Of a stretch of DNA of 50,164 nucleotides, positions 1-50,164 are shown piece by piece (the first letter of the stretch is position 1; the number at the start of each line of letters is the position of its first letter). The notes under the pieces were generated by a model. It made no database searches. It saw nothing but the letters and a program-made list of their open reading frames with translations, and was not told where the DNA came from. A program made the position numbers and the translations under genes. This DNA is from Gemmatimonadaceae bacterium (GTDB taxonomy: Bacteria; Gemmatimonadota; Gemmatimonadetes; Gemmatimonadales; Gemmatimonadaceae), in NCBI GenBank assembly GCA_013816855.1, contig JACDDT010000002.1:29378-79541 (forward strand), given 5' to 3'.

Positions 1-2
1 GG

Positions 3-608
3 GATCCGGGGGTGATAGACTCGCGCACAATCGAATTTCCTAACGGCCGCCTTGTCTCGCGATCCATCGACGACCGTATCGGCGCCTACGTCGTTCTCGA
101 AGCGGCCCGCCGCTACGCCGAAAAACCCGGTGCCGCGCGTGTCGTGGCTGTCGCGACGACGCAGGAAGAAATCGCCGCCCACGGCGGAGGCGCCGGTGTG
201 TGCGCCACGTGCATCGGCCCACAAATGGCGATCGTCGTTGACGTCACTTTCGCCATCGATCATCCCGGCCTAGAAAAGAAAGAGCACGGTGAAGCCAAGA
301 TCGACGGAGGCCCGGTGCTCACCCGCGGCTCGATCATCTCACCAGTTGTCTTCAATCTTCTTCGCGACACAGCTGAAGCGAATTCAATTCCCTTCTCTCT
401 TCAAGCAGCGGGCCGCGACACCGGTACCGACGCGGACGCGATCCACATCGCGCGAGAGGGGGTTCCAACCGGGCTCGTTTCCGTTCCAAACCGGTACATG
501 CATTCGCCGAACGAGCTCATCAGTCTCGAAGATCTGAATCGCACTGCCGAGCTCATCGCGCAGACGTGCCGGAAGGTGACGGCGAAAACGGACTTCACAG
601 CGCGCTGA
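3..608 (+). CDS. M42 family metallopeptidase (glutamyl aminopeptidase / endoglucanase-like), 5'-truncated by the window
   Basis: The reading frame is open to the left edge, so the N-terminal half, including the first metal-binding His-x-Asp, lies outside. What remains is the C-terminal half of an M42 dinuclear-metal aminopeptidase: the DDRIGAY segment carrying a bridging Asp, the TTQEEIAAHG segment whose first Glu is the family's catalytic base, a DVTFAID metal-ligand segment, and the C-terminal RYMHSPNE segment with the last metal His. M42 enzymes are cytosolic tetrahedral peptidases trimming N-terminal residues from short peptides. The stop codon overlaps the start of the next gene (TGATG), so this peptidase and the iminopeptidase-like hydrolase are probably translated as a pair for peptide catabolism. 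Substrate preference cannot be read from this fragment. Confidence 0.9.
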   Translation, partial: DPGVIDSRTIEFPNGRLVSRSIDDRIGAYVVLEAARRYAEKPGAARVVAVATTQEEIAAHGGGAGVCATCIGPQMAIVVDVTFAIDHPGLEKKEHGEAKIDGGPVLTRGSIISPVVFNLLRDTAEANSIPFSLQAAGRDTGTDADAIHIAREGVPTGLVSVPNRYMHSPNELISLEDLNRTAELIAQTCRKVTAKTDFTAR

Positions 609-1486
609 TGCCGCAGCCAATCCCTCCGCCGCGTGAGGAGGGATACACCAGCACCACCGCTGTTCCGCTCTACTGGGCGGCGTACGGTAACAAGGGAGCG
701 CCTCGGCTTCTCGTTCTTCACGGTGGTCCCGGCGCCGAGCACTGTTACCTGCTGCCACAGCTCCTGCACCTCGGAGCGGAGTACGATCTGCTTTTCTACG
801 ATCAGCGAGGCGGTGGAAAATCGAACACCGGTGCGACCGATCCGATTTCGTGGCAGACCCAGGTAGAGGACCTCTCAGCGGTAGTTCGCGAATTTTCGCT
901 GGAGCGGCCGTCCATCGTCGCGTACTCGTTCGGCGCGCTCATCACGCTCAAGTACCTCACCGAATCGTACTCGCACCCTGGGATGGCGAAGCCTAAGCGG
1001 CTGGTGTTGCTCGACCCCGCGCCGTTGACGCGCGAGTATCGGAAAGTCTTCGAGGATGAGTTTTCCCGGCGGAACCGGGCGCCCGAAATTCTGCGCATGC
1101 GTGAGGAGCTCAACGCTTCAGGCCTTCGTGAGAACGATCCCGCGGCTTACCGCCAGCGCGCGTTCGAGCTTGGCGTCGCGGGTTACTTCGCCGATCCGCG
1201 CCGAGCCAACGATCTGACGCCGTTCCGAGTGGTGGGACGCGTACAGCAATCCGTTTGGGAGAGTCTCGGCGACTTCGACATCATTTCCGCACTGAAGAAG
1301 GCGGATTTCCCGGTTCTCATCGTTCACGGAAGTGACGATCCCATCCCCGTGGCGTCATCTACTCAAGCAGCGGAACGACTGCGCGCGCAGCTCGTGGTTC
1401 TGGACGACTGCGGACATGTGCCGTACGTTGAGCAGCCGATCAAGCTCTTCACCGCCGTCGACGCTTTTCTCGCGGAGACGGAATAG
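608..1486 (+). CDS. Alpha/beta hydrolase, proline iminopeptidase-like
   Basis: This 292-residue alpha/beta hydrolase has the HGGPG oxyanion motif (residues 38-42) and DQRGGGKS segment typical of the prolyl aminopeptidase branch (S33). The predicted nucleophile is Ser107 in AYSFGA, the acid Asp244 in HGSDDP and the base His270 in CGHVPY, so the triad is complete. The nucleophile elbow begins with Ala instead of the usual Gly. The start at 608 was chosen because its ATG overlaps the preceding TGA by one base. A frame extension to 566 would run deep into the upstream gene. No signal peptide is seen, so it is cytosolic. Pairing with the M42 peptidase suggests release of N-terminal residues from small peptides, but related esterases and epoxide hydrolases share the fold, so the substrate is inferred. 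Confidence 0.85.
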   Translation: MPQPIPPPREEGYTSTTAVPLYWAAYGNKGAPRLLVLHGGPGAEHCYLLPQLLHLGAEYDLLFYDQRGGGKSNTGATDPISWQTQVEDLSAVVREFSLERPSIVAYSFGALITLKYLTESYSHPGMAKPKRLVLLDPAPLTREYRKVFEDEFSRRNRAPEILRMREELNASGLRENDPAAYRQRAFELGVAGYFADPRRANDLTPFRVVGRVQQSVWESLGDFDIISALKKADFPVLIVHGSDDPIPVASSTQAAERLRAQLVVLDDCGHVPYVEQPIKLFTAVDAFLAETE

Positions 1487-1509
1487 GTCGGAACCACGAG
1501 CGGGTGTAA

Positions 1510-1962
1510 ATGGCAGATTTCGGAGTCATTCAGCATTCAATTGGAACGGTCGAGGTGGATGAGAAGACGTACAACGTCTCACTCCGCCTCGCATACGACG
1601 GCATCGAGTATATCGGCCGGCTCTGGTTCGCTGACGCCTCTACCGACACGATCGGCATCCCCGATCACGGCGCCATTCCTGGACGGAGCGTGGAAGAAGC
1701 GCTCGAGCACGCGCGCCGCTTCACCGCGGATGATCTGAAGCGCCGCTGCCATCGCGCGCTCGCCGAAAAACGCCGTTACATCAGACTCCGCCGAGCCACT
1801 GAAGACATTCTCGTCAACATCAAATACATGAACCGTGTCGGGGTCAACATGCGAGGCGGTATGCTCGACGCCGAGGGTGCGAGCCAGGAGCTCGACCTGA
1901 TCAGGCGGCAGATCGAAGAGATCGTGAAGACGCTTCCCTCTCACGCCGGAATCGAAGGCTAG
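1510..1962 (+). CDS. Conserved hypothetical protein, 150 aa, function unknown
   Basis: I do not recognise a named family. The protein is soluble, with no signal peptide or membrane segment. The first 50 residues look like beta strands (VEVDEKTYNVSLRLAYDG, then EYIGRLWFAD). The rest is mainly helical and charged (EEALEHARRF, DDLKRRCHRALAEKRRY) and ends with a probable coiled helix (ASQELDLIRRQIEEIVKTL). It follows the hydrolase by 23 nt and precedes the polX promoter, so it could be the last gene of the upstream unit. Codon use matches its neighbours, which supports a real gene. No Shine-Dalgarno stands out before the ATG. Confidence 0.7.
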   Translation: MADFGVIQHSIGTVEVDEKTYNVSLRLAYDGIEYIGRLWFADASTDTIGIPDHGAIPGRSVEEALEHARRFTADDLKRRCHRALAEKRRYIRLRRATEDILVNIKYMNRVGVNMRGGMLDAEGASQELDLIRRQIEEIVKTLPSHAGIEG

Positions 1963-1972
1963 AAGACCCTTC

Positions 1973-1978
1973 TATATT
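1973..1978 (+). promoter_or_regulatory. Candidate -10 element for a leaderless polX transcript
   Basis: TATATT lies five bases before the polX ATG at 1984. With usual -10 to start-site spacing, transcription would begin at or within two bases of the A of the ATG, and there is no Shine-Dalgarno between. No convincing -35 box is seen at 17 bp. This is inference from spacing only. Confidence 0.35.
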
Positions 1979-1983
1979 GCGGG

Positions 1984-3717
1984 ATGGACTCGCGATCGGG
2001 GGCCCACGTCCTCTCGCAAATAGGCGAGCTGCTCGAAGCAAAGGGCGCCCAGCGCTTCAAAGCGAAGGCATACATCCGCGCCGCGCGCGCCGTCGTCTCG
2101 CTCGACACCGACGACCTTGGCGCGCTGCTGCAATCAGGTGAGCTCGCGGCAACATCGGGCATTGGTCCCGCGACACTGTCGGTCATTCGCGATCTCGTCG
2201 AGACGGGAGAGTCGTCGTATCTCGCGCAGCTTCGTGAAGGTGTGCCGGAAGGCCTCGTTGGGTTGATGCGCGTGAAGGGCCTCACTCCAGCGCGCATTCA
2301 GCTCATTCATAACGAGCTCGGCATCGAAAACGCCGAAGAGCTCGCGGCAGCGGCGCGCGACGGACGCCTCGCAACACTGCCGAAGATCGGCGAGAAAACC
2401 GCGGCTGTGATTCTACGCAGTCTCGAGTTCAGGAAGCGCAGCGCGAAGATGGCACGGTATCCCGTCGCAGCAATAGAGGCGGAAATCCTTCGCAGCTCGG
2501 TTGAAAAACACCCCGGCGTTTCACGCGCGATAATCGCGGGGTCTGTCCGCCGCTTCAACGAGATTGCCGCCGACCTCGATATCGCCGCGGAGTGCACCGA
2601 TGACCCGGTAAAGGTCGCCGATTCATTCGCGCGCTCACCCGGCGTAAAAAGCGCCGCACGATCCGCCGACAAAAAGTCCGCGATGATTGAGTTTGTAGAT
2701 GGAACCCTCTTCGACATTCATTGCGCGCCCAAGGCCGGGTTCCCCGTTGCGCTCTGGCGCGCGACCGGAAGCCAGGCGCACGTCGACGCCGTCATCGCGT
2801 ATCTCGAGAAGAAAGGGTTCAGCCTCGACGGGGTGACGCTCATCGGAAAAAACGGCAAGCCCGTTCGGATTGCGACTGAGGACGCTTTTTACAAGGCGAT
2901 AGGACTGGAGCCCATTCCGCCCGAGCTGCGCGAAGGGCGGGGAGAAGTGGAAGCGGCGGCAAGGTCATCGCTGCCGGACCTCGTTTCTTTCGAGGCAATT
3001 CAAGGCGTCCTCCACTCCCACAGCGAGTACTCTGACGGAACCGCGACGATCGCGGAAATGGCGAAAGCTGCCAGAGAGCGCGGCTGGAGCTACATCGGAA
3101 TCTCCGATCATTCCGAAGCCGCGTTTTACGCCGGCGGCCTCAAGCGCGACGACGTTCTAAGACAGCACGACGAGATCGACGAGCTGAACGCGAAGTCGCG
3201 CTGCTTCACCATCCTCAAAGGGATCGAAGCGGACATCCTTGCTGACGGCCGGCTCGATTACGACGCAGATCTTCTCGATCGCTTCGATTTCGTCATCGGC
3301 TCCATTCACTCCCGCTTCAGCATGGAGCGCGACAAGATGACGGCGCGCGTCCTCGCCGCGATGGACGATCCGCATCTCACCATCCTCGCGCATCCGACAG
3401 GCCGACTACTCCTCTCGCGAGAGGGATATTCAATAGATCTCGACGCGGTGATCGAAAAAGCCGCCGAGCAGCGCGTGGCGATCGAGATCAACGCCGACCC
3501 GCATCGCCTCGATATGGATTGGCGCCACTGTCACCACGCCAAGGACCTCGGCGTGATCTTCGAGATAGGACCCGACGCCCATTCGATAGCGAGCCTGGAC
3601 AACGTGCACTTCGGCATTGGCATGGCGCGCAAAGGATGGCTCGAGGCCGGCGATATTCTCAATGCGAGGAGCGTGAAAGAAGTTCTGAATTTCGCGCGAG
3701 CGAGAAAATCCCGATGA
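1984..3717 (+). CDS. polX: Family X DNA polymerase with C-terminal PHP domain (bacterial PolX)
   Basis: This is a 577-residue bacterial PolX, the gap-filling polymerase/3'-5' exonuclease of base-excision repair. Domains in order: an N-terminal 8-kDa-like region with helix-hairpin-helix segments (about 50-145, including LPKIGEKTA at 132-140); a nucleotidyltransferase domain with GSVRRFNEIAADLDI, which supplies catalytic Asp197 and Asp199, plus Asp244 in TLFDIHC; and a PHP domain from about 342 with LHSHSEYSDG, ISDHSE, GIEADI, GSIHSRF, LAHPTGR and a late DAHS. All three polymerase carboxylates and the PHP metal ligands appear present, so both activities should be intact. The usual Gly after GSxRR is Phe. 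Its TGA overlaps the nth ATG (ATGA), which implies translational coupling of two BER enzymes. The length fits the family (about 570). Confidence 0.95.
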   Translation: MDSRSGAHVLSQIGELLEAKGAQRFKAKAYIRAARAVVSLDTDDLGALLQSGELAATSGIGPATLSVIRDLVETGESSYLAQLREGVPEGLVGLMRVKGLTPARIQLIHNELGIENAEELAAAARDGRLATLPKIGEKTAAVILRSLEFRKRSAKMARYPVAAIEAEILRSSVEKHPGVSRAIIAGSVRRFNEIAADLDIAAECTDDPVKVADSFARSPGVKSAARSADKKSAMIEFVDGTLFDIHCAPKAGFPVALWRATGSQAHVDAVIAYLEKKGFSLDGVTLIGKNGKPVRIATEDAFYKAIGLEPIPPELREGRGEVEAAARSSLPDLVSFEAIQGVLHSHSEYSDGTATIAEMAKAARERGWSYIGISDHSEAAFYAGGLKRDDVLRQHDEIDELNAKSRCFTILKGIEADILADGRLDYDADLLDRFDFVIGSIHSRFSMERDKMTARVLAAMDDPHLTILAHPTGRLLLSREGYSIDLDAVIEKAAEQRVAIEINADPHRLDMDWRHCHHAKDLGVIFEIGPDAHSIASLDNVHFGIGMARKGWLEAGDILNARSVKEVLNFARARKSR

Positions 3718-4394
3718 AGAAAGTCGCCGTGCGGGTAGTGAGGCGAAGGAAGAAGGTCGTGCCCCCGCTGCAAGAGCGCGCCGATCTGATTTACAAGCGG
3801 CTCAACAAGGAATATCCAGACGCGCGCTGCGAGCTGGATTACGGGAATTCGCTGCAGCTGCTTATGGCGACCATACTGAGCGCGCAGTGCACCGACAAGC
3901 GCGTGAACATCGTGACACCTGCTCTCTTCAAGAGATATCCCGATGCGGGCGCGCTCGCCGATGCGAATCCCGAGGAAGTGGAAGACCTCATTCGCACTAC
4001 CGGGTTCTTCAGAAACAAAACCAAAAGCCTCCTCGGCATGGCGAGAGGGGTCTTCGAGCGGCACCGCGGGGAGATTCCAAACACGATGGACGCGCTCACG
4101 AAGCTACCGGGCGTCGGCAGAAAAACCGCGAACGTCATTCTTGGAAACGCCTTTGGGATCAATGAAGGCGTGGTAGTGGATACCCACGTCGGCAGGCTCA
4201 GCCTGCGGCTCGGACTCACCCGGCAGACCGATCCCGTAAAGGTCGAGCTTCAGCTCATGAAATTGTTTCCGAAGAAGGTGTGGACGAAGCTTTCACACCT
4301 TTTGATTTTCCACGGGCGGCGCGTCTGCATCGCGCGGGCGCCGAAATGCGAGATGTGCATTCTCAATGACATCTGCCCGTCGAGCCGCGTTTGA
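3714..4394 (+). CDS. nth: Endonuclease III (DNA glycosylase/AP lyase)
   Basis: This 226-residue enzyme excises oxidised pyrimidines and cuts the abasic site by beta-elimination. The helix-hairpin-helix LPGVGRKTANVILGNAFG contains catalytic Lys137, and VVVDTHVGRL contains catalytic Asp156. The C-terminal iron-sulfur loop is complete: Cys205, Cys212, Cys215 and Cys221 in the canonical C-x6-C-x2-C-x5-C spacing. The ATG at 3714 overlaps the polX stop by four bases. Longer in-frame extensions upstream lie inside polX and are rejected. The N-terminus has a basic stretch (VVRRRKKVV) of about 15 residues beyond the E. coli enzyme. The polX-nth order puts lesion removal and gap filling in one transcript. 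Confidence 0.96.
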   Translation: MKKVAVRVVRRRKKVVPPLQERADLIYKRLNKEYPDARCELDYGNSLQLLMATILSAQCTDKRVNIVTPALFKRYPDAGALADANPEEVEDLIRTTGFFRNKTKSLLGMARGVFERHRGEIPNTMDALTKLPGVGRKTANVILGNAFGINEGVVVDTHVGRLSLRLGLTRQTDPVKVELQLMKLFPKKVWTKLSHLLIFHGRRVCIARAPKCEMCILNDICPSSRV

Positions 4395-4430
4395 TGTATT
4401 CTTTTGCCACCCGATAACCCGACCACGACA

Positions 4431-4913
4431 ATGACAAAAACAGCAACTATAGAAACCGACCGCGGCACGATGGTGGCCGACCTTTTTGAAAAGGACGCGC
4501 CGAAGACGGTGGCCAACTTCGAGAAGCTCGCCAATTCCGGCTTCTACGACGGCACGAAGTTCCACCGCGTGATTCCCGGCTTCATGGTCCAAGGCGGCGA
4601 CCCTTACTCCAAGGGCGGTGAGGACGCGAAGGGGCCCGTCGGCACGGGCGGCCCGGGCTGGAAGATTCCCTGCGAGACTGACGGCAATCCGAACAAGCAC
4701 GAGGTCGGCGCGCTCTCAATGGCGCACGCCGGTAAGAACACCGGTGGAAGCCAATTTTTCATCGTTCTCGACGAAGGCGCGACTCGGCACCTGAACGGCG
4801 TGCACACCGTTTTCGGAAAAATGACCACCGGCCTCGACATCATTCCGAAAATCCGCCAGAACGATGCGATCAAGAGCATCCGCATCAGCGGCGGAGCCAC
4901 GGCCAATGGCTAA
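4431..4913 (+). CDS. Peptidyl-prolyl cis-trans isomerase, cyclophilin type
   Basis: A 160-residue single-domain cyclophilin without a signal peptide, so probably cytosolic. Cyclophilins accelerate cis-trans isomerisation of Xaa-Pro bonds during folding. Family landmarks are the TVANFEKLA segment, [15 protein letters not shown] with catalytic Arg, GGSQFFIVL and [12 protein letters not shown]. The ATG at 4431 is preferred over a TTG nine codons upstream because it directly begins the conserved TATIETDRG strand. It follows nth by 36 nt and its last eight bases overlap the next small gene, so the four genes polX-nth-cyclophilin-small membrane protein may be one operon. Confidence 0.93.
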
Positions 4914-5049
4914 AACGAAAACCGACCTCAGCGCAGCGCTCACCGGATTCATACTCGGCGCAGTGGTGCTGTTTCTCGTGGTGACGACGATCGTGATTCT
5001 CACGAACGCGAAGTACCGAAACGAGGCAGCGGCTGAGGCAAAGCACTAA
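4906..5049 (+). CDS. Small single-span membrane protein, 47 aa, unknown
   Basis: The ATG at 4906 lies inside the last codons of the cyclophilin gene (eight-base overlap). The product has a short polar N-terminus ([11 protein letters not shown]), one hydrophobic span at about residues 12-33 ([18 protein letters not shown]) and a charged tail ending in EAAAEAKH. No named family is recognised. The overlap and membrane span support a real gene, while a role can only be guessed. An ATG-less longer reading from 4864 would sit entirely within the cyclophilin and is not favoured. Confidence 0.6.
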
Positions 5050-5067
5050 CCAGGTCGATGCGGGATT

Positions 5068-5180
5068 AACTGCCACCAACGTCGCGAGACGTGAGAGGCA
5101 CGGAAGCCGAGGTTGGAGAAGCGCACTTCTCCGACACTCGGCTTCGCTACTTCTCGGACCTCGCGTCGTTGGTGGCAGTT
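5068..5180. repeat. Giant intergenic hairpin A (113 nt, imperfect palindrome)
   Basis: Arms of 21 nt at 5068-5088 and 5160-5180 are complementary with a single T/T mismatch. Nine-base arms at 5103-5111 and 5137-5145 pair perfectly. Ten-base arms at 5112-5121 and 5126-5135 pair with one G-T wobble around a CGCA tetraloop at 5122-5125. The unpaired segments between them are 14 nt on each side, so the element is fully symmetric. It sits between the small membrane protein gene and the tetR promoter. It lacks a trailing T-run, so a simple intrinsic terminator is not the obvious reading. Confidence 0.85.
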
Positions 5181-5216
5181 GTGGACCACCCAAGCCCGCC
5201 TCCGCCCGAAAACCCC

Positions 5217-5245
5217 TTGACGCGCCGAACCTATTCCCCTATCCT
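5217..5245 (+). promoter_or_regulatory. Sigma-70-type promoter of tetR
   Basis: TTGACG at 5217-5222 and TATCCT at 5240-5245 are separated by 17 bp, a good vegetative promoter. The predicted start site, near 5252, falls inside the operator palindrome that follows, leaving a leader of about 20 nt before the ATG at 5273 with no evident Shine-Dalgarno sequence. Confidence 0.7.
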
Positions 5246-5246
5246 T

Positions 5247-5260
5247 ACTGACCAGTCAGT
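5247..5260. promoter_or_regulatory. TetR-type operator palindrome
   Basis: ACTGAC-CA-GTCAGT is a perfect 6+2+6 inverted repeat two bases after the -10 hexamer. Location over the transcription start and 12 bp before the tetR start codon fits autorepression, the common arrangement for TetR regulators of efflux genes. Binding is inferred. Confidence 0.7.
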
Positions 5261-5272
5261 TATTTATCAACA

Positions 5273-5944
5273 ATGACCACCAAAACCCCCCACAAAGCCC
5301 GCACGCCCCGTTGGAAGCGGCGGCCTGAGCACCGCCCGGCTCAGATAATCCAGGCCGCGCTTGAGGTTTTTGGGAAAAAGGGGCTCGCTAGAACCCGCTT
5401 GGAGGACATCGCCACCCGCGCCGGCGTCTCGAAAGGCACCATCTACCTCTATTTCGAGAACAAGGAAGCGCTCTTCAAGGAAATGGTTCGGGAGACCGCC
5501 ATCGCGGTCATCGAGCGCGGCGAAGAGCGCCCCACCAGTGGCAGCCCCTCTGATCAACTGCGGTATGTCATGGCTAATCATTGGGAATTCGTCCGGACCC
5601 CGGCCTTCTCGACGATTCACCGGCTGGTCATCGGTGAGCTCCACCAATTTCCAGACCTCGCCCGGTTCTACGCCGACGAAGTCATCACGCGGGGGATGAA
5701 CCTCATTACAGGGATCATCCGCCGCGGCATCGATGCCGGCGAATTCCGCGAGACCGACCCGGCCGCAGCTGCGCGGATGCTGGTTGCCCTCTTCGTGATG
5801 AATGGCGTGTGGTGCGACAAACGCGAGTGCCTGCCCGTCCTCGAAGGACGAACCGACGATCGCGCATTCGCCGACATAAGTGATTTCTATTTCAGCGCGC
5901 TGCGGCCGTCCACGGTCGCGACTGCCCAGGCAGACGGCGCGTGA
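5273..5944 (+). CDS. TetR/AcrR family transcriptional regulator
   Basis: A 223-residue repressor-type protein. The N-terminal helix-turn-helix is unmistakable (TRLEDIATRAGVSKGTIYLYF, about residues 40-62), followed by the typical ENKEALFKEMV. The C-terminal ligand-binding domain resembles the group often annotated TetR_C with an efflux neighbour. A basic N-terminal arm (KTPHKARTPRWKRR) precedes the HTH and may contact the minor groove. It is first in a co-directional run with tolC-like and hlyD-like genes, 19 nt before the tolC-like ATG, so it most likely controls the efflux genes and itself through the operator at 5247-5260. The inducer is unknown. Confidence 0.93.
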   Translation: MTTKTPHKARTPRWKRRPEHRPAQIIQAALEVFGKKGLARTRLEDIATRAGVSKGTIYLYFENKEALFKEMVRETAIAVIERGEERPTSGSPSDQLRYVMANHWEFVRTPAFSTIHRLVIGELHQFPDLARFYADEVITRGMNLITGIIRRGIDAGEFRETDPAAAARMLVALFVMNGVWCDKRECLPVLEGRTDDRAFADISDFYFSALRPSTVATAQADGA

Positions 5945-5963
5945 CAATCGCAACTCTCTCCAC

Positions 5964-7310
5964 ATGAAACTCTACCGAGCTCTCATCGCCGCGATCGCGT
6001 TCTGCCTCGCGCCATCCGTCGCGGCAGCACAGGACTCAACCACTCAGCGCCTCACCCTGAGCGATGCCGTTCGCATCGCCGCCCGCCAAAACGCCAATGT
6101 CGAGGTAGCCCGGCTACGCGCGGACGAAGCGGATGCCCGCGTTCGCGTGCGTCGCGCCGATCTGCTACCGAATGTCAGCTCGTACATTCAGGAAGCGGGA
6201 CGCACTTTCAACACGTCTACTCTCGGGATCGAATTCCCCACAGTCCCCGGACAGAAACCGCTCTTCGACCCGCGTGGCCAGGTTGAAGGTCCGATCAACA
6301 CCACCGATATCCGTGGGCGCTTTCAGCAGAGCCTCTTCGACGCCGGAGCGCTCGCACGCGTACGCGCCGCGAAAGCTTCTGCTCGCTCGAGCGACGCCGA
6401 CGCCGATCAGGCGGCCGAGCTCGCGGCCTCTACCGCGGCCTTCGCGTACGTCCGGACGATGCGCGCCGAGGCGGATCTTCGCGCGCGGCAGGCCGACACT
6501 ACTCTGGCAACGGAACTGCTCGGAATCGCCAAGTCGCAGCTGCAGGCGGGAACTGGCGTAGGCCTCGACGTCACCCGCGCGCGCGCGCAGCTCGCCGCAA
6601 CGAAGGCGAGCCTCATCGCTTCGCGAAACACCCGCGATCGTGCGCAGCTCGATCTGGCGCGCGCTCTTTCTCTGCCCGCCGATACCCGTCTCATCCTCGC
6701 TGACTCACTCGGCGCGAACGCGAACGTCGGCATCGCCGACGAGCCTGCGCTCGTCGCCCAAGCGATGACGAGACGTGCCGATCTGCGCGCAGAGGTTCAG
6801 CGGCTTCGCGCAGCGCAAACTTCGATCTCGGCAGTGCGCGCCGAGCGTTTGCCGACGCTTGGTCTTGTCGCCGATGACGGCGCCATCGGGAAAGTGGGCC
6901 AGCGTCTCCTCAACACGTACACATGGGGATTGCAGCTCACAGTGCCGTTGTTCGACGGATACCGCCGGGAGGGCCGCATTCAGGAACAGTCCGCCATCGC
7001 GGCGGAATCGCAGGCGCGCCTTCGCGATCTCGAGCTTCAAGTTTCCGCTGACGTGCACGGAGCGCTGCTCGACTTGAGCGGTGCGCGGGAGCAGGTGGAC
7101 GCCGCCCGCGAGCGTCTCACGCTCGCCGAACAGGAGCTCTCGCAGGCGAGAGAGCGATTCAACGCCGGTGTGGCAGGGAATGCAGACGTAGTAAACGCTT
7201 CGCTTGCTCTCACTACGTCCCGCTCGCTCGTAATCGACGCGGAGACATCGTACGATCTCGCGCGGGTGGCGCTCGCACGCGCAACCGGCGCCGCGACAGC
7301 ACTTCGATGA
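5964..7310 (+). CDS. TolC family outer-membrane efflux protein
   Basis: This 448-residue protein begins with a cleavable signal peptide (hydrophobic LIAAIAFCLAPSVAAAQD, predicted cut near residue 24), which fixes the start at 5964 instead of the longer frame from 5880 that runs into tetR. The mature part shows the two-fold TolC repeat: LSDAVRIAARQNANVEVARLR near the start, and a second repeat with TRRADLRAEVQRLRAAQ. Long Ala/Arg/Glu-rich helices (RLTLAEQELSQARERFNAGV) will form the periplasmic coiled-coil tunnel. It should be the outer-membrane channel of a tripartite export system with the adaptor encoded next. The actual substrate and the inner-membrane pump are not identified here. Confidence 0.93.
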   Translation: MKLYRALIAAIAFCLAPSVAAAQDSTTQRLTLSDAVRIAARQNANVEVARLRADEADARVRVRRADLLPNVSSYIQEAGRTFNTSTLGIEFPTVPGQKPLFDPRGQVEGPINTTDIRGRFQQSLFDAGALARVRAAKASARSSDADADQAAELAASTAAFAYVRTMRAEADLRARQADTTLATELLGIAKSQLQAGTGVGLDVTRARAQLAATKASLIASRNTRDRAQLDLARALSLPADTRLILADSLGANANVGIADEPALVAQAMTRRADLRAEVQRLRAAQTSISAVRAERLPTLGLVADDGAIGKVGQRLLNTYTWGLQLTVPLFDGYRREGRIQEQSAIAAESQARLRDLELQVSADVHGALLDLSGAREQVDAARERLTLAEQELSQARERFNAGVAGNADVVNASLALTTSRSLVIDAETSYDLARVALARATGAATALR

Positions 7311-7344
7311 GAGCACAATAGATTTCGGAACTCAAAGGAAAGAA

Positions 7345-8451
7345 ATGACAACCGCCGCCAGGCCCGATGCTTCGGTAGATGAAGACGCAGCAGTGATCGA
7401 CGAGCCGTCGGCCAAGAAAAAATTCATTCTGCCGATCGTCGGCATCATCCTCCTCGCCGCACTTTTTTGGGCGTTCAATCACTGGACCTATTCGCGCAGC
7501 CACCAAAGCACCGACAACGCGCAGGTGGACGGACATATCGTTCCGGTCATCGCGAAAGTCGGCGGCTACGTGAAGTCGGTTAACGCGGTCGAAAATGAGC
7601 CGGTGAAGCTGGGAGATCTGCTCGTGCAGATCGACGACGCGGATTATCGCCTGCGGCTAGCCCAGGCAAGCGCGGACTTTCTCGGTGCCGAAGCAGTTTC
7701 GGGCGGGGGCGGAGGCACAGGACAGGCGGAGGCACAGGTGCTCACTGCTGCCGGCCAGCGCTCTGCGCTCGAGGCGCAGGTCGGGGCCGCCCGCGCGAAT
7801 GCACGCAAGGCGGGGGCTGACCTCGCACGTGCGAGGGAGCTCGCAGCGAAACAGATCATCTCGCGGCAGCAGCTCGACGCCGCGCAGGCGGCCGCGTCAT
7901 CCGCGAATGCGAATTTGATCGCCGCCGAGCGGCAAGCTTCCGCGGCAACGGCGGGGGTCTCCGTTGCGCAGGCCGGAGTGAGAATGGCGAGTGCCCGCTC
8001 GCTGGGCGCGAAGGCGATGCGTGATAACGCCCAGCTCCAGCTCCAATACACGCGGATCACGGCGCCCGCCTCGGGCATCGTTGCGAAAAAGCAGGTGGAG
8101 ATCGGGCAGCTCGTCGCGGCGGGACAGCCAGTCCTCAACATCGTCGCGGACACCGGCGTCTGGGTGACTGCCAATTTCAAAGAGACTCAGCTCGCCAAGA
8201 TCCGTCCGGGCCAGCACACTGATTTCGATGTGGACGCCTACGGCTGCACCGGCAGCGGAGTGGTGGAGAGCGTGAGCGGTGCGACGGGAGCGAAGTTCGC
8301 GCTTTTGCCCCCTGACAACGCCACCGGCAACTTCACCAAGGTCGTGCAACGCGTGCCGGTTCGCATCAAGGTGGTGCGCGCGTGCAGCGCCGACCGCCCG
8401 TTACGGCCCGGCCTGTCTGTCAGTGTCCACATCGACACCCGGGGAAAATGA
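7345..8451 (+). CDS. HlyD/EmrA-type membrane fusion (periplasmic adaptor) protein
   Basis: 368 residues, preceded by AAAGGAAAG as a fair Shine-Dalgarno. A charged cytoplasmic N-terminus of about 27 residues is followed by one transmembrane span (FILPIVGIILLAALFWAF). Then comes a biotinyl-lipoyl-like half (QVDGHIVPVIAKVGGYVKSV), a long Ala-rich alpha-hairpin (about 110-215), the second lipoyl half (TRITAPASGIVAKKQVEIGQ) and a beta-barrel with WVTANFKETQLAKIRPGQ, a signature of the EmrA subgroup. EmrA proteins normally partner a DHA2-family MFS pump (EmrB), but none is encoded in the window. The gene after it is a sigma factor, 15 nt downstream. Confidence 0.93.
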   Translation: MTTAARPDASVDEDAAVIDEPSAKKKFILPIVGIILLAALFWAFNHWTYSRSHQSTDNAQVDGHIVPVIAKVGGYVKSVNAVENEPVKLGDLLVQIDDADYRLRLAQASADFLGAEAVSGGGGGTGQAEAQVLTAAGQRSALEAQVGAARANARKAGADLARARELAAKQIISRQQLDAAQAAASSANANLIAAERQASAATAGVSVAQAGVRMASARSLGAKAMRDNAQLQLQYTRITAPASGIVAKKQVEIGQLVAAGQPVLNIVADTGVWVTANFKETQLAKIRPGQHTDFDVDAYGCTGSGVVESVSGATGAKFALLPPDNATGNFTKVVQRVPVRIKVVRACSADRPLRPGLSVSVHIDTRGK

Positions 8452-8466
8452 AGGCGGCTCACTAGC

Positions 8467-9075
8467 GTGTCCGCTACAGCCAAGCCGGCGTCGGCGTTGG
8501 CAACTCCAGGCCTCGATTCTCAACGAACCGAGGCTTCTGCACGTATGCGAAACGAGGAGCAGGAGCTCGTCGCGCGGGCAAAAGCCGGCGACAGCGACGG
8601 CTTTGCGGGTTTGGTGAAGCTTCACCAGCGTCGTGCGTATCTCGTGGCGCGCGCGGTGGTGCTGACTCACGAAGACGCCGAAGATGCGGTGCAGGACGGC
8701 TTCATGCGCGCGTACCAGGCGTTGGACAGATTCGATGCGACGCAAAGCTTCGGCGCGTGGGTGAATAGAATCGTTGCCAATGCGGCACTTGATCTGTCAC
8801 GACGAAGAAAAGTGCGGGCAGCGGACGAGCTTTCCGACACGTACGCTTCGGCGTTTCGCGACCCCGCGGAAGACCGCGAGCTGCTTGAACGTTTGCAAGG
8901 CGCGCTGGCAACACTTCCGGAGCGTGCGCGGGCAGTGCTGGTGCTCCACGATATCGAAGGGTTCACGCACGCCGAGATAGGCGAGCTGTTGGGAATACCG
9001 GGGGGGACGGCGCGGTCCGATCTCCACCACGCTAGACGCAAATTGAAAATGCTGCTCGCGAACTTGAGGGCATGA
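8467..9075 (+). CDS. ECF-type RNA polymerase sigma factor
   Basis: 202 residues with sigma region 2 (HQRRAYLVARAVVLTHEDAEDAVQDGFMRAYQ, core binding and -10 recognition) and region 4 (LPERARAVLVLHDIEGFTHAEIGELLGIPGGTA, a HTH for -35 recognition). Regions 1.1 and 3 are absent, as expected for extracytoplasmic-function sigmas. The GTG at 8467 is given as start. An ATG at 8545 (residue 27) is a serious alternative, because family members usually begin just before the EEQELVARAKAGD segment and a GAGG lies upstream of it. The stop overlaps the next reading frame (ATGA), which encodes a membrane protein in the usual anti-sigma position. Confidence 0.93.
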   Translation: MSATAKPASALATPGLDSQRTEASARMRNEEQELVARAKAGDSDGFAGLVKLHQRRAYLVARAVVLTHEDAEDAVQDGFMRAYQALDRFDATQSFGAWVNRIVANAALDLSRRRKVRAADELSDTYASAFRDPAEDRELLERLQGALATLPERARAVLVLHDIEGFTHAEIGELLGIPGGTARSDLHHARRKLKMLLANLRA

Positions 9076-9086
9076 GGAGACTGGAA

Positions 9087-9479
9087 ATGGACATTCACTC
9101 GAACGACAGACTGGACGAAAACGTCATCGGCGCGATGCAGAGCATTTACGCGTCGCCGGAGGATGCCGGCTATTGGGATTCACTCCACGCGGGCATCATG
9201 GCGCACATCGGATCCGGCGCACTGCCGCTGCGCAATGCCGCTTGGTATTCCGTTCTCGCCCACTGGGCGGCTCCGGGACTGGCCGCTGCCGCTCTCATGC
9301 TTGCGGCCGCAGGAGCGCTCTGGTCGCGCGTGGACCGGGCGGAACAGCGAAACACGTACGAAGGTTTCACGCAGCCAATGGTAGCGGAAGCGATGCCGGG
9401 CGCGACGGAGCTGCTCGATCTCCCGCGCGATGGCAGCACGCAGCGTGAAGCGACGCTTTCCTACGTGCTCTCCCACTGA
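9087..9479 (+). CDS. Single-span membrane protein in anti-sigma position, putative
   Basis: The start at 9087 is chosen because AGGAG at 9075-9079 lies seven bases upstream. An ATG at 9072 overlapping the sigma stop adds five residues and is possible. The product (130 aa) has an acidic cytoplasmic N-terminal part (about 1-50), one membrane span (WAAPGLAAAALMLAAAGALW) and a periplasmic tail of about 50 residues. That topology, and its place directly after an ECF sigma gene, match anti-sigma factors. I do not see a clear zinc-containing HxxxCxxC anti-sigma motif, so the role rests on position and topology. Confidence 0.65.
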   Translation: MDIHSNDRLDENVIGAMQSIYASPEDAGYWDSLHAGIMAHIGSGALPLRNAAWYSVLAHWAAPGLAAAALMLAAAGALWSRVDRAEQRNTYEGFTQPMVAEAMPGATELLDLPRDGSTQREATLSYVLSH

Positions 9480-9490
9480 GATAAGTGACA

Positions 9491-9922
9491 ATGCAGAACT
9501 CAAAAGGCTATGCGATGATGTTTCTCCTCGGCGCTTTCGTCGCAGGGGGAGCGCTTGGTTTCACCGCCGACAGAATGGTGCAGAACTCAGCGCGCGACTG
9601 TCACGGGCACGAGAACTTCCGGGCTCGAATCGAGAAGGAGCTGCGCCTCAACACGACCCAGAAAACAGCCATCGACTCGCTCATGACGGAGCGTCACCGG
9701 CAGATTGTCGCGCTCTTCAAACCGGTGAAGCCGCAACTGGATTCGATCAATGCCGCGGCGCGTGTGGTAAGCGAAAGCACGCACGAGCAGATCAAGCGCC
9801 TGCTCGACCCGTCGCAGCGTGTCGCATTCGACAAGATGCGCGATGCCGCCCGGAAGGACATGGACCGTAACCGGCAAAGGTGGAGCAGTCCCGGCGCTAC
9901 GAGCAAGCCCGATTCCAGGTAA
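9491..9922 (+). CDS. Periplasmic CpxP/ZraP-like (Spy, heavy-metal sensor) protein
   Basis: About 143 residues with an N-terminal membrane anchor or signal (YAMMFLLGAFVAGGALGF) and a helical periplasmic domain containing LRLNTTQKTAIDSLMTERHRQI and the LDPSQRVAFDKMR segment, equivalent to the paired LTxxQ...L(T/D)xxQ repeats of Spy/CpxP/ZraP/CnrX proteins. These bind misfolded proteins or metals in the periplasm and tune envelope stress signalling. A Cys-His-x-His near residue 38 (DCHGHE) could bind metal. It is the last gene of the tetR-tolC-hlyD-sigma run and ends at a strong terminator. An ATG at 9491 is favoured over GTG at 9485, and the difference is trivial. Confidence 0.75.
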   Translation: MQNSKGYAMMFLLGAFVAGGALGFTADRMVQNSARDCHGHENFRARIEKELRLNTTQKTAIDSLMTERHRQIVALFKPVKPQLDSINAAARVVSESTHEQIKRLLDPSQRVAFDKMRDAARKDMDRNRQRWSSPGATSKPDSR

Positions 9923-9926
9923 GACA

Positions 9927-9962
9927 AAAAAAGAGCCGGCGTAAAAACGCCGGCTCTTTTTT
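9927..9962. terminator. Bidirectional intrinsic terminator
   Basis: A 15-bp stem (9927-9941 with 9948-9962) has a GC core GAGCCGGCG, a loop of six bases, A-run on the left and T-run on the right, so it can terminate from either side. It separates the sigma/CpxP-like operon (+) from csbD (-), which are convergent. Confidence 0.93.
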
Positions 9963-9977
9963 CAGTGTGGTCGCAGT

Positions 9978-10178
9978 CTAGTGATTGTCCGGATCGGCGT
10001 TCTTCTCGCCCTTCCCGAAGTTCTTCTGGACTTTTCCCTCGAGCTGTTCGGCGCGGCCCTTCAGATGCTCGCTGGTGTTGTCGGTCGCGTCACCGACGTC
10101 TCCGCGAACCTTTCCCTTCATTTCCTTAGCGGCGCCCTTCACTTCATTCTTGATGCCCTTGCTGTTGAGATCTTCCAT
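9978..10178 (-). CDS. CsbD family stress-response protein
   Basis: 66 residues, highly charged, without hydrophobic segments: KGIKNEVKGAAKEMKGKVRG, then HLKGRAEQLEGKVQKNFGKG. This is the CsbD repeat pattern of small soluble proteins induced by general stress. An excellent AGGAGG (10183-10188) four bases before the ATG fixes the start at 10178 and excludes the 116-residue extended frame. The molecular role of CsbD is not well established. Transcription shares the terminator at 9927-9962. Confidence 0.88.
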   Translation of the reverse strand: MEDLNSKGIKNEVKGAAKEMKGKVRGDVGDATDNTSEHLKGRAEQLEGKVQKNFGKGEKNADPDNH

Positions 10179-10344
10179 ATAGCCTCCTGAGCAATGTTTG
10201 CGTGCCGTTCTGTACATCGTCATAATTGCAATGGACGTGCCCCGGTTAACCCTCTTGGGAATGCCGTAAAACAAGAGTCTTGCCATGGGGATGACATTCG
10301 GAAAGATTCCGACTTCCAGCACACTCACTCTCTAGGTCGCCCCA

Positions 10345-12243
10345 ATCAGCACTACCGCACACCCATCCCCGGCCGGGCGCCGTCTCGCACAACTCACGCT
10401 GCTCGCAACCGGTGTCGTATACGGAGACATCGGGACCAGCCCGCTGTACGCGTTTCGCGAGTGTTTCAAGCCTGAATACGGACTGGCTCCCGATCCCGCG
10501 AACATTTACGGGGTGCTTTCGCTGATCGTTTGGTCGCTGATCATCGTCGTCAGCGTCAAGTACATAGTCTTCATTATGCGCGCGGACAACGAAGGCGAAG
10601 GCGGCATTCTTGCCCTCCTCGCCTTGATTCGCCAGCAGCACCGCCGCGATGTAGACACGAAGCGAAAGAAAATCATCACTTGGCTCGGCCTCATCGGCGC
10701 CGCACTTCTGTACGGGGATGGGATAATCACGCCCGCCATTTCCGTGCTTGGAGCGACGGAAGGTCTCGAAGTGGTGTCTCCGACATTCAAGCGTCTCGTC
10801 GTCCCGATCACCATCGGCGTTCTCGCCGCTCTCTTCTTCTTCCAGCGCCGCGGGACCGACAAGGTGGGGAAGATCTTTGGCCCGGTCATGGTTATTTGGT
10901 TCATCGTGATCGGTGCGCTCGGCTTTCGAGAAATCATGTTCGCGCCGGAGATTCTCCAGGCGATCAATCCCGCATTCGGTTTTCGCTTCTTTCTCACCCA
11001 CGGCGTTCACGCGTTCGTCCTCCTCGGCGCGGTGGTGCTCGTCGTCACCGGTGCGGAAGCGCTGTACGCGGACATGGGACATTTCGGAAAACGGCCCATC
11101 CGGCTGGCGTGGTTCGTTTTCGTGCTCCCCGCCCTCCTTCTCAATTACTTCGGCCAGGGTGCACTAGTCCTCCGCGAGCCGGCGAGCTCGGCAAATCCGT
11201 TTTACCTGCTTGCGCCTCGCCTGATGCTGTATCCAATGATCGCGCTGGCGACGGCGGCCGCCATCATCGCGTCGCAAGCTTTGATCTCCGGAGCTTTCTC
11301 GCTCTCGCAACAATCGGTGCAGCTCGGGTTCAGCCCGCGGGTGAACATCATTCACACCTCCGCGCACGAAGCTGGACAGATTTACGTGCCGGAGGTGAAT
11401 CGGGCTCTTGCCATCGGCACGATCCTCGTGGTGCTCATGTTCAAATCGTCCAGCGCACTCGGCGCCGCTTACGGAATCGCCGTCACCGGTACGATGGCGA
11501 TCACGACGATCCTCTTCTATGTGCTGGCGCGGAGCCGGTGGAACTGGAGCATTTTGAAAGCGGGATCGCTCGCAGCGGTCTTCCTCATCATTGACCTCGC
11601 ATTTTTCTTCGCGAACGCCTTGAAGGTGATGGAGGGAGGCTGGGTGCCACTCGTCGTCGCGCTGGGTCTTTTCATCCTCATGACGACCTGGCAGCGGGGA
11701 AAAGCGATCGTTACCGCACGCCTTAAAGAAGGATCGCTTCCGCTTGAGATGTTTTTGTCGAGCGTCGCCGAGCACAAGCCGGTGCGCGTTCCCGGGACGG
11801 CGGTGTTCATGACGTCAGACCCGACGGGCGCGCCGCTCGTTCTCCTGCATCACGTGAAGCACAATAAGGTGCTTCACGAAAATGTCGTCATCCTCTCGAT
11901 AAAGACGGAGCAGGTTCCGACGGTGCCCGAATCGGAGCGCCTTGACGTACAGTGCCTGCCGGAGCGTTTTGGTCGAATCAAGGCCCGCTACGGATTTATG
12001 GAAACGCCCAATGTGCCCGAGCTTCTCGCAGCGACCGCAAGCCACGGCATCATCGCGAAGCCCGGGGACACGACTTATTACCTGGGCCGCGAGCGCCTCA
12101 TCTTCGACCCGAAACAGCGCGGCCTCGCGAATTGGCGAAAGCACCTATTCATTTTTATGTCGCGAAACTCACGCTCGGCGACCGAGTTCTATCAAATACC
12201 GCCGAACCGCGTCGTCGAATTAGGCGCCCAGTTCGAGTTCTGA
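10345..12243 (+). CDS. kup: KUP family potassium uptake transporter, non-canonical start codon
   Basis: About 632 residues, the size of E. coli Kup (622). The family signature VVYGDIGTSPLYAF occurs near residue 26 and is followed by roughly 12 membrane spans and a C-terminal cytosolic domain. Conserved segments include YGDGIITPAISVLGA, GAEALYADMGHFG, QGALV and ALISGAFSLSQQSVQLG. The transporter is a K+/H+ symporter of the inner membrane. The oddity is the start: between the TAG at 10333-10335 and the signature there is no ATG, GTG or TTG. The best candidate is ATC at 10345 (giving STTAHPSPAGRRLAQL) with TAGG about 8 bases upstream; GTC at 10336 is next. The first ordinary start, GTG 10513, would delete the signature and is wrong for this family. 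Confidence 0.88.
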   Translation: MSTTAHPSPAGRRLAQLTLLATGVVYGDIGTSPLYAFRECFKPEYGLAPDPANIYGVLSLIVWSLIIVVSVKYIVFIMRADNEGEGGILALLALIRQQHRRDVDTKRKKIITWLGLIGAALLYGDGIITPAISVLGATEGLEVVSPTFKRLVVPITIGVLAALFFFQRRGTDKVGKIFGPVMVIWFIVIGALGFREIMFAPEILQAINPAFGFRFFLTHGVHAFVLLGAVVLVVTGAEALYADMGHFGKRPIRLAWFVFVLPALLLNYFGQGALVLREPASSANPFYLLAPRLMLYPMIALATAAAIIASQALISGAFSLSQQSVQLGFSPRVNIIHTSAHEAGQIYVPEVNRALAIGTILVVLMFKSSSALGAAYGIAVTGTMAITTILFYVLARSRWNWSILKAGSLAAVFLIIDLAFFFANALKVMEGGWVPLVVALGLFILMTTWQRGKAIVTARLKEGSLPLEMFLSSVAEHKPVRVPGTAVFMTSDPTGAPLVLLHHVKHNKVLHENVVILSIKTEQVPTVPESERLDVQCLPERFGRIKARYGFMETPNVPELLAATASHGIIAKPGDTTYYLGRERLIFDPKQRGLANWRKHLFIFMSRNSRSATEFYQIPPNRVVELGAQFEF

Positions 12244-12315
12244 ATCTGGGCGGGCTCTTCTCCGATTTTCGCGTAGTGCTCGGAGATCATTTGCGCCGCA
12301 CCTTCGCGAGTGACT

Positions 12316-12717
12316 TTATCGATCGTTTTTTCCTCCGCGAAGCCGCTCAGTATCCCGCCTCTGCTTTTTCGTGGGACGCCCGCTCTCATATGCAAATTGC
12401 GGTGCGGCGACTTTCATGCGGAACTGAAGCTCCTCGCGGGTTTTCTTGCTCTCCGCCGTTTCCTGGAAGAGAGTGGCGGCGACCGACGCGGGGCCGCGCC
12501 GCTCCGACAATCCAAGAACGGTGACGATGTGCTCGTAAGCGCCGAGCCGCATCCGGATGGTATCGCCAATCTGGATGAGCTTCGATCTTTTCACGCGGGC
12601 ACCGCCGACTTCCACCTTTCCGCCTTCGATCGCGTCAGCGGCTAGCGCGCGCGTCTTATAAAAGCGAGCGGCCCAAAGCCATTTGTCGAGGCGAACTTTG
12701 GGCCGCTCTTCATTCAT
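12316..12717 (-). CDS. S4-domain RNA-binding protein, Hsp15-like
   Basis: 133 residues beginning with an S4 RNA-binding fold (VRLDKWLWAARFYKTRALAA, then GGKVEVGGARVKRSKLIQIGD), followed by a basic C-terminal extension (TKKQRRDTERLRGGKNDR). Hsp15 (HslR) binds 50S subunits carrying stalled nascent chains and helps recycle them. The domain order and size match Hsp15 (133 aa in E. coli). It is convergent with kup, 72 nt away. Its own start is the ATG at 12717 and it is transcribed in the same direction as the PDZ gene upstream. Confidence 0.9.
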   Translation of the reverse strand: MNEERPKVRLDKWLWAARFYKTRALAADAIEGGKVEVGGARVKRSKLIQIGDTIRMRLGAYEHIVTVLGLSERRGPASVAATLFQETAESKKTREELQFRMKVAAPQFAYESGRPTKKQRRDTERLRGGKNDR

Positions 12718-12756
12718 CTTCTTAAAATGCCGCGCTGATGCGGCGGCCGCAAAGCA

Positions 12757-13542
12757 TCAGATCCTGATAAGCATCGACCTGCGGAGCGGTGCGGGCGGCG
12801 TTGGCGGCGTGGGCGGCGTGGGCGCGCGCATGCGCACCAGCGGCATCTTCATCGGTGCGCCTTCCGGTGTCCGCATGTGCATCGTTCCTTCGCCATGCGC
12901 CATCCCCTGCTCGATCATCATCCGCAGATGCTCGGGATCGATTCCCATCGCGCCGGGCGAGAAGTGCATCCCCGGACCGTCGAACTGTATCATACCCGGC
13001 CCTCCGAGCTGAATGCGGAACATGTTGCTGTGGGGGAAATCGCCGGCACGGCCGACGGTGACCGGTACGTCACGAAGTCTTCCGCCGGAGTAGACACGAA
13101 CGGTTACGCGCGACCCCGGTGTGAGCTTCCGCACTTCACGGTTGAGCCGGTGAGCGGCAAGTCCATTGGTGTACGGATCATCGACATCGGCGGCACTTGA
13201 GCGCAGATCGACTCCATTGATGGACGCGATGCGATCGCCCTCCACAATGCCGGCGTTTTCCGCGGGCCCCTTCGCGATGACGCTTTCGACAAAAACGCCG
13301 AGTGTGTCGCGCTTCGTACCCGTTGGCCGGAGCTCCAGCCCGAGAACTGGCCGTTTCGCCATTGCCGAATCCGTAGCCATTCTCTCGTGCATCATGGTCC
13401 CGCCGCCGCCGTGCGTCACCCGGCATTCGATGCGACCGTCGGTATTCACACACCCGGAATCGCTCTTCGAAGTTGCAGCTTGTGCGTTCGCGGCCGATGC
13501 AATGAACATCGCGGCCGCGCCGAAAATCGTACTTGCTCTCAT
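12757..13542 (-). CDS. Secreted PDZ-domain protein with Met/His/Pro-rich tail
   Basis: 261 residues with an N-terminal signal peptide (STIFGAAAMFIASAANAQA). A GGAG five bases before the ATG at 13542 supports the start; the open frame further upstream is antisense to the VIT gene and is not coding. A PDZ domain lies at about 75-165 (GVFVESVIAKGPAENAGIVEG, DRIASINGVDL, GSRVTVRVYSGGRLRDVPVTV), of the type in HtrA and retropepsin-like proteins, but no protease domain is present. The last 90 residues are unusual: rich in Met, His and Gly (EHLRMMIEQGMAHGEGTMHM) and ending in a PTPPTPPTPPAP repeat. A Met-rich tail can bind copper(I) or other soft metals, which is inference. It is divergent from the ferritin-like iron transporter gene. 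Confidence 0.85.
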   Translation of the reverse strand: MRASTIFGAAAMFIASAANAQAATSKSDSGCVNTDGRIECRVTHGGGGTMMHERMATDSAMAKRPVLGLELRPTGTKRDTLGVFVESVIAKGPAENAGIVEGDRIASINGVDLRSSAADVDDPYTNGLAAHRLNREVRKLTPGSRVTVRVYSGGRLRDVPVTVGRAGDFPHSNMFRIQLGGPGMIQFDGPGMHFSPGAMGIDPEHLRMMIEQGMAHGEGTMHMRTPEGAPMKMPLVRMRAPTPPTPPTPPAPLRRSMLIRI

Positions 13543-13634
13543 ATCATCTCCGTAAATGGTTCTGTCGGATATGACAAGAATGCTGCACCGAGGGTTGCCG
13601 TGCGAACTTGTCCCTTTCCGGCGATATTCCAGGT

Positions 13635-14804
13635 ATGGCCGCGACACTCTCTCCTCCCGCGCCCGCCCCTGCTGGAACCCCTGAGGGGCGGGCCCCGGAT
13701 CTCGACTCTTTCCTCCACCATTGGCAGGACGAGGCGGACGCTGCGTACCTCTACCGGCTTCTCGCGGCGGCCGAGCACGACGCGAAGAAAAGGGACATCT
13801 ACGCGCGGCTCGCCGAGGTGGAAGACCGGCACGTCGTAATCTGGGCCGATCTCCTCCGGAAGAACGGGCGCACGGTTCCGGTATTCCGGCCCAGCGGACG
13901 CACCCGTCTCCTCGCGATCCTGGGAAAGATTTTCGGTCCGGGTTTTTTGCTGCCGATGCTGCTCGAAGAGGAGGGACGCGAAGTAAAGGCCTACCTCGAG
14001 ATGTACCGCGGAACTCCGCGCGGCGCCGCGGGCGGGGACGAAGCCCTGCTCCTTGCGCGGGAATCCGCCGACCATGCGACGACGCTCGGCGAGATTGCGG
14101 GAAAGGTAGGAGAGCCGTGGCACAAGACCGCATCGGGTGGTTACCTCCGGAACGTCGTGTACGGCTTCAATGACGGCCTCACCGCGAATTTCGGGTTGGT
14201 CGCAGGCGTGATCGGCGCCGCCGCCGCGAATCAGCAGCAGGCAATTGTAGTTGCCGGCGTCGCCGGCCTCATCGCGGACGCGTTGAGCATGGGCTCGAGC
14301 GGATATCTCGCCGCCAAGAGTGAGCGTGAGGTTTACGAGTACGAAATCGCGATGGAGAAAGACGAGGTCGATCTCATGCCCGAGGTGGAGCGTGACGAGC
14401 TCGCGATCATTTACGAAGCCAAGGGTTTGCCCCGCGAGGCCGCGTATCAGCTCGCGTCGGAGATAATGAAGGATCCGGCGCTGATGCTTCGCGAGCAGGT
14501 GCAGGAGGAGCTGAAAATCAGCGAGTTCAGCATGTCGCCATTCCGCGAGGCCTGGATCACCGGACTCGCCACGGCATTCGGCGCTGTCATCCCCGTCTTT
14601 CCGTTTTTCATGTGGACGGGAACGACTGCGATCGCGATTTCATTCGTGGTATCGATGTTCTCGCATTTCCTCGTCGGCGCGGCACGATCCGTCTTCACCG
14701 GACGCAGCATCTTCCGTTCCGGCTTCGACATGTTCGTCGTCGGTATGGGCGTGGCCATCGTCGGGTACTTCGTGGGAACGTTCATCGGCGGCCGCATCTC
14801 ATAG
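13635..14804 (+). CDS. Ferritin-like domain fused to VIT1/CCC1 iron-manganese transporter (MbfA / Er-VIT type)
   Basis: 389 residues. The N-terminal 150 residues form a ferritin/rubrerythrin-like four-helix di-iron domain: EADAAYLYRLLAAAEHD, then EVEDRHVVIWADLL with an ExxH metal motif, then EEEGREVKAYLEMY and a late ADHATTLGE. The C-terminal half is a VIT1/CCC1 membrane domain with the family-specific VYGFNDGLTANFGLVAGVIG, then ADALSMGSSGYLAAKSERE, and three further hydrophobic helices. MbfA proteins of this architecture export iron from the cytosol and resist iron and peroxide stress in alphaproteobacteria. Start at 13635 follows AGG and precedes a Pro/Ala-rich leader of about 25 residues; a TTG at 13608 is an alternative. 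Confidence 0.92.
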   Translation: MAATLSPPAPAPAGTPEGRAPDLDSFLHHWQDEADAAYLYRLLAAAEHDAKKRDIYARLAEVEDRHVVIWADLLRKNGRTVPVFRPSGRTRLLAILGKIFGPGFLLPMLLEEEGREVKAYLEMYRGTPRGAAGGDEALLLARESADHATTLGEIAGKVGEPWHKTASGGYLRNVVYGFNDGLTANFGLVAGVIGAAAANQQQAIVVAGVAGLIADALSMGSSGYLAAKSEREVYEYEIAMEKDEVDLMPEVERDELAIIYEAKGLPREAAYQLASEIMKDPALMLREQVQEELKISEFSMSPFREAWITGLATAFGAVIPVFPFFMWTGTTAIAISFVVSMFSHFLVGAARSVFTGRSIFRSGFDMFVVGMGVAIVGYFVGTFIGGRIS

Positions 14805-14886
14805 ACGATCAGCAGGCTGAAAGCGTAGTATAGGCATTGGACAAATGCGGGAACCTCCTTCGAACCAAACAACCCGGGACACGAAA

Positions 14887-15435
14887 ATGCGAACTGCACG
14901 GATCATCGTTCTCTTCGGAGTGACGGCTTGCGCGAGCTCGCCCACCCTCACCAACGGCACGTCTTCGCAGACCTCACAGGTTGCGGTTGGGAACCGCACG
15001 ATTGCCATGCTTTCCGTCATCGCCGAAGCGGACCCCGTGTCCACACCCCTGGCAGCATCGCCGGGCGGCGCATGGGCGCAGGTCCCGGCCGCGTACTCCG
15101 ATCTCGGAATTCCGCTCTCGTTCTCACAGCCGGATAACATGATGGCCGGTAACCAGGGATTGAACATTCGGCGCCAGATCGGCGGCGTCGGTCTCCGCAA
15201 TTACCTCCTCTGCGGCAACGATGGCGGCGGCCCCAATGCAGACTCGTACCTCATCTCGATGAACATCGCCACTCAAATCCAGAAAGAGAGCGACGGCACC
15301 TCGAAAGTTGCGACTGTAATGGATGCGACGGCGACGTCGATGACGCTGGGAACGAATCAGATCCGTTGTTCATCAACGGGCGAGCTTGAGAAGCGCGTTA
15401 ACGAGATCGTAGCGAAACGCCTGAACCTGCGATAG
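14887..15435 (+). CDS. Putative lipoprotein, unknown function
   Basis: 182 residues. The start at 14887 places a short signal (TARIIVLFGVTAC) with a lipobox VTAC directly at the N-terminus, so Cys15 is probably lipidated; the frame extension to 14845 would spoil this signal. The mature protein is soluble, Ser/Thr-rich, with an SGGAW/ALGIP-like beta-rich centre (SPGGAWAQVPAAYSDLG) and Cys residues at LLCGND and IRCSST that could pair as a disulfide. The C-terminal helix (TGELEKRVNEIVAKRLNLR) is conserved-looking. No family recognised. It ends 55 bases before a good terminator. Confidence 0.7.
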   Translation: MRTARIIVLFGVTACASSPTLTNGTSSQTSQVAVGNRTIAMLSVIAEADPVSTPLAASPGGAWAQVPAAYSDLGIPLSFSQPDNMMAGNQGLNIRRQIGGVGLRNYLLCGNDGGGPNADSYLISMNIATQIQKESDGTSKVATVMDATATSMTLGTNQIRCSSTGELEKRVNEIVAKRLNLR

Positions 15436-15490
15436 CGCGCTCACTTCGACGCACACGGGCAGCCGAATCTTCCACTATTCGGCGACGAAA

Positions 15491-15518
15491 GCCGGACGGA
15501 TCACCGTCCGGCTTTTTT
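15491..15518 (+). terminator. Intrinsic terminator after the lipoprotein gene
   Basis: A perfect 9-bp GC stem (GCCGGACGG with CCGTCCGGC, 15491-15499 and 15504-15512), tetraloop ATCA and a run of six T. It faces the + strand. On the minus strand the same hairpin lies just past the leuS stop but has only three T, so it is at best a weak terminator for leuS. Confidence 0.93.
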
Positions 15519-15522
15519 ATTT

Positions 15523-17979
15523 TTACACGACGATGTTGAGCAGCCGTGCGGGCACGAAGATGATTTTTTTCGCCGGCCCGGTCACGAACTTTGCCACCGC
15601 GGAATCGCCCATAGCGAGCTCCATCGCACGATCCTGAGACACGTCGCGCGGAACCTGGATCTTTGCGCGCAGCTTTCCGTTAACCTGAACGATCAGCTCG
15701 ATGTTGTCTTCAGTAGCGAGGGCAGCGTCGAACTCCGGCCATCCCCCGTCGAAGACGCTTCCTTTTTGGCCGGATTGTTCCCAAAGCTCTTCCGCGATAT
15801 GCGGCGCAAACGGAGAGACCATCGGAACGAGCGGGATCACTTCATCACGATGCGGCCGCCGCTCGCCCCTCCGTACCACGTTGATGTATTCCATCATCGC
15901 GGCGATGGCCGTGTTGTAGCTGAGACGCGAGATGTCGTCGCCGACTTTCTTGATCGTTTGATGGAGCTTCTTCATCACCTGTGCGTCGGGGGTACCCTCG
16001 GCGTGCATCGTCTGCACCGAGCTCCACAGTCGATCGAGGAAACGCCGCGGGCCGGAGATGCTCTGGTCGCGGAAATCACCGCCCTCTTCGAAGGGACCGA
16101 GGAACATCAGATAGGTGCGAAACGCATCCGCGCCCCAGGACTCGATGTATTCGTCCGGGTTCACGACGTTGCCCTTCGTCTTCGACATCTTCGCGCCTTC
16201 GCGGATAATGAGCCCGTGCGCGCGAAAACGCGGAAACGGCTCCTCGAAATCGAGAAGGCCGGCGTCGTGGAGAACCATCGTCACGAACCTCGAATACAAG
16301 AGATGCAGCACTGCGTGCTCGTTTCCGCCGATGTATGAGTCCACCGGCAGCCACTTCTTTGTAATCGTCCTGTCGAACGCCACGCCATCGTTGCCAACGG
16401 TGGGGTAGCGGAGGAAATACCACGCGCTGTCGAGGAAAGTGTCAGAAACATCGGTCTCGCGCCGTCCCTGCTTGCCGCACGTTGGGCACGCGACGCGGTA
16501 CCACTCTTCGTGGCGCGCGAGTGGTGAGACGCCCGAGTCGTCAGGCTTGAAATCCTCGACGAACGGCAGAATCACGGGAAGGTCTTTTTCGGGAACGGGG
16601 ACGACACCGCAGTCGTCGCAATAGATGATCGGTATGGGTGGCCCCCAGTAACGCTGCCGCGAGATGCACCAGTCGTGGAGACGGAAATTCACTACCGGCT
16701 TCGCGCTGGCTCCCAGCACTTCGAGTGCCTTTTTCTTCGCCGCATCAACGGTGAGTCCATCGAGCGGACCGGAATTCACGATTCGGCCCTCGTCGCAGTC
16801 CGTGAGCGCCGCCTCGAGCGGAGCGTTTTCGGTCTCACCGTCGCCGCATACGACGCGCACGATGGGAAGCTTGAACTTCGTCGCGAACTCGAAATCCCGT
16901 TCATCGTGACCGGGCACACCCATAATCGCGCCGGTTCCGTACTCCATCAGCACGTAGTCGGAAATCCAGATTGGAATCGGCTTTCCCGTCGCCGCGTTAA
17001 CCGCATACGATCCCGAAAACACGCCGGTCTTTTCGGTGCCCGTTTTCCTGCTGACGATGTCCTGCTTCTCGGTGCGCTTCCGGTAACTCTCCACTTCAGC
17101 GGACTGCGGCGCTGTCGTCAGCGGCGCGACGAGCGGATGCTCCGGCGCCACGACGAGATACGTAGCCCCGTAAATCGTGTCGGCACGCGTAGTAAAAACG
17201 CGGATGTCCGCTTTCTCGCCCGTCGCGCATGTCGCAGCGAATTCGACCTCCGCACCTTCGGAGCGGCCGAGCCAGTTCCGCTGTGCGGTTTTCGTCGTTT
17301 CCGACCAATCGATTTTTTCGAGATTGTCGAGCAGCCTGCCCGCGTAATCGCTGATGCGAAAAAACCATTGCTCGAGCAGGCGCTGCTCGACGGGATCGTT
17401 GGAGCGCTCGCAAAGCCCGCCGACAACCTGTTCATTGGCGAGAACGGTCTTGCAGCCGGGGCACCAGTTGACCGCCGCCTTTTTCTTGTAGGCGAGTCCG
17501 CGCTTCAAGAGCTGGAGAAATACCCACTGCGTCCACTTGTAGTAATCGGGCTCGGTAGTCGAGAGCGTGTAGCGCCAATCGACCATCAGCCCGGCCCGCT
17601 CTACCTGGCGCCGGAAGTTCGCGATGTTCTTCGGAATGAGATCCATCGGGTGCACGCCCTTCTTGAGGGCGAAGTTTTCCGAATGAATCCCGAATGCGTC
17701 GTAGCCAAAAGGCTCGAACACGTTGTAGCCTTGTAGACGTTGGAATCGTCCGTAGATATCGTTTCCAGTGAAGGCAAAGAGGTTTCCAACATGAAGCCCC
17801 TCTGCCGACGGATAAGGAAACATCATCAGCGTATAGAACGGACGGGCCGCGTTCTCGATGTCAGTCGAGTTGGTGCCCCGCTCCGCCCAAAGCCGCTGCC
17901 ATTTCGGCTCGATCGCTGATGGATCGTAGCCGGGTGCATTAGAGGAGAAACGGTCGTCCGATGTCGCTGAGTCTTCCAT
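15523..17979 (-). CDS. leuS: Leucyl-tRNA synthetase
   Basis: 818 residues, class Ia synthetase that charges tRNA-Leu. The HIGH-type motif is FPYPSAEGLHVGN (HVGN at 63-66) and the KMSKS loop is KMSKTKGNVVNPD near residue 597, with Thr in place of the final Ser. The CP1 editing domain (about 220-420) has the leucine-specific TRADTIYGATYLVVAPEHP and GTGAIMGVPGHDERD with the editing Asp. Zinc-type pairs of cysteines appear in NWCPGCKTVLANEQV and CDDCG. The C-terminal anticodon-binding part ends in VNGKLRAKIQVPRD. The length is slightly below the usual 860. It is divergent from the chemoreceptor-like gene, with 52 nt between. Confidence 0.97.
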   Translation of the reverse strand: MEDSATSDDRFSSNAPGYDPSAIEPKWQRLWAERGTNSTDIENAARPFYTLMMFPYPSAEGLHVGNLFAFTGNDIYGRFQRLQGYNVFEPFGYDAFGIHSENFALKKGVHPMDLIPKNIANFRRQVERAGLMVDWRYTLSTTEPDYYKWTQWVFLQLLKRGLAYKKKAAVNWCPGCKTVLANEQVVGGLCERSNDPVEQRLLEQWFFRISDYAGRLLDNLEKIDWSETTKTAQRNWLGRSEGAEVEFAATCATGEKADIRVFTTRADTIYGATYLVVAPEHPLVAPLTTAPQSAEVESYRKRTEKQDIVSRKTGTEKTGVFSGSYAVNAATGKPIPIWISDYVLMEYGTGAIMGVPGHDERDFEFATKFKLPIVRVVCGDGETENAPLEAALTDCDEGRIVNSGPLDGLTVDAAKKKALEVLGASAKPVVNFRLHDWCISRQRYWGPPIPIIYCDDCGVVPVPEKDLPVILPFVEDFKPDDSGVSPLARHEEWYRVACPTCGKQGRRETDVSDTFLDSAWYFLRYPTVGNDGVAFDRTITKKWLPVDSYIGGNEHAVLHLLYSRFVTMVLHDAGLLDFEEPFPRFRAHGLIIREGAKMSKTKGNVVNPDEYIESWGADAFRTYLMFLGPFEEGGDFRDQSISGPRRFLDRLWSSVQTMHAEGTPDAQVMKKLHQTIKKVGDDISRLSYNTAIAAMMEYINVVRRGERRPHRDEVIPLVPMVSPFAPHIAEELWEQSGQKGSVFDGGWPEFDAALATEDNIELIVQVNGKLRAKIQVPRDVSQDRAMELAMGDSAVAKFVTGPAKKIIFVPARLLNIVV

Positions 17980-18031
17980 TCGTACAAACTAGCCGCTCTC
18001 CCCTGCAGTTTCACCTGCGGAAACACGGCGC

Positions 18032-19402
18032 ATGACGTCCGCTCCGATTGAGATCGGCCCTCGCGCGAGCACCGGCGGATTGCTGCGCCCCATGCTCAGC
18101 ATGCTTCAGCGCAGGGCACTCGTTCTCATCTCGATTTTTGCCGCGGTCTTTCTCCTCGGGCTCATCCTTATCTCATGGCGTCTCCACGATCTCCTTACGC
18201 CGGACGTGCGAGCTGCGGTACTGGACACCCCCGGTGTTCGCCTCACCCTTTACTTGTTCCTCGTCTGGATTCTCGGCGCCACCGCCGCCCGGTCTTTTAT
18301 GATCATGCGCTTTATCAAGCGCAACATCACCGAGCCCGTTGCATCCTTGGCGCGGCTGTCCGAAGCCGTGGGAACGGGCGAGCTGTCGATTCCCTTCCTT
18401 CCCTCGACCTCTACGGACGAGGTCGGCCGCCTCAGCCGCGCGACCGCGGGAATGATCGACGATCTTCGGGAGCTTGCTACGACGCTGCGCGAGAGCGCTG
18501 CGGATACTACCCGACTCGCTCACAAAATCACTGAATCGTCACAATCCGTTGCTTCGGCGGCTCAGCAGAACGCGGCGACCTCGGATGAGCTGAGCAAGAA
18601 TGCAACTGCGCGGCAGCTCACGGTCCTCGAGCTCGTGTCGGGTGCGACGCGCATGACCGAGACTTTCGGCGCCCTTCGCGAGGCAAGCGAAGAAGGTCTC
18701 CGCCGCGAACGTCGTCTGCGGAGCGTCGCAGAGGAGAATCGGATGCGCCTCGACGAAAACTCGCGAGCACTCGACTCCCTCACCACAGACTCTCTCGCCA
18801 GCGTCGAAGCGATTGGCGGTCTCGCTTCCGCAGTGGAAGAGATCCGCGCGTTTCTCACCCTCGTACAAAAAATCTCCCGACAGTCGAAGCTTCTCGCGCT
18901 CAACGCCGCGATGGAGGCGGCACGGGCGGGCGAGCAGGGCGAAGGTTTCGCCGTCGTGGCCGCCGAAGTGCGCCGCCTTGCAGCGAGCTCGGCCGAAGCG
19001 GCGCAGCGCACTGACGGATTGGTAAAGCAGATGGTCGAGAACGTAGATCGCGCGCGTGATTGCACCAACCGCACGGTCACCACGGCGCGCGGTGTCATGG
19101 AGACGATGCTCCTCGGCAGACGGGTCTTCACCAAGGTCGAATACAGCGCGAAGGAGGCCGAAGAGTGGAGCGGCCGAGTGGAAGAAACGATCGGCGACGC
19201 CGCCCAGGTGGCGACGACGATGAGCGAAAAGCTGAATCAAATCGCAAAGGAAACTGAAGCGTTCGTCCGCACTATGAGGTTCATTGCTTTCTCGAGCGAC
19301 GAACAGAGCCGGGCAATCGCCGATATCGCAGCCGGCGCCGCGGAGTTGACTCGCGCGGCGAATCTCCTCTGCGAGCTGGTCTCCACTTTCAAGCTCTCCT
19401 GA
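18032..19402 (+). CDS. Methyl-accepting chemotaxis-like protein without sensor domain
   Basis: 456 residues. Two membrane spans (about 28-49, RALVLISIFAAVFLLGLILI, and about 71-92) are separated by only some 20-25 residues, so no periplasmic ligand domain exists. A HAMP domain follows (FIKRNITEPVASLARLSEA) and then the long coiled-coil signalling domain whose tip KISRQSKLLALNAAMEAARA and EGFAVVAAEVRRLAASSAEA are the hallmark of CheA/CheW-binding receptors. No C-terminal CheR/CheB tether pentapeptide is visible. No che genes are near, so it must act through an array encoded elsewhere or in a non-motility pathway. It could sense membrane state or cytoplasmic signals, which is inference. Confidence 0.93.
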   Translation: MTSAPIEIGPRASTGGLLRPMLSMLQRRALVLISIFAAVFLLGLILISWRLHDLLTPDVRAAVLDTPGVRLTLYLFLVWILGATAARSFMIMRFIKRNITEPVASLARLSEAVGTGELSIPFLPSTSTDEVGRLSRATAGMIDDLRELATTLRESAADTTRLAHKITESSQSVASAAQQNAATSDELSKNATARQLTVLELVSGATRMTETFGALREASEEGLRRERRLRSVAEENRMRLDENSRALDSLTTDSLASVEAIGGLASAVEEIRAFLTLVQKISRQSKLLALNAAMEAARAGEQGEGFAVVAAEVRRLAASSAEAAQRTDGLVKQMVENVDRARDCTNRTVTTARGVMETMLLGRRVFTKVEYSAKEAEEWSGRVEETIGDAAQVATTMSEKLNQIAKETEAFVRTMRFIAFSSDEQSRAIADIAAGAAELTRAANLLCELVSTFKLS

Positions 19403-19451
19403 CAGCCATCGCCTTCACACGGAGCGCCGGCTCGTTGTAGCTTCCGCTTCG

Positions 19452-20867
19452 ATGAGCACGAACAGCACCCGGCGCGAGCACGACCTTCTCGGCGAACGCG
19501 ACGTTCCCGCGGACGCTCTGTATGGCATTCAGACACTCCGTGCGATGGAGAATTTCGCCATCAGCGGAGTGGAGCTGAACGAGTTTCCAACTCTGCTCGG
19601 CGGCCTGGCCGCAGTGAAAGAAGCCGCCGCCCTCGCGAATCAGGATCTGGGCTTGCTTAGCGCCGAGGTTGCGGGCGCGATCATAGCGGCAGCAAGAGAG
19701 ATTCGCGCGGGTCAACACCACGAGCACTTCCGGGTGGACATGATCCAGGGCGGCGCGGGAACGTCCACGAACATGAACGCGAACGAAGTGATCGCCAACC
19801 GTGCCTTGGAGCTACTCGGGAGACAGCGCGGCGACTACGACATCGTTCATCCCAACAATCACGTCAATCTCAGCCAGTCGACGAACGACGTTTATCCGAC
19901 AGCGGTAAAGCTCGCGCTGCACTCGAGCATCACCGGCCTGCAAGAGGCAATGGGTGCACTCGCCGGCGCGTTTTTAGTTAAGGGCGAGGAGTTTGCGCCG
20001 TTCATAAAAATGGGGCGGACGCAGCTGCAGGACGCCGTTCCGATGACTCTCGGGCAGGAGTTCAGCGCCTTCGCCCATACGATGCTCGAGGATGTGGACC
20101 GTCTAGGCGAAGCGCAGGCGCTGGTCCGGGAGATCAACATGGGCGCGACCGCAATCGGCACGGGAATCAATGCGCCCAAGGGATACGCCGAGATAGTTCG
20201 CGCGCATCTCTCCGAAATCACCGGTCTCCAGCTAATCACTGCTCCCGATTTGGTCGAAGCGACCGCGGACACCGGCGTCTTCGTGCAGCTGTCGGGCGTG
20301 CTCAAACGCTGCGCCGTCAAGCTCTCGAAGATTTGCAACGATCTGCGTCTTCTCAGCTCCGGACCGCGCGCCGGCTTCGGCGAGATCAACCTCCCGCCGA
20401 TGCAGCCCGGGTCGTCGATAATGCCGGGGAAGGTAAATCCCGTCATGCCCGAGCTGGTCAATCAGGTTTGCTTCGACATCATCGGCGGAGACGTGACGGT
20501 GAGCATGGCGGCCGAAGGCGGGCAGCTTCAGCTCAACGTTTTCGAGCCGATCATAGCTTACCGCCTGCTTCGCGGACTCATTACCCTTTCGCGCGCGTGC
20601 GACCTCCTGCGCCTCAAATGCGTGAGCGGAATCACCGCGAATCCGGACAGAATGCGCCGTTTCGTGGAGAGGTCGATCGGTGTGATTACCGCATTGGTCC
20701 CCGTCCTCGGATATGAGACGACGACGGCGATTGCGAAGCAAGCGCTCGAGACGGGCAGAGGAGTTTACGAGCTCGTGTGCGACACCGGACTGATGACCCG
20801 GGAGGAGCTCGATCTGCTCCTGAATCCGGAGGCAATGACAGCGCCCCGACCAGTCGCGGATCAATGA
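19452..20867 (+). CDS. aspA: Aspartate ammonia-lyase (aspartase)
   Basis: 471 residues of the fumarase/aspartase superfamily. The catalytic loop GSSIMPGKVNPVMPE has the signature serine and lysine, and GRTQLQDAVPMTLGQ and HPNNHVNLSQSTNDVYPT are the other two conserved active-site segments. The N-terminal EHDLLGERDVPADALYG and the C-terminal domain match aspartase in length and order. It converts L-aspartate to fumarate and ammonia in the cytosol, feeding the TCA cycle. The class II fumarase FumC is a close relative, but the ERDVPADALYGIQTLRA N-terminus favours AspA. No ribosome binding site is obvious before the ATG. Starts 49 nt after the chemoreceptor gene. Confidence 0.9.
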   Translation: MSTNSTRREHDLLGERDVPADALYGIQTLRAMENFAISGVELNEFPTLLGGLAAVKEAAALANQDLGLLSAEVAGAIIAAAREIRAGQHHEHFRVDMIQGGAGTSTNMNANEVIANRALELLGRQRGDYDIVHPNNHVNLSQSTNDVYPTAVKLALHSSITGLQEAMGALAGAFLVKGEEFAPFIKMGRTQLQDAVPMTLGQEFSAFAHTMLEDVDRLGEAQALVREINMGATAIGTGINAPKGYAEIVRAHLSEITGLQLITAPDLVEATADTGVFVQLSGVLKRCAVKLSKICNDLRLLSSGPRAGFGEINLPPMQPGSSIMPGKVNPVMPELVNQVCFDIIGGDVTVSMAAEGGQLQLNVFEPIIAYRLLRGLITLSRACDLLRLKCVSGITANPDRMRRFVERSIGVITALVPVLGYETTTAIAKQALETGRGVYELVCDTGLMTREELDLLLNPEAMTAPRPVADQ

Positions 20868-20926
20868 CGGAAACGTTACTTTGTAGGCGGTTTCGCCGCA
20901 CAATCCAACACGACCTCTACTATTAA

Positions 20927-22171
20927 ATGAAAGGCTTAGACCGCCTGCGGCGGCTTTCTCCGTTTGTTCTGACAGCCGCACTCGCGATCATCATTGGAGC
21001 TTGCTCCGGGTCGCACCCCAACACGACCTTCACGCCGCACAGCGATCTCGGTCGGGACATCGACGCCCTTTGGGATCGTCTGCTCTTGCTCGGTACAATC
21101 GTCTTCGTGCTCGTCGAGGCAGCGCTCATCTTCGTCATCATCCGCTATCGCCATCGCGACAGCAACGAGCGGCCGCCCCAGACACACGGGAGTACGAAGC
21201 TTGAGATTCTGTGGACGCTCATTCCCGCCGTCATTCTCGTCTTCATCGCCATTCCCACAGTGAGGACGATTTTCAAGACGCAGGCGAATGCTCCGCACGG
21301 ATCGCTCAACATCGAGGTGATAGGCCATCAATGGTGGTGGGAGTTCAAGTATCCGGAATACGGCATCACCACCGCGAACGAGGTCTACGTTCCAACCGGC
21401 CGCACGGTGAACTTCACGCTCCACTCGGCCGATGTCATCCACTCTTTCTGGGCCCCTCAGCTCGGCGGCAAGCGCGACGTGGTGACGAATCGCACGAATT
21501 TCCTATGGTATACCCCCGACTCGTCGATGGAGACGAGCGTATGGAACGGCTTCTGTGCGGAGTACTGCGGAACGTCCCACGCGAATATGAAGTTCCGCGT
21601 GTTCACGGTGAAGCCCGACGAATTCGTGAGATGGGCCGGGTGGCAGAAAACGCAGGCAGCGTTCGGCGCGAAGACGGCAACGGCAACGACGGCCGCGTCC
21701 AGCACTCCCGAGATGATGACCGCGGCGGCGACAACCACCGGCGGTCCGTACATCTTCCCGAAGGAAAAGATTCCGGCGTACACGGTTCCAGCGACGCCTC
21801 CACCTCGGGGTCTCACTTTCACGGCCGGCCTCACCGGAAACGCCGGGCGTGGACAGCAGATTTTCTCTACGGGCGCATGCATCGGCTGTCACGTCATCGC
21901 GGGAAATCCAAGCGCGATGGGCGTGTTGGGACCGAACCTCACGCACATCGGCTCGCGTACCACCATTGCGGCGGGGCGCTATCCGAATGCGGCGGCGTAT
22001 CTCGCGCTCTGGATCAAGAACGCCCGCGTGATGAAGCCCGGCGTGCTCATGCCGACGCTCGGACTCGACGAGTATGATCCGATTCTTAAAACGAAAGTCA
22101 CCACCGCGAGCGGCGGATTGACCGACCAGCAAATCGCGGACGTCGTGGCTTATTTAACCGCACTGAAGTAG
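20927..22171 (+). CDS. coxB: Cytochrome c oxidase subunit II with fused cytochrome c (caa3 type)
   Basis: 414 residues. Lipoprotein-type signal with a lipobox IIGAC (Cys26), then two membrane spans (about 52-74 and 95-113) and the cupredoxin CuA domain with aromatic GHQWWWEF (134-141). CuA ligands are present: His172, Cys210, Cys214, His218 and Met221 (CAEYCGTSHANMKF). A Thr/Ala-rich linker leads to a C-terminal cytochrome c with CIGCH at 318-322 and a later Met in GVLMPTLG as the axial ligand. The fused heme makes it a caa3 oxidase that can take electrons directly from the bc complex or a small cytochrome. First gene of a five-gene oxidase operon; no Shine-Dalgarno is seen and a TACTAT lies only a few bases before the ATG. 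Confidence 0.96.
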   Translation: MKGLDRLRRLSPFVLTAALAIIIGACSGSHPNTTFTPHSDLGRDIDALWDRLLLLGTIVFVLVEAALIFVIIRYRHRDSNERPPQTHGSTKLEILWTLIPAVILVFIAIPTVRTIFKTQANAPHGSLNIEVIGHQWWWEFKYPEYGITTANEVYVPTGRTVNFTLHSADVIHSFWAPQLGGKRDVVTNRTNFLWYTPDSSMETSVWNGFCAEYCGTSHANMKFRVFTVKPDEFVRWAGWQKTQAAFGAKTATATTAASSTPEMMTAAATTTGGPYIFPKEKIPAYTVPATPPPRGLTFTAGLTGNAGRGQQIFSTGACIGCHVIAGNPSAMGVLGPNLTHIGSRTTIAAGRYPNAAAYLALWIKNARVMKPGVLMPTLGLDEYDPILKTKVTTASGGLTDQQIADVVAYLTALK

Positions 22172-22180
22172 GAGACGGCT

Positions 22181-24034
22181 TTGGCATCGACAGCAATCGC
22201 GACCCCACTAGCTCCAACGGCATATTCCGGCGAACAGTCAGGCGTGTGGAGCTGGCTGACGACGGTCGATCACAAGCGCATCGGGACGCTTTACCTCTTC
22301 ACTGCCCTCTTCTTCTTTATGTGGGGAGGAGTCGAAGCGCTGATCATCCGCGCCCAGCTCGGCGCGCCGAACCAGCACCTCGTCTCGGCGGAGTTCTACA
22401 ACCAGCTGTTCACGATGCACGGCACGACGATGATCTTCCTCGCGATCATGCCGCTCTCCGCCGCGTTCTTCAACTATCTGATTCCGCTTCAGATCGGCGC
22501 GCGCGACGTCGCCTTCCCGCGCCTCAACGCATTCAGCTACTGGGTCTATCTGTTCGGCGGAATCTTCATCACCGTGCCGATTCTTTTCGCGGTCGCACCG
22601 GACGGCGGATGGTTCGGCTACGCGCCGCTCACAACCCGCGCCTACTCACCAGGCATCAATATCGACTTCTGGGTGATCGGCCTTCAGATCCTCGGCGTCT
22701 CGTCACTGGCTGCGGCGTTCAACTTCCTCACCACGATCATCAACCTCCGCGCACCCGGCATGTCGCTCATGCGTATGCCGATGTTCACGTGGATGTCGTT
22801 CGTAGTGCAGTTCCTCCTCGTGCTCGCCTTCCCGGTGATCACGATCGCGCTCGTGTTTCTGCTGTTCGACCGCTTCTTCGGAACGAACTTCTACAACACG
22901 GTCGACGCGGGAGCGGATCCGCTTCTGTGGCAGCACCTTTTCTGGATCTTCGGCCACCCCGAGGTTTACATCCTCATCCTGCCGGCGTTCGGTCTGGTCT
23001 CCGAAGTGATTCCGGCGAACTCGAAGAAGCCGCTCTTCGGCTATCCGGTGATGGTGTACTCGGGAATTCTCATCGCGGTGCTCGGTTTCGGCGTGTGGGC
23101 ACACCATATGTTCGCAGTTGGAATGGGTCCCATCGCGGACACGTTCTTCTCGCTGGCGACAATGCTCATCGGAATTCCGACCGGCGTTAAGATCTTCAAC
23201 TGGATCGCGACGATGGCCCAGGGCCACGTCCGGCTGAATACGCCCATGCTCTTCGCCATCGCGCTCGTGGCGCTGTTCACCATCGGCGGAATCTCCGGCG
23301 TGATGCACTCTTCGCCGCCGGCCGACTTGCAGCAGACCGACACCTATTTCATCGTCGCGCACTTTCACTACGTGCTCTTCGGCGGCTCGATAATGGGAAT
23401 CTTCGCCGGCATTTATCACTACTTCCCGAAGATGACGGGACGAATGCTCGACGAGAAGCTCGGCAAGATTCACTTCTGGCTCTACTTCGTTGGAATGAAC
23501 ATCACGTTCTTCCCGATGCACTTTGCCGGAATGCTCGGAATGCCGCGCCGCATCTACACGTATGACGCCGGGCAGGGCTGGGAGAGTTATAACTTCTACT
23601 CCAGCATCGGATCCTACATCATCGGTGTTGCAACGCTCGTATTCGCGTGGAACTTCCTGAAGAGCCGCCGTAGCGGAGCGATTGCAGGGCCGAACCCCTG
23701 GGGCGCCGCCACTCTCGAATGGACGATTCCGAGCCCGCCGCCCGATTACAATTTCGCAAAGATTCCCACCGTGACCTCGCGGTATCCGCTGTGGGAAGGG
23801 AAAGAGGCCGATCTCGAGAGCGCGCGCTTCAACGCGCAGGAAGGAAAGACCGCCGCGGATTTCGGAATCGTCATGCCGTACAACACCATCAAGCCGATGA
23901 TCGTCGCTTTCGGACTGGTGCTGATGTTCTGCGGCCTTCTCACAAGCAGAGTCATCATCTTCCTCGGCGCTGGCATAATGATCGTCTCGTTGTTCACGTG
24001 GCTGCTGTCCCCACTCGAGCCGGAGCACCACTAG
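22181..24034 (+). CDS. ctaD: Cytochrome c oxidase subunit I
   Basis: 617 residues, the catalytic heme a/heme a3-CuB subunit with about 12 helices. Low-spin heme ligand His in MHGTTMIFL; CuB and tyrosine in GHPEVYILILP (with the D-channel Glu), then WAHHMFAVGM; heme a3 and heme a His in FIVAHFHYVLFGG. The D-pathway entry Asp is in IGARDVAFPRLN and the K-pathway Lys in GIPTGVKIFNWI, so this is an A1-type proton-pumping oxidase. Start is TTG at 22181 with a good AGGAG at 22171-22175 (overlapping the coxB stop region), giving an N-terminus ASTAIATPLAPTAYSGEQSG. A TTG on a core respiratory gene is unusual but well supported by the Shine-Dalgarno. C-terminal extension of about 70 residues carries extra spans. 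Confidence 0.97.
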   Translation: MASTAIATPLAPTAYSGEQSGVWSWLTTVDHKRIGTLYLFTALFFFMWGGVEALIIRAQLGAPNQHLVSAEFYNQLFTMHGTTMIFLAIMPLSAAFFNYLIPLQIGARDVAFPRLNAFSYWVYLFGGIFITVPILFAVAPDGGWFGYAPLTTRAYSPGINIDFWVIGLQILGVSSLAAAFNFLTTIINLRAPGMSLMRMPMFTWMSFVVQFLLVLAFPVITIALVFLLFDRFFGTNFYNTVDAGADPLLWQHLFWIFGHPEVYILILPAFGLVSEVIPANSKKPLFGYPVMVYSGILIAVLGFGVWAHHMFAVGMGPIADTFFSLATMLIGIPTGVKIFNWIATMAQGHVRLNTPMLFAIALVALFTIGGISGVMHSSPPADLQQTDTYFIVAHFHYVLFGGSIMGIFAGIYHYFPKMTGRMLDEKLGKIHFWLYFVGMNITFFPMHFAGMLGMPRRIYTYDAGQGWESYNFYSSIGSYIIGVATLVFAWNFLKSRRSGAIAGPNPWGAATLEWTIPSPPPDYNFAKIPTVTSRYPLWEGKEADLESARFNAQEGKTAADFGIVMPYNTIKPMIVAFGLVLMFCGLLTSRVIIFLGAGIMIVSLFTWLLSPLEPEHH

Positions 24035-24037
24035 TAA

Positions 24038-24700
24038 ATGTCAGCAACGGTGACGCACCACTACACGAGCACGGGACTCGATAACAGAAAGATTGCCATC
24101 TGGGCTTTCATCGGCTCGGAGTGCATGCTCTTCATCTCGCTCATCTCCACGTATCTGATTTACAAAGGCAGAAGCGTCGTAGGGCCGCTGCCTCACGAGA
24201 AGTGGACCGACCCGTCCACCGGACACACGTTCGCGCCGATCCTGAACATCCCGGTGACGTCGATGTCCACGTTCGTACTGCTCATGTCATCCCTGTTCAT
24301 GGTGCTCGCTCTCGCGGCAGTACAGAACAAGGGCCGTCCGCTTCCTGCGAACGCCGGATGGTGGACCCGCAAGCTCGCCTCGTCGCAGCTCTGGTTGTTC
24401 ATGACCGCGCTTGCAGGCGCCACGTTCCTTGGATTCCAGGCATATGAGTTCACGTCATTTGTGAATGAAGGTCTTACGATCAAGACGAACCTCTTCGGAT
24501 CGTCCTTCTTCACCCTCACGGGATTCCACGGCGCACACGTCACCGCCGGAGTCCTCTGGCTATTGGCGCTTCTCTCCATCGACGCCCGCCGCGGGCTCGG
24601 ACCGAGCGACGCGCTCAACGTGGATATCTGCGCGCTGTACTGGCACTTCGTCGACGTCGTCTGGATAGCGATCTTCACTCTCGTCTACCTCATCAGGTAA
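24038..24700 (+). CDS. ctaE: Cytochrome c oxidase subunit III
   Basis: 220 residues with about five to six membrane helices: KIAIWAFIGSECMLFISLIS, then STFVLLMSSLFMVLALAAVQ, LFMTALAGATFLGFQAYEF and a C-terminal FVDVVWIAIFTLVYLI. The conserved FHGAHVTAGVLWL and ALYWHFVDVVW segments are diagnostic. It supports proton uptake and stability of subunit I. Located 3 nt after ctaD and 6 nt before the subunit IV gene, so translation is tightly coupled. The length matches short bacterial caa3 subunit III. Confidence 0.95.
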   Translation: MSATVTHHYTSTGLDNRKIAIWAFIGSECMLFISLISTYLIYKGRSVVGPLPHEKWTDPSTGHTFAPILNIPVTSMSTFVLLMSSLFMVLALAAVQNKGRPLPANAGWWTRKLASSQLWLFMTALAGATFLGFQAYEFTSFVNEGLTIKTNLFGSSFFTLTGFHGAHVTAGVLWLLALLSIDARRGLGPSDALNVDICALYWHFVDVVWIAIFTLVYLIR

Positions 24701-24706
24701 CGGCCG

Positions 24707-25066
24707 ATGGAAATTCACAACAGCCCCGATTCGGCAGAAGCCGCCGCGCACGTTCCCGACGCACACGAGGATCACGCCCACCCGACGTGGTCCACGTACT
24801 GGAAGGTCGCGCTCATACTCACCGCCATTACAGTCGGAGAGGTTTGGGCGTACTACATTCCGTCGTTCGTAGCGTCACGCGCGTTTGTGCCGGCACTTCT
24901 CATCATGTCGGCGTTCAAATTCGTGATCGTGGTGATGTTTTACATGCATCTCAAATACGACCACAAGCTCTTCCGCGCGCTTTTCACCGGGCCGCTGCTC
25001 ATCGCGGGTACGACGCTCATCGCGCTACTTTTCCTCTTCGGGCACCTGACGGTCTTCCAACACTAG
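24707..25066 (+). CDS. ctaF: Cytochrome c oxidase subunit IV (prokaryotic caa3 type)
   Basis: 119 residues. A hydrophilic His/Asp/Glu-rich N-terminus of about 25 residues (HVPDAHEDHAHPTW) precedes three membrane spans (VALILTAITVGEVWAYYI; ALLIMSAFKFVIVVMFYMHL; LLIAGTTLIALLFLFGHL). The KFVIVVMFYMHLKYD motif is the signature of the prokaryotic COX4 family. The His-rich leader might hold a metal but this is not established. Fourth gene of the oxidase operon. Confidence 0.9.
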   Translation: MEIHNSPDSAEAAAHVPDAHEDHAHPTWSTYWKVALILTAITVGEVWAYYIPSFVASRAFVPALLIMSAFKFVIVVMFYMHLKYDHKLFRALFTGPLLIAGTTLIALLFLFGHLTVFQH

Positions 25067-25073
25067 CAGTCCG

Positions 25074-25928
25074 ATGTCGCGGTTCGCGTTACTTCATTCG
25101 GTAGTTGCGCTGTCGTGGTCGAGCTTCTCCATACATCCGTCGACAGTAATCGGAATCGCCGCCCTCGCGGCGATTTACGTTTGGAGGGCAAGTGTCGAGA
25201 AGCGCCGGGACCTTGGCACCCCGCTCAAGTCGTCGACCGCAGCCGCTTTCGCTTCGGGGCTCCTGCTCCTTTTCCTTTCGCTCAACGGGCCGCTGCACGA
25301 TCTGAGCGACGATTATCTCTTCAGCGCCCACATGGTGCAGCATCTTCTTCTGACGCTGGCCGTGCCTCCGCTTCTCATCGCCGGCACGCCGGGGTGGATG
25401 CTTCGCCCCGCGCTGCGGAATCGCCAGGTAGCTTCCGTCGCGCGATTCGTGACGAAGCCGTTCGCGTGCTTCACCATTTTCAACCTCGTGATCATCGCCT
25501 GGCACCTGCCCCCGCTCTACAATCTTGCGATGGCGAACCACAACATTCACATCGCCGAGCATTTGATGTTTCTTGCCGGTGCGGTGCTAATGTGGTGGCC
25601 GTTTCTCAGCCCGCTCCCCGAGCTTCCGCGCCTTTCATACCCGGGGCAAATGCTCTACAGCTTTCTCATGAGCATTCCGATGTCGGTTGTCGCGGTGTCT
25701 ATCACGATGGCCGATCACATCCTCTACCCGGCGTACGCGGCGGCGCCGAGGGTGCTTGCAATTACGCCGCTGGAAGATCAGCTAATGGGCGGTCTGATCA
25801 TGTGGATCCCCGGCGGGTTCATTTTCGTCATCATCATGACGGTAGTGTTCTTCAAATGGAACGCCCGCGGCGAAGACTCGGCCGCGGGCGCACAGGTGGA
25901 TTGGAACGCGTCGACGGCGAAGCCCTAG
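25074..25928 (+). CDS. ctaG: Cytochrome c oxidase assembly factor CtaG (caa3-type)
   Basis: 284 residues with about seven membrane spans. The family's conserved segments are present: HMVQHLLLTLAVPPLLIAGTP, HLPPLYNLAM with IAEHLMFLAGAVLMWWPF, and a late LEDQLMGGLIMWIPGG. Such Caa3_CtaG proteins help deliver copper to the CuA/CuB centres of caa3 oxidases; they are distinct from the Cox11-type CtaG of proteobacteria. Starts 7 nt after subunit IV and completes the operon. Its last four bases overlap the convergent membrane-protein gene on the other strand. Confidence 0.9.
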   Translation: MSRFALLHSVVALSWSSFSIHPSTVIGIAALAAIYVWRASVEKRRDLGTPLKSSTAAAFASGLLLLFLSLNGPLHDLSDDYLFSAHMVQHLLLTLAVPPLLIAGTPGWMLRPALRNRQVASVARFVTKPFACFTIFNLVIIAWHLPPLYNLAMANHNIHIAEHLMFLAGAVLMWWPFLSPLPELPRLSYPGQMLYSFLMSIPMSVVAVSITMADHILYPAYAAAPRVLAITPLEDQLMGGLIMWIPGGFIFVIIMTVVFFKWNARGEDSAAGAQVDWNASTAKP

Positions 25929-26422
25929 TCGTCTGTTCCCTCGAGCGCGGTCCGCAGATGACCGCTCAGTCGCGGGTGTGTTTTCCATAAGAAGCCGAAC
26001 ATCGCAACAGCGGCGAGAACGTTTGCGATGAAAATCTGATACCACGCGAGCTGGCCGAGCGGGCCTTCCGCGAAAAGCGCCGTGAGCATGTAGAAGCCGA
26101 GCTCGAAAGCGACGACCACGATGAGCAGTCCGGCGAGAATGGCCGGCGTGCGATCTGCTTGATGGATAACGACCGTCAGGACGATGCCAACCAACACAAA
26201 CAGCGCGTAGTGAAAGATGGTGTAGCCGATCACCTGGCCGGCGGGACCGTCCATCATCGTTTTGCCGAGCACGTTAGCGAGTCCCTGTCCCAGAACCTGA
26301 GGGGTGTAGAATGGGTGTCCCGAGACCGCGTCGACGATCAAGAACCAGACTGCGATGACGGTAGCGCCGATGAATCCGGCGAAGATTCCTTCCCTGACGA
26401 AATTGTGTGGACGTTCAGCCAC
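25925..26422 (-). CDS. Four-span membrane protein, unknown
   Basis: 165 residues with four hydrophobic helices (AGFIGATVIAVWFLIVDAV; IGYTIFHYALFVLVGIVLTVV; AILAGLLIVVVAFELGFYML; YQIFIANVLAAVAMFGFLW) and short polar ends. His residues occur at helix edges (HPFY, FHYALF, KTHPRL). It overlaps the ctaG end by four bases, tail to tail, and is divergent from the DD-peptidase gene. I recognise no named family. Proximity to the caa3 operon may be coincidental. Confidence 0.75.
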   Translation of the reverse strand: MAERPHNFVREGIFAGFIGATVIAVWFLIVDAVSGHPFYTPQVLGQGLANVLGKTMMDGPAGQVIGYTIFHYALFVLVGIVLTVVIHQADRTPAILAGLLIVVVAFELGFYMLTALFAEGPLGQLAWYQIFIANVLAAVAMFGFLWKTHPRLSGHLRTALEGTDD

Positions 26423-26568
26423 CCACTCTCCCTGCTGGTGTGAGTACGATTCGCAGAAAATACCCGCCTCCCGGGTATATTCCTAGACCACGCAGGGCTG
26501 GCACCGTTCTCGCCTTCCCAACGGTTTCTCCGAACGCAATTGAACTCCCGATCGCATTTGAACTCCTG

Positions 26569-28137
26569 ATGACAAGAATTTTACGCGCGCGCCGAATGGC
26601 GATTTTCGCAATCCTCGCGTTCGCGCTTGCAGCCCCGAACGACGTCTCCGCACAGTCGAAGCACAAGAAGAGAACAACGAGCTCGGCGCGGCGCTCGAAA
26701 GCATCTTCGCGCTCGCGTAGACGCGCAGTACCTCGCATCGTTCTGCCCACTTACACGAGCCCGCGTGACGCTGGATCGCTTAGGTCGGCACTCGGCTCGC
26801 TTACGGCACGCGTGCAGCGGGGAGCGTGGGGCGCGATGGTCGTCTCACTTACGAGAGGCGACACTCTCTTCGCGCAAAACGTAGGCGCTCCGCTCAAGCC
26901 CGCGTCTACGATGAAGCTGCTCACCAGCTCGCTCGCCTTCGAGCGGCTCGGTCCGAATTATCAGCTCAGCACGGATGTCCTCCGAGACGGAACACTCGGA
27001 ACCGACGGCGTCCTGCACGGGAATATTTATCTCCGCGGCGATGGTGATCCCGCGCTCTCCGGAAAATTTCTCTCCGGCGGATCCGGCGAGCCGATGCGGC
27101 GGCTCGCGGACATGGTCGCATCCCAGGGAATCAGGCAAGTCACCGGCAGCGTCATCGGCGACGCCACCGGATTCGACAACCAGAAGATCCCGCAGGGTTG
27201 GCTGAGCCGGTATCTCCAGGCGTCATACGCCGCACGAGTGTCGGCGCTCTCGCTAAATGAAAATCTCGTCGCCGTCGCCGTAACTCCTTCATCGCCCGGA
27301 CAGCCCGCAACCGTAGCTCTCGAGCCGTCCAGCAGCGGAATTCCACTCATGAATTCCGTGCGCACCGTCTCGGGTGTTGGCGCCCGACTTTCATTCCGAA
27401 AGCAGAGCGACGGAGCGATCTACGCTGCGGGAACAATCGGCTCGCGCACGGGCACGCGCAAATACGTGTACATCGTGGACGATCCGCCGACCTTTGCCAC
27501 CGGTGCGCTGCGCAATGCGCTCATCGCGCGCGGCATCGTTGTGGACGGCGGGAACAGACTCGGCCAAACCCCGGCGCAGGCGACGAAGGTTGCGAGTCTC
27601 AAGTCTCCCCCGCTCTTCAGCATGATTGCCGCAATGAACCGCGAGAGCATCAATCACTACGCGGAGCTTCTTTTCAAAAACGCCGGCCGCGGACCGAACC
27701 GTGATGCAGTAGGCAGCGCCGCAAACAGCTCGCAGGTACTGCGTTCATTCTTCTCCGACAAGGTTGGCACAGATCCATCGCAGCTTTACTTCGCGGACGG
27801 GAGCGGCCTCTCCGTTCTCGACCGGGTAACGCCGCGTGCGATGACGCAGCTACTCGGCTACGCCCACAAATCTTCCTGGGGGCCGTGGTTGCACGCGTCG
27901 CTTCCCGTCGCCGGAGACTCCGAGCTGCTTCGCCGGAGAATGAGGAACACTCCCGCCGAGGGAAATCTTCACGCGAAGACCGGCACGACGAACGACGTAA
28001 TCGCTCTCGCCGGATACGTCACCGCTGCAGATGGCGAGGTGATCGCATTCACGTTCCTCTACAATGGCGCCGACCGGTGGAGCGCGAAGGCAGTGATCGA
28101 CGTGATGTGCGAAACGCTCGCCAGTTTCGCGAGGTAG
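26569..28137 (+). CDS. dacB: PBP4-type D-alanyl-D-alanine carboxypeptidase/endopeptidase
   Basis: 522 residues. The three penicillin-binding motifs are all present: SxxK as PASTMK (113-116), SxN as ESINHYAELL, and KTG as LHAKTGTTND near the C-terminus. The long insertion between SxxK and SxN (about 250 residues with GNIYLRGDGDPALSG) identifies the PBP4/DacB (S13) group, which trims peptidoglycan side chains and cross-links in the periplasm. The start at 26569 gives an N-terminal signal (RMAIFAILAFALAAPNDVSA). Longer frame to 26407 lacks a better start. A strongly basic KHKKRTTSSARRSKASSRSR stretch after the signal is unusual and may bind teichoic-like or wall polymers or anchor to the envelope. 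Confidence 0.93.
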   Translation: MTRILRARRMAIFAILAFALAAPNDVSAQSKHKKRTTSSARRSKASSRSRRRAVPRIVLPTYTSPRDAGSLRSALGSLTARVQRGAWGAMVVSLTRGDTLFAQNVGAPLKPASTMKLLTSSLAFERLGPNYQLSTDVLRDGTLGTDGVLHGNIYLRGDGDPALSGKFLSGGSGEPMRRLADMVASQGIRQVTGSVIGDATGFDNQKIPQGWLSRYLQASYAARVSALSLNENLVAVAVTPSSPGQPATVALEPSSSGIPLMNSVRTVSGVGARLSFRKQSDGAIYAAGTIGSRTGTRKYVYIVDDPPTFATGALRNALIARGIVVDGGNRLGQTPAQATKVASLKSPPLFSMIAAMNRESINHYAELLFKNAGRGPNRDAVGSAANSSQVLRSFFSDKVGTDPSQLYFADGSGLSVLDRVTPRAMTQLLGYAHKSSWGPWLHASLPVAGDSELLRRRMRNTPAEGNLHAKTGTTNDVIALAGYVTAADGEVIAFTFLYNGADRWSAKAVIDVMCETLASFAR

Positions 28138-28257
28138 ACTCAGAACTTCGCGCTCAAAATCAACGCGTGGCAGTTTCTGGCACCGAACTTGAACCCTTGT
28201 TCCATTCATCGTTGCACGTAATCGGCGGGCATTCCCCGAGAAACAAATGGTTGGGTG

Positions 28258-28611
28258 ATGGCATACAGAACTTTTGTCGACAGAAGAAATAGCTACTGGC
28301 AGGCGTGGGATGTTCGGCCGGAGCGAATCGAGCGCCGCTCGGTGGAGCGCCGTCAGCATTCCAGCGGGGAATGGAAAGGCGTGGAGCGCCGAGTGGGTGA
28401 CCGGCGGCGCCTCGACCAGAAACGCGTCGTGCTCGACAATGGACTCGGCACCGGATGGCTTGTCTTCGAATCGAAATCCGAAAAGCGCCGCCTTACACCG
28501 ATTCCAAAACACTGGGAGATCTCTACCGAGTCCCAGCTCAGACTTCTATGTGAAAAAGCGCAGCTCGTTCCCGGAAACGGGAGCGGCACCTACGGAACCA
28601 GCGCGGCTTAA
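28258..28611 (+). CDS. ERR-repeat small protein, unknown (possibly lineage-specific)
   Basis: 117 residues. The N-terminal half is strikingly basic with repeated (x)ERR units: RIERRSVERRQ, then KGVERRVGDRRRLDQKR. The C-terminal half contains GWLVFESKSEKRRLTPIPKHW and a final helix TESQLRLLCEKAQLV. I recall small proteins with similar layout (MAYRTFVD start and a GWL-FES-EKRRL-PIP-W segment) from Gemmatimonadota, but cannot verify it. No membrane or signal segment. It may bind nucleic acid through the arginine-rich half. A GTG one codon upstream is the alternative start. Confidence 0.65.
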   Translation: MAYRTFVDRRNSYWQAWDVRPERIERRSVERRQHSSGEWKGVERRVGDRRRLDQKRVVLDNGLGTGWLVFESKSEKRRLTPIPKHWEISTESQLRLLCEKAQLVPGNGSGTYGTSAA

Positions 28612-29760
28612 CTAGCTCGCGAGCTCCCGAATCATGACGCCGCGCTTCGCTAGCTCGGCGATGTACTTCTCCGCAGGGACGCATTCGTCGGGCGTGTACA
28701 CACCGCTCTTCCCGATCTCGCCGCGCGCCTGCATCTGTCCGGTAATGGAAAGCGAGTAGCCGGTGGTGCGCTCCATCGCACTGATGCCCCGAGTAGCGTC
28801 GAACCGGTCCACGAGTTCCCACGCAAGCTTCATCGGCTTGCCGGCCTTCGTTCCTTCGACGATCACCCGCAGGGCGACTATGTCGCGGCCGTTCGGCTTG
28901 GTGAGCTTCGGCCCGATCACCGAGACGACGAGATCGCGCGGAACGACGCGCACACCTTTGACATCGACCGGCTCGTTGTCGAGCAAGCCCAGGTCGCGAA
29001 TCGCTTCCATGATCTTCGCGTGGCCAGGATAGCGCAGCGTTTTGTATTCCATCGTTGGAATCTTTCCTTCGTAACGGAACGCCATCGTGGAAAGACCACC
29101 CGCAGTGTGGAATGCCTCCAGCTCGCCGATGCCTTCCTCGAACTTGACGGGCTCGATCTCCGATAGCGCTTTCACCTGGACGCGCTTGCCGTCACGCACG
29201 ACCCATGAGAGGGTCGTGTAATAATCGAGCACGCCCTCGAGCGAGTAGACGATTTGGTAATTGAGAGGCGGCTCGGGAGTTTCAGGAATACCGCCGACGA
29301 AGATTTTCACAGTCTCGACGTGATCCATCCGGCTGATTCCATGCTCCGCAAGAATGTTCACCATTCCCGGCGCGAGGCCGCAGTCGGGAATGACCGTGAT
29401 GTTCTTCTTCTGCGCTTCGGCTTGAAGCTTCTTCTGCTCGAAAACGATCTGCGTGTTGCCGCCGAGGTCGGAGAAATGTGTTCCGGCCTCCACCGCGAGC
29501 TTCGCCAGGTCGAGATTGAAGTAATACGGGATGGCACTCATCGTCGCGTCCGCTTCGCGCATCAGCGCGAGGGTGGCGTTCCGGTCGCGCACATCGAGCG
29601 GAGTCGGAATGAGATTCTTGCCGGAATACGGCGCGAGGAATTCGTGCAGGTGTGCGGTGTTAAGATCGGCGAGCCTCACTTCCGTCACTTCGGGATTTTG
29701 CAGTAGGTCGTAGGCGCACGCCGACCCCTGTAGGCCGGCGCCCAGCACGAGCATTCGCAT
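28612..29760 (-). CDS. Saccharopine dehydrogenase-like NAD(P)-dependent oxidoreductase (possibly lysine 6-dehydrogenase)
   Basis: 382 residues. N-terminal Rossmann fold RMLVLGAGLQGSACAYDLL with GxGxxG, followed by VRLADLN as the acidic dinucleotide-binding end. Family landmarks TMSAIPYYFNLDLAKLAVEAG, HFSDLGGNTQIV and IPDCGLAPGMVNILAEHG are conserved in saccharopine-reductase-type and lysine 6-dehydrogenase-type enzymes. Length near 385 and the MEAIRDLGLLDNEPVDVKG segment resemble lysine 6-dehydrogenase as I remember it, which oxidises the epsilon-amino group of lysine; saccharopine reductase or homospermidine-type enzymes remain possible. It abuts the ERR-repeat gene tail to tail with no spacer and is divergent from the CoA-binding protein. 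Confidence 0.82.
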   Translation of the reverse strand: MRMLVLGAGLQGSACAYDLLQNPEVTEVRLADLNTAHLHEFLAPYSGKNLIPTPLDVRDRNATLALMREADATMSAIPYYFNLDLAKLAVEAGTHFSDLGGNTQIVFEQKKLQAEAQKKNITVIPDCGLAPGMVNILAEHGISRMDHVETVKIFVGGIPETPEPPLNYQIVYSLEGVLDYYTTLSWVVRDGKRVQVKALSEIEPVKFEEGIGELEAFHTAGGLSTMAFRYEGKIPTMEYKTLRYPGHAKIMEAIRDLGLLDNEPVDVKGVRVVPRDLVVSVIGPKLTKPNGRDIVALRVIVEGTKAGKPMKLAWELVDRFDATRGISAMERTTGYSLSITGQMQARGEIGKSGVYTPDECVPAEKYIAELAKRGVMIRELAS

Positions 29761-29869
29761 CTATGTGTTCTCTCCAAAATGTTCGCGTTTGTCTTCGAAA
29801 TTTATTGCGCGGGCGTGCCTAGGGTTACCCCGGGGGACGGTGAGCGCGGCACTTGCACTCGACGAACGC

Positions 29870-30334
29870 ATGCAAACGTTATCTGAATCGGAGAACGAGA
29901 GCGAATGGAGCGCGCGCATAATCAACGATGCGGCTGGCATCCGGCGCATTCTCGAGGAAACGCACCGCATTGCAGTCCTCGGCATCAAGATCGATGCGTC
30001 GCAGCCTGCGTACTATGTGCCCGAATACGCGAAGGAGGCAGGATACGAGATCGTGCCGGTGCCGGTTTACTATCCGGACGCCACGGTGATCCTGGGTGAG
30101 AAAGTTTTCCGTACCGTCGCTGGTGTGCCCGGCGAAGTAGATATGGTGAATGTTTTTCGCCGACCGGCGGATATCGATGCGCACGTTGACGATATCATTG
30201 CGAAAAAGCCGAGGTCGGTTTGGTTTCAGGCCGGGATAAGGAATGACGGCGCGGCGGAGAGGTTGGCGCGGGCGGGGATCGAGGTAGTGCAGGATCGATG
30301 TCTGCTGGTTGAGTTGAGAAGGATTGGGAAGTGA
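29870..30334 (+). CDS. CoA-binding domain protein (YccU-like)
   Basis: 154 residues with a Rossmann-like CoA-binding fold: HRIAVLGIKIDASQPAYYVPEYAKEAGYEIVPVPVYY, then NVFRRPADIDAHVDDIIAKK, VWFQAGIRNDGAAERLARAG and VVQDRCLLVEL. These are the family's nucleotide-binding segments; E. coli YccU is a close relative. The biochemical role is unknown. Start at 29870 (MQTLSESENESEWSARI) is favoured over longer frames because the fold begins about 25 residues later and there is no upstream Shine-Dalgarno pattern for the others; a GTG at 29840 is possible. Confidence 0.85.
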   Translation: MQTLSESENESEWSARIINDAAGIRRILEETHRIAVLGIKIDASQPAYYVPEYAKEAGYEIVPVPVYYPDATVILGEKVFRTVAGVPGEVDMVNVFRRPADIDAHVDDIIAKKPRSVWFQAGIRNDGAAERLARAGIEVVQDRCLLVELRRIGK

Positions 30335-30349
30335 ACTACAACTGCAACC

Positions 30350-30475
30350 GAACACGTTCCGCGTTCCCGGTAACTAACGTGACCGGTTGCCGGTTAGGCC
30401 GAATGGATTTCCACCGGGGTACTGGTTCTGACCGGTGACGGGCAACGTTTTCTCCGGGAAACGCGGAACGTGTTC
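30350..30475. repeat. Giant intergenic hairpin B (126 nt)
   Basis: Arms at 30350-30370 (21 nt) and 30454-30475 (22 nt) are fully complementary apart from one bulged base, with the core GAACACGTTCCGCG. The interior (83 nt) has weaker nested pairing (AACGT 30376-30380 with ACGTT 30445-30449 and ACCGGT repeats). It fills almost all of the spacer between the convergent CoA-binding (+) and lipoprotein (-) genes. No T-run follows on either strand. Confidence 0.8.
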
Positions 30476-30496
30476 AGTCAGTGGTCGTCGTTATCG

Positions 30497-31534
30497 CTAC
30501 CAACTGACCCGATACACCACCACCTCAACCGGCATTTCCCCCGCTGAAACTTTCGCCCTCGGCGCGAGCGCGACAATGAATCCTCCGCCGGCGGTTGCGG
30601 CGAGCGCTGCGCCGGGACCGACGACATAAGGAGCGGCTCCGCTGTCTGCGGCGGAAGAAATCGTGATCACTCCGCGCTCGCTCGTTATTGTGAGCTGCTT
30701 TCCATCGCGCATCGCTTTGATAGGCGGCGCCTTACTCACATCGGGCCCGCTGTCGCCGTGCAGCACCGGTCCGCTCGACATCTGCGGCTCGAGAATTTTT
30801 GCAGTCGAGGGCAGCGAGCCGTGGAACTCCCCGGTTTTTGGATCTAGCGCAGTCCAGCTTTCGCTCGGCTCCGCGTCGAGCGAGCGCGTCGGCGTATTAC
30901 CGAGCGCGATGAGCGCCCCGTCGGCCGTCCATCGCACGCGCCAGCCGCGCGCGATCGGAAACATTCTAGGTGCGGCGCTGTCGCCGGCGGTAACGCTGTG
31001 CGCATCAACGGGAACACGAATGATTCCCGCTTGTGCGACCGATCGCGCCGAAGACATTCCACTGCTCGCAAATGAAGCTGCACGCAGCGCCGCAGTATCG
31101 ATTGACGTCCGCCGCGCGAGATCGCTGAGATAAACCGGATCGCTCGTGCCCGAACCGTCTACGACTTGGTAAGCGCGACTGAATGCGAGCGTTTTCCAGT
31201 CGGGAGACACGGCGACGTCCCACACACTGTCCATCCGAGCCTGGAACCCTGTCGCCTCGTCCCCAAAAACGAACCCGTTTGGAATCGCGTCCGCTTCAGC
31301 GCCCGAAGGATCGGCGATCACGAGCACGGATTTCTTGTCGGCGGAGAACATCCAGCTCACGCGCTCGCTCATTCCCTGCGTTCCGCGGTTTACTTGAATC
31401 GTCGTGACCACCGGCGCCGTGCTCGCGCTGTCCGAGACGGATTCCTTTCGCTTCACGTCCTTGGCGCATGCCGCGAGCGCTGCGAGTGAGATGCCAAGCG
31501 TGATTGTGCGCCGCAAAATGTCTCCGAGTTTCAC
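30497..31534 (-). CDS. Putative lipoprotein with WD40/beta-propeller-like sequence, unknown
   Basis: 345 residues if the GTG at 31534 is the start, which puts a signal with lipobox LAAC directly at the N-terminus (RRTITLGISLAALAAC); the frame is open to 31591 but that extension would displace the signal. The mature part has repeated beta-strand patterns typical of propellers (SWMFSADKKSVLVIADPSG, VSPDWKTLAFSRAYQVV, WRVRWTADGALIALGN) with 'DGxxLAxx' style blades. No catalytic motif seen. It ends by the giant hairpin B. Located downstream of gyrA beyond a strong terminator, so it has its own promoter. The function is unknown, and a periplasmic binding role is only a guess. Confidence 0.75.
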   Translation of the reverse strand: MKLGDILRRTITLGISLAALAACAKDVKRKESVSDSASTAPVVTTIQVNRGTQGMSERVSWMFSADKKSVLVIADPSGAEADAIPNGFVFGDEATGFQARMDSVWDVAVSPDWKTLAFSRAYQVVDGSGTSDPVYLSDLARRTSIDTAALRAASFASSGMSSARSVAQAGIIRVPVDAHSVTAGDSAAPRMFPIARGWRVRWTADGALIALGNTPTRSLDAEPSESWTALDPKTGEFHGSLPSTAKILEPQMSSGPVLHGDSGPDVSKAPPIKAMRDGKQLTITSERGVITISSAADSGAAPYVVGPGAALAATAGGGFIVALAPRAKVSAGEMPVEVVVYRVSW

Positions 31535-31589
31535 TGTCGTTGGATTCGTTGGTTGGCCTACGGTCCCTTCTATACTGATTCGCGCTATC

Positions 31590-31632
31590 ACAAAAAGAAA
31601 GAAGGCCTGAACCTTAATGGCTCAGGCCTTCT
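31590..31632 (-). terminator. Intrinsic terminator of gyrA
   Basis: An 11-bp stem (AGAAGGCCTGA at 31600-31610 with 31622-31632) is followed on the minus strand by TTTCTTTTTG, a good T-tract. It lies 20 bases after the gyrA stop and isolates gyrA from the lipoprotein gene. Confidence 0.9.
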
Positions 31633-31651
31633 CTAAAGTTCGAAAGTGCGG

Positions 31652-34192
31652 TTATTCCTCTTCCGCGCCGTCGAGCAAATCGCCCTGCTCGGGACCTTCG
31701 TCAGCGCCAACTCCGGCCGCAATCCCATCATCGTCCTTGTCGTCCTCCGGAACTACGCGCGCAACCGCCATCACGCAGTCACCTTCGTCGAGATGCACAA
31801 GGTGCACACCCTGCGCGTTTCTTCCAGTCACGCGGACCTGGGAGACCGGCGACCGAATGATTACCCCGCCCTTGGTAATGAGCATGATCTCATCTTCGGG
31901 CAGAACCTCCATCAGCGCTACGACGTTGCCCGTTTTCTCGGTTCGGTTGAGAGTGAGAATGCCCTTTCCACCACGCCTCTGCACGCGATAGTTGTCGATC
32001 TCGGTGCATTTGCCGAGTCCTTTTTCCGTGACGACCAGCAGCGTAGCGGTGCGCTTTACCACCACCATGCTCACAACTTGGTCGTCCTCGCGCAGATCGA
32101 CACCCTTCACGCCGCTGGTGTCACGCCCCATTGGACGTGCGTCCTGCTCGTGGAAGCGGACGGACAATCCGTGCTTCGTCGCAAGAACGATATCGTTCGT
32201 TCCGCCCGTGACCTGAACGTCGATGAGTTCATCGCCGTCGTCGATCTTGATCGCCTTGATGCCAGCGGCGCGCGGATTGGAGTACGCGGAGAGCGCGGTC
32301 TTCTTGATCGTCCCCTGCTTGGTGCAGAAGAGAAGGAATTCCGTCTCGCTGAACTCACGCACCGGCACCATCGACTTCACCTGCGTCTCGGCGCCGACGT
32401 TGATGAGGTTCACGATCGGCTTCCCCTTCGCCGCGCGACCGGCCTGAGGGATCTCGTGCACCTTTAGCCAGAAGCAGCGTCCGTCGTCGGTGAAGCACAG
32501 GATGTAATCGTGCGTGGATCCGATGAAGAGCCTCTCGACGAAATCGTCGTCTTTGAGATCCTGCCCGGTTAGCCCGCGTCCCCCGCGGCGCTGCTTGCGG
32601 TAAGTAGAGACGCTCGTGCGCTTGATGTAGCCGGAATGGGATATGGTGATGACCATGTCCTCCTCGGCGATCAAGTCTTCGATGGTGAACTCGCCTTCGT
32701 CGCTGGTGATCTCCGAGCGACGCTCGTCGCCGTAATCCTCCGCCACTCCTTCCAGCTCGGTGCGGATGAGCTTCATGCGGCGCGGCTTCGACGCCAGAAT
32801 GTCCCGCTGCTCCGTGATGAACGCGCGGACTTCACCGAGCTCGGCTTCGAGCTTCTCGATCTCGAGGCCGGTGAGCTTGGCAAGGCGCATGTTGAGAATG
32901 GCCTCGGACTGACGCTCGCTGAGCTTGAACTTCTTCTGCAGTCCTTCGCTCGCCGTCGGTGTGTCCTTCGCCTTGCGGATGAGCTTGATGACCTCGTCGA
33001 TATTGTCGACGGCGATCTTCAAACCTTCGAGGATGTGCTCGCGCTCGAGCGCCTTGTCCAGCTCGTACTGCGTGCGGCGGACGACAACGGTGTGCCGATG
33101 CTCGATGTAGTGCTGAAGAACTTCCCTGAGCGGCATGATCTTCGGCACGAGCTGACCCGTATGCGAGTCGGGAACCAGGGCCAGCATGATCACGCCGAAG
33201 GTGGACTGCATCGTGGTGTGCTTGAAGAGCTGGTTCAGCACCACGCGTGGAATCGCGTCACGCTTGAGCTCGATGACGAGCCGCATTCCATCCTTGTCCG
33301 ACTCATCGCGGAGATCCGAGATTCCTTCCAGCTTCTTGTCGCGCACGAGCTCGGCGATATCCTGCACCAGCTTCGCCTTGTTTACCTGGTATGGCAGCTC
33401 ATTGACGACGATCTGCGCCTTGTTCGAGCTCTCCTTCTCCTCGATCACGGCGCGCGCGCGCATCACGATGCGGCCGCGTCCCGTCTCCTGATAATCCTTG
33501 ATTCCCGCGCGCCCGTAGATGTATCCGCCCGTCGGGAAGTCCGGACCCTTGATGAATTTCCTGATCTCGCTCACTTCGAGCTCGGGATTGTCGATGAGCG
33601 CGACGAGAGCGTCGGTGACTTCCTTGAGGTTGTGCGGCGGAATATTGGTCGCCATCCCGACGGCGATGCCAGAGGAGCCGTTGACGAGAAGATTCGGGAT
33701 CGCCGACGGGAGAACGGTCGGCTCCTGAAGCCGGTCATCGAAGTTCGGGGCGTAGTTGACCGTCTCCTTGTCGATGTCGGCGAGCATCTCCATCGCCACG
33801 CGCGTGAGACGCGCTTCGGTATAACGGTAGGCGGCGGCCGGATCTCCGTCCACGCTTCCGAAGTTTCCCTGACCGTCGACGAGCGGATAACGGAGAGAGA
33901 AATCCTGCACCATTCTCACGAGGGCGTCGTAAACCGACGAGTCGCCGTGAGGATGATATTTGCCGAGCACGTCTCCAACGACAGTCGCGGATTTCTTGTA
34001 GGGCCGGCCCGGAACGAGGCCGAGCTCGTTCATCGCATACAGCACTCGGCGGTGCACCGGCTTCAGTCCGTCGCGTACATCCGGCAGCGCGCGTGAGACG
34101 ATGACGCTCATCGAGTAGTTGATGAACGACTCTTTCACTTCGATGTGGATGTCGCGCGGGAGGATGCGCTCTCTGTTATTTGGAGAGGTCAT
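31652..34192 (-). CDS. gyrA: DNA gyrase subunit A
   Basis: 846 residues. The N-terminal breakage-reunion domain has catalytic Tyr124 in RYTEARL and the quinolone-determining segment [15 protein letters not shown], with Ser85 and Asp89 at the positions of E. coli Ser83 and Asp87, so the usual resistance substitutions are absent. The C-terminal beta-pinwheel has a GyrA box QRRGGRG (in [13 protein letters not shown]) and a second similar QRRGGKG further on, which supports gyrase (DNA-wrapping) over topoisomerase IV. The last 30 residues are a long acidic tail ([12 protein letters not shown] and DGAEEE). gyrB is not upstream here. A strong terminator follows. Confidence 0.97.
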
Positions 34193-34479
34193 TGAGGAGG
34201 GTTGGAAGGGCCTCGGATTGCCCGTTGAATAACCTTCCCAAAGCTAGCGAAAAGAGGCCGAAAACTCAAGCTTTTTGACCCCTTCTAACACTATGTGGAA
34301 TAATGACTTACGGCGCGTTCAGAAAATAAATGTGATTGGGCGTCCAAAAGCCTCAAAAACACGTGATTTTTGCGCGGAAAAGCGCTGAAAGTCGGAGGAA
34401 GGCGGGCCGCTGCAGAATGAGCCAGATTATTGGCGGTCACGCGCTGAAAGCAAAGCCCAACAATTAGCGAGAGAGGCCA
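34193..34479. other. Non-coding spacer upstream of gyrA and of the microprotein operon
   Basis: The 287-bp spacer has unusually A/T-rich stretches (around 34255-34340) compared with its surroundings and must hold divergent promoters for gyrA (-) and the 34480 operon (+). I see no confident -35/-10 pair, no hairpin of note and no gene. An open frame on the minus strand (34291-34671) overlaps the plus-strand genes and lacks support. Confidence 0.5.
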
Positions 34480-34590
34480 ATGACCTGCGAGCACCTCCGC
34501 CTGCGCGACAACGCTCCGCACCCCACCATCCAATCGTTCGAGCCGGGCGAAAGCTGGAAGTGGTGCTACCTTCACGAAATCGACGGATAA
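34480..34590 (+). CDS. 36-aa Cys/His microprotein, unknown
   Basis: ATG at 34480 is preceded by GAGAGG at a fair distance. The 36-residue product starts TCEHLRLRDN and ends ESWKWCYLHEIDG, with two Cys and two His flanking aromatic residues (C3, H5, C29, H32), a possible small metal site, reminiscent of treble-clef fragments of UBP-type zinc fingers. The codon bias and Shine-Dalgarno support translation, and it lies only 25 nt before the membrane-protein gene. Too short for reliable family assignment. Confidence 0.5.
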   Translation: MTCEHLRLRDNAPHPTIQSFEPGESWKWCYLHEIDG

Positions 34591-34615
34591 CAAGAGCATA
34601 AAACCGGAGACGAAG

Positions 34616-35500
34616 ATGCCGCTCATCCTCGCGCTGCAGTCGCCCCCTCCCATCCCGGACGGAGTCGTCATCGCGGTGAATCAGTTCACCGATTTCCTTC
34701 TGCGCTACCTCGGAGCCCTAGCCGCGGTCGGCGCATTATCGATGGCGTTAATTGAAGCAGCGAAGAAGCTCCTCGATTCTCGCACGAAGTTCCAGGCACT
34801 GCGTTGGACACGCTGGGTAATGCGCACTCCTCTCGATCGCACGATCACGGGCGAGCAGGCAGCGACACACAGCAGCGCGATGGCTCAGCTTATTCAGCTC
34901 TGCACCGGAGTGACAGACGAAGAAGCGTCGCTGGCTGCAGCGAATCTCATCGCAAGTGAAGGCCATCTTGGACTCGGTCACGCATTCCATACCGTCCCTG
35001 CGCACGCGCTATTCGCGCTCGAGCTGCCGAGGATGATGGGCAGCATTCAAGACGCAGCCGACGTGGCGCTCGCGTCTCCGCCCGAATATCCGGATTTGTA
35101 TCAACTGATGACTGTCGGAGCGAAGGCTGATGACGTCGAGCGCTGGTACAGAGACGGATCGTTTGCGCTCGTCAGTGTCGCTGACTTGAATCCGACTCCC
35201 GAGCAGCGGCAGGCAGTGAAGGAGCACGCGGAGCGATTTGCGCGGCTGCGGCAGATCGTGAAACGAAAGCTCGATGGTTTTCAGCTTTATACGGGCGACA
35301 GGTGGGGGTCCTGGAATCAGGCCGCGGCGAACGCGGTCGGCATGGTGGCGATGTTCATCGTTCTCACCTGGGTTCAGAGGAACGGCATCGGGGCATCGAT
35401 CAGCTTTCCGACGCTCATCGTTTTTTCATTGCTGGGCGGAATTCTCTCTCCCGTTGCCAAGGATTTGGTGAGTGCCCTAAAGCGGGTGAAGGATGGGTAA
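34616..35500 (+). CDS. Membrane protein with large soluble domain, unknown
   Basis: 294 residues, ATG at 34616 after a CGGAGA Shine-Dalgarno. One N-terminal span (RYLGALAAVGALSMALIEAA, about 30-49), then about 185 polar residues (HAFHTVPAHALFALELPRMM, PEYPDLYQLMTVGAKADDVE, then helix KEHAERFARLRQIVKRKLDG), and two C-terminal spans (AVGMVAMFIVLTWVQ and FPTLIVFSLLGGILSPVAKD). The soluble domain should be cytosolic by the positive-inside rule. I recognise no family. Its stop overlaps the hydrolase gene by eight bases, so the two proteins very likely act together. Confidence 0.85.
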   Translation: MPLILALQSPPPIPDGVVIAVNQFTDFLLRYLGALAAVGALSMALIEAAKKLLDSRTKFQALRWTRWVMRTPLDRTITGEQAATHSSAMAQLIQLCTGVTDEEASLAAANLIASEGHLGLGHAFHTVPAHALFALELPRMMGSIQDAADVALASPPEYPDLYQLMTVGAKADDVERWYRDGSFALVSVADLNPTPEQRQAVKEHAERFARLRQIVKRKLDGFQLYTGDRWGSWNQAAANAVGMVAMFIVLTWVQRNGIGASISFPTLIVFSLLGGILSPVAKDLVSALKRVKDG

Positions 35501-36449
35501 GAATAAGACACGCCCGGCGGACTACCGACCGCTGCTCCAGCTCTATCTTCGAAAGAATGCGGAAGGTGGGGCTTTGCTCTCTCCCGCTGACATCCGCACA
35601 AGCGCAGACGAGCTCACTCGGCGCGAATGCGTGGTACTAGTTCACGGTTTCAACAACACCGACAGCGAAGCGAGCGAGGCGTATCTCGGTTTTCGCACTC
35701 GCGAGAAAGAGATTTTCTCGCCGGCGGATCCACAGACTTTCGAACACTTGTTCGCCGATGCTTTCTGGCCGGGCGATGCCGACTGGTGGTCGTTCTTCGA
35801 CAGGGCGGATTTTCTCATTTATCCGGCGGCCGTTCACACCGCCGTGCGTGCAGCGAGGGAGCTGGCGAACGCGCTCTGGCGGATGCCGAATCTCGAGACC
35901 GTGGATTTCATCGGTCACTCCCTCGGCTCCCGCGTTGTGCTCGAGACACTGCTTTTACTGCGAGCGCGTGCAATGCCGCGCATACGCAGGGTGGCGCTGA
36001 TGGCGGCAGCCGTGCCGTCGGAAATGCTGGAGCCGCGTGGAAGATTTTACGATTTACTGATTGCATTGCAGGGTGACGGATCGACGATCGACATTCTTCA
36101 TTCCAAGGCAGATACCGTTCTACACTACGCGTTTCCGCCGGGTCAATCGCTTGCGGGGGGACGTGAGGCGTCTGAGAGGGCGCTGGGTAGATTCGGTCCG
36201 TCGCCCCTCATGCCGGGATATCGCGCGAACGTTTCCGAGCGTGAGATCGGTGGAGCCGCGCACGGCGACTATTGGGGCCACAGCAAGACGGCGTCGTCTC
36301 GCGTCGCGACGGAGGAGGCAGGGCGGTTCCTTCGCCTCGGGGAGTTCAAGAGAGAAATCGGGACTGTGCGTGTCACTGGCTCATCCGCCGCCGAGATTAA
36401 AGCGCGCGAGCTGGGAGTTACGCGCACTATTGGCGAGATTGGTTATTGA
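35493..36449 (+). CDS. Alpha/beta hydrolase of the DUF900 type (lipase/esterase-like)
   Basis: 318 residues. An oxyanion/strand segment ECVVLVHGFNNTDSEASEAY leads to a nucleophile elbow FIGHSLGSRVVLETLLLL with Ser143 (GHSLG), a classic alpha/beta hydrolase core. A C-terminal His in AHGDYWGHSKTAS is a candidate catalytic His, and an Asp in HSKADTVLHY is a candidate acid. The HGFNNT segment is characteristic of the DUF900 group. There is no signal peptide, so it is cytosolic and presumably acts on a membrane-linked or soluble ester. It overlaps the preceding membrane protein (8 nt) and the following small membrane protein (1 nt), a tightly coupled unit. Confidence 0.88.
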   Translation: MGKNKTRPADYRPLLQLYLRKNAEGGALLSPADIRTSADELTRRECVVLVHGFNNTDSEASEAYLGFRTREKEIFSPADPQTFEHLFADAFWPGDADWWSFFDRADFLIYPAAVHTAVRAARELANALWRMPNLETVDFIGHSLGSRVVLETLLLLRARAMPRIRRVALMAAAVPSEMLEPRGRFYDLLIALQGDGSTIDILHSKADTVLHYAFPPGQSLAGGREASERALGRFGPSPLMPGYRANVSEREIGGAAHGDYWGHSKTASSRVATEEAGRFLRLGEFKREIGTVRVTGSSAAEIKARELGVTRTIGEIGY

Positions 36450-36721
36450 TGACACAGCTAATTTCTCTTCTCGCCGCGATGCTCATTCTCGTGCCGTTTG
36501 CCATGACACTGCTGTCGAGAATGACGACGACGAGCGTGTCCTATCTGACGATGAACCTCATCGGTTCAGTGGCTCTCACTGCGATCGCAATCGCGGGCAG
36601 GCAATACGGCTTCATCTTGCTCGAGGGAGTTTGGGCGCTGATGAGCGCTATCGGCCTCGTCCGGACGCTCCGCCGCCCGATTCCGTATGATATGTCTTCC
36701 CCGAACAGGAAGACAAAATGA
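36449..36721 (+). CDS. Small membrane protein, CBU_0592-like
   Basis: 90 residues with three hydrophobic segments: LISLLAAMLILVPFAMTLL, then YLTMNLIGSVALTAIAIAG and FILLEGVWALMSAIGLV. The NLIGSVALTAIAI...FILLEGVWALMSAIGL pattern resembles the CBU_0592 family of small integral membrane proteins as I remember it. The ATG overlaps the TGA of the hydrolase gene. Its own stop overlaps the next microprotein gene (ATGA). Function of the family is unknown. Confidence 0.7.
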   Translation: MTQLISLLAAMLILVPFAMTLLSRMTTTSVSYLTMNLIGSVALTAIAIAGRQYGFILLEGVWALMSAIGLVRTLRRPIPYDMSSPNRKTK

Positions 36722-36792
36722 GAACCGCAATCCTCGTCGCAGTCGCCTTTGTCATCGTAATGCTCATAATGAAGCGCCGCCGCGGAGTGTAG
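36718..36792 (+). CDS. 24-aa single-span membrane microprotein
   Basis: ATG at 36718 overlaps the stop of the preceding gene (ATGA), giving a 24-residue peptide MRTAILVAVAFVIVMLIMKR plus RRGV: one hydrophobic span followed by a cluster of Lys/Arg that would keep the tail in the cytosol. The overlap, hydrophobic span and three-base proximity to the next ATG (36795) suggest genuine coupled translation. It is too short for most gene finders. It could be a regulator or assembly peptide for the neighbouring membrane proteins. Confidence 0.55.
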   Translation: MRTAILVAVAFVIVMLIMKRRRGV

Positions 36793-36794
36793 TG

Positions 36795-37169
36795 ATGGTG
36801 AAGGAAGCGGCCACTCCGTTAGGAAAGCTCCGTAAAGTTTGTCTCGCGTTTCCTGAAGCGCACGAGGTCGAAGCGTGGGGAGAACCGACGTTCCGTGTGA
36901 AGAACAAGATTTTCGCGATGTACGGGAGCGACAGCTCATCGCATCACAGCGGCCGGCCGGGAGTCTGGATCAAGTCGAAACACACCGTTCAGGAGATTCT
37001 TCTACAGAGCAGTCCGGCGCGATACTTCAAGCCACCGTACGTCGGTCCCGGCGGATGGACCGGAGCATACCTCGACAAGAAACCGAATTGGGAGGAGCTC
37101 GCCGAGCTCCTCGAAGACGCGTATAGGCAAACCGCGCCGAAGAAGCTGATCGCGAAGCTGACCGACTGA
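36795..37169 (+). CDS. MmcQ/YjbR family DNA-binding-like protein
   Basis: 124 residues. Landmarks of the MmcQ/YjbR fold: LRKVCLAFPEAHEVEAWGEPTFRVKNKIFAMY, VWIKSKHTVQEILLQSS, RYFKPPYVGPGGWTGAYL and WEELAELLEDAYRQTAPKK. The AWGEPTFRVKNKIFA segment is diagnostic. These proteins have a cytosolic double-wing-like fold, and DNA binding was suggested but not established. ATG at 36795 follows the microprotein stop by two bases; a longer frame to 36687 overlaps two upstream genes and is rejected. Confidence 0.9.
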   Translation: MVKEAATPLGKLRKVCLAFPEAHEVEAWGEPTFRVKNKIFAMYGSDSSSHHSGRPGVWIKSKHTVQEILLQSSPARYFKPPYVGPGGWTGAYLDKKPNWEELAELLEDAYRQTAPKKLIAKLTD

Positions 37170-37198
37170 CTTCATGACATAGCCGGCCGACGAGCGGG

Positions 37199-37425
37199 CG
37201 CTTGGCCATCCCAACCACGGAAAGATTACTGCGTACTAAAGCGGGGAGCTGTAAGCGACTCAAGCCGTACAGGCGTAAGCTCTTCATTTGCACGAAGAGA
37301 GACACCGAACCTTCGGCTCCGCCTCGTTGAATCCCGGCATGAAAGCTTGTAGCTAAAAAGCTTAACAGCTTAGAGCTCCCCGCTTTAGTACGAGAAATTC
37401 CCTCGGCCGTTGGGATGGCCCAGCG
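37199..37425. repeat. Giant intergenic hairpin C (about 227 nt)
   Basis: Outer arms GGCCATCCCAAC (37204-37215) and GTTGGGATGGCC (37409-37420) pair perfectly and extend by CGCT/AGCG at the ends (37199-37202 with 37422-37425). Inner arms of 24 nt (37233-37256 with 37368-37391) pair with one mismatch, including an 18-bp perfect block GTACTAAAGCGGGGAGCT. A small CTCTTC/GAAGAG stem lies inside. The element occupies most of the spacer between the convergent MmcQ-like (+) and M3 peptidase (-) genes. Confidence 0.85.
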
Positions 37426-37451
37426 GCCGAGTGGATCCCCGAAGCATTACT

Positions 37452-39629
37452 TCACCTGCGAACCGGTATCTCCTTCAGACCGCGCTCGATCAGCAACGGC
37501 TCGACGACTGGATCGCGGCCCCGGAACGCGCGATAGAGGGCCGCTGATTCCACACTCCCGCCGCGCGAAAGAATCATTTCGCGGAAGCGCTGTCCGTTCG
37601 CTCGTGTTAACCCCCCGTTCTCCTGGAACCAGGCGAACGCGTCGTCATCGATGACTTCACTCCAAAGGTACGCGTAATACGACGCCGCGTATCCGCCGTC
37701 CCAGACGTGCGAGAAGTACGTAGTCCGATAGCGGGGCGGAATCTCCTGAATCGCCACACCAAAACGCTGAAGCGCCTGCGCTTCGAACGTATCGACGTCC
37801 GGCTGTGCCGCCCCCGGTGCCTGTGTATGCCACGCCATGTCGAGCAGCGATGCGGCTAGATACTCCGTCGTCTTGAAGCCCTGATTGAACGTGCGCGCTG
37901 TCCTGATCTTGCTCACAAGCGACTGCGGCATCCGCTCACCGGTCTGATAATTTTTCGCGTAATTCGCGAAGACCGTTGGATCGAGGGCCCAGTGTTCGTT
38001 GAACTGCGACGGGAATTCCACATAGTCCCGTGGAACGTTGGTGCCCGCGAACGTCGGATATTGGACATTCGAGAACAGCCCGTGAAGGGCATGCCCGAAC
38101 TCGTGGAACATCGTCGTCACATCGTCGAAGCTCAGGAGAGCGGACTGGCCCGGTGCCGGCTTCTGAAAATTCGCGACGTTGAACACAACGGGGCGCGTGC
38201 CCATCAGGCCCGACTGATCGACGAAGCTCGACATCCACGCGCCGCCGCCCTTGTTGTCACGTTTGAAGTAATCGGTGTAGAACAGCGCCATCGATCCGCC
38301 ATTGGCGTCGAATACCTCGAACACGCGCACGTCGGGGTGATAAACCGGAATGTCGTGGCGCTCCTTGAACGTCAGCCCGTACAGCTTGTTCGCAGCGAAG
38401 AACACTCCGTTCTGAAGAACGTTGTTCAGCTCGAAGTAAGGTTTGATCTGCGATTCATCTAGCGCGTACTTCTCTTTTCTCACCTGCTCCGCGTAATACT
38501 GCCAGTCCCACGGTGCGAGCTTGAACCCGCCGCCCTGCTTGTCGATGACAGCCTGCATGTCCGCGGCCTCGCGTCTGGCTTTCGCCGTCGCGGCGGGAAC
38601 CATGTCCGTAAGAAGCTTGATAGCATTCTCCGGGGTCTTTGACATCTGGGTTTCAAGTCGGTACGCAGCGTATGTCGGATAACCCAGGAGCTTCGCCTTT
38701 TCTGCGCGTAGCTGTGCGAGTCGCGTTACGAATCCGCGGGTATCCGTGCTGTCGCCGTGCTCCGCGCGCCTCGTCGAAGCTTCGAACAGGCGCTTACGCG
38801 TGGCCCGGCTCTGCAGCTCCTGCTGACGCGGATGCTGCGTAGTGTTCTGAAGTGGAACCACCCACTTCCCGGTGAGCCCACGATCCTTCGCCGCCTCTGC
38901 GGCCGCCGCGGTCTCGCCTTCGGTGAGACCGGCGAGTTCCGATGCGTCGTCAACGATGAGTGCTCCAGCTTTCGTCGCGGCGAGGAGCTTGTTGTGGAAC
39001 TGGCTCCCCAGCTTCGACTCTTCCTCGTTCAGCGCACGCAACTTCGTCTTGTCGGCCTCGGGCAGCAGCGCGCCGGCGCGAACGAAGTTTTTGTAATACC
39101 GCTCGGCGAGGTACTGCTGCACCGGATCGAGACCGGACGTCGCGCGACCGTCGTACACACTCTTCACACGGGCGAATAGCTTCGGGTTCAGGTAGATCGC
39201 GTCGGAATGCGCAGCTCTACGCGGCGACTCTAACTCATCGACCTTTTGCAGGGTGTCGTTCGTGTTGGCTGAATTGAGCGCGTCGAAAACGTTCACGACA
39301 CGTGTGAGGAGAACGCCGGAATGCTCCATCGCTGCGATCGTATTATCGAATGTCGGCGCCTCAGCCCGGTTCGCGATCGCCTCCATGTCGGCCAGGTCCT
39401 GCCGCATTCCCTCTTCGATCGCCGGTTGGAAGTCCGTGTCTTTGATCCTATCGAAAGGCGGAGCCTGATAGAGAAGCGTGCTCGCCGAGTAGAACGGATT
39501 GGAAGGCGAGAGCGTGTTAGTCGTGTTGGGAGTCGTCGCTGGCACCGGAGTGCTGGCCGGAGGTGGGTAGGAGCAGCCGAAAGCGAGAGTGGAAACGGCT
39601 GCCAGGGACAGAAGTCGTGACTGAGACAT
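37452..39629 (-). CDS. M3 family oligopeptidase, lipoprotein
   Basis: 725 residues. The zinc motif FHEFGHALHG (HExxH) lies in the C-terminal half, with the M3 companion Glu further downstream. Thimet oligopeptidase/Dcp-like landmarks include the N-terminal FDNTIAAMEHSGVLL region, SMALFYTDYFKRDNKGGGAWM and a Tyr-rich C-terminus (YYAYLWSEVI) that positions substrate. The start at 39629 places a lipoprotein signal (LAAVSTLAFGC, Cys19) at the front, followed by a Pro/Thr-rich linker (PPPASTPVPATTPNTT). So this is a membrane-anchored periplasmic oligopeptidase, unlike the usual cytosolic OpdA. It may trim peptides produced by periplasmic proteases. Convergent with the MmcQ-like gene through hairpin C. 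Confidence 0.93.
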   Translation of the reverse strand: MSQSRLLSLAAVSTLAFGCSYPPPASTPVPATTPNTTNTLSPSNPFYSASTLLYQAPPFDRIKDTDFQPAIEEGMRQDLADMEAIANRAEAPTFDNTIAAMEHSGVLLTRVVNVFDALNSANTNDTLQKVDELESPRRAAHSDAIYLNPKLFARVKSVYDGRATSGLDPVQQYLAERYYKNFVRAGALLPEADKTKLRALNEEESKLGSQFHNKLLAATKAGALIVDDASELAGLTEGETAAAAEAAKDRGLTGKWVVPLQNTTQHPRQQELQSRATRKRLFEASTRRAEHGDSTDTRGFVTRLAQLRAEKAKLLGYPTYAAYRLETQMSKTPENAIKLLTDMVPAATAKARREAADMQAVIDKQGGGFKLAPWDWQYYAEQVRKEKYALDESQIKPYFELNNVLQNGVFFAANKLYGLTFKERHDIPVYHPDVRVFEVFDANGGSMALFYTDYFKRDNKGGGAWMSSFVDQSGLMGTRPVVFNVANFQKPAPGQSALLSFDDVTTMFHEFGHALHGLFSNVQYPTFAGTNVPRDYVEFPSQFNEHWALDPTVFANYAKNYQTGERMPQSLVSKIRTARTFNQGFKTTEYLAASLLDMAWHTQAPGAAQPDVDTFEAQALQRFGVAIQEIPPRYRTTYFSHVWDGGYAASYYAYLWSEVIDDDAFAWFQENGGLTRANGQRFREMILSRGGSVESAALYRAFRGRDPVVEPLLIERGLKEIPVRR

Positions 39630-39757
39630 GAACGTTTTTTCCTCTTTTGTCGCGTTCAAAGCGCGTGCTGAAAGGATGCCGGAATGGGAGCGCGCGGCGC
39701 AAGCCGCGTACGCTTTCGAACGGGTTCAAAGCACGTTTCCTGCCAATCATACCCGCT

Positions 39758-40144
39758 ATGATAAGAGTAGTTCGACTTGGGAGCGCGCGACTGCCCCGCG
39801 AAGGGATTCGCCTGGGTACGGTGCGGCGCCCTCCACGCGGTGTTCGGAAAGAAGATTTCACAAAGCAGGATTTTTTCGACGTGTGGATGCCGGAGCTCGC
39901 GCCCAGTGCCCCCCTCGTATCGTGGGCTCTGAGGGATCCGTTCAATCCAGCACGCTGGGCGCGCTACGAAAGGGCGTACCGAACCGAGATGAAGAAGCCC
40001 TCGGCGCAGCGGCTGATAAGCCTCCTCGTCGCCATTTCCAAGGACTCGAACATCTCGGTGGGCTGTTACTGCGCCGATGAGTCAAAATGCCATCGCTTCA
40101 TCCTCAAGGATCTCCTTATTAGGGCGGGCGCTGAGATACCTTAG
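39758..40144 (+). CDS. DUF488 family protein
   Basis: 128 residues. DUF488 landmarks: IRVVRLGSARLPREGIRLGT, DVWMPELAPSA, RWARYERAYRTEM and the C-terminal SVGCYCADESKCHRFILKDLL with its Cys-x-Cys...Cys-His set. These are small cytosolic proteins of unknown biochemical role, often near nucleic-acid modification genes. The ATG at 39758 is chosen because the fold starts here; the frame runs further upstream to 39647 but overlaps the divergent promoter region of the peptidase. Followed after 5 nt by a glycosyltransferase gene. Confidence 0.85.
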   Translation: MIRVVRLGSARLPREGIRLGTVRRPPRGVRKEDFTKQDFFDVWMPELAPSAPLVSWALRDPFNPARWARYERAYRTEMKKPSAQRLISLLVAISKDSNISVGCYCADESKCHRFILKDLLIRAGAEIP

Positions 40145-40149
40145 ATAGA

Positions 40150-40926
40150 ATGCCAAGGATCTCACTCGTCATACCCGCATTCAACGAGGAGCAGTTTCTC
40201 CCCGCGCTACTCGACAGCGTGGATGTGGCGCGCGCGCGTTACTCGCGCGGGCAGACCGAAGTCGAAGTTATCGTTGCCAACAACTGTTCCACCGATCGCA
40301 CTTCGGAGATCGCGCGGTCCCGCGGCTGCGTCGTTGCAGACGTGGACAAGCCGGTGATAGCTGCATCGCGCAACGGAGGCGCTCTCGCGGCGACGGGGGA
40401 CATCGTCGCCTTCATCGATGCAGACTGCACCATTCACCCCGAGACTTTCAACGTCATCGAAGACACGATGTCGTCGCAAAAAGCTGTCGCGGGTGCAACC
40501 GGCGCGCGCTTCGACCGCAGCTCTTTGGGTATCGCGGCGACGACGCTGCTAGGCGAGGTCCTGTTCTTCCTCGCGAACCTCGACATCGGAGTCGTGTTCT
40601 GTCGACGGGCCGACTGGGAAGCTGTCGGCGGATACGATGAAAATCTGAAGGTAGCCGAGGACGTCGAATTTCTCGTTGCGCTGAAGCAACTCGGCAAAAA
40701 ACGCGGCCAGCGATTCGTTCGCGCGAAAGGCGCCCGCGCTAAAACATCAGCGAGAAAGTTCGATACGCGCGGTGACTGGCATTACTTCACGATGGGGCCA
40801 CCAACCGCCGTCTTTTATCTGCTCTTAAATCGCTCTGCGCTGCAGAAGCAGATGGGCGATTCCCTCATCAGCGAATATTGGTACGATGTTCGTAAGGCCC
40901 TCCCCTCTTCTCGAGGGTCCGAATGA
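40150..40926 (+). CDS. Glycosyltransferase family 2
   Basis: 258 residues, GT-A fold: ISLVIPAFNEEQFLPALLDSV at the N-terminus, ASRNGGALAATGDIVAFIDADC with the DxD-type acidic metal site, and a WEAVGGYDENLKVAEDVEFL segment with a catalytic Asp/Glu. A hydrophobic segment TTLLGEVLFFLANLDIGVVF may touch the membrane. No signal peptide. It transfers a sugar from a nucleotide sugar to an unknown acceptor, perhaps a lipid or surface polymer. It is 5 nt after the DUF488 gene and may be cotranscribed. Confidence 0.9.
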   Translation: MPRISLVIPAFNEEQFLPALLDSVDVARARYSRGQTEVEVIVANNCSTDRTSEIARSRGCVVADVDKPVIAASRNGGALAATGDIVAFIDADCTIHPETFNVIEDTMSSQKAVAGATGARFDRSSLGIAATTLLGEVLFFLANLDIGVVFCRRADWEAVGGYDENLKVAEDVEFLVALKQLGKKRGQRFVRAKGARAKTSARKFDTRGDWHYFTMGPPTAVFYLLLNRSALQKQMGDSLISEYWYDVRKALPSSRGSE

Positions 40927-40990
40927 ACACGTTTCAAGGAATTGGATTTGTTCTGCGTGCATCCGGCATGCACCGCGACGTGCCTTCCGT

Positions 40991-42439
40991 TTAATCTCGA
41001 GCGACCCGGTCACCCGTACGGCCCTTCCTAAAATGGAGGAAAATCGGCGCCCCGATCGCAATAAGGACGAGGCCGGCGGCGGACTCGACGGGATTCGTGC
41101 GCAAAGTATTTATGAGAAGCCAAAGCGCCACTACCACAAACAGAGCGGGAAGTACCGGATAGCCGAGAACGCGATACGGGCGCGGGGCGTCCGGCTGCTT
41201 CCTCCGCAGAACGAAAACCGCGCCAGCCGTAAGCGCGAAGAATATCCAGACGGCAAATACGCACGCCGTCGTGATCTGATCGAAAGTGCCGGAGAGAGCG
41301 AGAATGCTGCCGAGTATTCCTTCAATCCAAATAGCCCGGGCGGGAACCTGTTCCGCGTTGAGCTCGCCGAGCTTCGGAAAGAACATTCCATCGCGCGCCA
41401 TCGCGAACGGCACACGTGAGTTCATGATAATGATGCCGTTCAGCGAGCCCATTACCGAGACGAGAAACGAGATCGAAACGATCTTGCCACCAGCGCTGCC
41501 GAGGAAGCTTTGCGCCGCTTTGGCCGCGACTGGAAGCGCATTTCTGAAAGCGGTCGAGTTGGAGTTCGCCACTTCGCCGAACGGAAGCGCGTAGAAGTAC
41601 GCGAAGTTCGTAAGCAGGTAAACGCCGAGCACAATCAGCATACCGTACATGAGACCGCGCGGGACGTTTCTCTGGGGATTCTCGATCTCGCCGGATACCA
41701 TCGTCATGTTGCTCCAGCCTTGAAACGCCCACAACGCCGCTATCATCGCCGCACCGAAGGCCGTGAAGGTGAGCGTGGTGGCGGCTGCCCCGGGGTACGC
41801 GGTCGCGCCTGGCGATGGCGGCGTGAAGTTCCCCATCGATCGAGTGTGCGAGAAGAAGAACGCACCTAGGACGATTGCGCCGATGCCGATGAACTTCGCG
41901 AGCGTAAGCAGCGACTGTGTAGCCCCGCCCGTGGATACGCGCGCGCTGTTCATCGCGCAGAAAACGAAAATGGTAGCGACCGCGACGACCTGCTGGGCGC
42001 CGAACGTCCAATGAATGTTCTGACCGAGCAGGTGAATATCCCGCGCCGCCCAAACCGCACCGACGGGAACGAGCGCAGAAAGAAAAGAAGCAAAACCGGT
42101 GGCGATCGCGGCGAGGCCGGTCGTGGTAATTACCGCAAAGTTCGTCCAACCGAACATGAAAGCGGGAAAATCTCCGTACGCCTCGCGCAGGAATACATAA
42201 TCCCCGCCGGCTCGCGGATACATCGCACCAAGCTCTGCGTAGGTCAGCGCACCCGCGAGAGAGAGGACACCGGCCGCGATCCAAGCGAGAAGGACCATCC
42301 CCGGGGATCCGAGCAGCTGGGACATCGGCGCAGCTTTGAAAAAAACGCCGGTGCCAATGACTGTGCCCACCAGAAGCGCGATCGCGTCGCGGAGACTGAG
42401 GAGACGGGCGAGATCCCTCTGTACCTTGGGAGTGCTCAA
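40991..42439 (-). CDS. APC superfamily amino-acid permease
   Basis: 482 residues with about 12 membrane spans. The first span has the family glycine motif (LVGTVIGTGVFF) used for substrate backbone binding, and the second segment is GALTYAELGAMYPRAGGDYVFLREAYG, a strong APC signature. Later blocks: GWSNMTMVSGEIENPQRNVPRG and NSRVPFAMARDGMFFPKLGELN. The C-terminus ends in a basic tail (FRKGRTGDRVARD). It likely takes up an amino acid or polyamine by proton symport. Preceded on its 5' side by giant hairpin D, which separates it from the MscS-like gene on the same strand. Confidence 0.93.
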   Translation of the reverse strand: MSTPKVQRDLARLLSLRDAIALLVGTVIGTGVFFKAAPMSQLLGSPGMVLLAWIAAGVLSLAGALTYAELGAMYPRAGGDYVFLREAYGDFPAFMFGWTNFAVITTTGLAAIATGFASFLSALVPVGAVWAARDIHLLGQNIHWTFGAQQVVAVATIFVFCAMNSARVSTGGATQSLLTLAKFIGIGAIVLGAFFFSHTRSMGNFTPPSPGATAYPGAAATTLTFTAFGAAMIAALWAFQGWSNMTMVSGEIENPQRNVPRGLMYGMLIVLGVYLLTNFAYFYALPFGEVANSNSTAFRNALPVAAKAAQSFLGSAGGKIVSISFLVSVMGSLNGIIIMNSRVPFAMARDGMFFPKLGELNAEQVPARAIWIEGILGSILALSGTFDQITTACVFAVWIFFALTAGAVFVLRRKQPDAPRPYRVLGYPVLPALFVVVALWLLINTLRTNPVESAAGLVLIAIGAPIFLHFRKGRTGDRVARD

Positions 42440-42453
42440 CGGAAACTACAGCT

Positions 42454-42598
42454 GAACGGGATGCGGGATCTCAGAAGCATAGTTGCAGGTTTCTGGAAAC
42501 TACCACGAGACCGTCCTGGGCACGCCAAGGACACCGACCGGTCTTGGAGTAGTTTCAAGCATCAGAGATCTGCGCCTCTGACAACCCGCATCCCGTTC
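42454..42598. repeat. Giant intergenic hairpin D (145 nt)
   Basis: Outer arms of 14 bp (GAACGGGATGCGGG at 42454-42467 with 42585-42598) are perfect, followed by GATCTC/GAGATC (42467-42472 with 42565-42570), an 18-nt arm pair (42496-42513 with 42539-42556, four mismatches) and an 8-bp top stem (42513-42520 with 42525-42532, one mismatch) with a CACG tetraloop. It lies between the MscS-like gene end and the APC permease start on the minus strand. Confidence 0.85.
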
Positions 42599-42612
42599 TT
42601 TTGTGTTGGATT

Positions 42613-43437
42613 TTACGACTCTGTGATATCGGCGTTCGCCCGGGTGTTAACCTGCACCGATTGCTGCGGTGCGACCGGGGTGCGCCGCGACCGTGGATAC
42701 TCATACGTGTCGGTGGAGATCCCTTCTTCCCGATCGAGCTCCTTGTTCTCCCGCTCTATCTCCTCGCGCTCACTCCGGTAATGATTGTACCACTCGCGTG
42801 TCACCTCGCCAGCGAGTGACGTGTTGCCGAGCCCGAATGCGAGCGCCACTGCCAGCGCGATCGCGCCGAAGAGAATCGCGAAGGCGGTGGTGACGATGTC
42901 GCTCGCAATTCCGAGCTCCTGCAGCGCCATGAACACCGCGAGCATGATGACCCCGCCTTTCCCAATCCGGGCGAGCGTCGGTCCACCGTGAAGGCCGCCA
43001 GCGGATGCCATGATCAATCCGCCAACGAAACCGCCGAGTACGATGCCGACGATCATGATCACGATTGCGGCGATGACACTCGGGATGTAGCTAACCAGCT
43101 CGGAGAACACATTGGCGAGCGATTGCAAACCGAGCGCATTCGCCGCGACAAGCATCACCGCGAACATGACGAACCAGAAAACGAGAGTCGCCGCAACACG
43201 GGTCGGGTTGACGTGCGATCCGCTGCGCAGCACTGCCTGCATCACTCCGCCGCGCTCGAGCAGCTCATTGAGCTTAATGCGCTGCATCAACCGGTCGGTC
43301 GCCTTTTCGAGAAGCCGGGCGAGAAGATACCCGGCGAATAGAATCACCAGAGCGCCGAAAAGCGCAGGGATGTAGCGGTAGATCTGGTCGAAGCTGTCCT
43401 GCAGTCTTTCGCCGAAGCCGGCGGTGGTCGTATCCAT
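42613..43437 (-). CDS. Membrane protein with conserved TM-helix repeats (MscS-related, CmpX-like)
   Basis: 274 residues. Membrane spans include YIPALFGALVILFAGYLLARLL, VAATLVFWFVMFAVMLVAANA, VIAAIVIMIVGIVLGGFVGGLI and TTAFAILFGAIALAVALAFGLG. The repeated pattern 'I/V-xAxxIxxxGxxLxx' is the conserved TM-helix domain found in MscS-related proteins such as CmpX. The MscS pore and beta-domain are not present. The C-terminus is long, charged and probably cytosolic (REEIERENKELDREEG). Role likely in osmotic or envelope homeostasis, by analogy. Confidence 0.82.
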   Translation of the reverse strand: MDTTTAGFGERLQDSFDQIYRYIPALFGALVILFAGYLLARLLEKATDRLMQRIKLNELLERGGVMQAVLRSGSHVNPTRVAATLVFWFVMFAVMLVAANALGLQSLANVFSELVSYIPSVIAAIVIMIVGIVLGGFVGGLIMASAGGLHGGPTLARIGKGGVIMLAVFMALQELGIASDIVTTAFAILFGAIALAVALAFGLGNTSLAGEVTREWYNHYRSEREEIERENKELDREEGISTDTYEYPRSRRTPVAPQQSVQVNTRANADITES

Positions 43438-43592
43438 CTGGATCGCTCGGGGGAAGTTGGGGAACGCCCAAAAAGATACCGGCCTGAGCCCCGTTTCGCC
43501 TGCCGAGAAAGCTAGACCTGGGCCGGCCGGCGGTGCAGCTTTTCTACTTCGGCAACCGCTCCACCCGCCTTCCGCAGCAGAGGCCTCAAAAG

Positions 43593-43928
43593 ATGTCTTC
43601 CTACGCTCCCGCCAACACTGTCAAATACTGCGACTTTTGCAGCGGCATAATGTCCGCCGAGACGACGACATGCCCGCATTGTCTGGCTCTGCAAACAGGC
43701 GCCGGCGGGCCCGGCGAAAGTGACAAGCTGCGCTTCCCTGCATTCATGCTCGCCATCATCTTCGGCGTTTTCGGCGCCCACCGCTTCTACGTCGGGAAGA
43801 CGGGATCTGCGATCGTGCAGCTTTGCACCCTTGGCGGGCTTGGCATCTGGGCAATGGTTGATTGTATCATCATCGCATCCGGCGGATTCACCGATGGGAA
43901 CGGGAAGCGAATTATCAGGTGGACCTGA
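43593..43928 (+). CDS. TM2-domain protein with N-terminal zinc ribbon
   Basis: 111 residues. The N-terminus has a CxxC...CxxC zinc ribbon (YCDFCSGIMSAETTTCPHC). A TM2 domain follows: AFMLAIIFGVFGAHRFYVGK, then AIVQLCTLGGLGIWAMVDCIII with the conserved GxHRFYxG and the WxxxD motif, ending in GGFTDGNGKRI. TM2 proteins are small membrane proteins of unsettled role. The start at 43593 places the zinc ribbon right at the N-terminus; the frame extends upstream to 43533 without further similarity. Divergent from the MscS-like gene. Confidence 0.9.
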   Translation: MSSYAPANTVKYCDFCSGIMSAETTTCPHCLALQTGAGGPGESDKLRFPAFMLAIIFGVFGAHRFYVGKTGSAIVQLCTLGGLGIWAMVDCIIIASGGFTDGNGKRIIRWT

Positions 43929-43972
43929 GCTCCGTGACCCAATCCCTCCGTCTAAAACACACTCGAGGTTCT

Positions 43973-45373
43973 GTGCGTAACCACATCTTCCTTGCTGCCC
44001 TACTCGTTGGCGTCGCCGCACCGATTGGCGCGCAACAATTCTCAAAGACTTCCGATGGGGATCTCACAAGACAAATCGACTCGATCTCCAACGCCGTGCT
44101 CGCGGCGACCGGAGTACCCAGCGCAACGGTCGCCGTGGTGAGCCACGGGCGACTCGTGTACGCAAATGCGTACGGAAACGCCAAACTCGATCCGAGCGTC
44201 GCCGCGTCGCCGTCGATGCGCTACGCGCTAGGATCCATCAGCAAGCAGTTCACCGCCTCGGCGATCTTGCTGCTTCAGGAAGAAGGGAAACTCTCCCTTG
44301 ATGATCCGGTGTCGAAATTCATTCCCGGGCTGACACACGGGGACAAGATCACCGTGCGCCAGGTTTTGTCGCACACTTCGGGTTATCAGGATTTCTGGCC
44401 GCAAGACTACCTGATGCCCCCGATGAAGAAGTCGGTGACGCCTCAGCAGATTGTCGATCGCTGGGGAAAGCAGGCCCTCGACTTCGAGCCGGGCTCACGC
44501 TGGCAGTACAGCAACACGAACTACACGATCGCAGGAATGATCGTCGAAAAAGCTGCGGGAATGCCGTATTACGATTTCATTCGCAAGCGGATTCTCGTTC
44601 CGCTCGGTATGACGAGCGCGCTCAACTTCGACGTGAATCCGCGCGCTGCCGACGCCACGGGTTACATCCGCTACGCACTCGGCCCGCTGCATTCCGCGCC
44701 GGACGCGGGCGCCGGATGGATGTGGGCCGCAGGAGAGCTGGCGATGACGGCAAGCGACCTGGCGAAGTGGGACATCGCGATGATCAACAAGAGTCTGCTC
44801 AAGCCGGCATCTTATCGCGCTCTCCAAAACGACGTGCATCTCAGTAACGGCGCGGCAACCGGATACGGACTCGGCGTCGACGTCTCTATGTCCAATGGAC
44901 ATTTCCTCGTCGAGCATGGCGGTGAGGTTTCCGGCTTCACCGCCGAGAATAGGGTCTATCCCAATGATAGCGCCGCGATAGTCGTGCTCACCAATCAGGA
45001 TGCGGCTCCAGCGTCGGGTGCAATCGCGCAGCAGATCGCCGCGCAGCTTTTCGCAACCGAGGACGCGACAGCGAAGAGTGAAGAATCGCGCATCCGCTCA
45101 ATTTTCGAGGGACTGCGCCGCGGAGAAATCGACCGTACTCAATTCACGTCAAATGCAAATGCGTACTTTGACGAGATCGCGCTCAAGGATTTTGCGTCCA
45201 GCCTCGCACCCCTCGGTGAGCTGCGGTCGTTCACACAGATTAGTCAGTCGCTGCGCGGCGGATATGTGCTTCGGAGATATCGCGCGAGCTTTGCGGCGCG
45301 TTCGCTCAGAGTCTGGATCTTCGAGCAGCCGGACGGGAAGCTGGAACAGCTTCAAGTTGCACCAATCGCCTGA
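43973..45373 (+). CDS. Serine hydrolase of the beta-lactamase (class C-like / S12) family, secreted
   Basis: 466 residues from the GTG at 43973, which gives a clean signal peptide (NHIFLAALLVGVAAPIGA) after a GAGG. The catalytic SxxK is GSISKQF (Ser88, Lys91), the second motif is YSNTNY and the third EHGGEVSG, so the active site is complete. These are beta-lactamase fold DD-peptidases/esterases, and the length with a C-terminal 100-residue extension (after KSEESRIRSIFEGL) fits the 'serine hydrolase' penicillin-binding group more than resistance enzymes. Substrate unknown. A GTG at 43934 is an alternative start. Gene starts 44 nt after the TM2 gene. Confidence 0.9.
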   Translation: MRNHIFLAALLVGVAAPIGAQQFSKTSDGDLTRQIDSISNAVLAATGVPSATVAVVSHGRLVYANAYGNAKLDPSVAASPSMRYALGSISKQFTASAILLLQEEGKLSLDDPVSKFIPGLTHGDKITVRQVLSHTSGYQDFWPQDYLMPPMKKSVTPQQIVDRWGKQALDFEPGSRWQYSNTNYTIAGMIVEKAAGMPYYDFIRKRILVPLGMTSALNFDVNPRAADATGYIRYALGPLHSAPDAGAGWMWAAGELAMTASDLAKWDIAMINKSLLKPASYRALQNDVHLSNGAATGYGLGVDVSMSNGHFLVEHGGEVSGFTAENRVYPNDSAAIVVLTNQDAAPASGAIAQQIAAQLFATEDATAKSEESRIRSIFEGLRRGEIDRTQFTSNANAYFDEIALKDFASSLAPLGELRSFTQISQSLRGGYVLRRYRASFAARSLRVWIFEQPDGKLEQLQVAPIA

Positions 45374-45399
45374 GCTGAATAAACCAATAAGGAGAGTAA

Positions 45400-45738
45400 G
45401 TGCTTTATAGAATCCAGCGCTTCGGCATCAAGCAGACGAGCAAGCTTGCAGGCATCGTCTATTTCCTGCTCGGGATCATGCTGATTCCGTTCTTCTATCT
45501 GGCGATACTCGCTCCGCCGCCACCGGGCGCGCCGCCACGTTCGCAAAACATGAGCCCGGGGCTGCTGCTATTGCTTCCGTTTTTCTATGGAGTCGTCGGG
45601 TACGTGATGACGGCACTCATCCTCTACATTTACAACCGGGTCGCGATGAAGGCCGGCGGTGTCGAGCTCGACATTGTTTATGCGGTCGAGCCCGCGGCGG
45701 CAGCGGAGCACGGTGCGCCAATCACGCCGGTTCCCTAG
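45400..45738 (+). CDS. Small membrane protein, DUF3566-like
   Basis: 112 residues from the GTG at 45400, preceded by AAGGAG. Two membrane spans (KLAGIVYFLLGIMLIPFFYLAIL and LLLLLPFFYGVVGYVMTALILYIYN) flank a Pro-rich loop (APPPPGAPPRSQN). The end of the second span, YNRVAMKAGGVELD, resembles the 'YNLVA...GGIE' ending of DUF3566-like and similar small bacterial membrane proteins, from memory. Function unknown. Its end overlaps the zinc-ribbon gene on the other strand by four bases. Confidence 0.65.
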   Translation: MLYRIQRFGIKQTSKLAGIVYFLLGIMLIPFFYLAILAPPPPGAPPRSQNMSPGLLLLLPFFYGVVGYVMTALILYIYNRVAMKAGGVELDIVYAVEPAAAAEHGAPITPVP

Positions 45739-45983
45739 TTGCGGGTCCCGCGCGCGATGTCGAACACCGCGCTGCGTTTGCACTTGCCGCAGATGAGCCA
45801 GTCGCGCTTCCGCGCATAGCCGAGCCCGAATGAGCCGCCGCCGATATCGCGGTGGCTCATTTTCACATCGCAGGTCGGGCAAACCGGCGGCTCGCCGTTC
45901 GTAAGTGACTCGCGGATGCGCGCGAGCTCTTCGTTTGAAAACTGCGCAGGCTTCGAGCTCCCTTCGGCGTTTTCGTCCGTCAT
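45735..45983 (-). CDS. Zinc-ribbon protein, unknown
   Basis: 82 residues. Two Cys pairs, CPTC (residues 35-38) and CGKC (about 65-68), spaced by about 27 residues form a probable zinc ribbon. The N-terminus (SNEELARIRESLTNGE) is helical and acidic. A DNA- or protein-binding role is plausible but not known. The start overlaps the end of the dehydrogenase gene by four bases on the same strand, so the two are probably one transcript. Confidence 0.75.
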   Translation of the reverse strand: MTDENAEGSSKPAQFSNEELARIRESLTNGEPPVCPTCDVKMSHRDIGGGSFGLGYARKRDWLICGKCKRSAVFDIARGTRN

Positions 45984-47017
45984 TCGGAAATTTTCACGAC
46001 GACTTTCCCGAACTGCTCCGCTTTCTGAAGACGCGCAAATGCATCGCGCCCCTTCTCGAGCCCGAAGACCGAATCAACCGGCGGTAGCAGATTTCCCTTT
46101 CGCAGCTCCGCGGCGATCGCGTCGAACTCCGCGTCGTTACCCATCGTAGATCCGAGTATGTCCCATTGATTCCAGAATAAGCGGCGGCCGTCAGTTTCGA
46201 GCTTGGGGCCGGAGCTCACCCCGCACGTGACGAGACGGCCTTGTTTGGCGAGTGCGCCGAGCGAAGAATTCCACGTCGCTTCGCCAACGCTGTCGATGAC
46301 GGCATCGACACCGCGCTTGTTGGTGCGAACACGGATCTCTTTTGCAACGTCGGTGCTTCGATTGTTGAGCGTATGATCGGCGCCGAGCTTCTGCGCTTTC
46401 TCGAGCTTTTCGTCGCTGCTCGACGTGACCCACACATTGGCGCCGATCTGCTTGCAGATTTGCAGCGCGGCGATCGCGACGCCGCCTCCGATTCCTTGAA
46501 TCAGAACATGCTCCCCTTTCTTTACACGCGCGCGCGTATGAACCATTCGCCACGCGGTTAGAGTAGCGAGACTGAATGCGGCTGCAGATTCCGGAGGTAT
46601 CGATTTTGGAATGCTGCGCACGTTTTTCGCCGGCACCACTATGTACTCCGCCATCGTTCCAGACCTGTGCTCGCCCAGCAGCTGGAAGTTGACGCAGCTC
46701 GATTGTTCGCCTGCTTTACAGTATTCGCACGTCCCGTCGCTCAAGCCGGGATTCACGATTACGGTCTCACCTGCTCTCACCGAGTCGACGCCAGGGCCGA
46801 GGGTGTCGATGACCCCCGTCGCATCCGCTCCCATCACCCATTTCGGGGAAATCTTCACACCCGGGAGGCCGGCAAGCACGAAGAGATCGAGGTGGTTGAG
46901 GGCCGCAGCGGTGACTCGTATCCGCACCTCGCCCGCGCCGGGCTCGGGAATTGGCAGATCGGTGCGGTACTCGAGCTGGTCGAGTCCGCCATTGGCGGAG
47001 ATGGTTAGTGCTCGCAC
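45980..47017 (-). CDS. Zinc-type alcohol dehydrogenase / quinone oxidoreductase family protein
   Basis: 345 residues of the medium-chain dehydrogenase family. The NAD(P)-binding segment is HVLIQGIGGGVAIAALQICKQIGANVWVTSSSDEK. The N-terminal part has LDLFVLAGLPGVKISPKWVMGADATGVI typical of the group. The structural zinc loop is degraded: DGTCEYCKAGEQSSC keeps three of the four usual cysteines. The catalytic Cys equivalent is not clear, so it is probably a quinone oxidoreductase-like enzyme, not a true alcohol dehydrogenase. GTG start at 47017. Divergent from the sucB gene across a short region holding an inverted repeat. Confidence 0.88.
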   Translation of the reverse strand: MRALTISANGGLDQLEYRTDLPIPEPGAGEVRIRVTAAALNHLDLFVLAGLPGVKISPKWVMGADATGVIDTLGPGVDSVRAGETVIVNPGLSDGTCEYCKAGEQSSCVNFQLLGEHRSGTMAEYIVVPAKNVRSIPKSIPPESAAAFSLATLTAWRMVHTRARVKKGEHVLIQGIGGGVAIAALQICKQIGANVWVTSSSDEKLEKAQKLGADHTLNNRSTDVAKEIRVRTNKRGVDAVIDSVGEATWNSSLGALAKQGRLVTCGVSSGPKLETDGRRLFWNQWDILGSTMGNDAEFDAIAAELRKGNLLPPVDSVFGLEKGRDAFARLQKAEQFGKVVVKISE

Positions 47018-47047
47018 GGGTTCGTGAGGACGTTATATTCAGGCGGT

Positions 47048-47064
47048 CACTACTATAAGTAGTG
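47048..47064. promoter_or_regulatory. Inverted repeat in divergent promoter region (candidate operator)
   Basis: CACTAC-TATAA-GTAGTG is a perfect 6+5+6 palindrome. Its centre TATAAG could serve as a -10 element for the sucB-lpd operon, and on the opposite strand TATAAC (47033-47038) could be the -10 of the dehydrogenase gene. Only position and symmetry support this. No matching -35 is clear. Confidence 0.45.
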
Positions 47065-47119
47065 GCGCCGGAGGCACGCGGCTAAGTTATCGACCACATC
47101 CGCTCCTCAACAATACTGA

Positions 47120-48412
47120 ATGATCTCGATTAAAGTCCCACCTCTCGGTGAATCCATAGTCGAAGCCACTGTCTCGCGGTGGCTCAAGAATGAAGGCGAC
47201 GCAGTTGCCGCGGGCGAGACTCTCGTGGAGCTCGAGACCGACAAGATCACGGTCGAGGTTCCCGCTCTCAAAGCCGGCACGCTTACTAAGCGTTCCCACG
47301 GCGAGGGCGATGTCGTGAAGGTCGACGACATCCTGGGTGAACTCGACGAGACGAGAGTTGGAGTTAGTGCGGGGTCGTCGTCTGCAGATGGGGCTACGGC
47401 CGCTGGCCCTCGCGACGCGGGCGCCGTCGGCGGCGCACCGGTCGCTCGGGAGGCGGCCTCCGCCCCACCCGCAGCCTCCGCCGGAACCCAGAAATCGTCA
47501 CCCGCGGCACGCAACATTGGCGCCGAGAAAGGTGTCGACATTTCCAGTGTCGCCGGAACCGGTCGGGGTGGTGTCGTGAGCAAGCCGGACGTAATCGGCG
47601 CGATCACGGGAGGCGCGGGCGCTCCGCCGACTCCTGCTTCCGGCGCGCCACGCTCCGCTCCGGCCGCTCCGACGAAAACCGTTCCGACGTTCACTGGAGG
47701 CGTGACGAACGCCGCCGAGCGTGAAACCCGTGAGAAGATGAGCACGCGAAGGAAACGCATCGCGGAAAATCTTCTTCAGTCGCAGCACGCTACCGCGCAT
47801 CTCACCACGTTCAATGAAGTGGACATGTCTGCGCTCAATTCGCTGCGCGACAAGTTCAAGGAAAAAGTCGAGAAGCAGTACGGGGTGAAGCTCACCTTCA
47901 TGCCCTTCTTCGTGAAGGCGGCGTGTGTCGCGCTTCGTGATTTCCCGACGATAAATGCGCAGGTGGATGGCGATTCCATCATCTACAAGCATTACGTCAA
48001 CATGGGAATCGCCGTCGCGTCCGATCAGGGGCTCGTCGTCCCCAACATCAAGGACGCCGACCGTAAAGGAACGCTAGAGATCTCGCAGGACATTTCCAAT
48101 GTCGCAAAGCGCGCACGCGATACGAAGCTGACGATGGACGATCTCACCGGCGGCACCTTCACCATCACCAACGGTGGCGTGTTCGGCTCGCTCGTCTCCA
48201 CGCCGATCATCAACTTCCCCCAGGTCGGAATACTCGGCCTGCATAAAACGCAAGATCGCCCCGTCGCCATTGACGGACAGGTCGTCGTCCGGCCAATGAT
48301 GTACATCGCTCTCTCATACGACCATAGAATCGTCGAAGGACAGCAGGCGGTGCAGTTCCTCGTGCGCGTGAAGGAGCTGATCGAGGATCCCGCCGCCATG
48401 CTCATCGAGTAA
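47120..48412 (+). CDS. sucB: Dihydrolipoamide succinyltransferase (E2 of 2-oxoglutarate dehydrogenase)
   Basis: 430 residues. N-terminal lipoyl domain with Lys42 in ETDKITVEVPA. A long Ala/Gly/Ser/Pro-rich linker (about 75-135) precedes an E3-binding domain (ARNIGAEKGVDISSVAGTGRG). The catalytic domain has KAACVALRDFPTINAQVDGD, DDLTGGTFTITNGGVFGS and the active-site SYDHRIVEGQQAVQF with the catalytic His. This sequence style (LTTFNEVDMSALNSL, GVFGSLVSTPIINFPQ) is SucB-like more than pyruvate E2. The E1 gene (sucA) is not upstream here. The E3 gene lpd begins 3 nt downstream. The E2 core transfers succinyl groups to CoA. Confidence 0.93.
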   Translation: MISIKVPPLGESIVEATVSRWLKNEGDAVAAGETLVELETDKITVEVPALKAGTLTKRSHGEGDVVKVDDILGELDETRVGVSAGSSSADGATAAGPRDAGAVGGAPVAREAASAPPAASAGTQKSSPAARNIGAEKGVDISSVAGTGRGGVVSKPDVIGAITGGAGAPPTPASGAPRSAPAAPTKTVPTFTGGVTNAAERETREKMSTRRKRIAENLLQSQHATAHLTTFNEVDMSALNSLRDKFKEKVEKQYGVKLTFMPFFVKAACVALRDFPTINAQVDGDSIIYKHYVNMGIAVASDQGLVVPNIKDADRKGTLEISQDISNVAKRARDTKLTMDDLTGGTFTITNGGVFGSLVSTPIINFPQVGILGLHKTQDRPVAIDGQVVVRPMMYIALSYDHRIVEGQQAVQFLVRVKELIEDPAAMLIE

Positions 48413-48415
48413 GCA

Positions 48416-49813
48416 ATGCCCGATTGCGATGTCGCCATAATCGGCGGCGGACCCGGCGGCTATGTCGCCGCAATCCGCGCCGCCCAGCTTGGCCTCAATA
48501 CCGTTTGCGTCGAGATGGACAAGACACTCGGCGGAACCTGCGTCAATGTCGGATGCATTCCGTCGAAAGCGCTCCTCACATCGTCAGAGCACTTTGAGTT
48601 CGCGCGGCTTCATTCCGCGCAGCACGGGGTGAAGCTCGGCAACGTCGAGCTCGATCTTGCCACGATGCTAAAACGAAAGGATGAAGTCGTTGCCCAAAAC
48701 ACAAAAGGAATCGAGTTCCTCTTCAAGAAGAACAAGATCACCTGGGCGAAAGGGAAAGGCACCCTCAAGCGCGGCAACGTCGTAGAAGTGTCGGACGCTG
48801 ACGGCAAAAGCGAATCTTATAAGGCGAAAAACGTAATCATCGCGACGGGCTCTATTCCGGTCGAGCTTCCGTTTCTCAAGTTCGATGAAGAGAGAATTCT
48901 CTCGAATACCGGCGCGCTCAAGATCCCCGAAGTCCCGAAGCATCTCATCGTCATCGGCGGCGGCGTCATCGGCCTCGAGCTCGGCTCGGTGTGGAGAAGG
49001 CTTGGCGCGAAGGTTACCATCGTCGAGCTTTTTCCGACGATCCTTCCAGGCAACGATGAAGAGATCGTGAAGGAAGCGGACAAGATTTTCAGGAAGCAGG
49101 GCCTCGATATCCGCGCCGGAACAAAAGTCACCGGCGGCAAGCGCGACGGAAATAAAGTCGCCGTTGAAATCGAGAAGGACGGCGCGAAAGAGACGCTCGA
49201 GGCGGATTACGTGCTGGTATCCGTGGGACGCAAGCCGTCGATCAACGGAATCGACGTTACCGCCCTCGGTCTCGCACTCGGGAAGCGCGGCGAGATTGCG
49301 GTTAACGACCAGATGCGCACGAACATTCCCAACTTGTTCGCCATCGGGGATGCGGTTGGCGGAAAGCTCCTCGCGCATAAGGCGGAGGAAGAAGGAGTGA
49401 TCGCCGCCGAGGTGATCGCGGGGCACAAGGTACTCATGGAGTACAAGTCCATGCCTTCAATCGTTTATACCTGGCCGGAGATCGCGACCGTCGGACTCGC
49501 CGAGCACGAAGTCAAGGCGAGTGGAAAGAAATACAAAGTCGGAAAGTTTCCCTTCAGCGCGAACGGTCGCGCACGCTCGATGGCGGAGACTCTTGGTTTC
49601 GTGAAGTTCATCGCCGGCGCGGAAACCGACGAGCTGCTCGGCTGCCACATCATCGGCGCAAACGCGAGCGACCTGATCCAGGAGATCGTGCTCGCCTTCG
49701 AGTATCGCGGGTCGTCGGAGGACATCGGGATCACGGTGCATTCACATCCGACTCTGGGTGAAGCAGTGAAGGAAGCGGCGCTTGGAGTGCTCGGCCGCTC
49801 CATTCACTTCTAG
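48416..49813 (+). CDS. lpdA: Dihydrolipoamide dehydrogenase (E3)
   Basis: 465 residues. FAD-binding DVAIIGGGPGGYVAAIRAAQ, redox pair GGTCVNVGCIPSKALL (Cys42 and Cys47), NAD-binding VIGGGVIGLELGSVWRRLG and the dimer-interface HSHPTLGEAVKEAA with the active-site His. It reoxidises dihydrolipoamide of the E2 protein and makes NADH. Encoded right after sucB (4-nt gap), so E2 and E3 come from one transcript. Length is the family norm. Confidence 0.97.
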   Translation: MPDCDVAIIGGGPGGYVAAIRAAQLGLNTVCVEMDKTLGGTCVNVGCIPSKALLTSSEHFEFARLHSAQHGVKLGNVELDLATMLKRKDEVVAQNTKGIEFLFKKNKITWAKGKGTLKRGNVVEVSDADGKSESYKAKNVIIATGSIPVELPFLKFDEERILSNTGALKIPEVPKHLIVIGGGVIGLELGSVWRRLGAKVTIVELFPTILPGNDEEIVKEADKIFRKQGLDIRAGTKVTGGKRDGNKVAVEIEKDGAKETLEADYVLVSVGRKPSINGIDVTALGLALGKRGEIAVNDQMRTNIPNLFAIGDAVGGKLLAHKAEEEGVIAAEVIAGHKVLMEYKSMPSIVYTWPEIATVGLAEHEVKASGKKYKVGKFPFSANGRARSMAETLGFVKFIAGAETDELLGCHIIGANASDLIQEIVLAFEYRGSSEDIGITVHSHPTLGEAVKEAALGVLGRSIHF

Positions 49814-49819
49814 CGGACG

Positions 49820-50038
49820 CTACTCCCCGCTGCCAAAGCGCTCGCGGTCGGCTACGTAAAGCTCGAGGTAGCCGCACTCTTCGCAAAGGAAAGGCATCAC
49901 GACGAGGCCGGCCTGGGCATCCACAGAGCCGCTTTTCGCGTCGCCCGTTACGTTCGAGAGCGCCTTGAAGTTGTCGGTACGGGACATTCTCGTCTTCGTG
50001 TGCGTGATGCAATAGCGCTTACCGTCTCTAATCGGCAT
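49820..50038 (-). CDS. Small protein with Cys pairs, unknown
   Basis: 72 residues. It contains an isolated Cys in KRYCITHTK and a CEEC pair (residues 52-55, FLCEECGYLELYV), suggestive of a zinc knuckle. The start at 50038 is the upstream ATG, and an internal ATG (MSRTDNF) is also possible. It is convergent with lpd. No family recognised, and no clear ribosome binding site. Confidence 0.5.
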   Translation of the reverse strand: MPIRDGKRYCITHTKTRMSRTDNFKALSNVTGDAKSGSVDAQAGLVVMPFLCEECGYLELYVADRERFGSGE

Positions 50039-50124
50039 TGGCTCTTCCGGGCTGGCGTGAGGAACGTGGTGGATCGCTATTATATGGAAATGACGGCTAC
50101 GTGGACAGTCGGGGGATCGAATTA

Positions 50125-50164
50125 ATGGGCAAAAGCCGCCCGATGGTTCAGAGCGACAGGGAAA
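50125..50164 (+). CDS. Possible start of a gene running out of the window
   Basis: ATG at 50125 opens a frame (MGKSRPMVQSDRE) that runs off the right edge. A TATTAT at 50078-50083 could be its -10, and a small 13-residue frame (50085-50126) ends just at this ATG with a TAATG overlap. Too short to identify. Confidence 0.3.
   Translation, partial: MGKSRPMVQSDRE

Follow-up and report, generated by a model that had tools for sequence, protein, structure and literature searches.

Four giant hairpins, A to D, lie in the window, by which we mean the whole stretch of 50,164 nucleotides from a Gemmatimonadaceae genome that was analysed. We read them as members of several repeat families, palindromic, mobile and non-autonomous, that would be REPIN-like in their working, and we give this reading a probability of roughly two in three. 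Elements of this kind are known; here they occur in new families behind gene ends and are apparently mobile. To judge from sequence matches, A to D are members of four separate repeat families, each with further genomic copies. Each family is built of two inverted arms and is dispersed over unrelated intergenic sites, which almost without exception follow the 3' end of a gene. An earlier note on this DNA had listed remnants of mobile elements as one of three options for the hairpins, and this option is supported here.

The four hairpins and their surroundings

A blind stem search of the window returned exactly four giant hairpins at a score of at least 36, while four Markov shuffles of the window held no equally strong hairpin (maxima ≤35). 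The same four are the longest inverted repeats in an inverted-repeat listing of the window. Their folding z-scores are −11.7 (A), −7.5 (B), −7.6 (C) and −8.6 (D), and 0 of 200 shuffles fold as well. The hairpins described in the earlier note are therefore real and exceed chance. Its remark that the stems share no obvious sequence also holds, as no BLAST match links any of A, B, C and D, and the (G)AAC..GTT(C) ends that it gave for three hairpins were found again as AAC..GTT at or near the ends of A, B and D, C being without them.

All four hairpins are intergenic, have no assigned strand and adjoin at least one gene 3' end, as had been stated for each of them. Hairpin A (5068..5180), whose family occupies six sites in this genome and whose ends are AACTGCCAC..GTGGCAGTT, starts 18 nt past the stop codon of a 47-codon ORF (4906..5049, + strand). 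The 47-aa product contains a hydrophobic stretch, with which a similar one can be aligned in each of 8 congeners. A TetR-type regulator gene (5273..5944, + strand) lies downstream of A, and a promoter-like TTGAC..TATCCT stretch, read by eye, is kept between the two. Hairpin B (30347..30478, family B), with AACTGC repeats immediately outside it, is flanked by the 3' ends of two convergent genes, namely a CoA-binding-domain gene (29765..30334, + strand) and a 364-aa ORF with no Pfam match (30497..31591, − strand). Hairpin C (37195..37429, family C), without an AACTGC end, is flanked by the 3' ends of a YjbR-family gene (36687..37169, + strand) and a Peptidase M3 gene (37452..39659, − strand). 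Hairpin D (42454..42598, family D) has terminal inverted repeats around AACTGAACGGGATGCG. It lies 15 nt from the 3' end of a mechanosensitive-channel-type gene (42613..43437, − strand) and, with the start as listed for the ORF, 15 nt from the 5' side of an amino-acid permease gene (40991..42439, − strand). PADLOC gave no match for four proteins flanking the hairpins.

We then considered a sample of 1.159 Mb, i.e. 47% of this genome. From 27 finder hits, 6 terminator-like ones (<80 nt) and one 85-nt hairpin near a contig end with mixed tandem and inverted repeats (L032:122-206) were removed, leaving 20 long hairpins. Four in the window is thus a local cluster (P = 0.006 for at least four here), and the spacing of one per 12 kb given previously is local only. 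Three family members missed by the finder (L022, L196 and L024) were added by sequence match, for a total of 23 elements, 22 of which have genes on both sides (L175:82-229, at a contig end with no left gene, was left out). The spacers of these 22 elements are convergent in 12 cases, co-directional in 10 and never divergent, against 32 convergent, 147 co-directional and 63 divergent among all spacers of at least 100 nt, element-bearing ones included (P = 5e-6 for the convergent excess and P = 0.0013 for the absence from divergent spacers; gene calls were made with our own codon-usage ORF caller, not a published one, which missed the 47-codon ORF before A).

Repeat families and their turnover

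All but one of the 20 long hairpins are related by BLAST to sequence at another place in the 1.159 Mb sample. The dispersed copies in this sample number 6 for family A, 5 for B, about 4 for C, 3 for D and 3 for E, in addition to 3 full and 3 one-armed copies of family F and one singleton hairpin outside the families. Some of the about 4 sites of family C in the sampled 47% are seen only at contig ends, and two of its loci (L063 and L184) overlap, so that they may represent a single copy seen from its two sides. Likewise, two copies of family A on contig C75, behind two adjacent long genes, may be one duplication. Family B gives 17 matches at about 10 sites in this genome and none in 40 relatives. 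Families A and B are confined to this genome in the comparison with these 40 relatives, except for one contig of G012 (C15) that matches this species, being identical over the 113 bases of A with flanking proteins at 100%; it was therefore not counted as an independent relative. A to D are unlike one another because each belongs to a different repeat family. The earlier conclusion, that the pattern fits structure under selection and not copy expansion of a single repeat, is thus not supported, each hairpin being a copy of a different expanded family.

Long hairpins are not rare outside this genome. With the same thresholds throughout (score ≥34, span ≥80 nt), the 1.159 Mb sampled from this genome contains 19 hairpins. 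Sequence of the same total length, made up of 67 gyrA loci of other phyla, contains 12, one of which is within an ORF. A further 13 gyrA loci, all from Gemmatimonadota and 175 kb in total, contain 9, of which two are within ORFs.

Family D matches were found in 7 of 41 genomes, with 15, 25, 18 and 13 matches in the congeners G001, G011, G014 and G016 and single weak ones in G002 and G003. No match to element D was found in plasmid or phage collections. A hairpin is present in 11 of 16 excised congener D loci, ten of these hairpins being D-type; the D-type copies are inverted-repeat elements of mostly 164-201 bp, one called at 238 bp being extended by repeated ends. In the other five loci no hairpin reaches the threshold; a contig end cuts through at least one of these loci. 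Where D copies can be aligned, their ends are more conserved and their middle is more variable.

At orthologous sites, none of 8 congeners has A and none of 9 has D, which argues against the structure under selection that had been proposed for these hairpins. Where B stands in this genome, 5 of 17 congeners have a hairpin of their own (score ≥34); these are of about four sequence types, all unlike B. The dispersed families, the empty A and D sites and the other hairpins at the B site together point to copy expansion and fast turnover, with loss from every relative as a conceivable alternative for the empty sites.

Other explanations for the hairpins

The hairpins could be lineage-wide RNA 3' structures, which once transcribed would terminate or shield the mRNAs coming from one side or from both, and whose fold would be selected. 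Their location behind 3' ends, most marked where genes converge, and the very stable folds of A to D are in keeping with this, and published stem-loops also concentrate at 3' ends in the available text of one survey (PMC1590033). The covariation test suggested in the earlier note gave a mixed answer. In an alignment of 14 D copies from 5 genomes, 10 of 41 pairs covary, a level that 0 of 500 shuffles reach, and this speaks for the RNA reading; the paired structure was predicted from the same alignment, which omits two hairpins, that of L344 (G003) and a second one, in L347, which is cut. Family A, in contrast, shows no covariation (a single pair out of 29 has changes in both partners, equalled by 419 of 500 shuffles). 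Compensation occurs in 10 of 186 pairs in four other families of this genome and hence in 11 of 215 pairs for the five families together, whereas 62 pairs vary only by breaking. On the sense strand, G-T mispairs are as frequent as A-C mispairs (24 vs. 21 for co-directional elements, 31 vs. 32 for convergent ones), so an excess of G-U over A-C is lacking and an RNA-level class is not favoured. The empty orthologous sites of A and D also speak against it, as does the lack of any Rfam 15 match at the gathering score within the window. We consider selected RNA structures improbable.

In a crude terminator scan, intrinsic terminators were found at least as often in spacers with a hairpin as in the others, i.e. 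in 5 of 12 vs. 14 of 32 convergent spacers and in 3 of 10 vs. 33 of 200 co-directional ones. Hairpins as replacement terminators were therefore rejected. By eye, two of the hairpins are preceded by a terminator-like stretch, a further point against the RNA reading. No T run was seen by eye in the 3' flanks of A, B and C, which thus do not look like intrinsic terminators; D has a TTTT, but on the + strand alone, and both genes beside it are on the − strand.

Hairpins might also arise anew where the 3' ends of convergent genes mirror each other, if short tandem repeats there were copied by fold-back, with only some of the hairpins spreading afterwards. The hairpins unlike B at the B site of five congeners would fit, and in two of these (G009 and G017) the outermost pairs take in both stop codons. 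Moreover, 14 of 21 hairpins of related Gemmatimonadota have short-period repetition in their arms (shuffle fraction ≤0.02), with a period of 7 or 14 in 8 of them. However, only 3 of 20 hairpins of this genome reach the same level of periodicity, and 19 of these 20 have relatives elsewhere in the sample; we consider such an origin unlikely.

Classical MITEs, i.e. leftovers of an insertion sequence with terminal inverted repeats and a DDE transposase, would account for the terminal inverted repeats found here, with conserved inverted ends, a variable middle and dispersed copies. However, target-site duplications do not exceed the control (a match of at least 4 nt at the ends in 11 of 36 elements vs. 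55 of 190 mixed-flank controls), and no parent insertion sequence was seen. Among the D matches listed, there is no autonomous relative with the same ends and no inverted pair 1-5 kb apart; G014 has one pair 3.7 kb apart, with both members in the same orientation. MITEs are accordingly a distinctly doubtful explanation. Orphan integron attC recombination sites, for which the consensus boxes are RYYYAAC and GTTRRRY, were ruled out in spite of the AAC/GTT ends, the size, the position behind genes and the integron integrases over cut-off in 15 of 41 genomes of the group, since both boxes stand at the ends of 0 of 20 elements (one box in 3 of 20), the elements are scattered and not in cassette arrays, and this genome has no integrase over cut-off.

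Probable REPIN-like repeats at gene 3' ends

The reading as REPIN-like mobile repeats rests on what was found for each family, namely two inverted repeats forming one hairpin in several dispersed intergenic copies. The covariation of pairs in D also counts for it. New copies would be made at other sites by an enzyme that works on the element in its single-stranded, folded form, and insertions would survive where no gene or promoter is broken. Pairing would be maintained while a family is active and would decay afterwards. At its site, a hairpin would do no more than serve passively as an insulator or 3' barrier, a role that has been proposed for REP/BIME. The element ends are AACTGC-type by eye, with CGTC inside the arms of A and GTAG inside those of F, whereas a REP carries its GTAG or CGTC tag terminally. 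The end word AACTGCAAC has 10 of its 16 occurrences at the 23 elements and a single one in 976 kb of coding DNA.

In the available text of two papers (PMC3116915, PMC3733652), inverted REP doublets (REPINs) form hairpins, conv-REPs lie close to both 3' ends and their termini supply stop codons. The elements described here resemble REPIN/REP-BIME in being inverted doublets that form a long hairpin, in D with conserved ends and a variable spacer, in comprising single and double units of several families per genome, and in lying between genes, mostly behind 3' ends or between convergent genes, with termini that touch stop codons. Unlike REPs (20-40 bp), their stems are longer, mostly 25-90 columns. 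They also differ in having fewer copies and AACTGC-type ends, and no Y1 (RAYT-type) gene was found in this genome. Y1_Tnp has 0 matches here, and RAYT/REPIN proper was therefore rejected; as the genome is 95% complete, this absence is no proof. Among 18 congeners, 3 have Y1_Tnp, and none was found in the D-rich G001, G011 and G014. The copy numbers are low for REPs, family C lacks common ends, pairs in A do not covary, five of the 16 congener D loci have no hairpin above threshold and no autonomous partner appeared among the D matches listed, all of which sits poorly with a REPIN-like reading. This reading also leaves the short-tandem-repeat hairpins of relatives, often with 7-nt units, unexplained.

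Other known repeats are comparable in part, again as far as the available text of the sources goes. Bacterial stem-loop families, surveyed in 40 bacterial genomes, are likewise repeated between genes with a common predicted fold and enriched at 3' ends (PMC2267715, PMC1590033). TIRtrons are moderately abundant families of long inverted repeats, mutually unrelated, some dimeric and partly self-complementary, but their terminal inverted repeats flank a Y1 (tyrosine) transposase gene, of which none was found here (PMC3733652). The TAACTGA repeats of Beggiatoaceae are also short and intergenic and share a similar word (AACTGC/AACTGA), but they are arranged directly and in most cases immediately precede a start codon, whereas ours are inverted and behind stop codons (PMC4679880). 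In the open-licence literature we found no paper on repeats of Gemmatimonadetes or Gemmatimonas, which does not imply absence from print.

The D-rich congeners without a detected Y1 raise the question of what moves REPIN-like DNA without a RAYT. CGTC-type REPs have also been reported without a dedicated transposase in part of the REP literature (PMC3733652), and an answer on the mover here might carry over to them. It is conceivable, though rather unlikely, that one mobiliser in the genus recognises little beyond the short AACTGC-type end word and the fold. It would then spread many palindromes whose bodies are unrelated and would fill the same ends of convergent genes with new hairpins again and again, some of these being made on the spot from 7-nt repeats. 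If true, a system that has no Y1 transposase would both make palindromes and move them. With the main reading, structure without sequence gives way to a testable picture, that of palindromic families with rapid turnover at the 3' ends of Gemmatimonadaceae genes.

Hairpin counts in the window and the genome

The longest inverted repeats listed for the window are hairpins A (5068-5180), B (30347-30478), C (37195-37429) and D (42454-42598), which fold far better than shuffled sequence. At a score of at least 36, an independent gapped stem finder (like the gene calls, a custom script) returned these four only, so the giant hairpins reported in the earlier note are confirmed. The genome of origin, which includes the window, comprises 2.47 Mb in 170 contigs and is 95% complete; its gyrase A is nearest to Gemmatimonadaceae. 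From a 1.159 Mb sample of this genome, 27 hairpins were obtained at a score of at least 32, against 2 in one equal-length shuffle, which is the excess over shuffled control that had been proposed as a check. Removing 6 short terminator-like hairpins and an anomalous one close to a contig end left 20 hairpins of 92-235 nt, i.e. about one per 58 kb. The proposed spacing of about one per 12 kb therefore holds in the window, a local cluster (P = 0.006), but not genome-wide.

We then counted hairpins of at least 80 nt at a score of at least 34 in gyrA loci, the relatives being draft genomes. There were 12 (one within an ORF) in 67 loci from other phyla, also covering 1.159 Mb, and 9 (two within ORFs) in 13 Gemmatimonadota loci covering 175 kb, compared with 19 in the own-genome sample. 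Long hairpins as such are ordinary.

Significant short-period repetition was found in the arms of 14 out of 21 hairpins of relatives (period 7 or 14 in 8 of them), 3 out of 20 of the own genome and 2 out of 7 tested from other phyla. Related Gemmatimonadota carry giant hairpins with arms of short tandem repeats, often of 7 nt and some almost perfect, at loci L229:1294-1473, L230:1952-2094, L311:1982-2203, L226:2899-3064, L082:4-190 and L082:1046-1161; similar ones occur on Thiotrichaceae and Sedimenticola contigs (L112:14929-15066, L115:542-649). These may be a second class, or a young form of the mobile families.

Repeat families and their turnover

The hairpins are members of repeat families. 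In a BLAST search of the own-genome sample, the elements fell into family A with 6 copies, B with 5, D and E with 3 each, C with about 4 sites (some of them at contig ends) and F with 3 whole and 3 one-armed copies, leaving 1 singleton. The earlier note saw no sequence common to A-D, rightly, because each belongs to a different family; its exclusion of copy expansion fails, each having further copies in the genome. Across the whole genome, family B has 17 matches at about ten sites, with no match in 40 relatives. Family A has six sites; outside this genome, its sole occurrence is on a contig of the same species in the relative G012. Contig C15 of G012 is probably contamination, since it is identical to the own species over A and 100% identical in two proteins; it also has an integron-integrase match above cut-off at 378-1148. 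Family D matches occur in 7 out of 41 genomes, with 15, 25, 18 and 13 in four congeners and single weak ones in two more. Among 16 congener D loci cut out, 11 have a hairpin and 5 none.

A variant of AACTGCAAC forms the outer word of families A, B, D, E, F and the singleton; family C is without it. The exact word occurs 16 times in the sample: 10 at the 23 elements, 5 elsewhere in intergenic sequence and 1 in coding sequence.

Some copies are irregular. The one-armed F copies lie at L036:1270-1360, L053:7900-7998 and L167:8390-8480, the first ending in consecutive AACTGC-type hexamers next to a putative tRNA. On contig C113 of the own genome, a pair of B arms in inverted orientation covers 580 bp (26557-27136) and is possibly a longer family member with a larger middle. 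In L341, L348, L351 and L355, one side of the element carries the D end (about 30 nt) more than once, and in congener G014 two D ends of the same orientation are separated by 3.7 kb.

Using flanking proteins as anchors, we located the orthologous spacers in congeners. The hairpin is absent from the A spacer in 8 out of 8 congeners and from the D spacer in 9 out of 9. The genes on either side of the B spacer are convergent; here, 5 out of 17 congeners have a hairpin scoring at least 34 and a sixth has one at score 27, whereas in 10 others the spacer is bare (12-69 nt) and one has an altered 298-nt neighbourhood with no hairpin. These hairpins differ from B, save for a 21-nt match with G007. Those of G007 and G009 are of one type; for those of G008, G017, G015 and G012, the only match is one of 13 nt between G007 and G008. 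The neighbourhood of C is not conserved, its peptidase neighbour occurring in 0 out of 15 scanned relatives' loci (of 20 cut out, with 1.5 kb flanks).

Position at gene ends

For 22 elements, a gene was called on each side. Of these, 12 are in convergent, 10 in co-directional and 0 in divergent spacers, compared with 32, 147 and 63, respectively, for all spacers of at least 100 nt. The closest called 3' end is at most 40 nt away in 18 of the 22. A 47-aa ORF ends 18 nt before A, which leaves the promoter-like region of a tetR gene intact. This ORF (window 4906-5049, + strand) overlaps the cyclophilin gene end and has one hydrophobic stretch, a similar stretch aligning in 8 congeners; its product is a candidate small unannotated membrane protein. 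The outermost pairs of the B-site hairpins of G009 and G017 contain both stop codons, as in GTAG REPs, whose termini are described as often supplying one (PMC3733652).

Likeness to REPINs and base pairing

The elements have no attC box pair, no target duplication was found beyond control, and no known RNA family matches the window in Rfam. The layout of the elements matches that described for REPINs (PMC3116915, PMC3733652). Unlike REPINs, they are without a detected Y1 transposase, which was not found in the own genome (95% complete) nor in 15 out of 18 congeners, including three of the four rich in D. On these results, the elements, as far as the DNA shows, work like a REPIN but are not classed as one.

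We aligned ten D hairpins of congener loci with L219 (from G001) and the three own-genome copies; in these 14 rows, the inverted ends are conserved and the middle partly so. Both sides changed in 10 out of 41 pairs (shuffles: mean 5.7, 0 out of 500 as high; slid controls: at most 5). The RNAalifold covariation term, however, is near zero, and the structure was predicted from these very rows, which are themselves related; the evidence that pairing matters in D is therefore moderate. The covariation proposed as a check thus appears in D but not in family A, where it does not exceed shuffles. In five own-genome families, 11 out of 215 consensus pairs are compensatory and 62 vary by breaking alone. 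If an RNA tolerated wobble pairs, G-U would be expected to predominate; in co-directional elements, the sense strand has 24 G-T and 21 A-C mispairs. Both outcomes would be consistent with pairing that is maintained while an element is mobile and decays thereafter.
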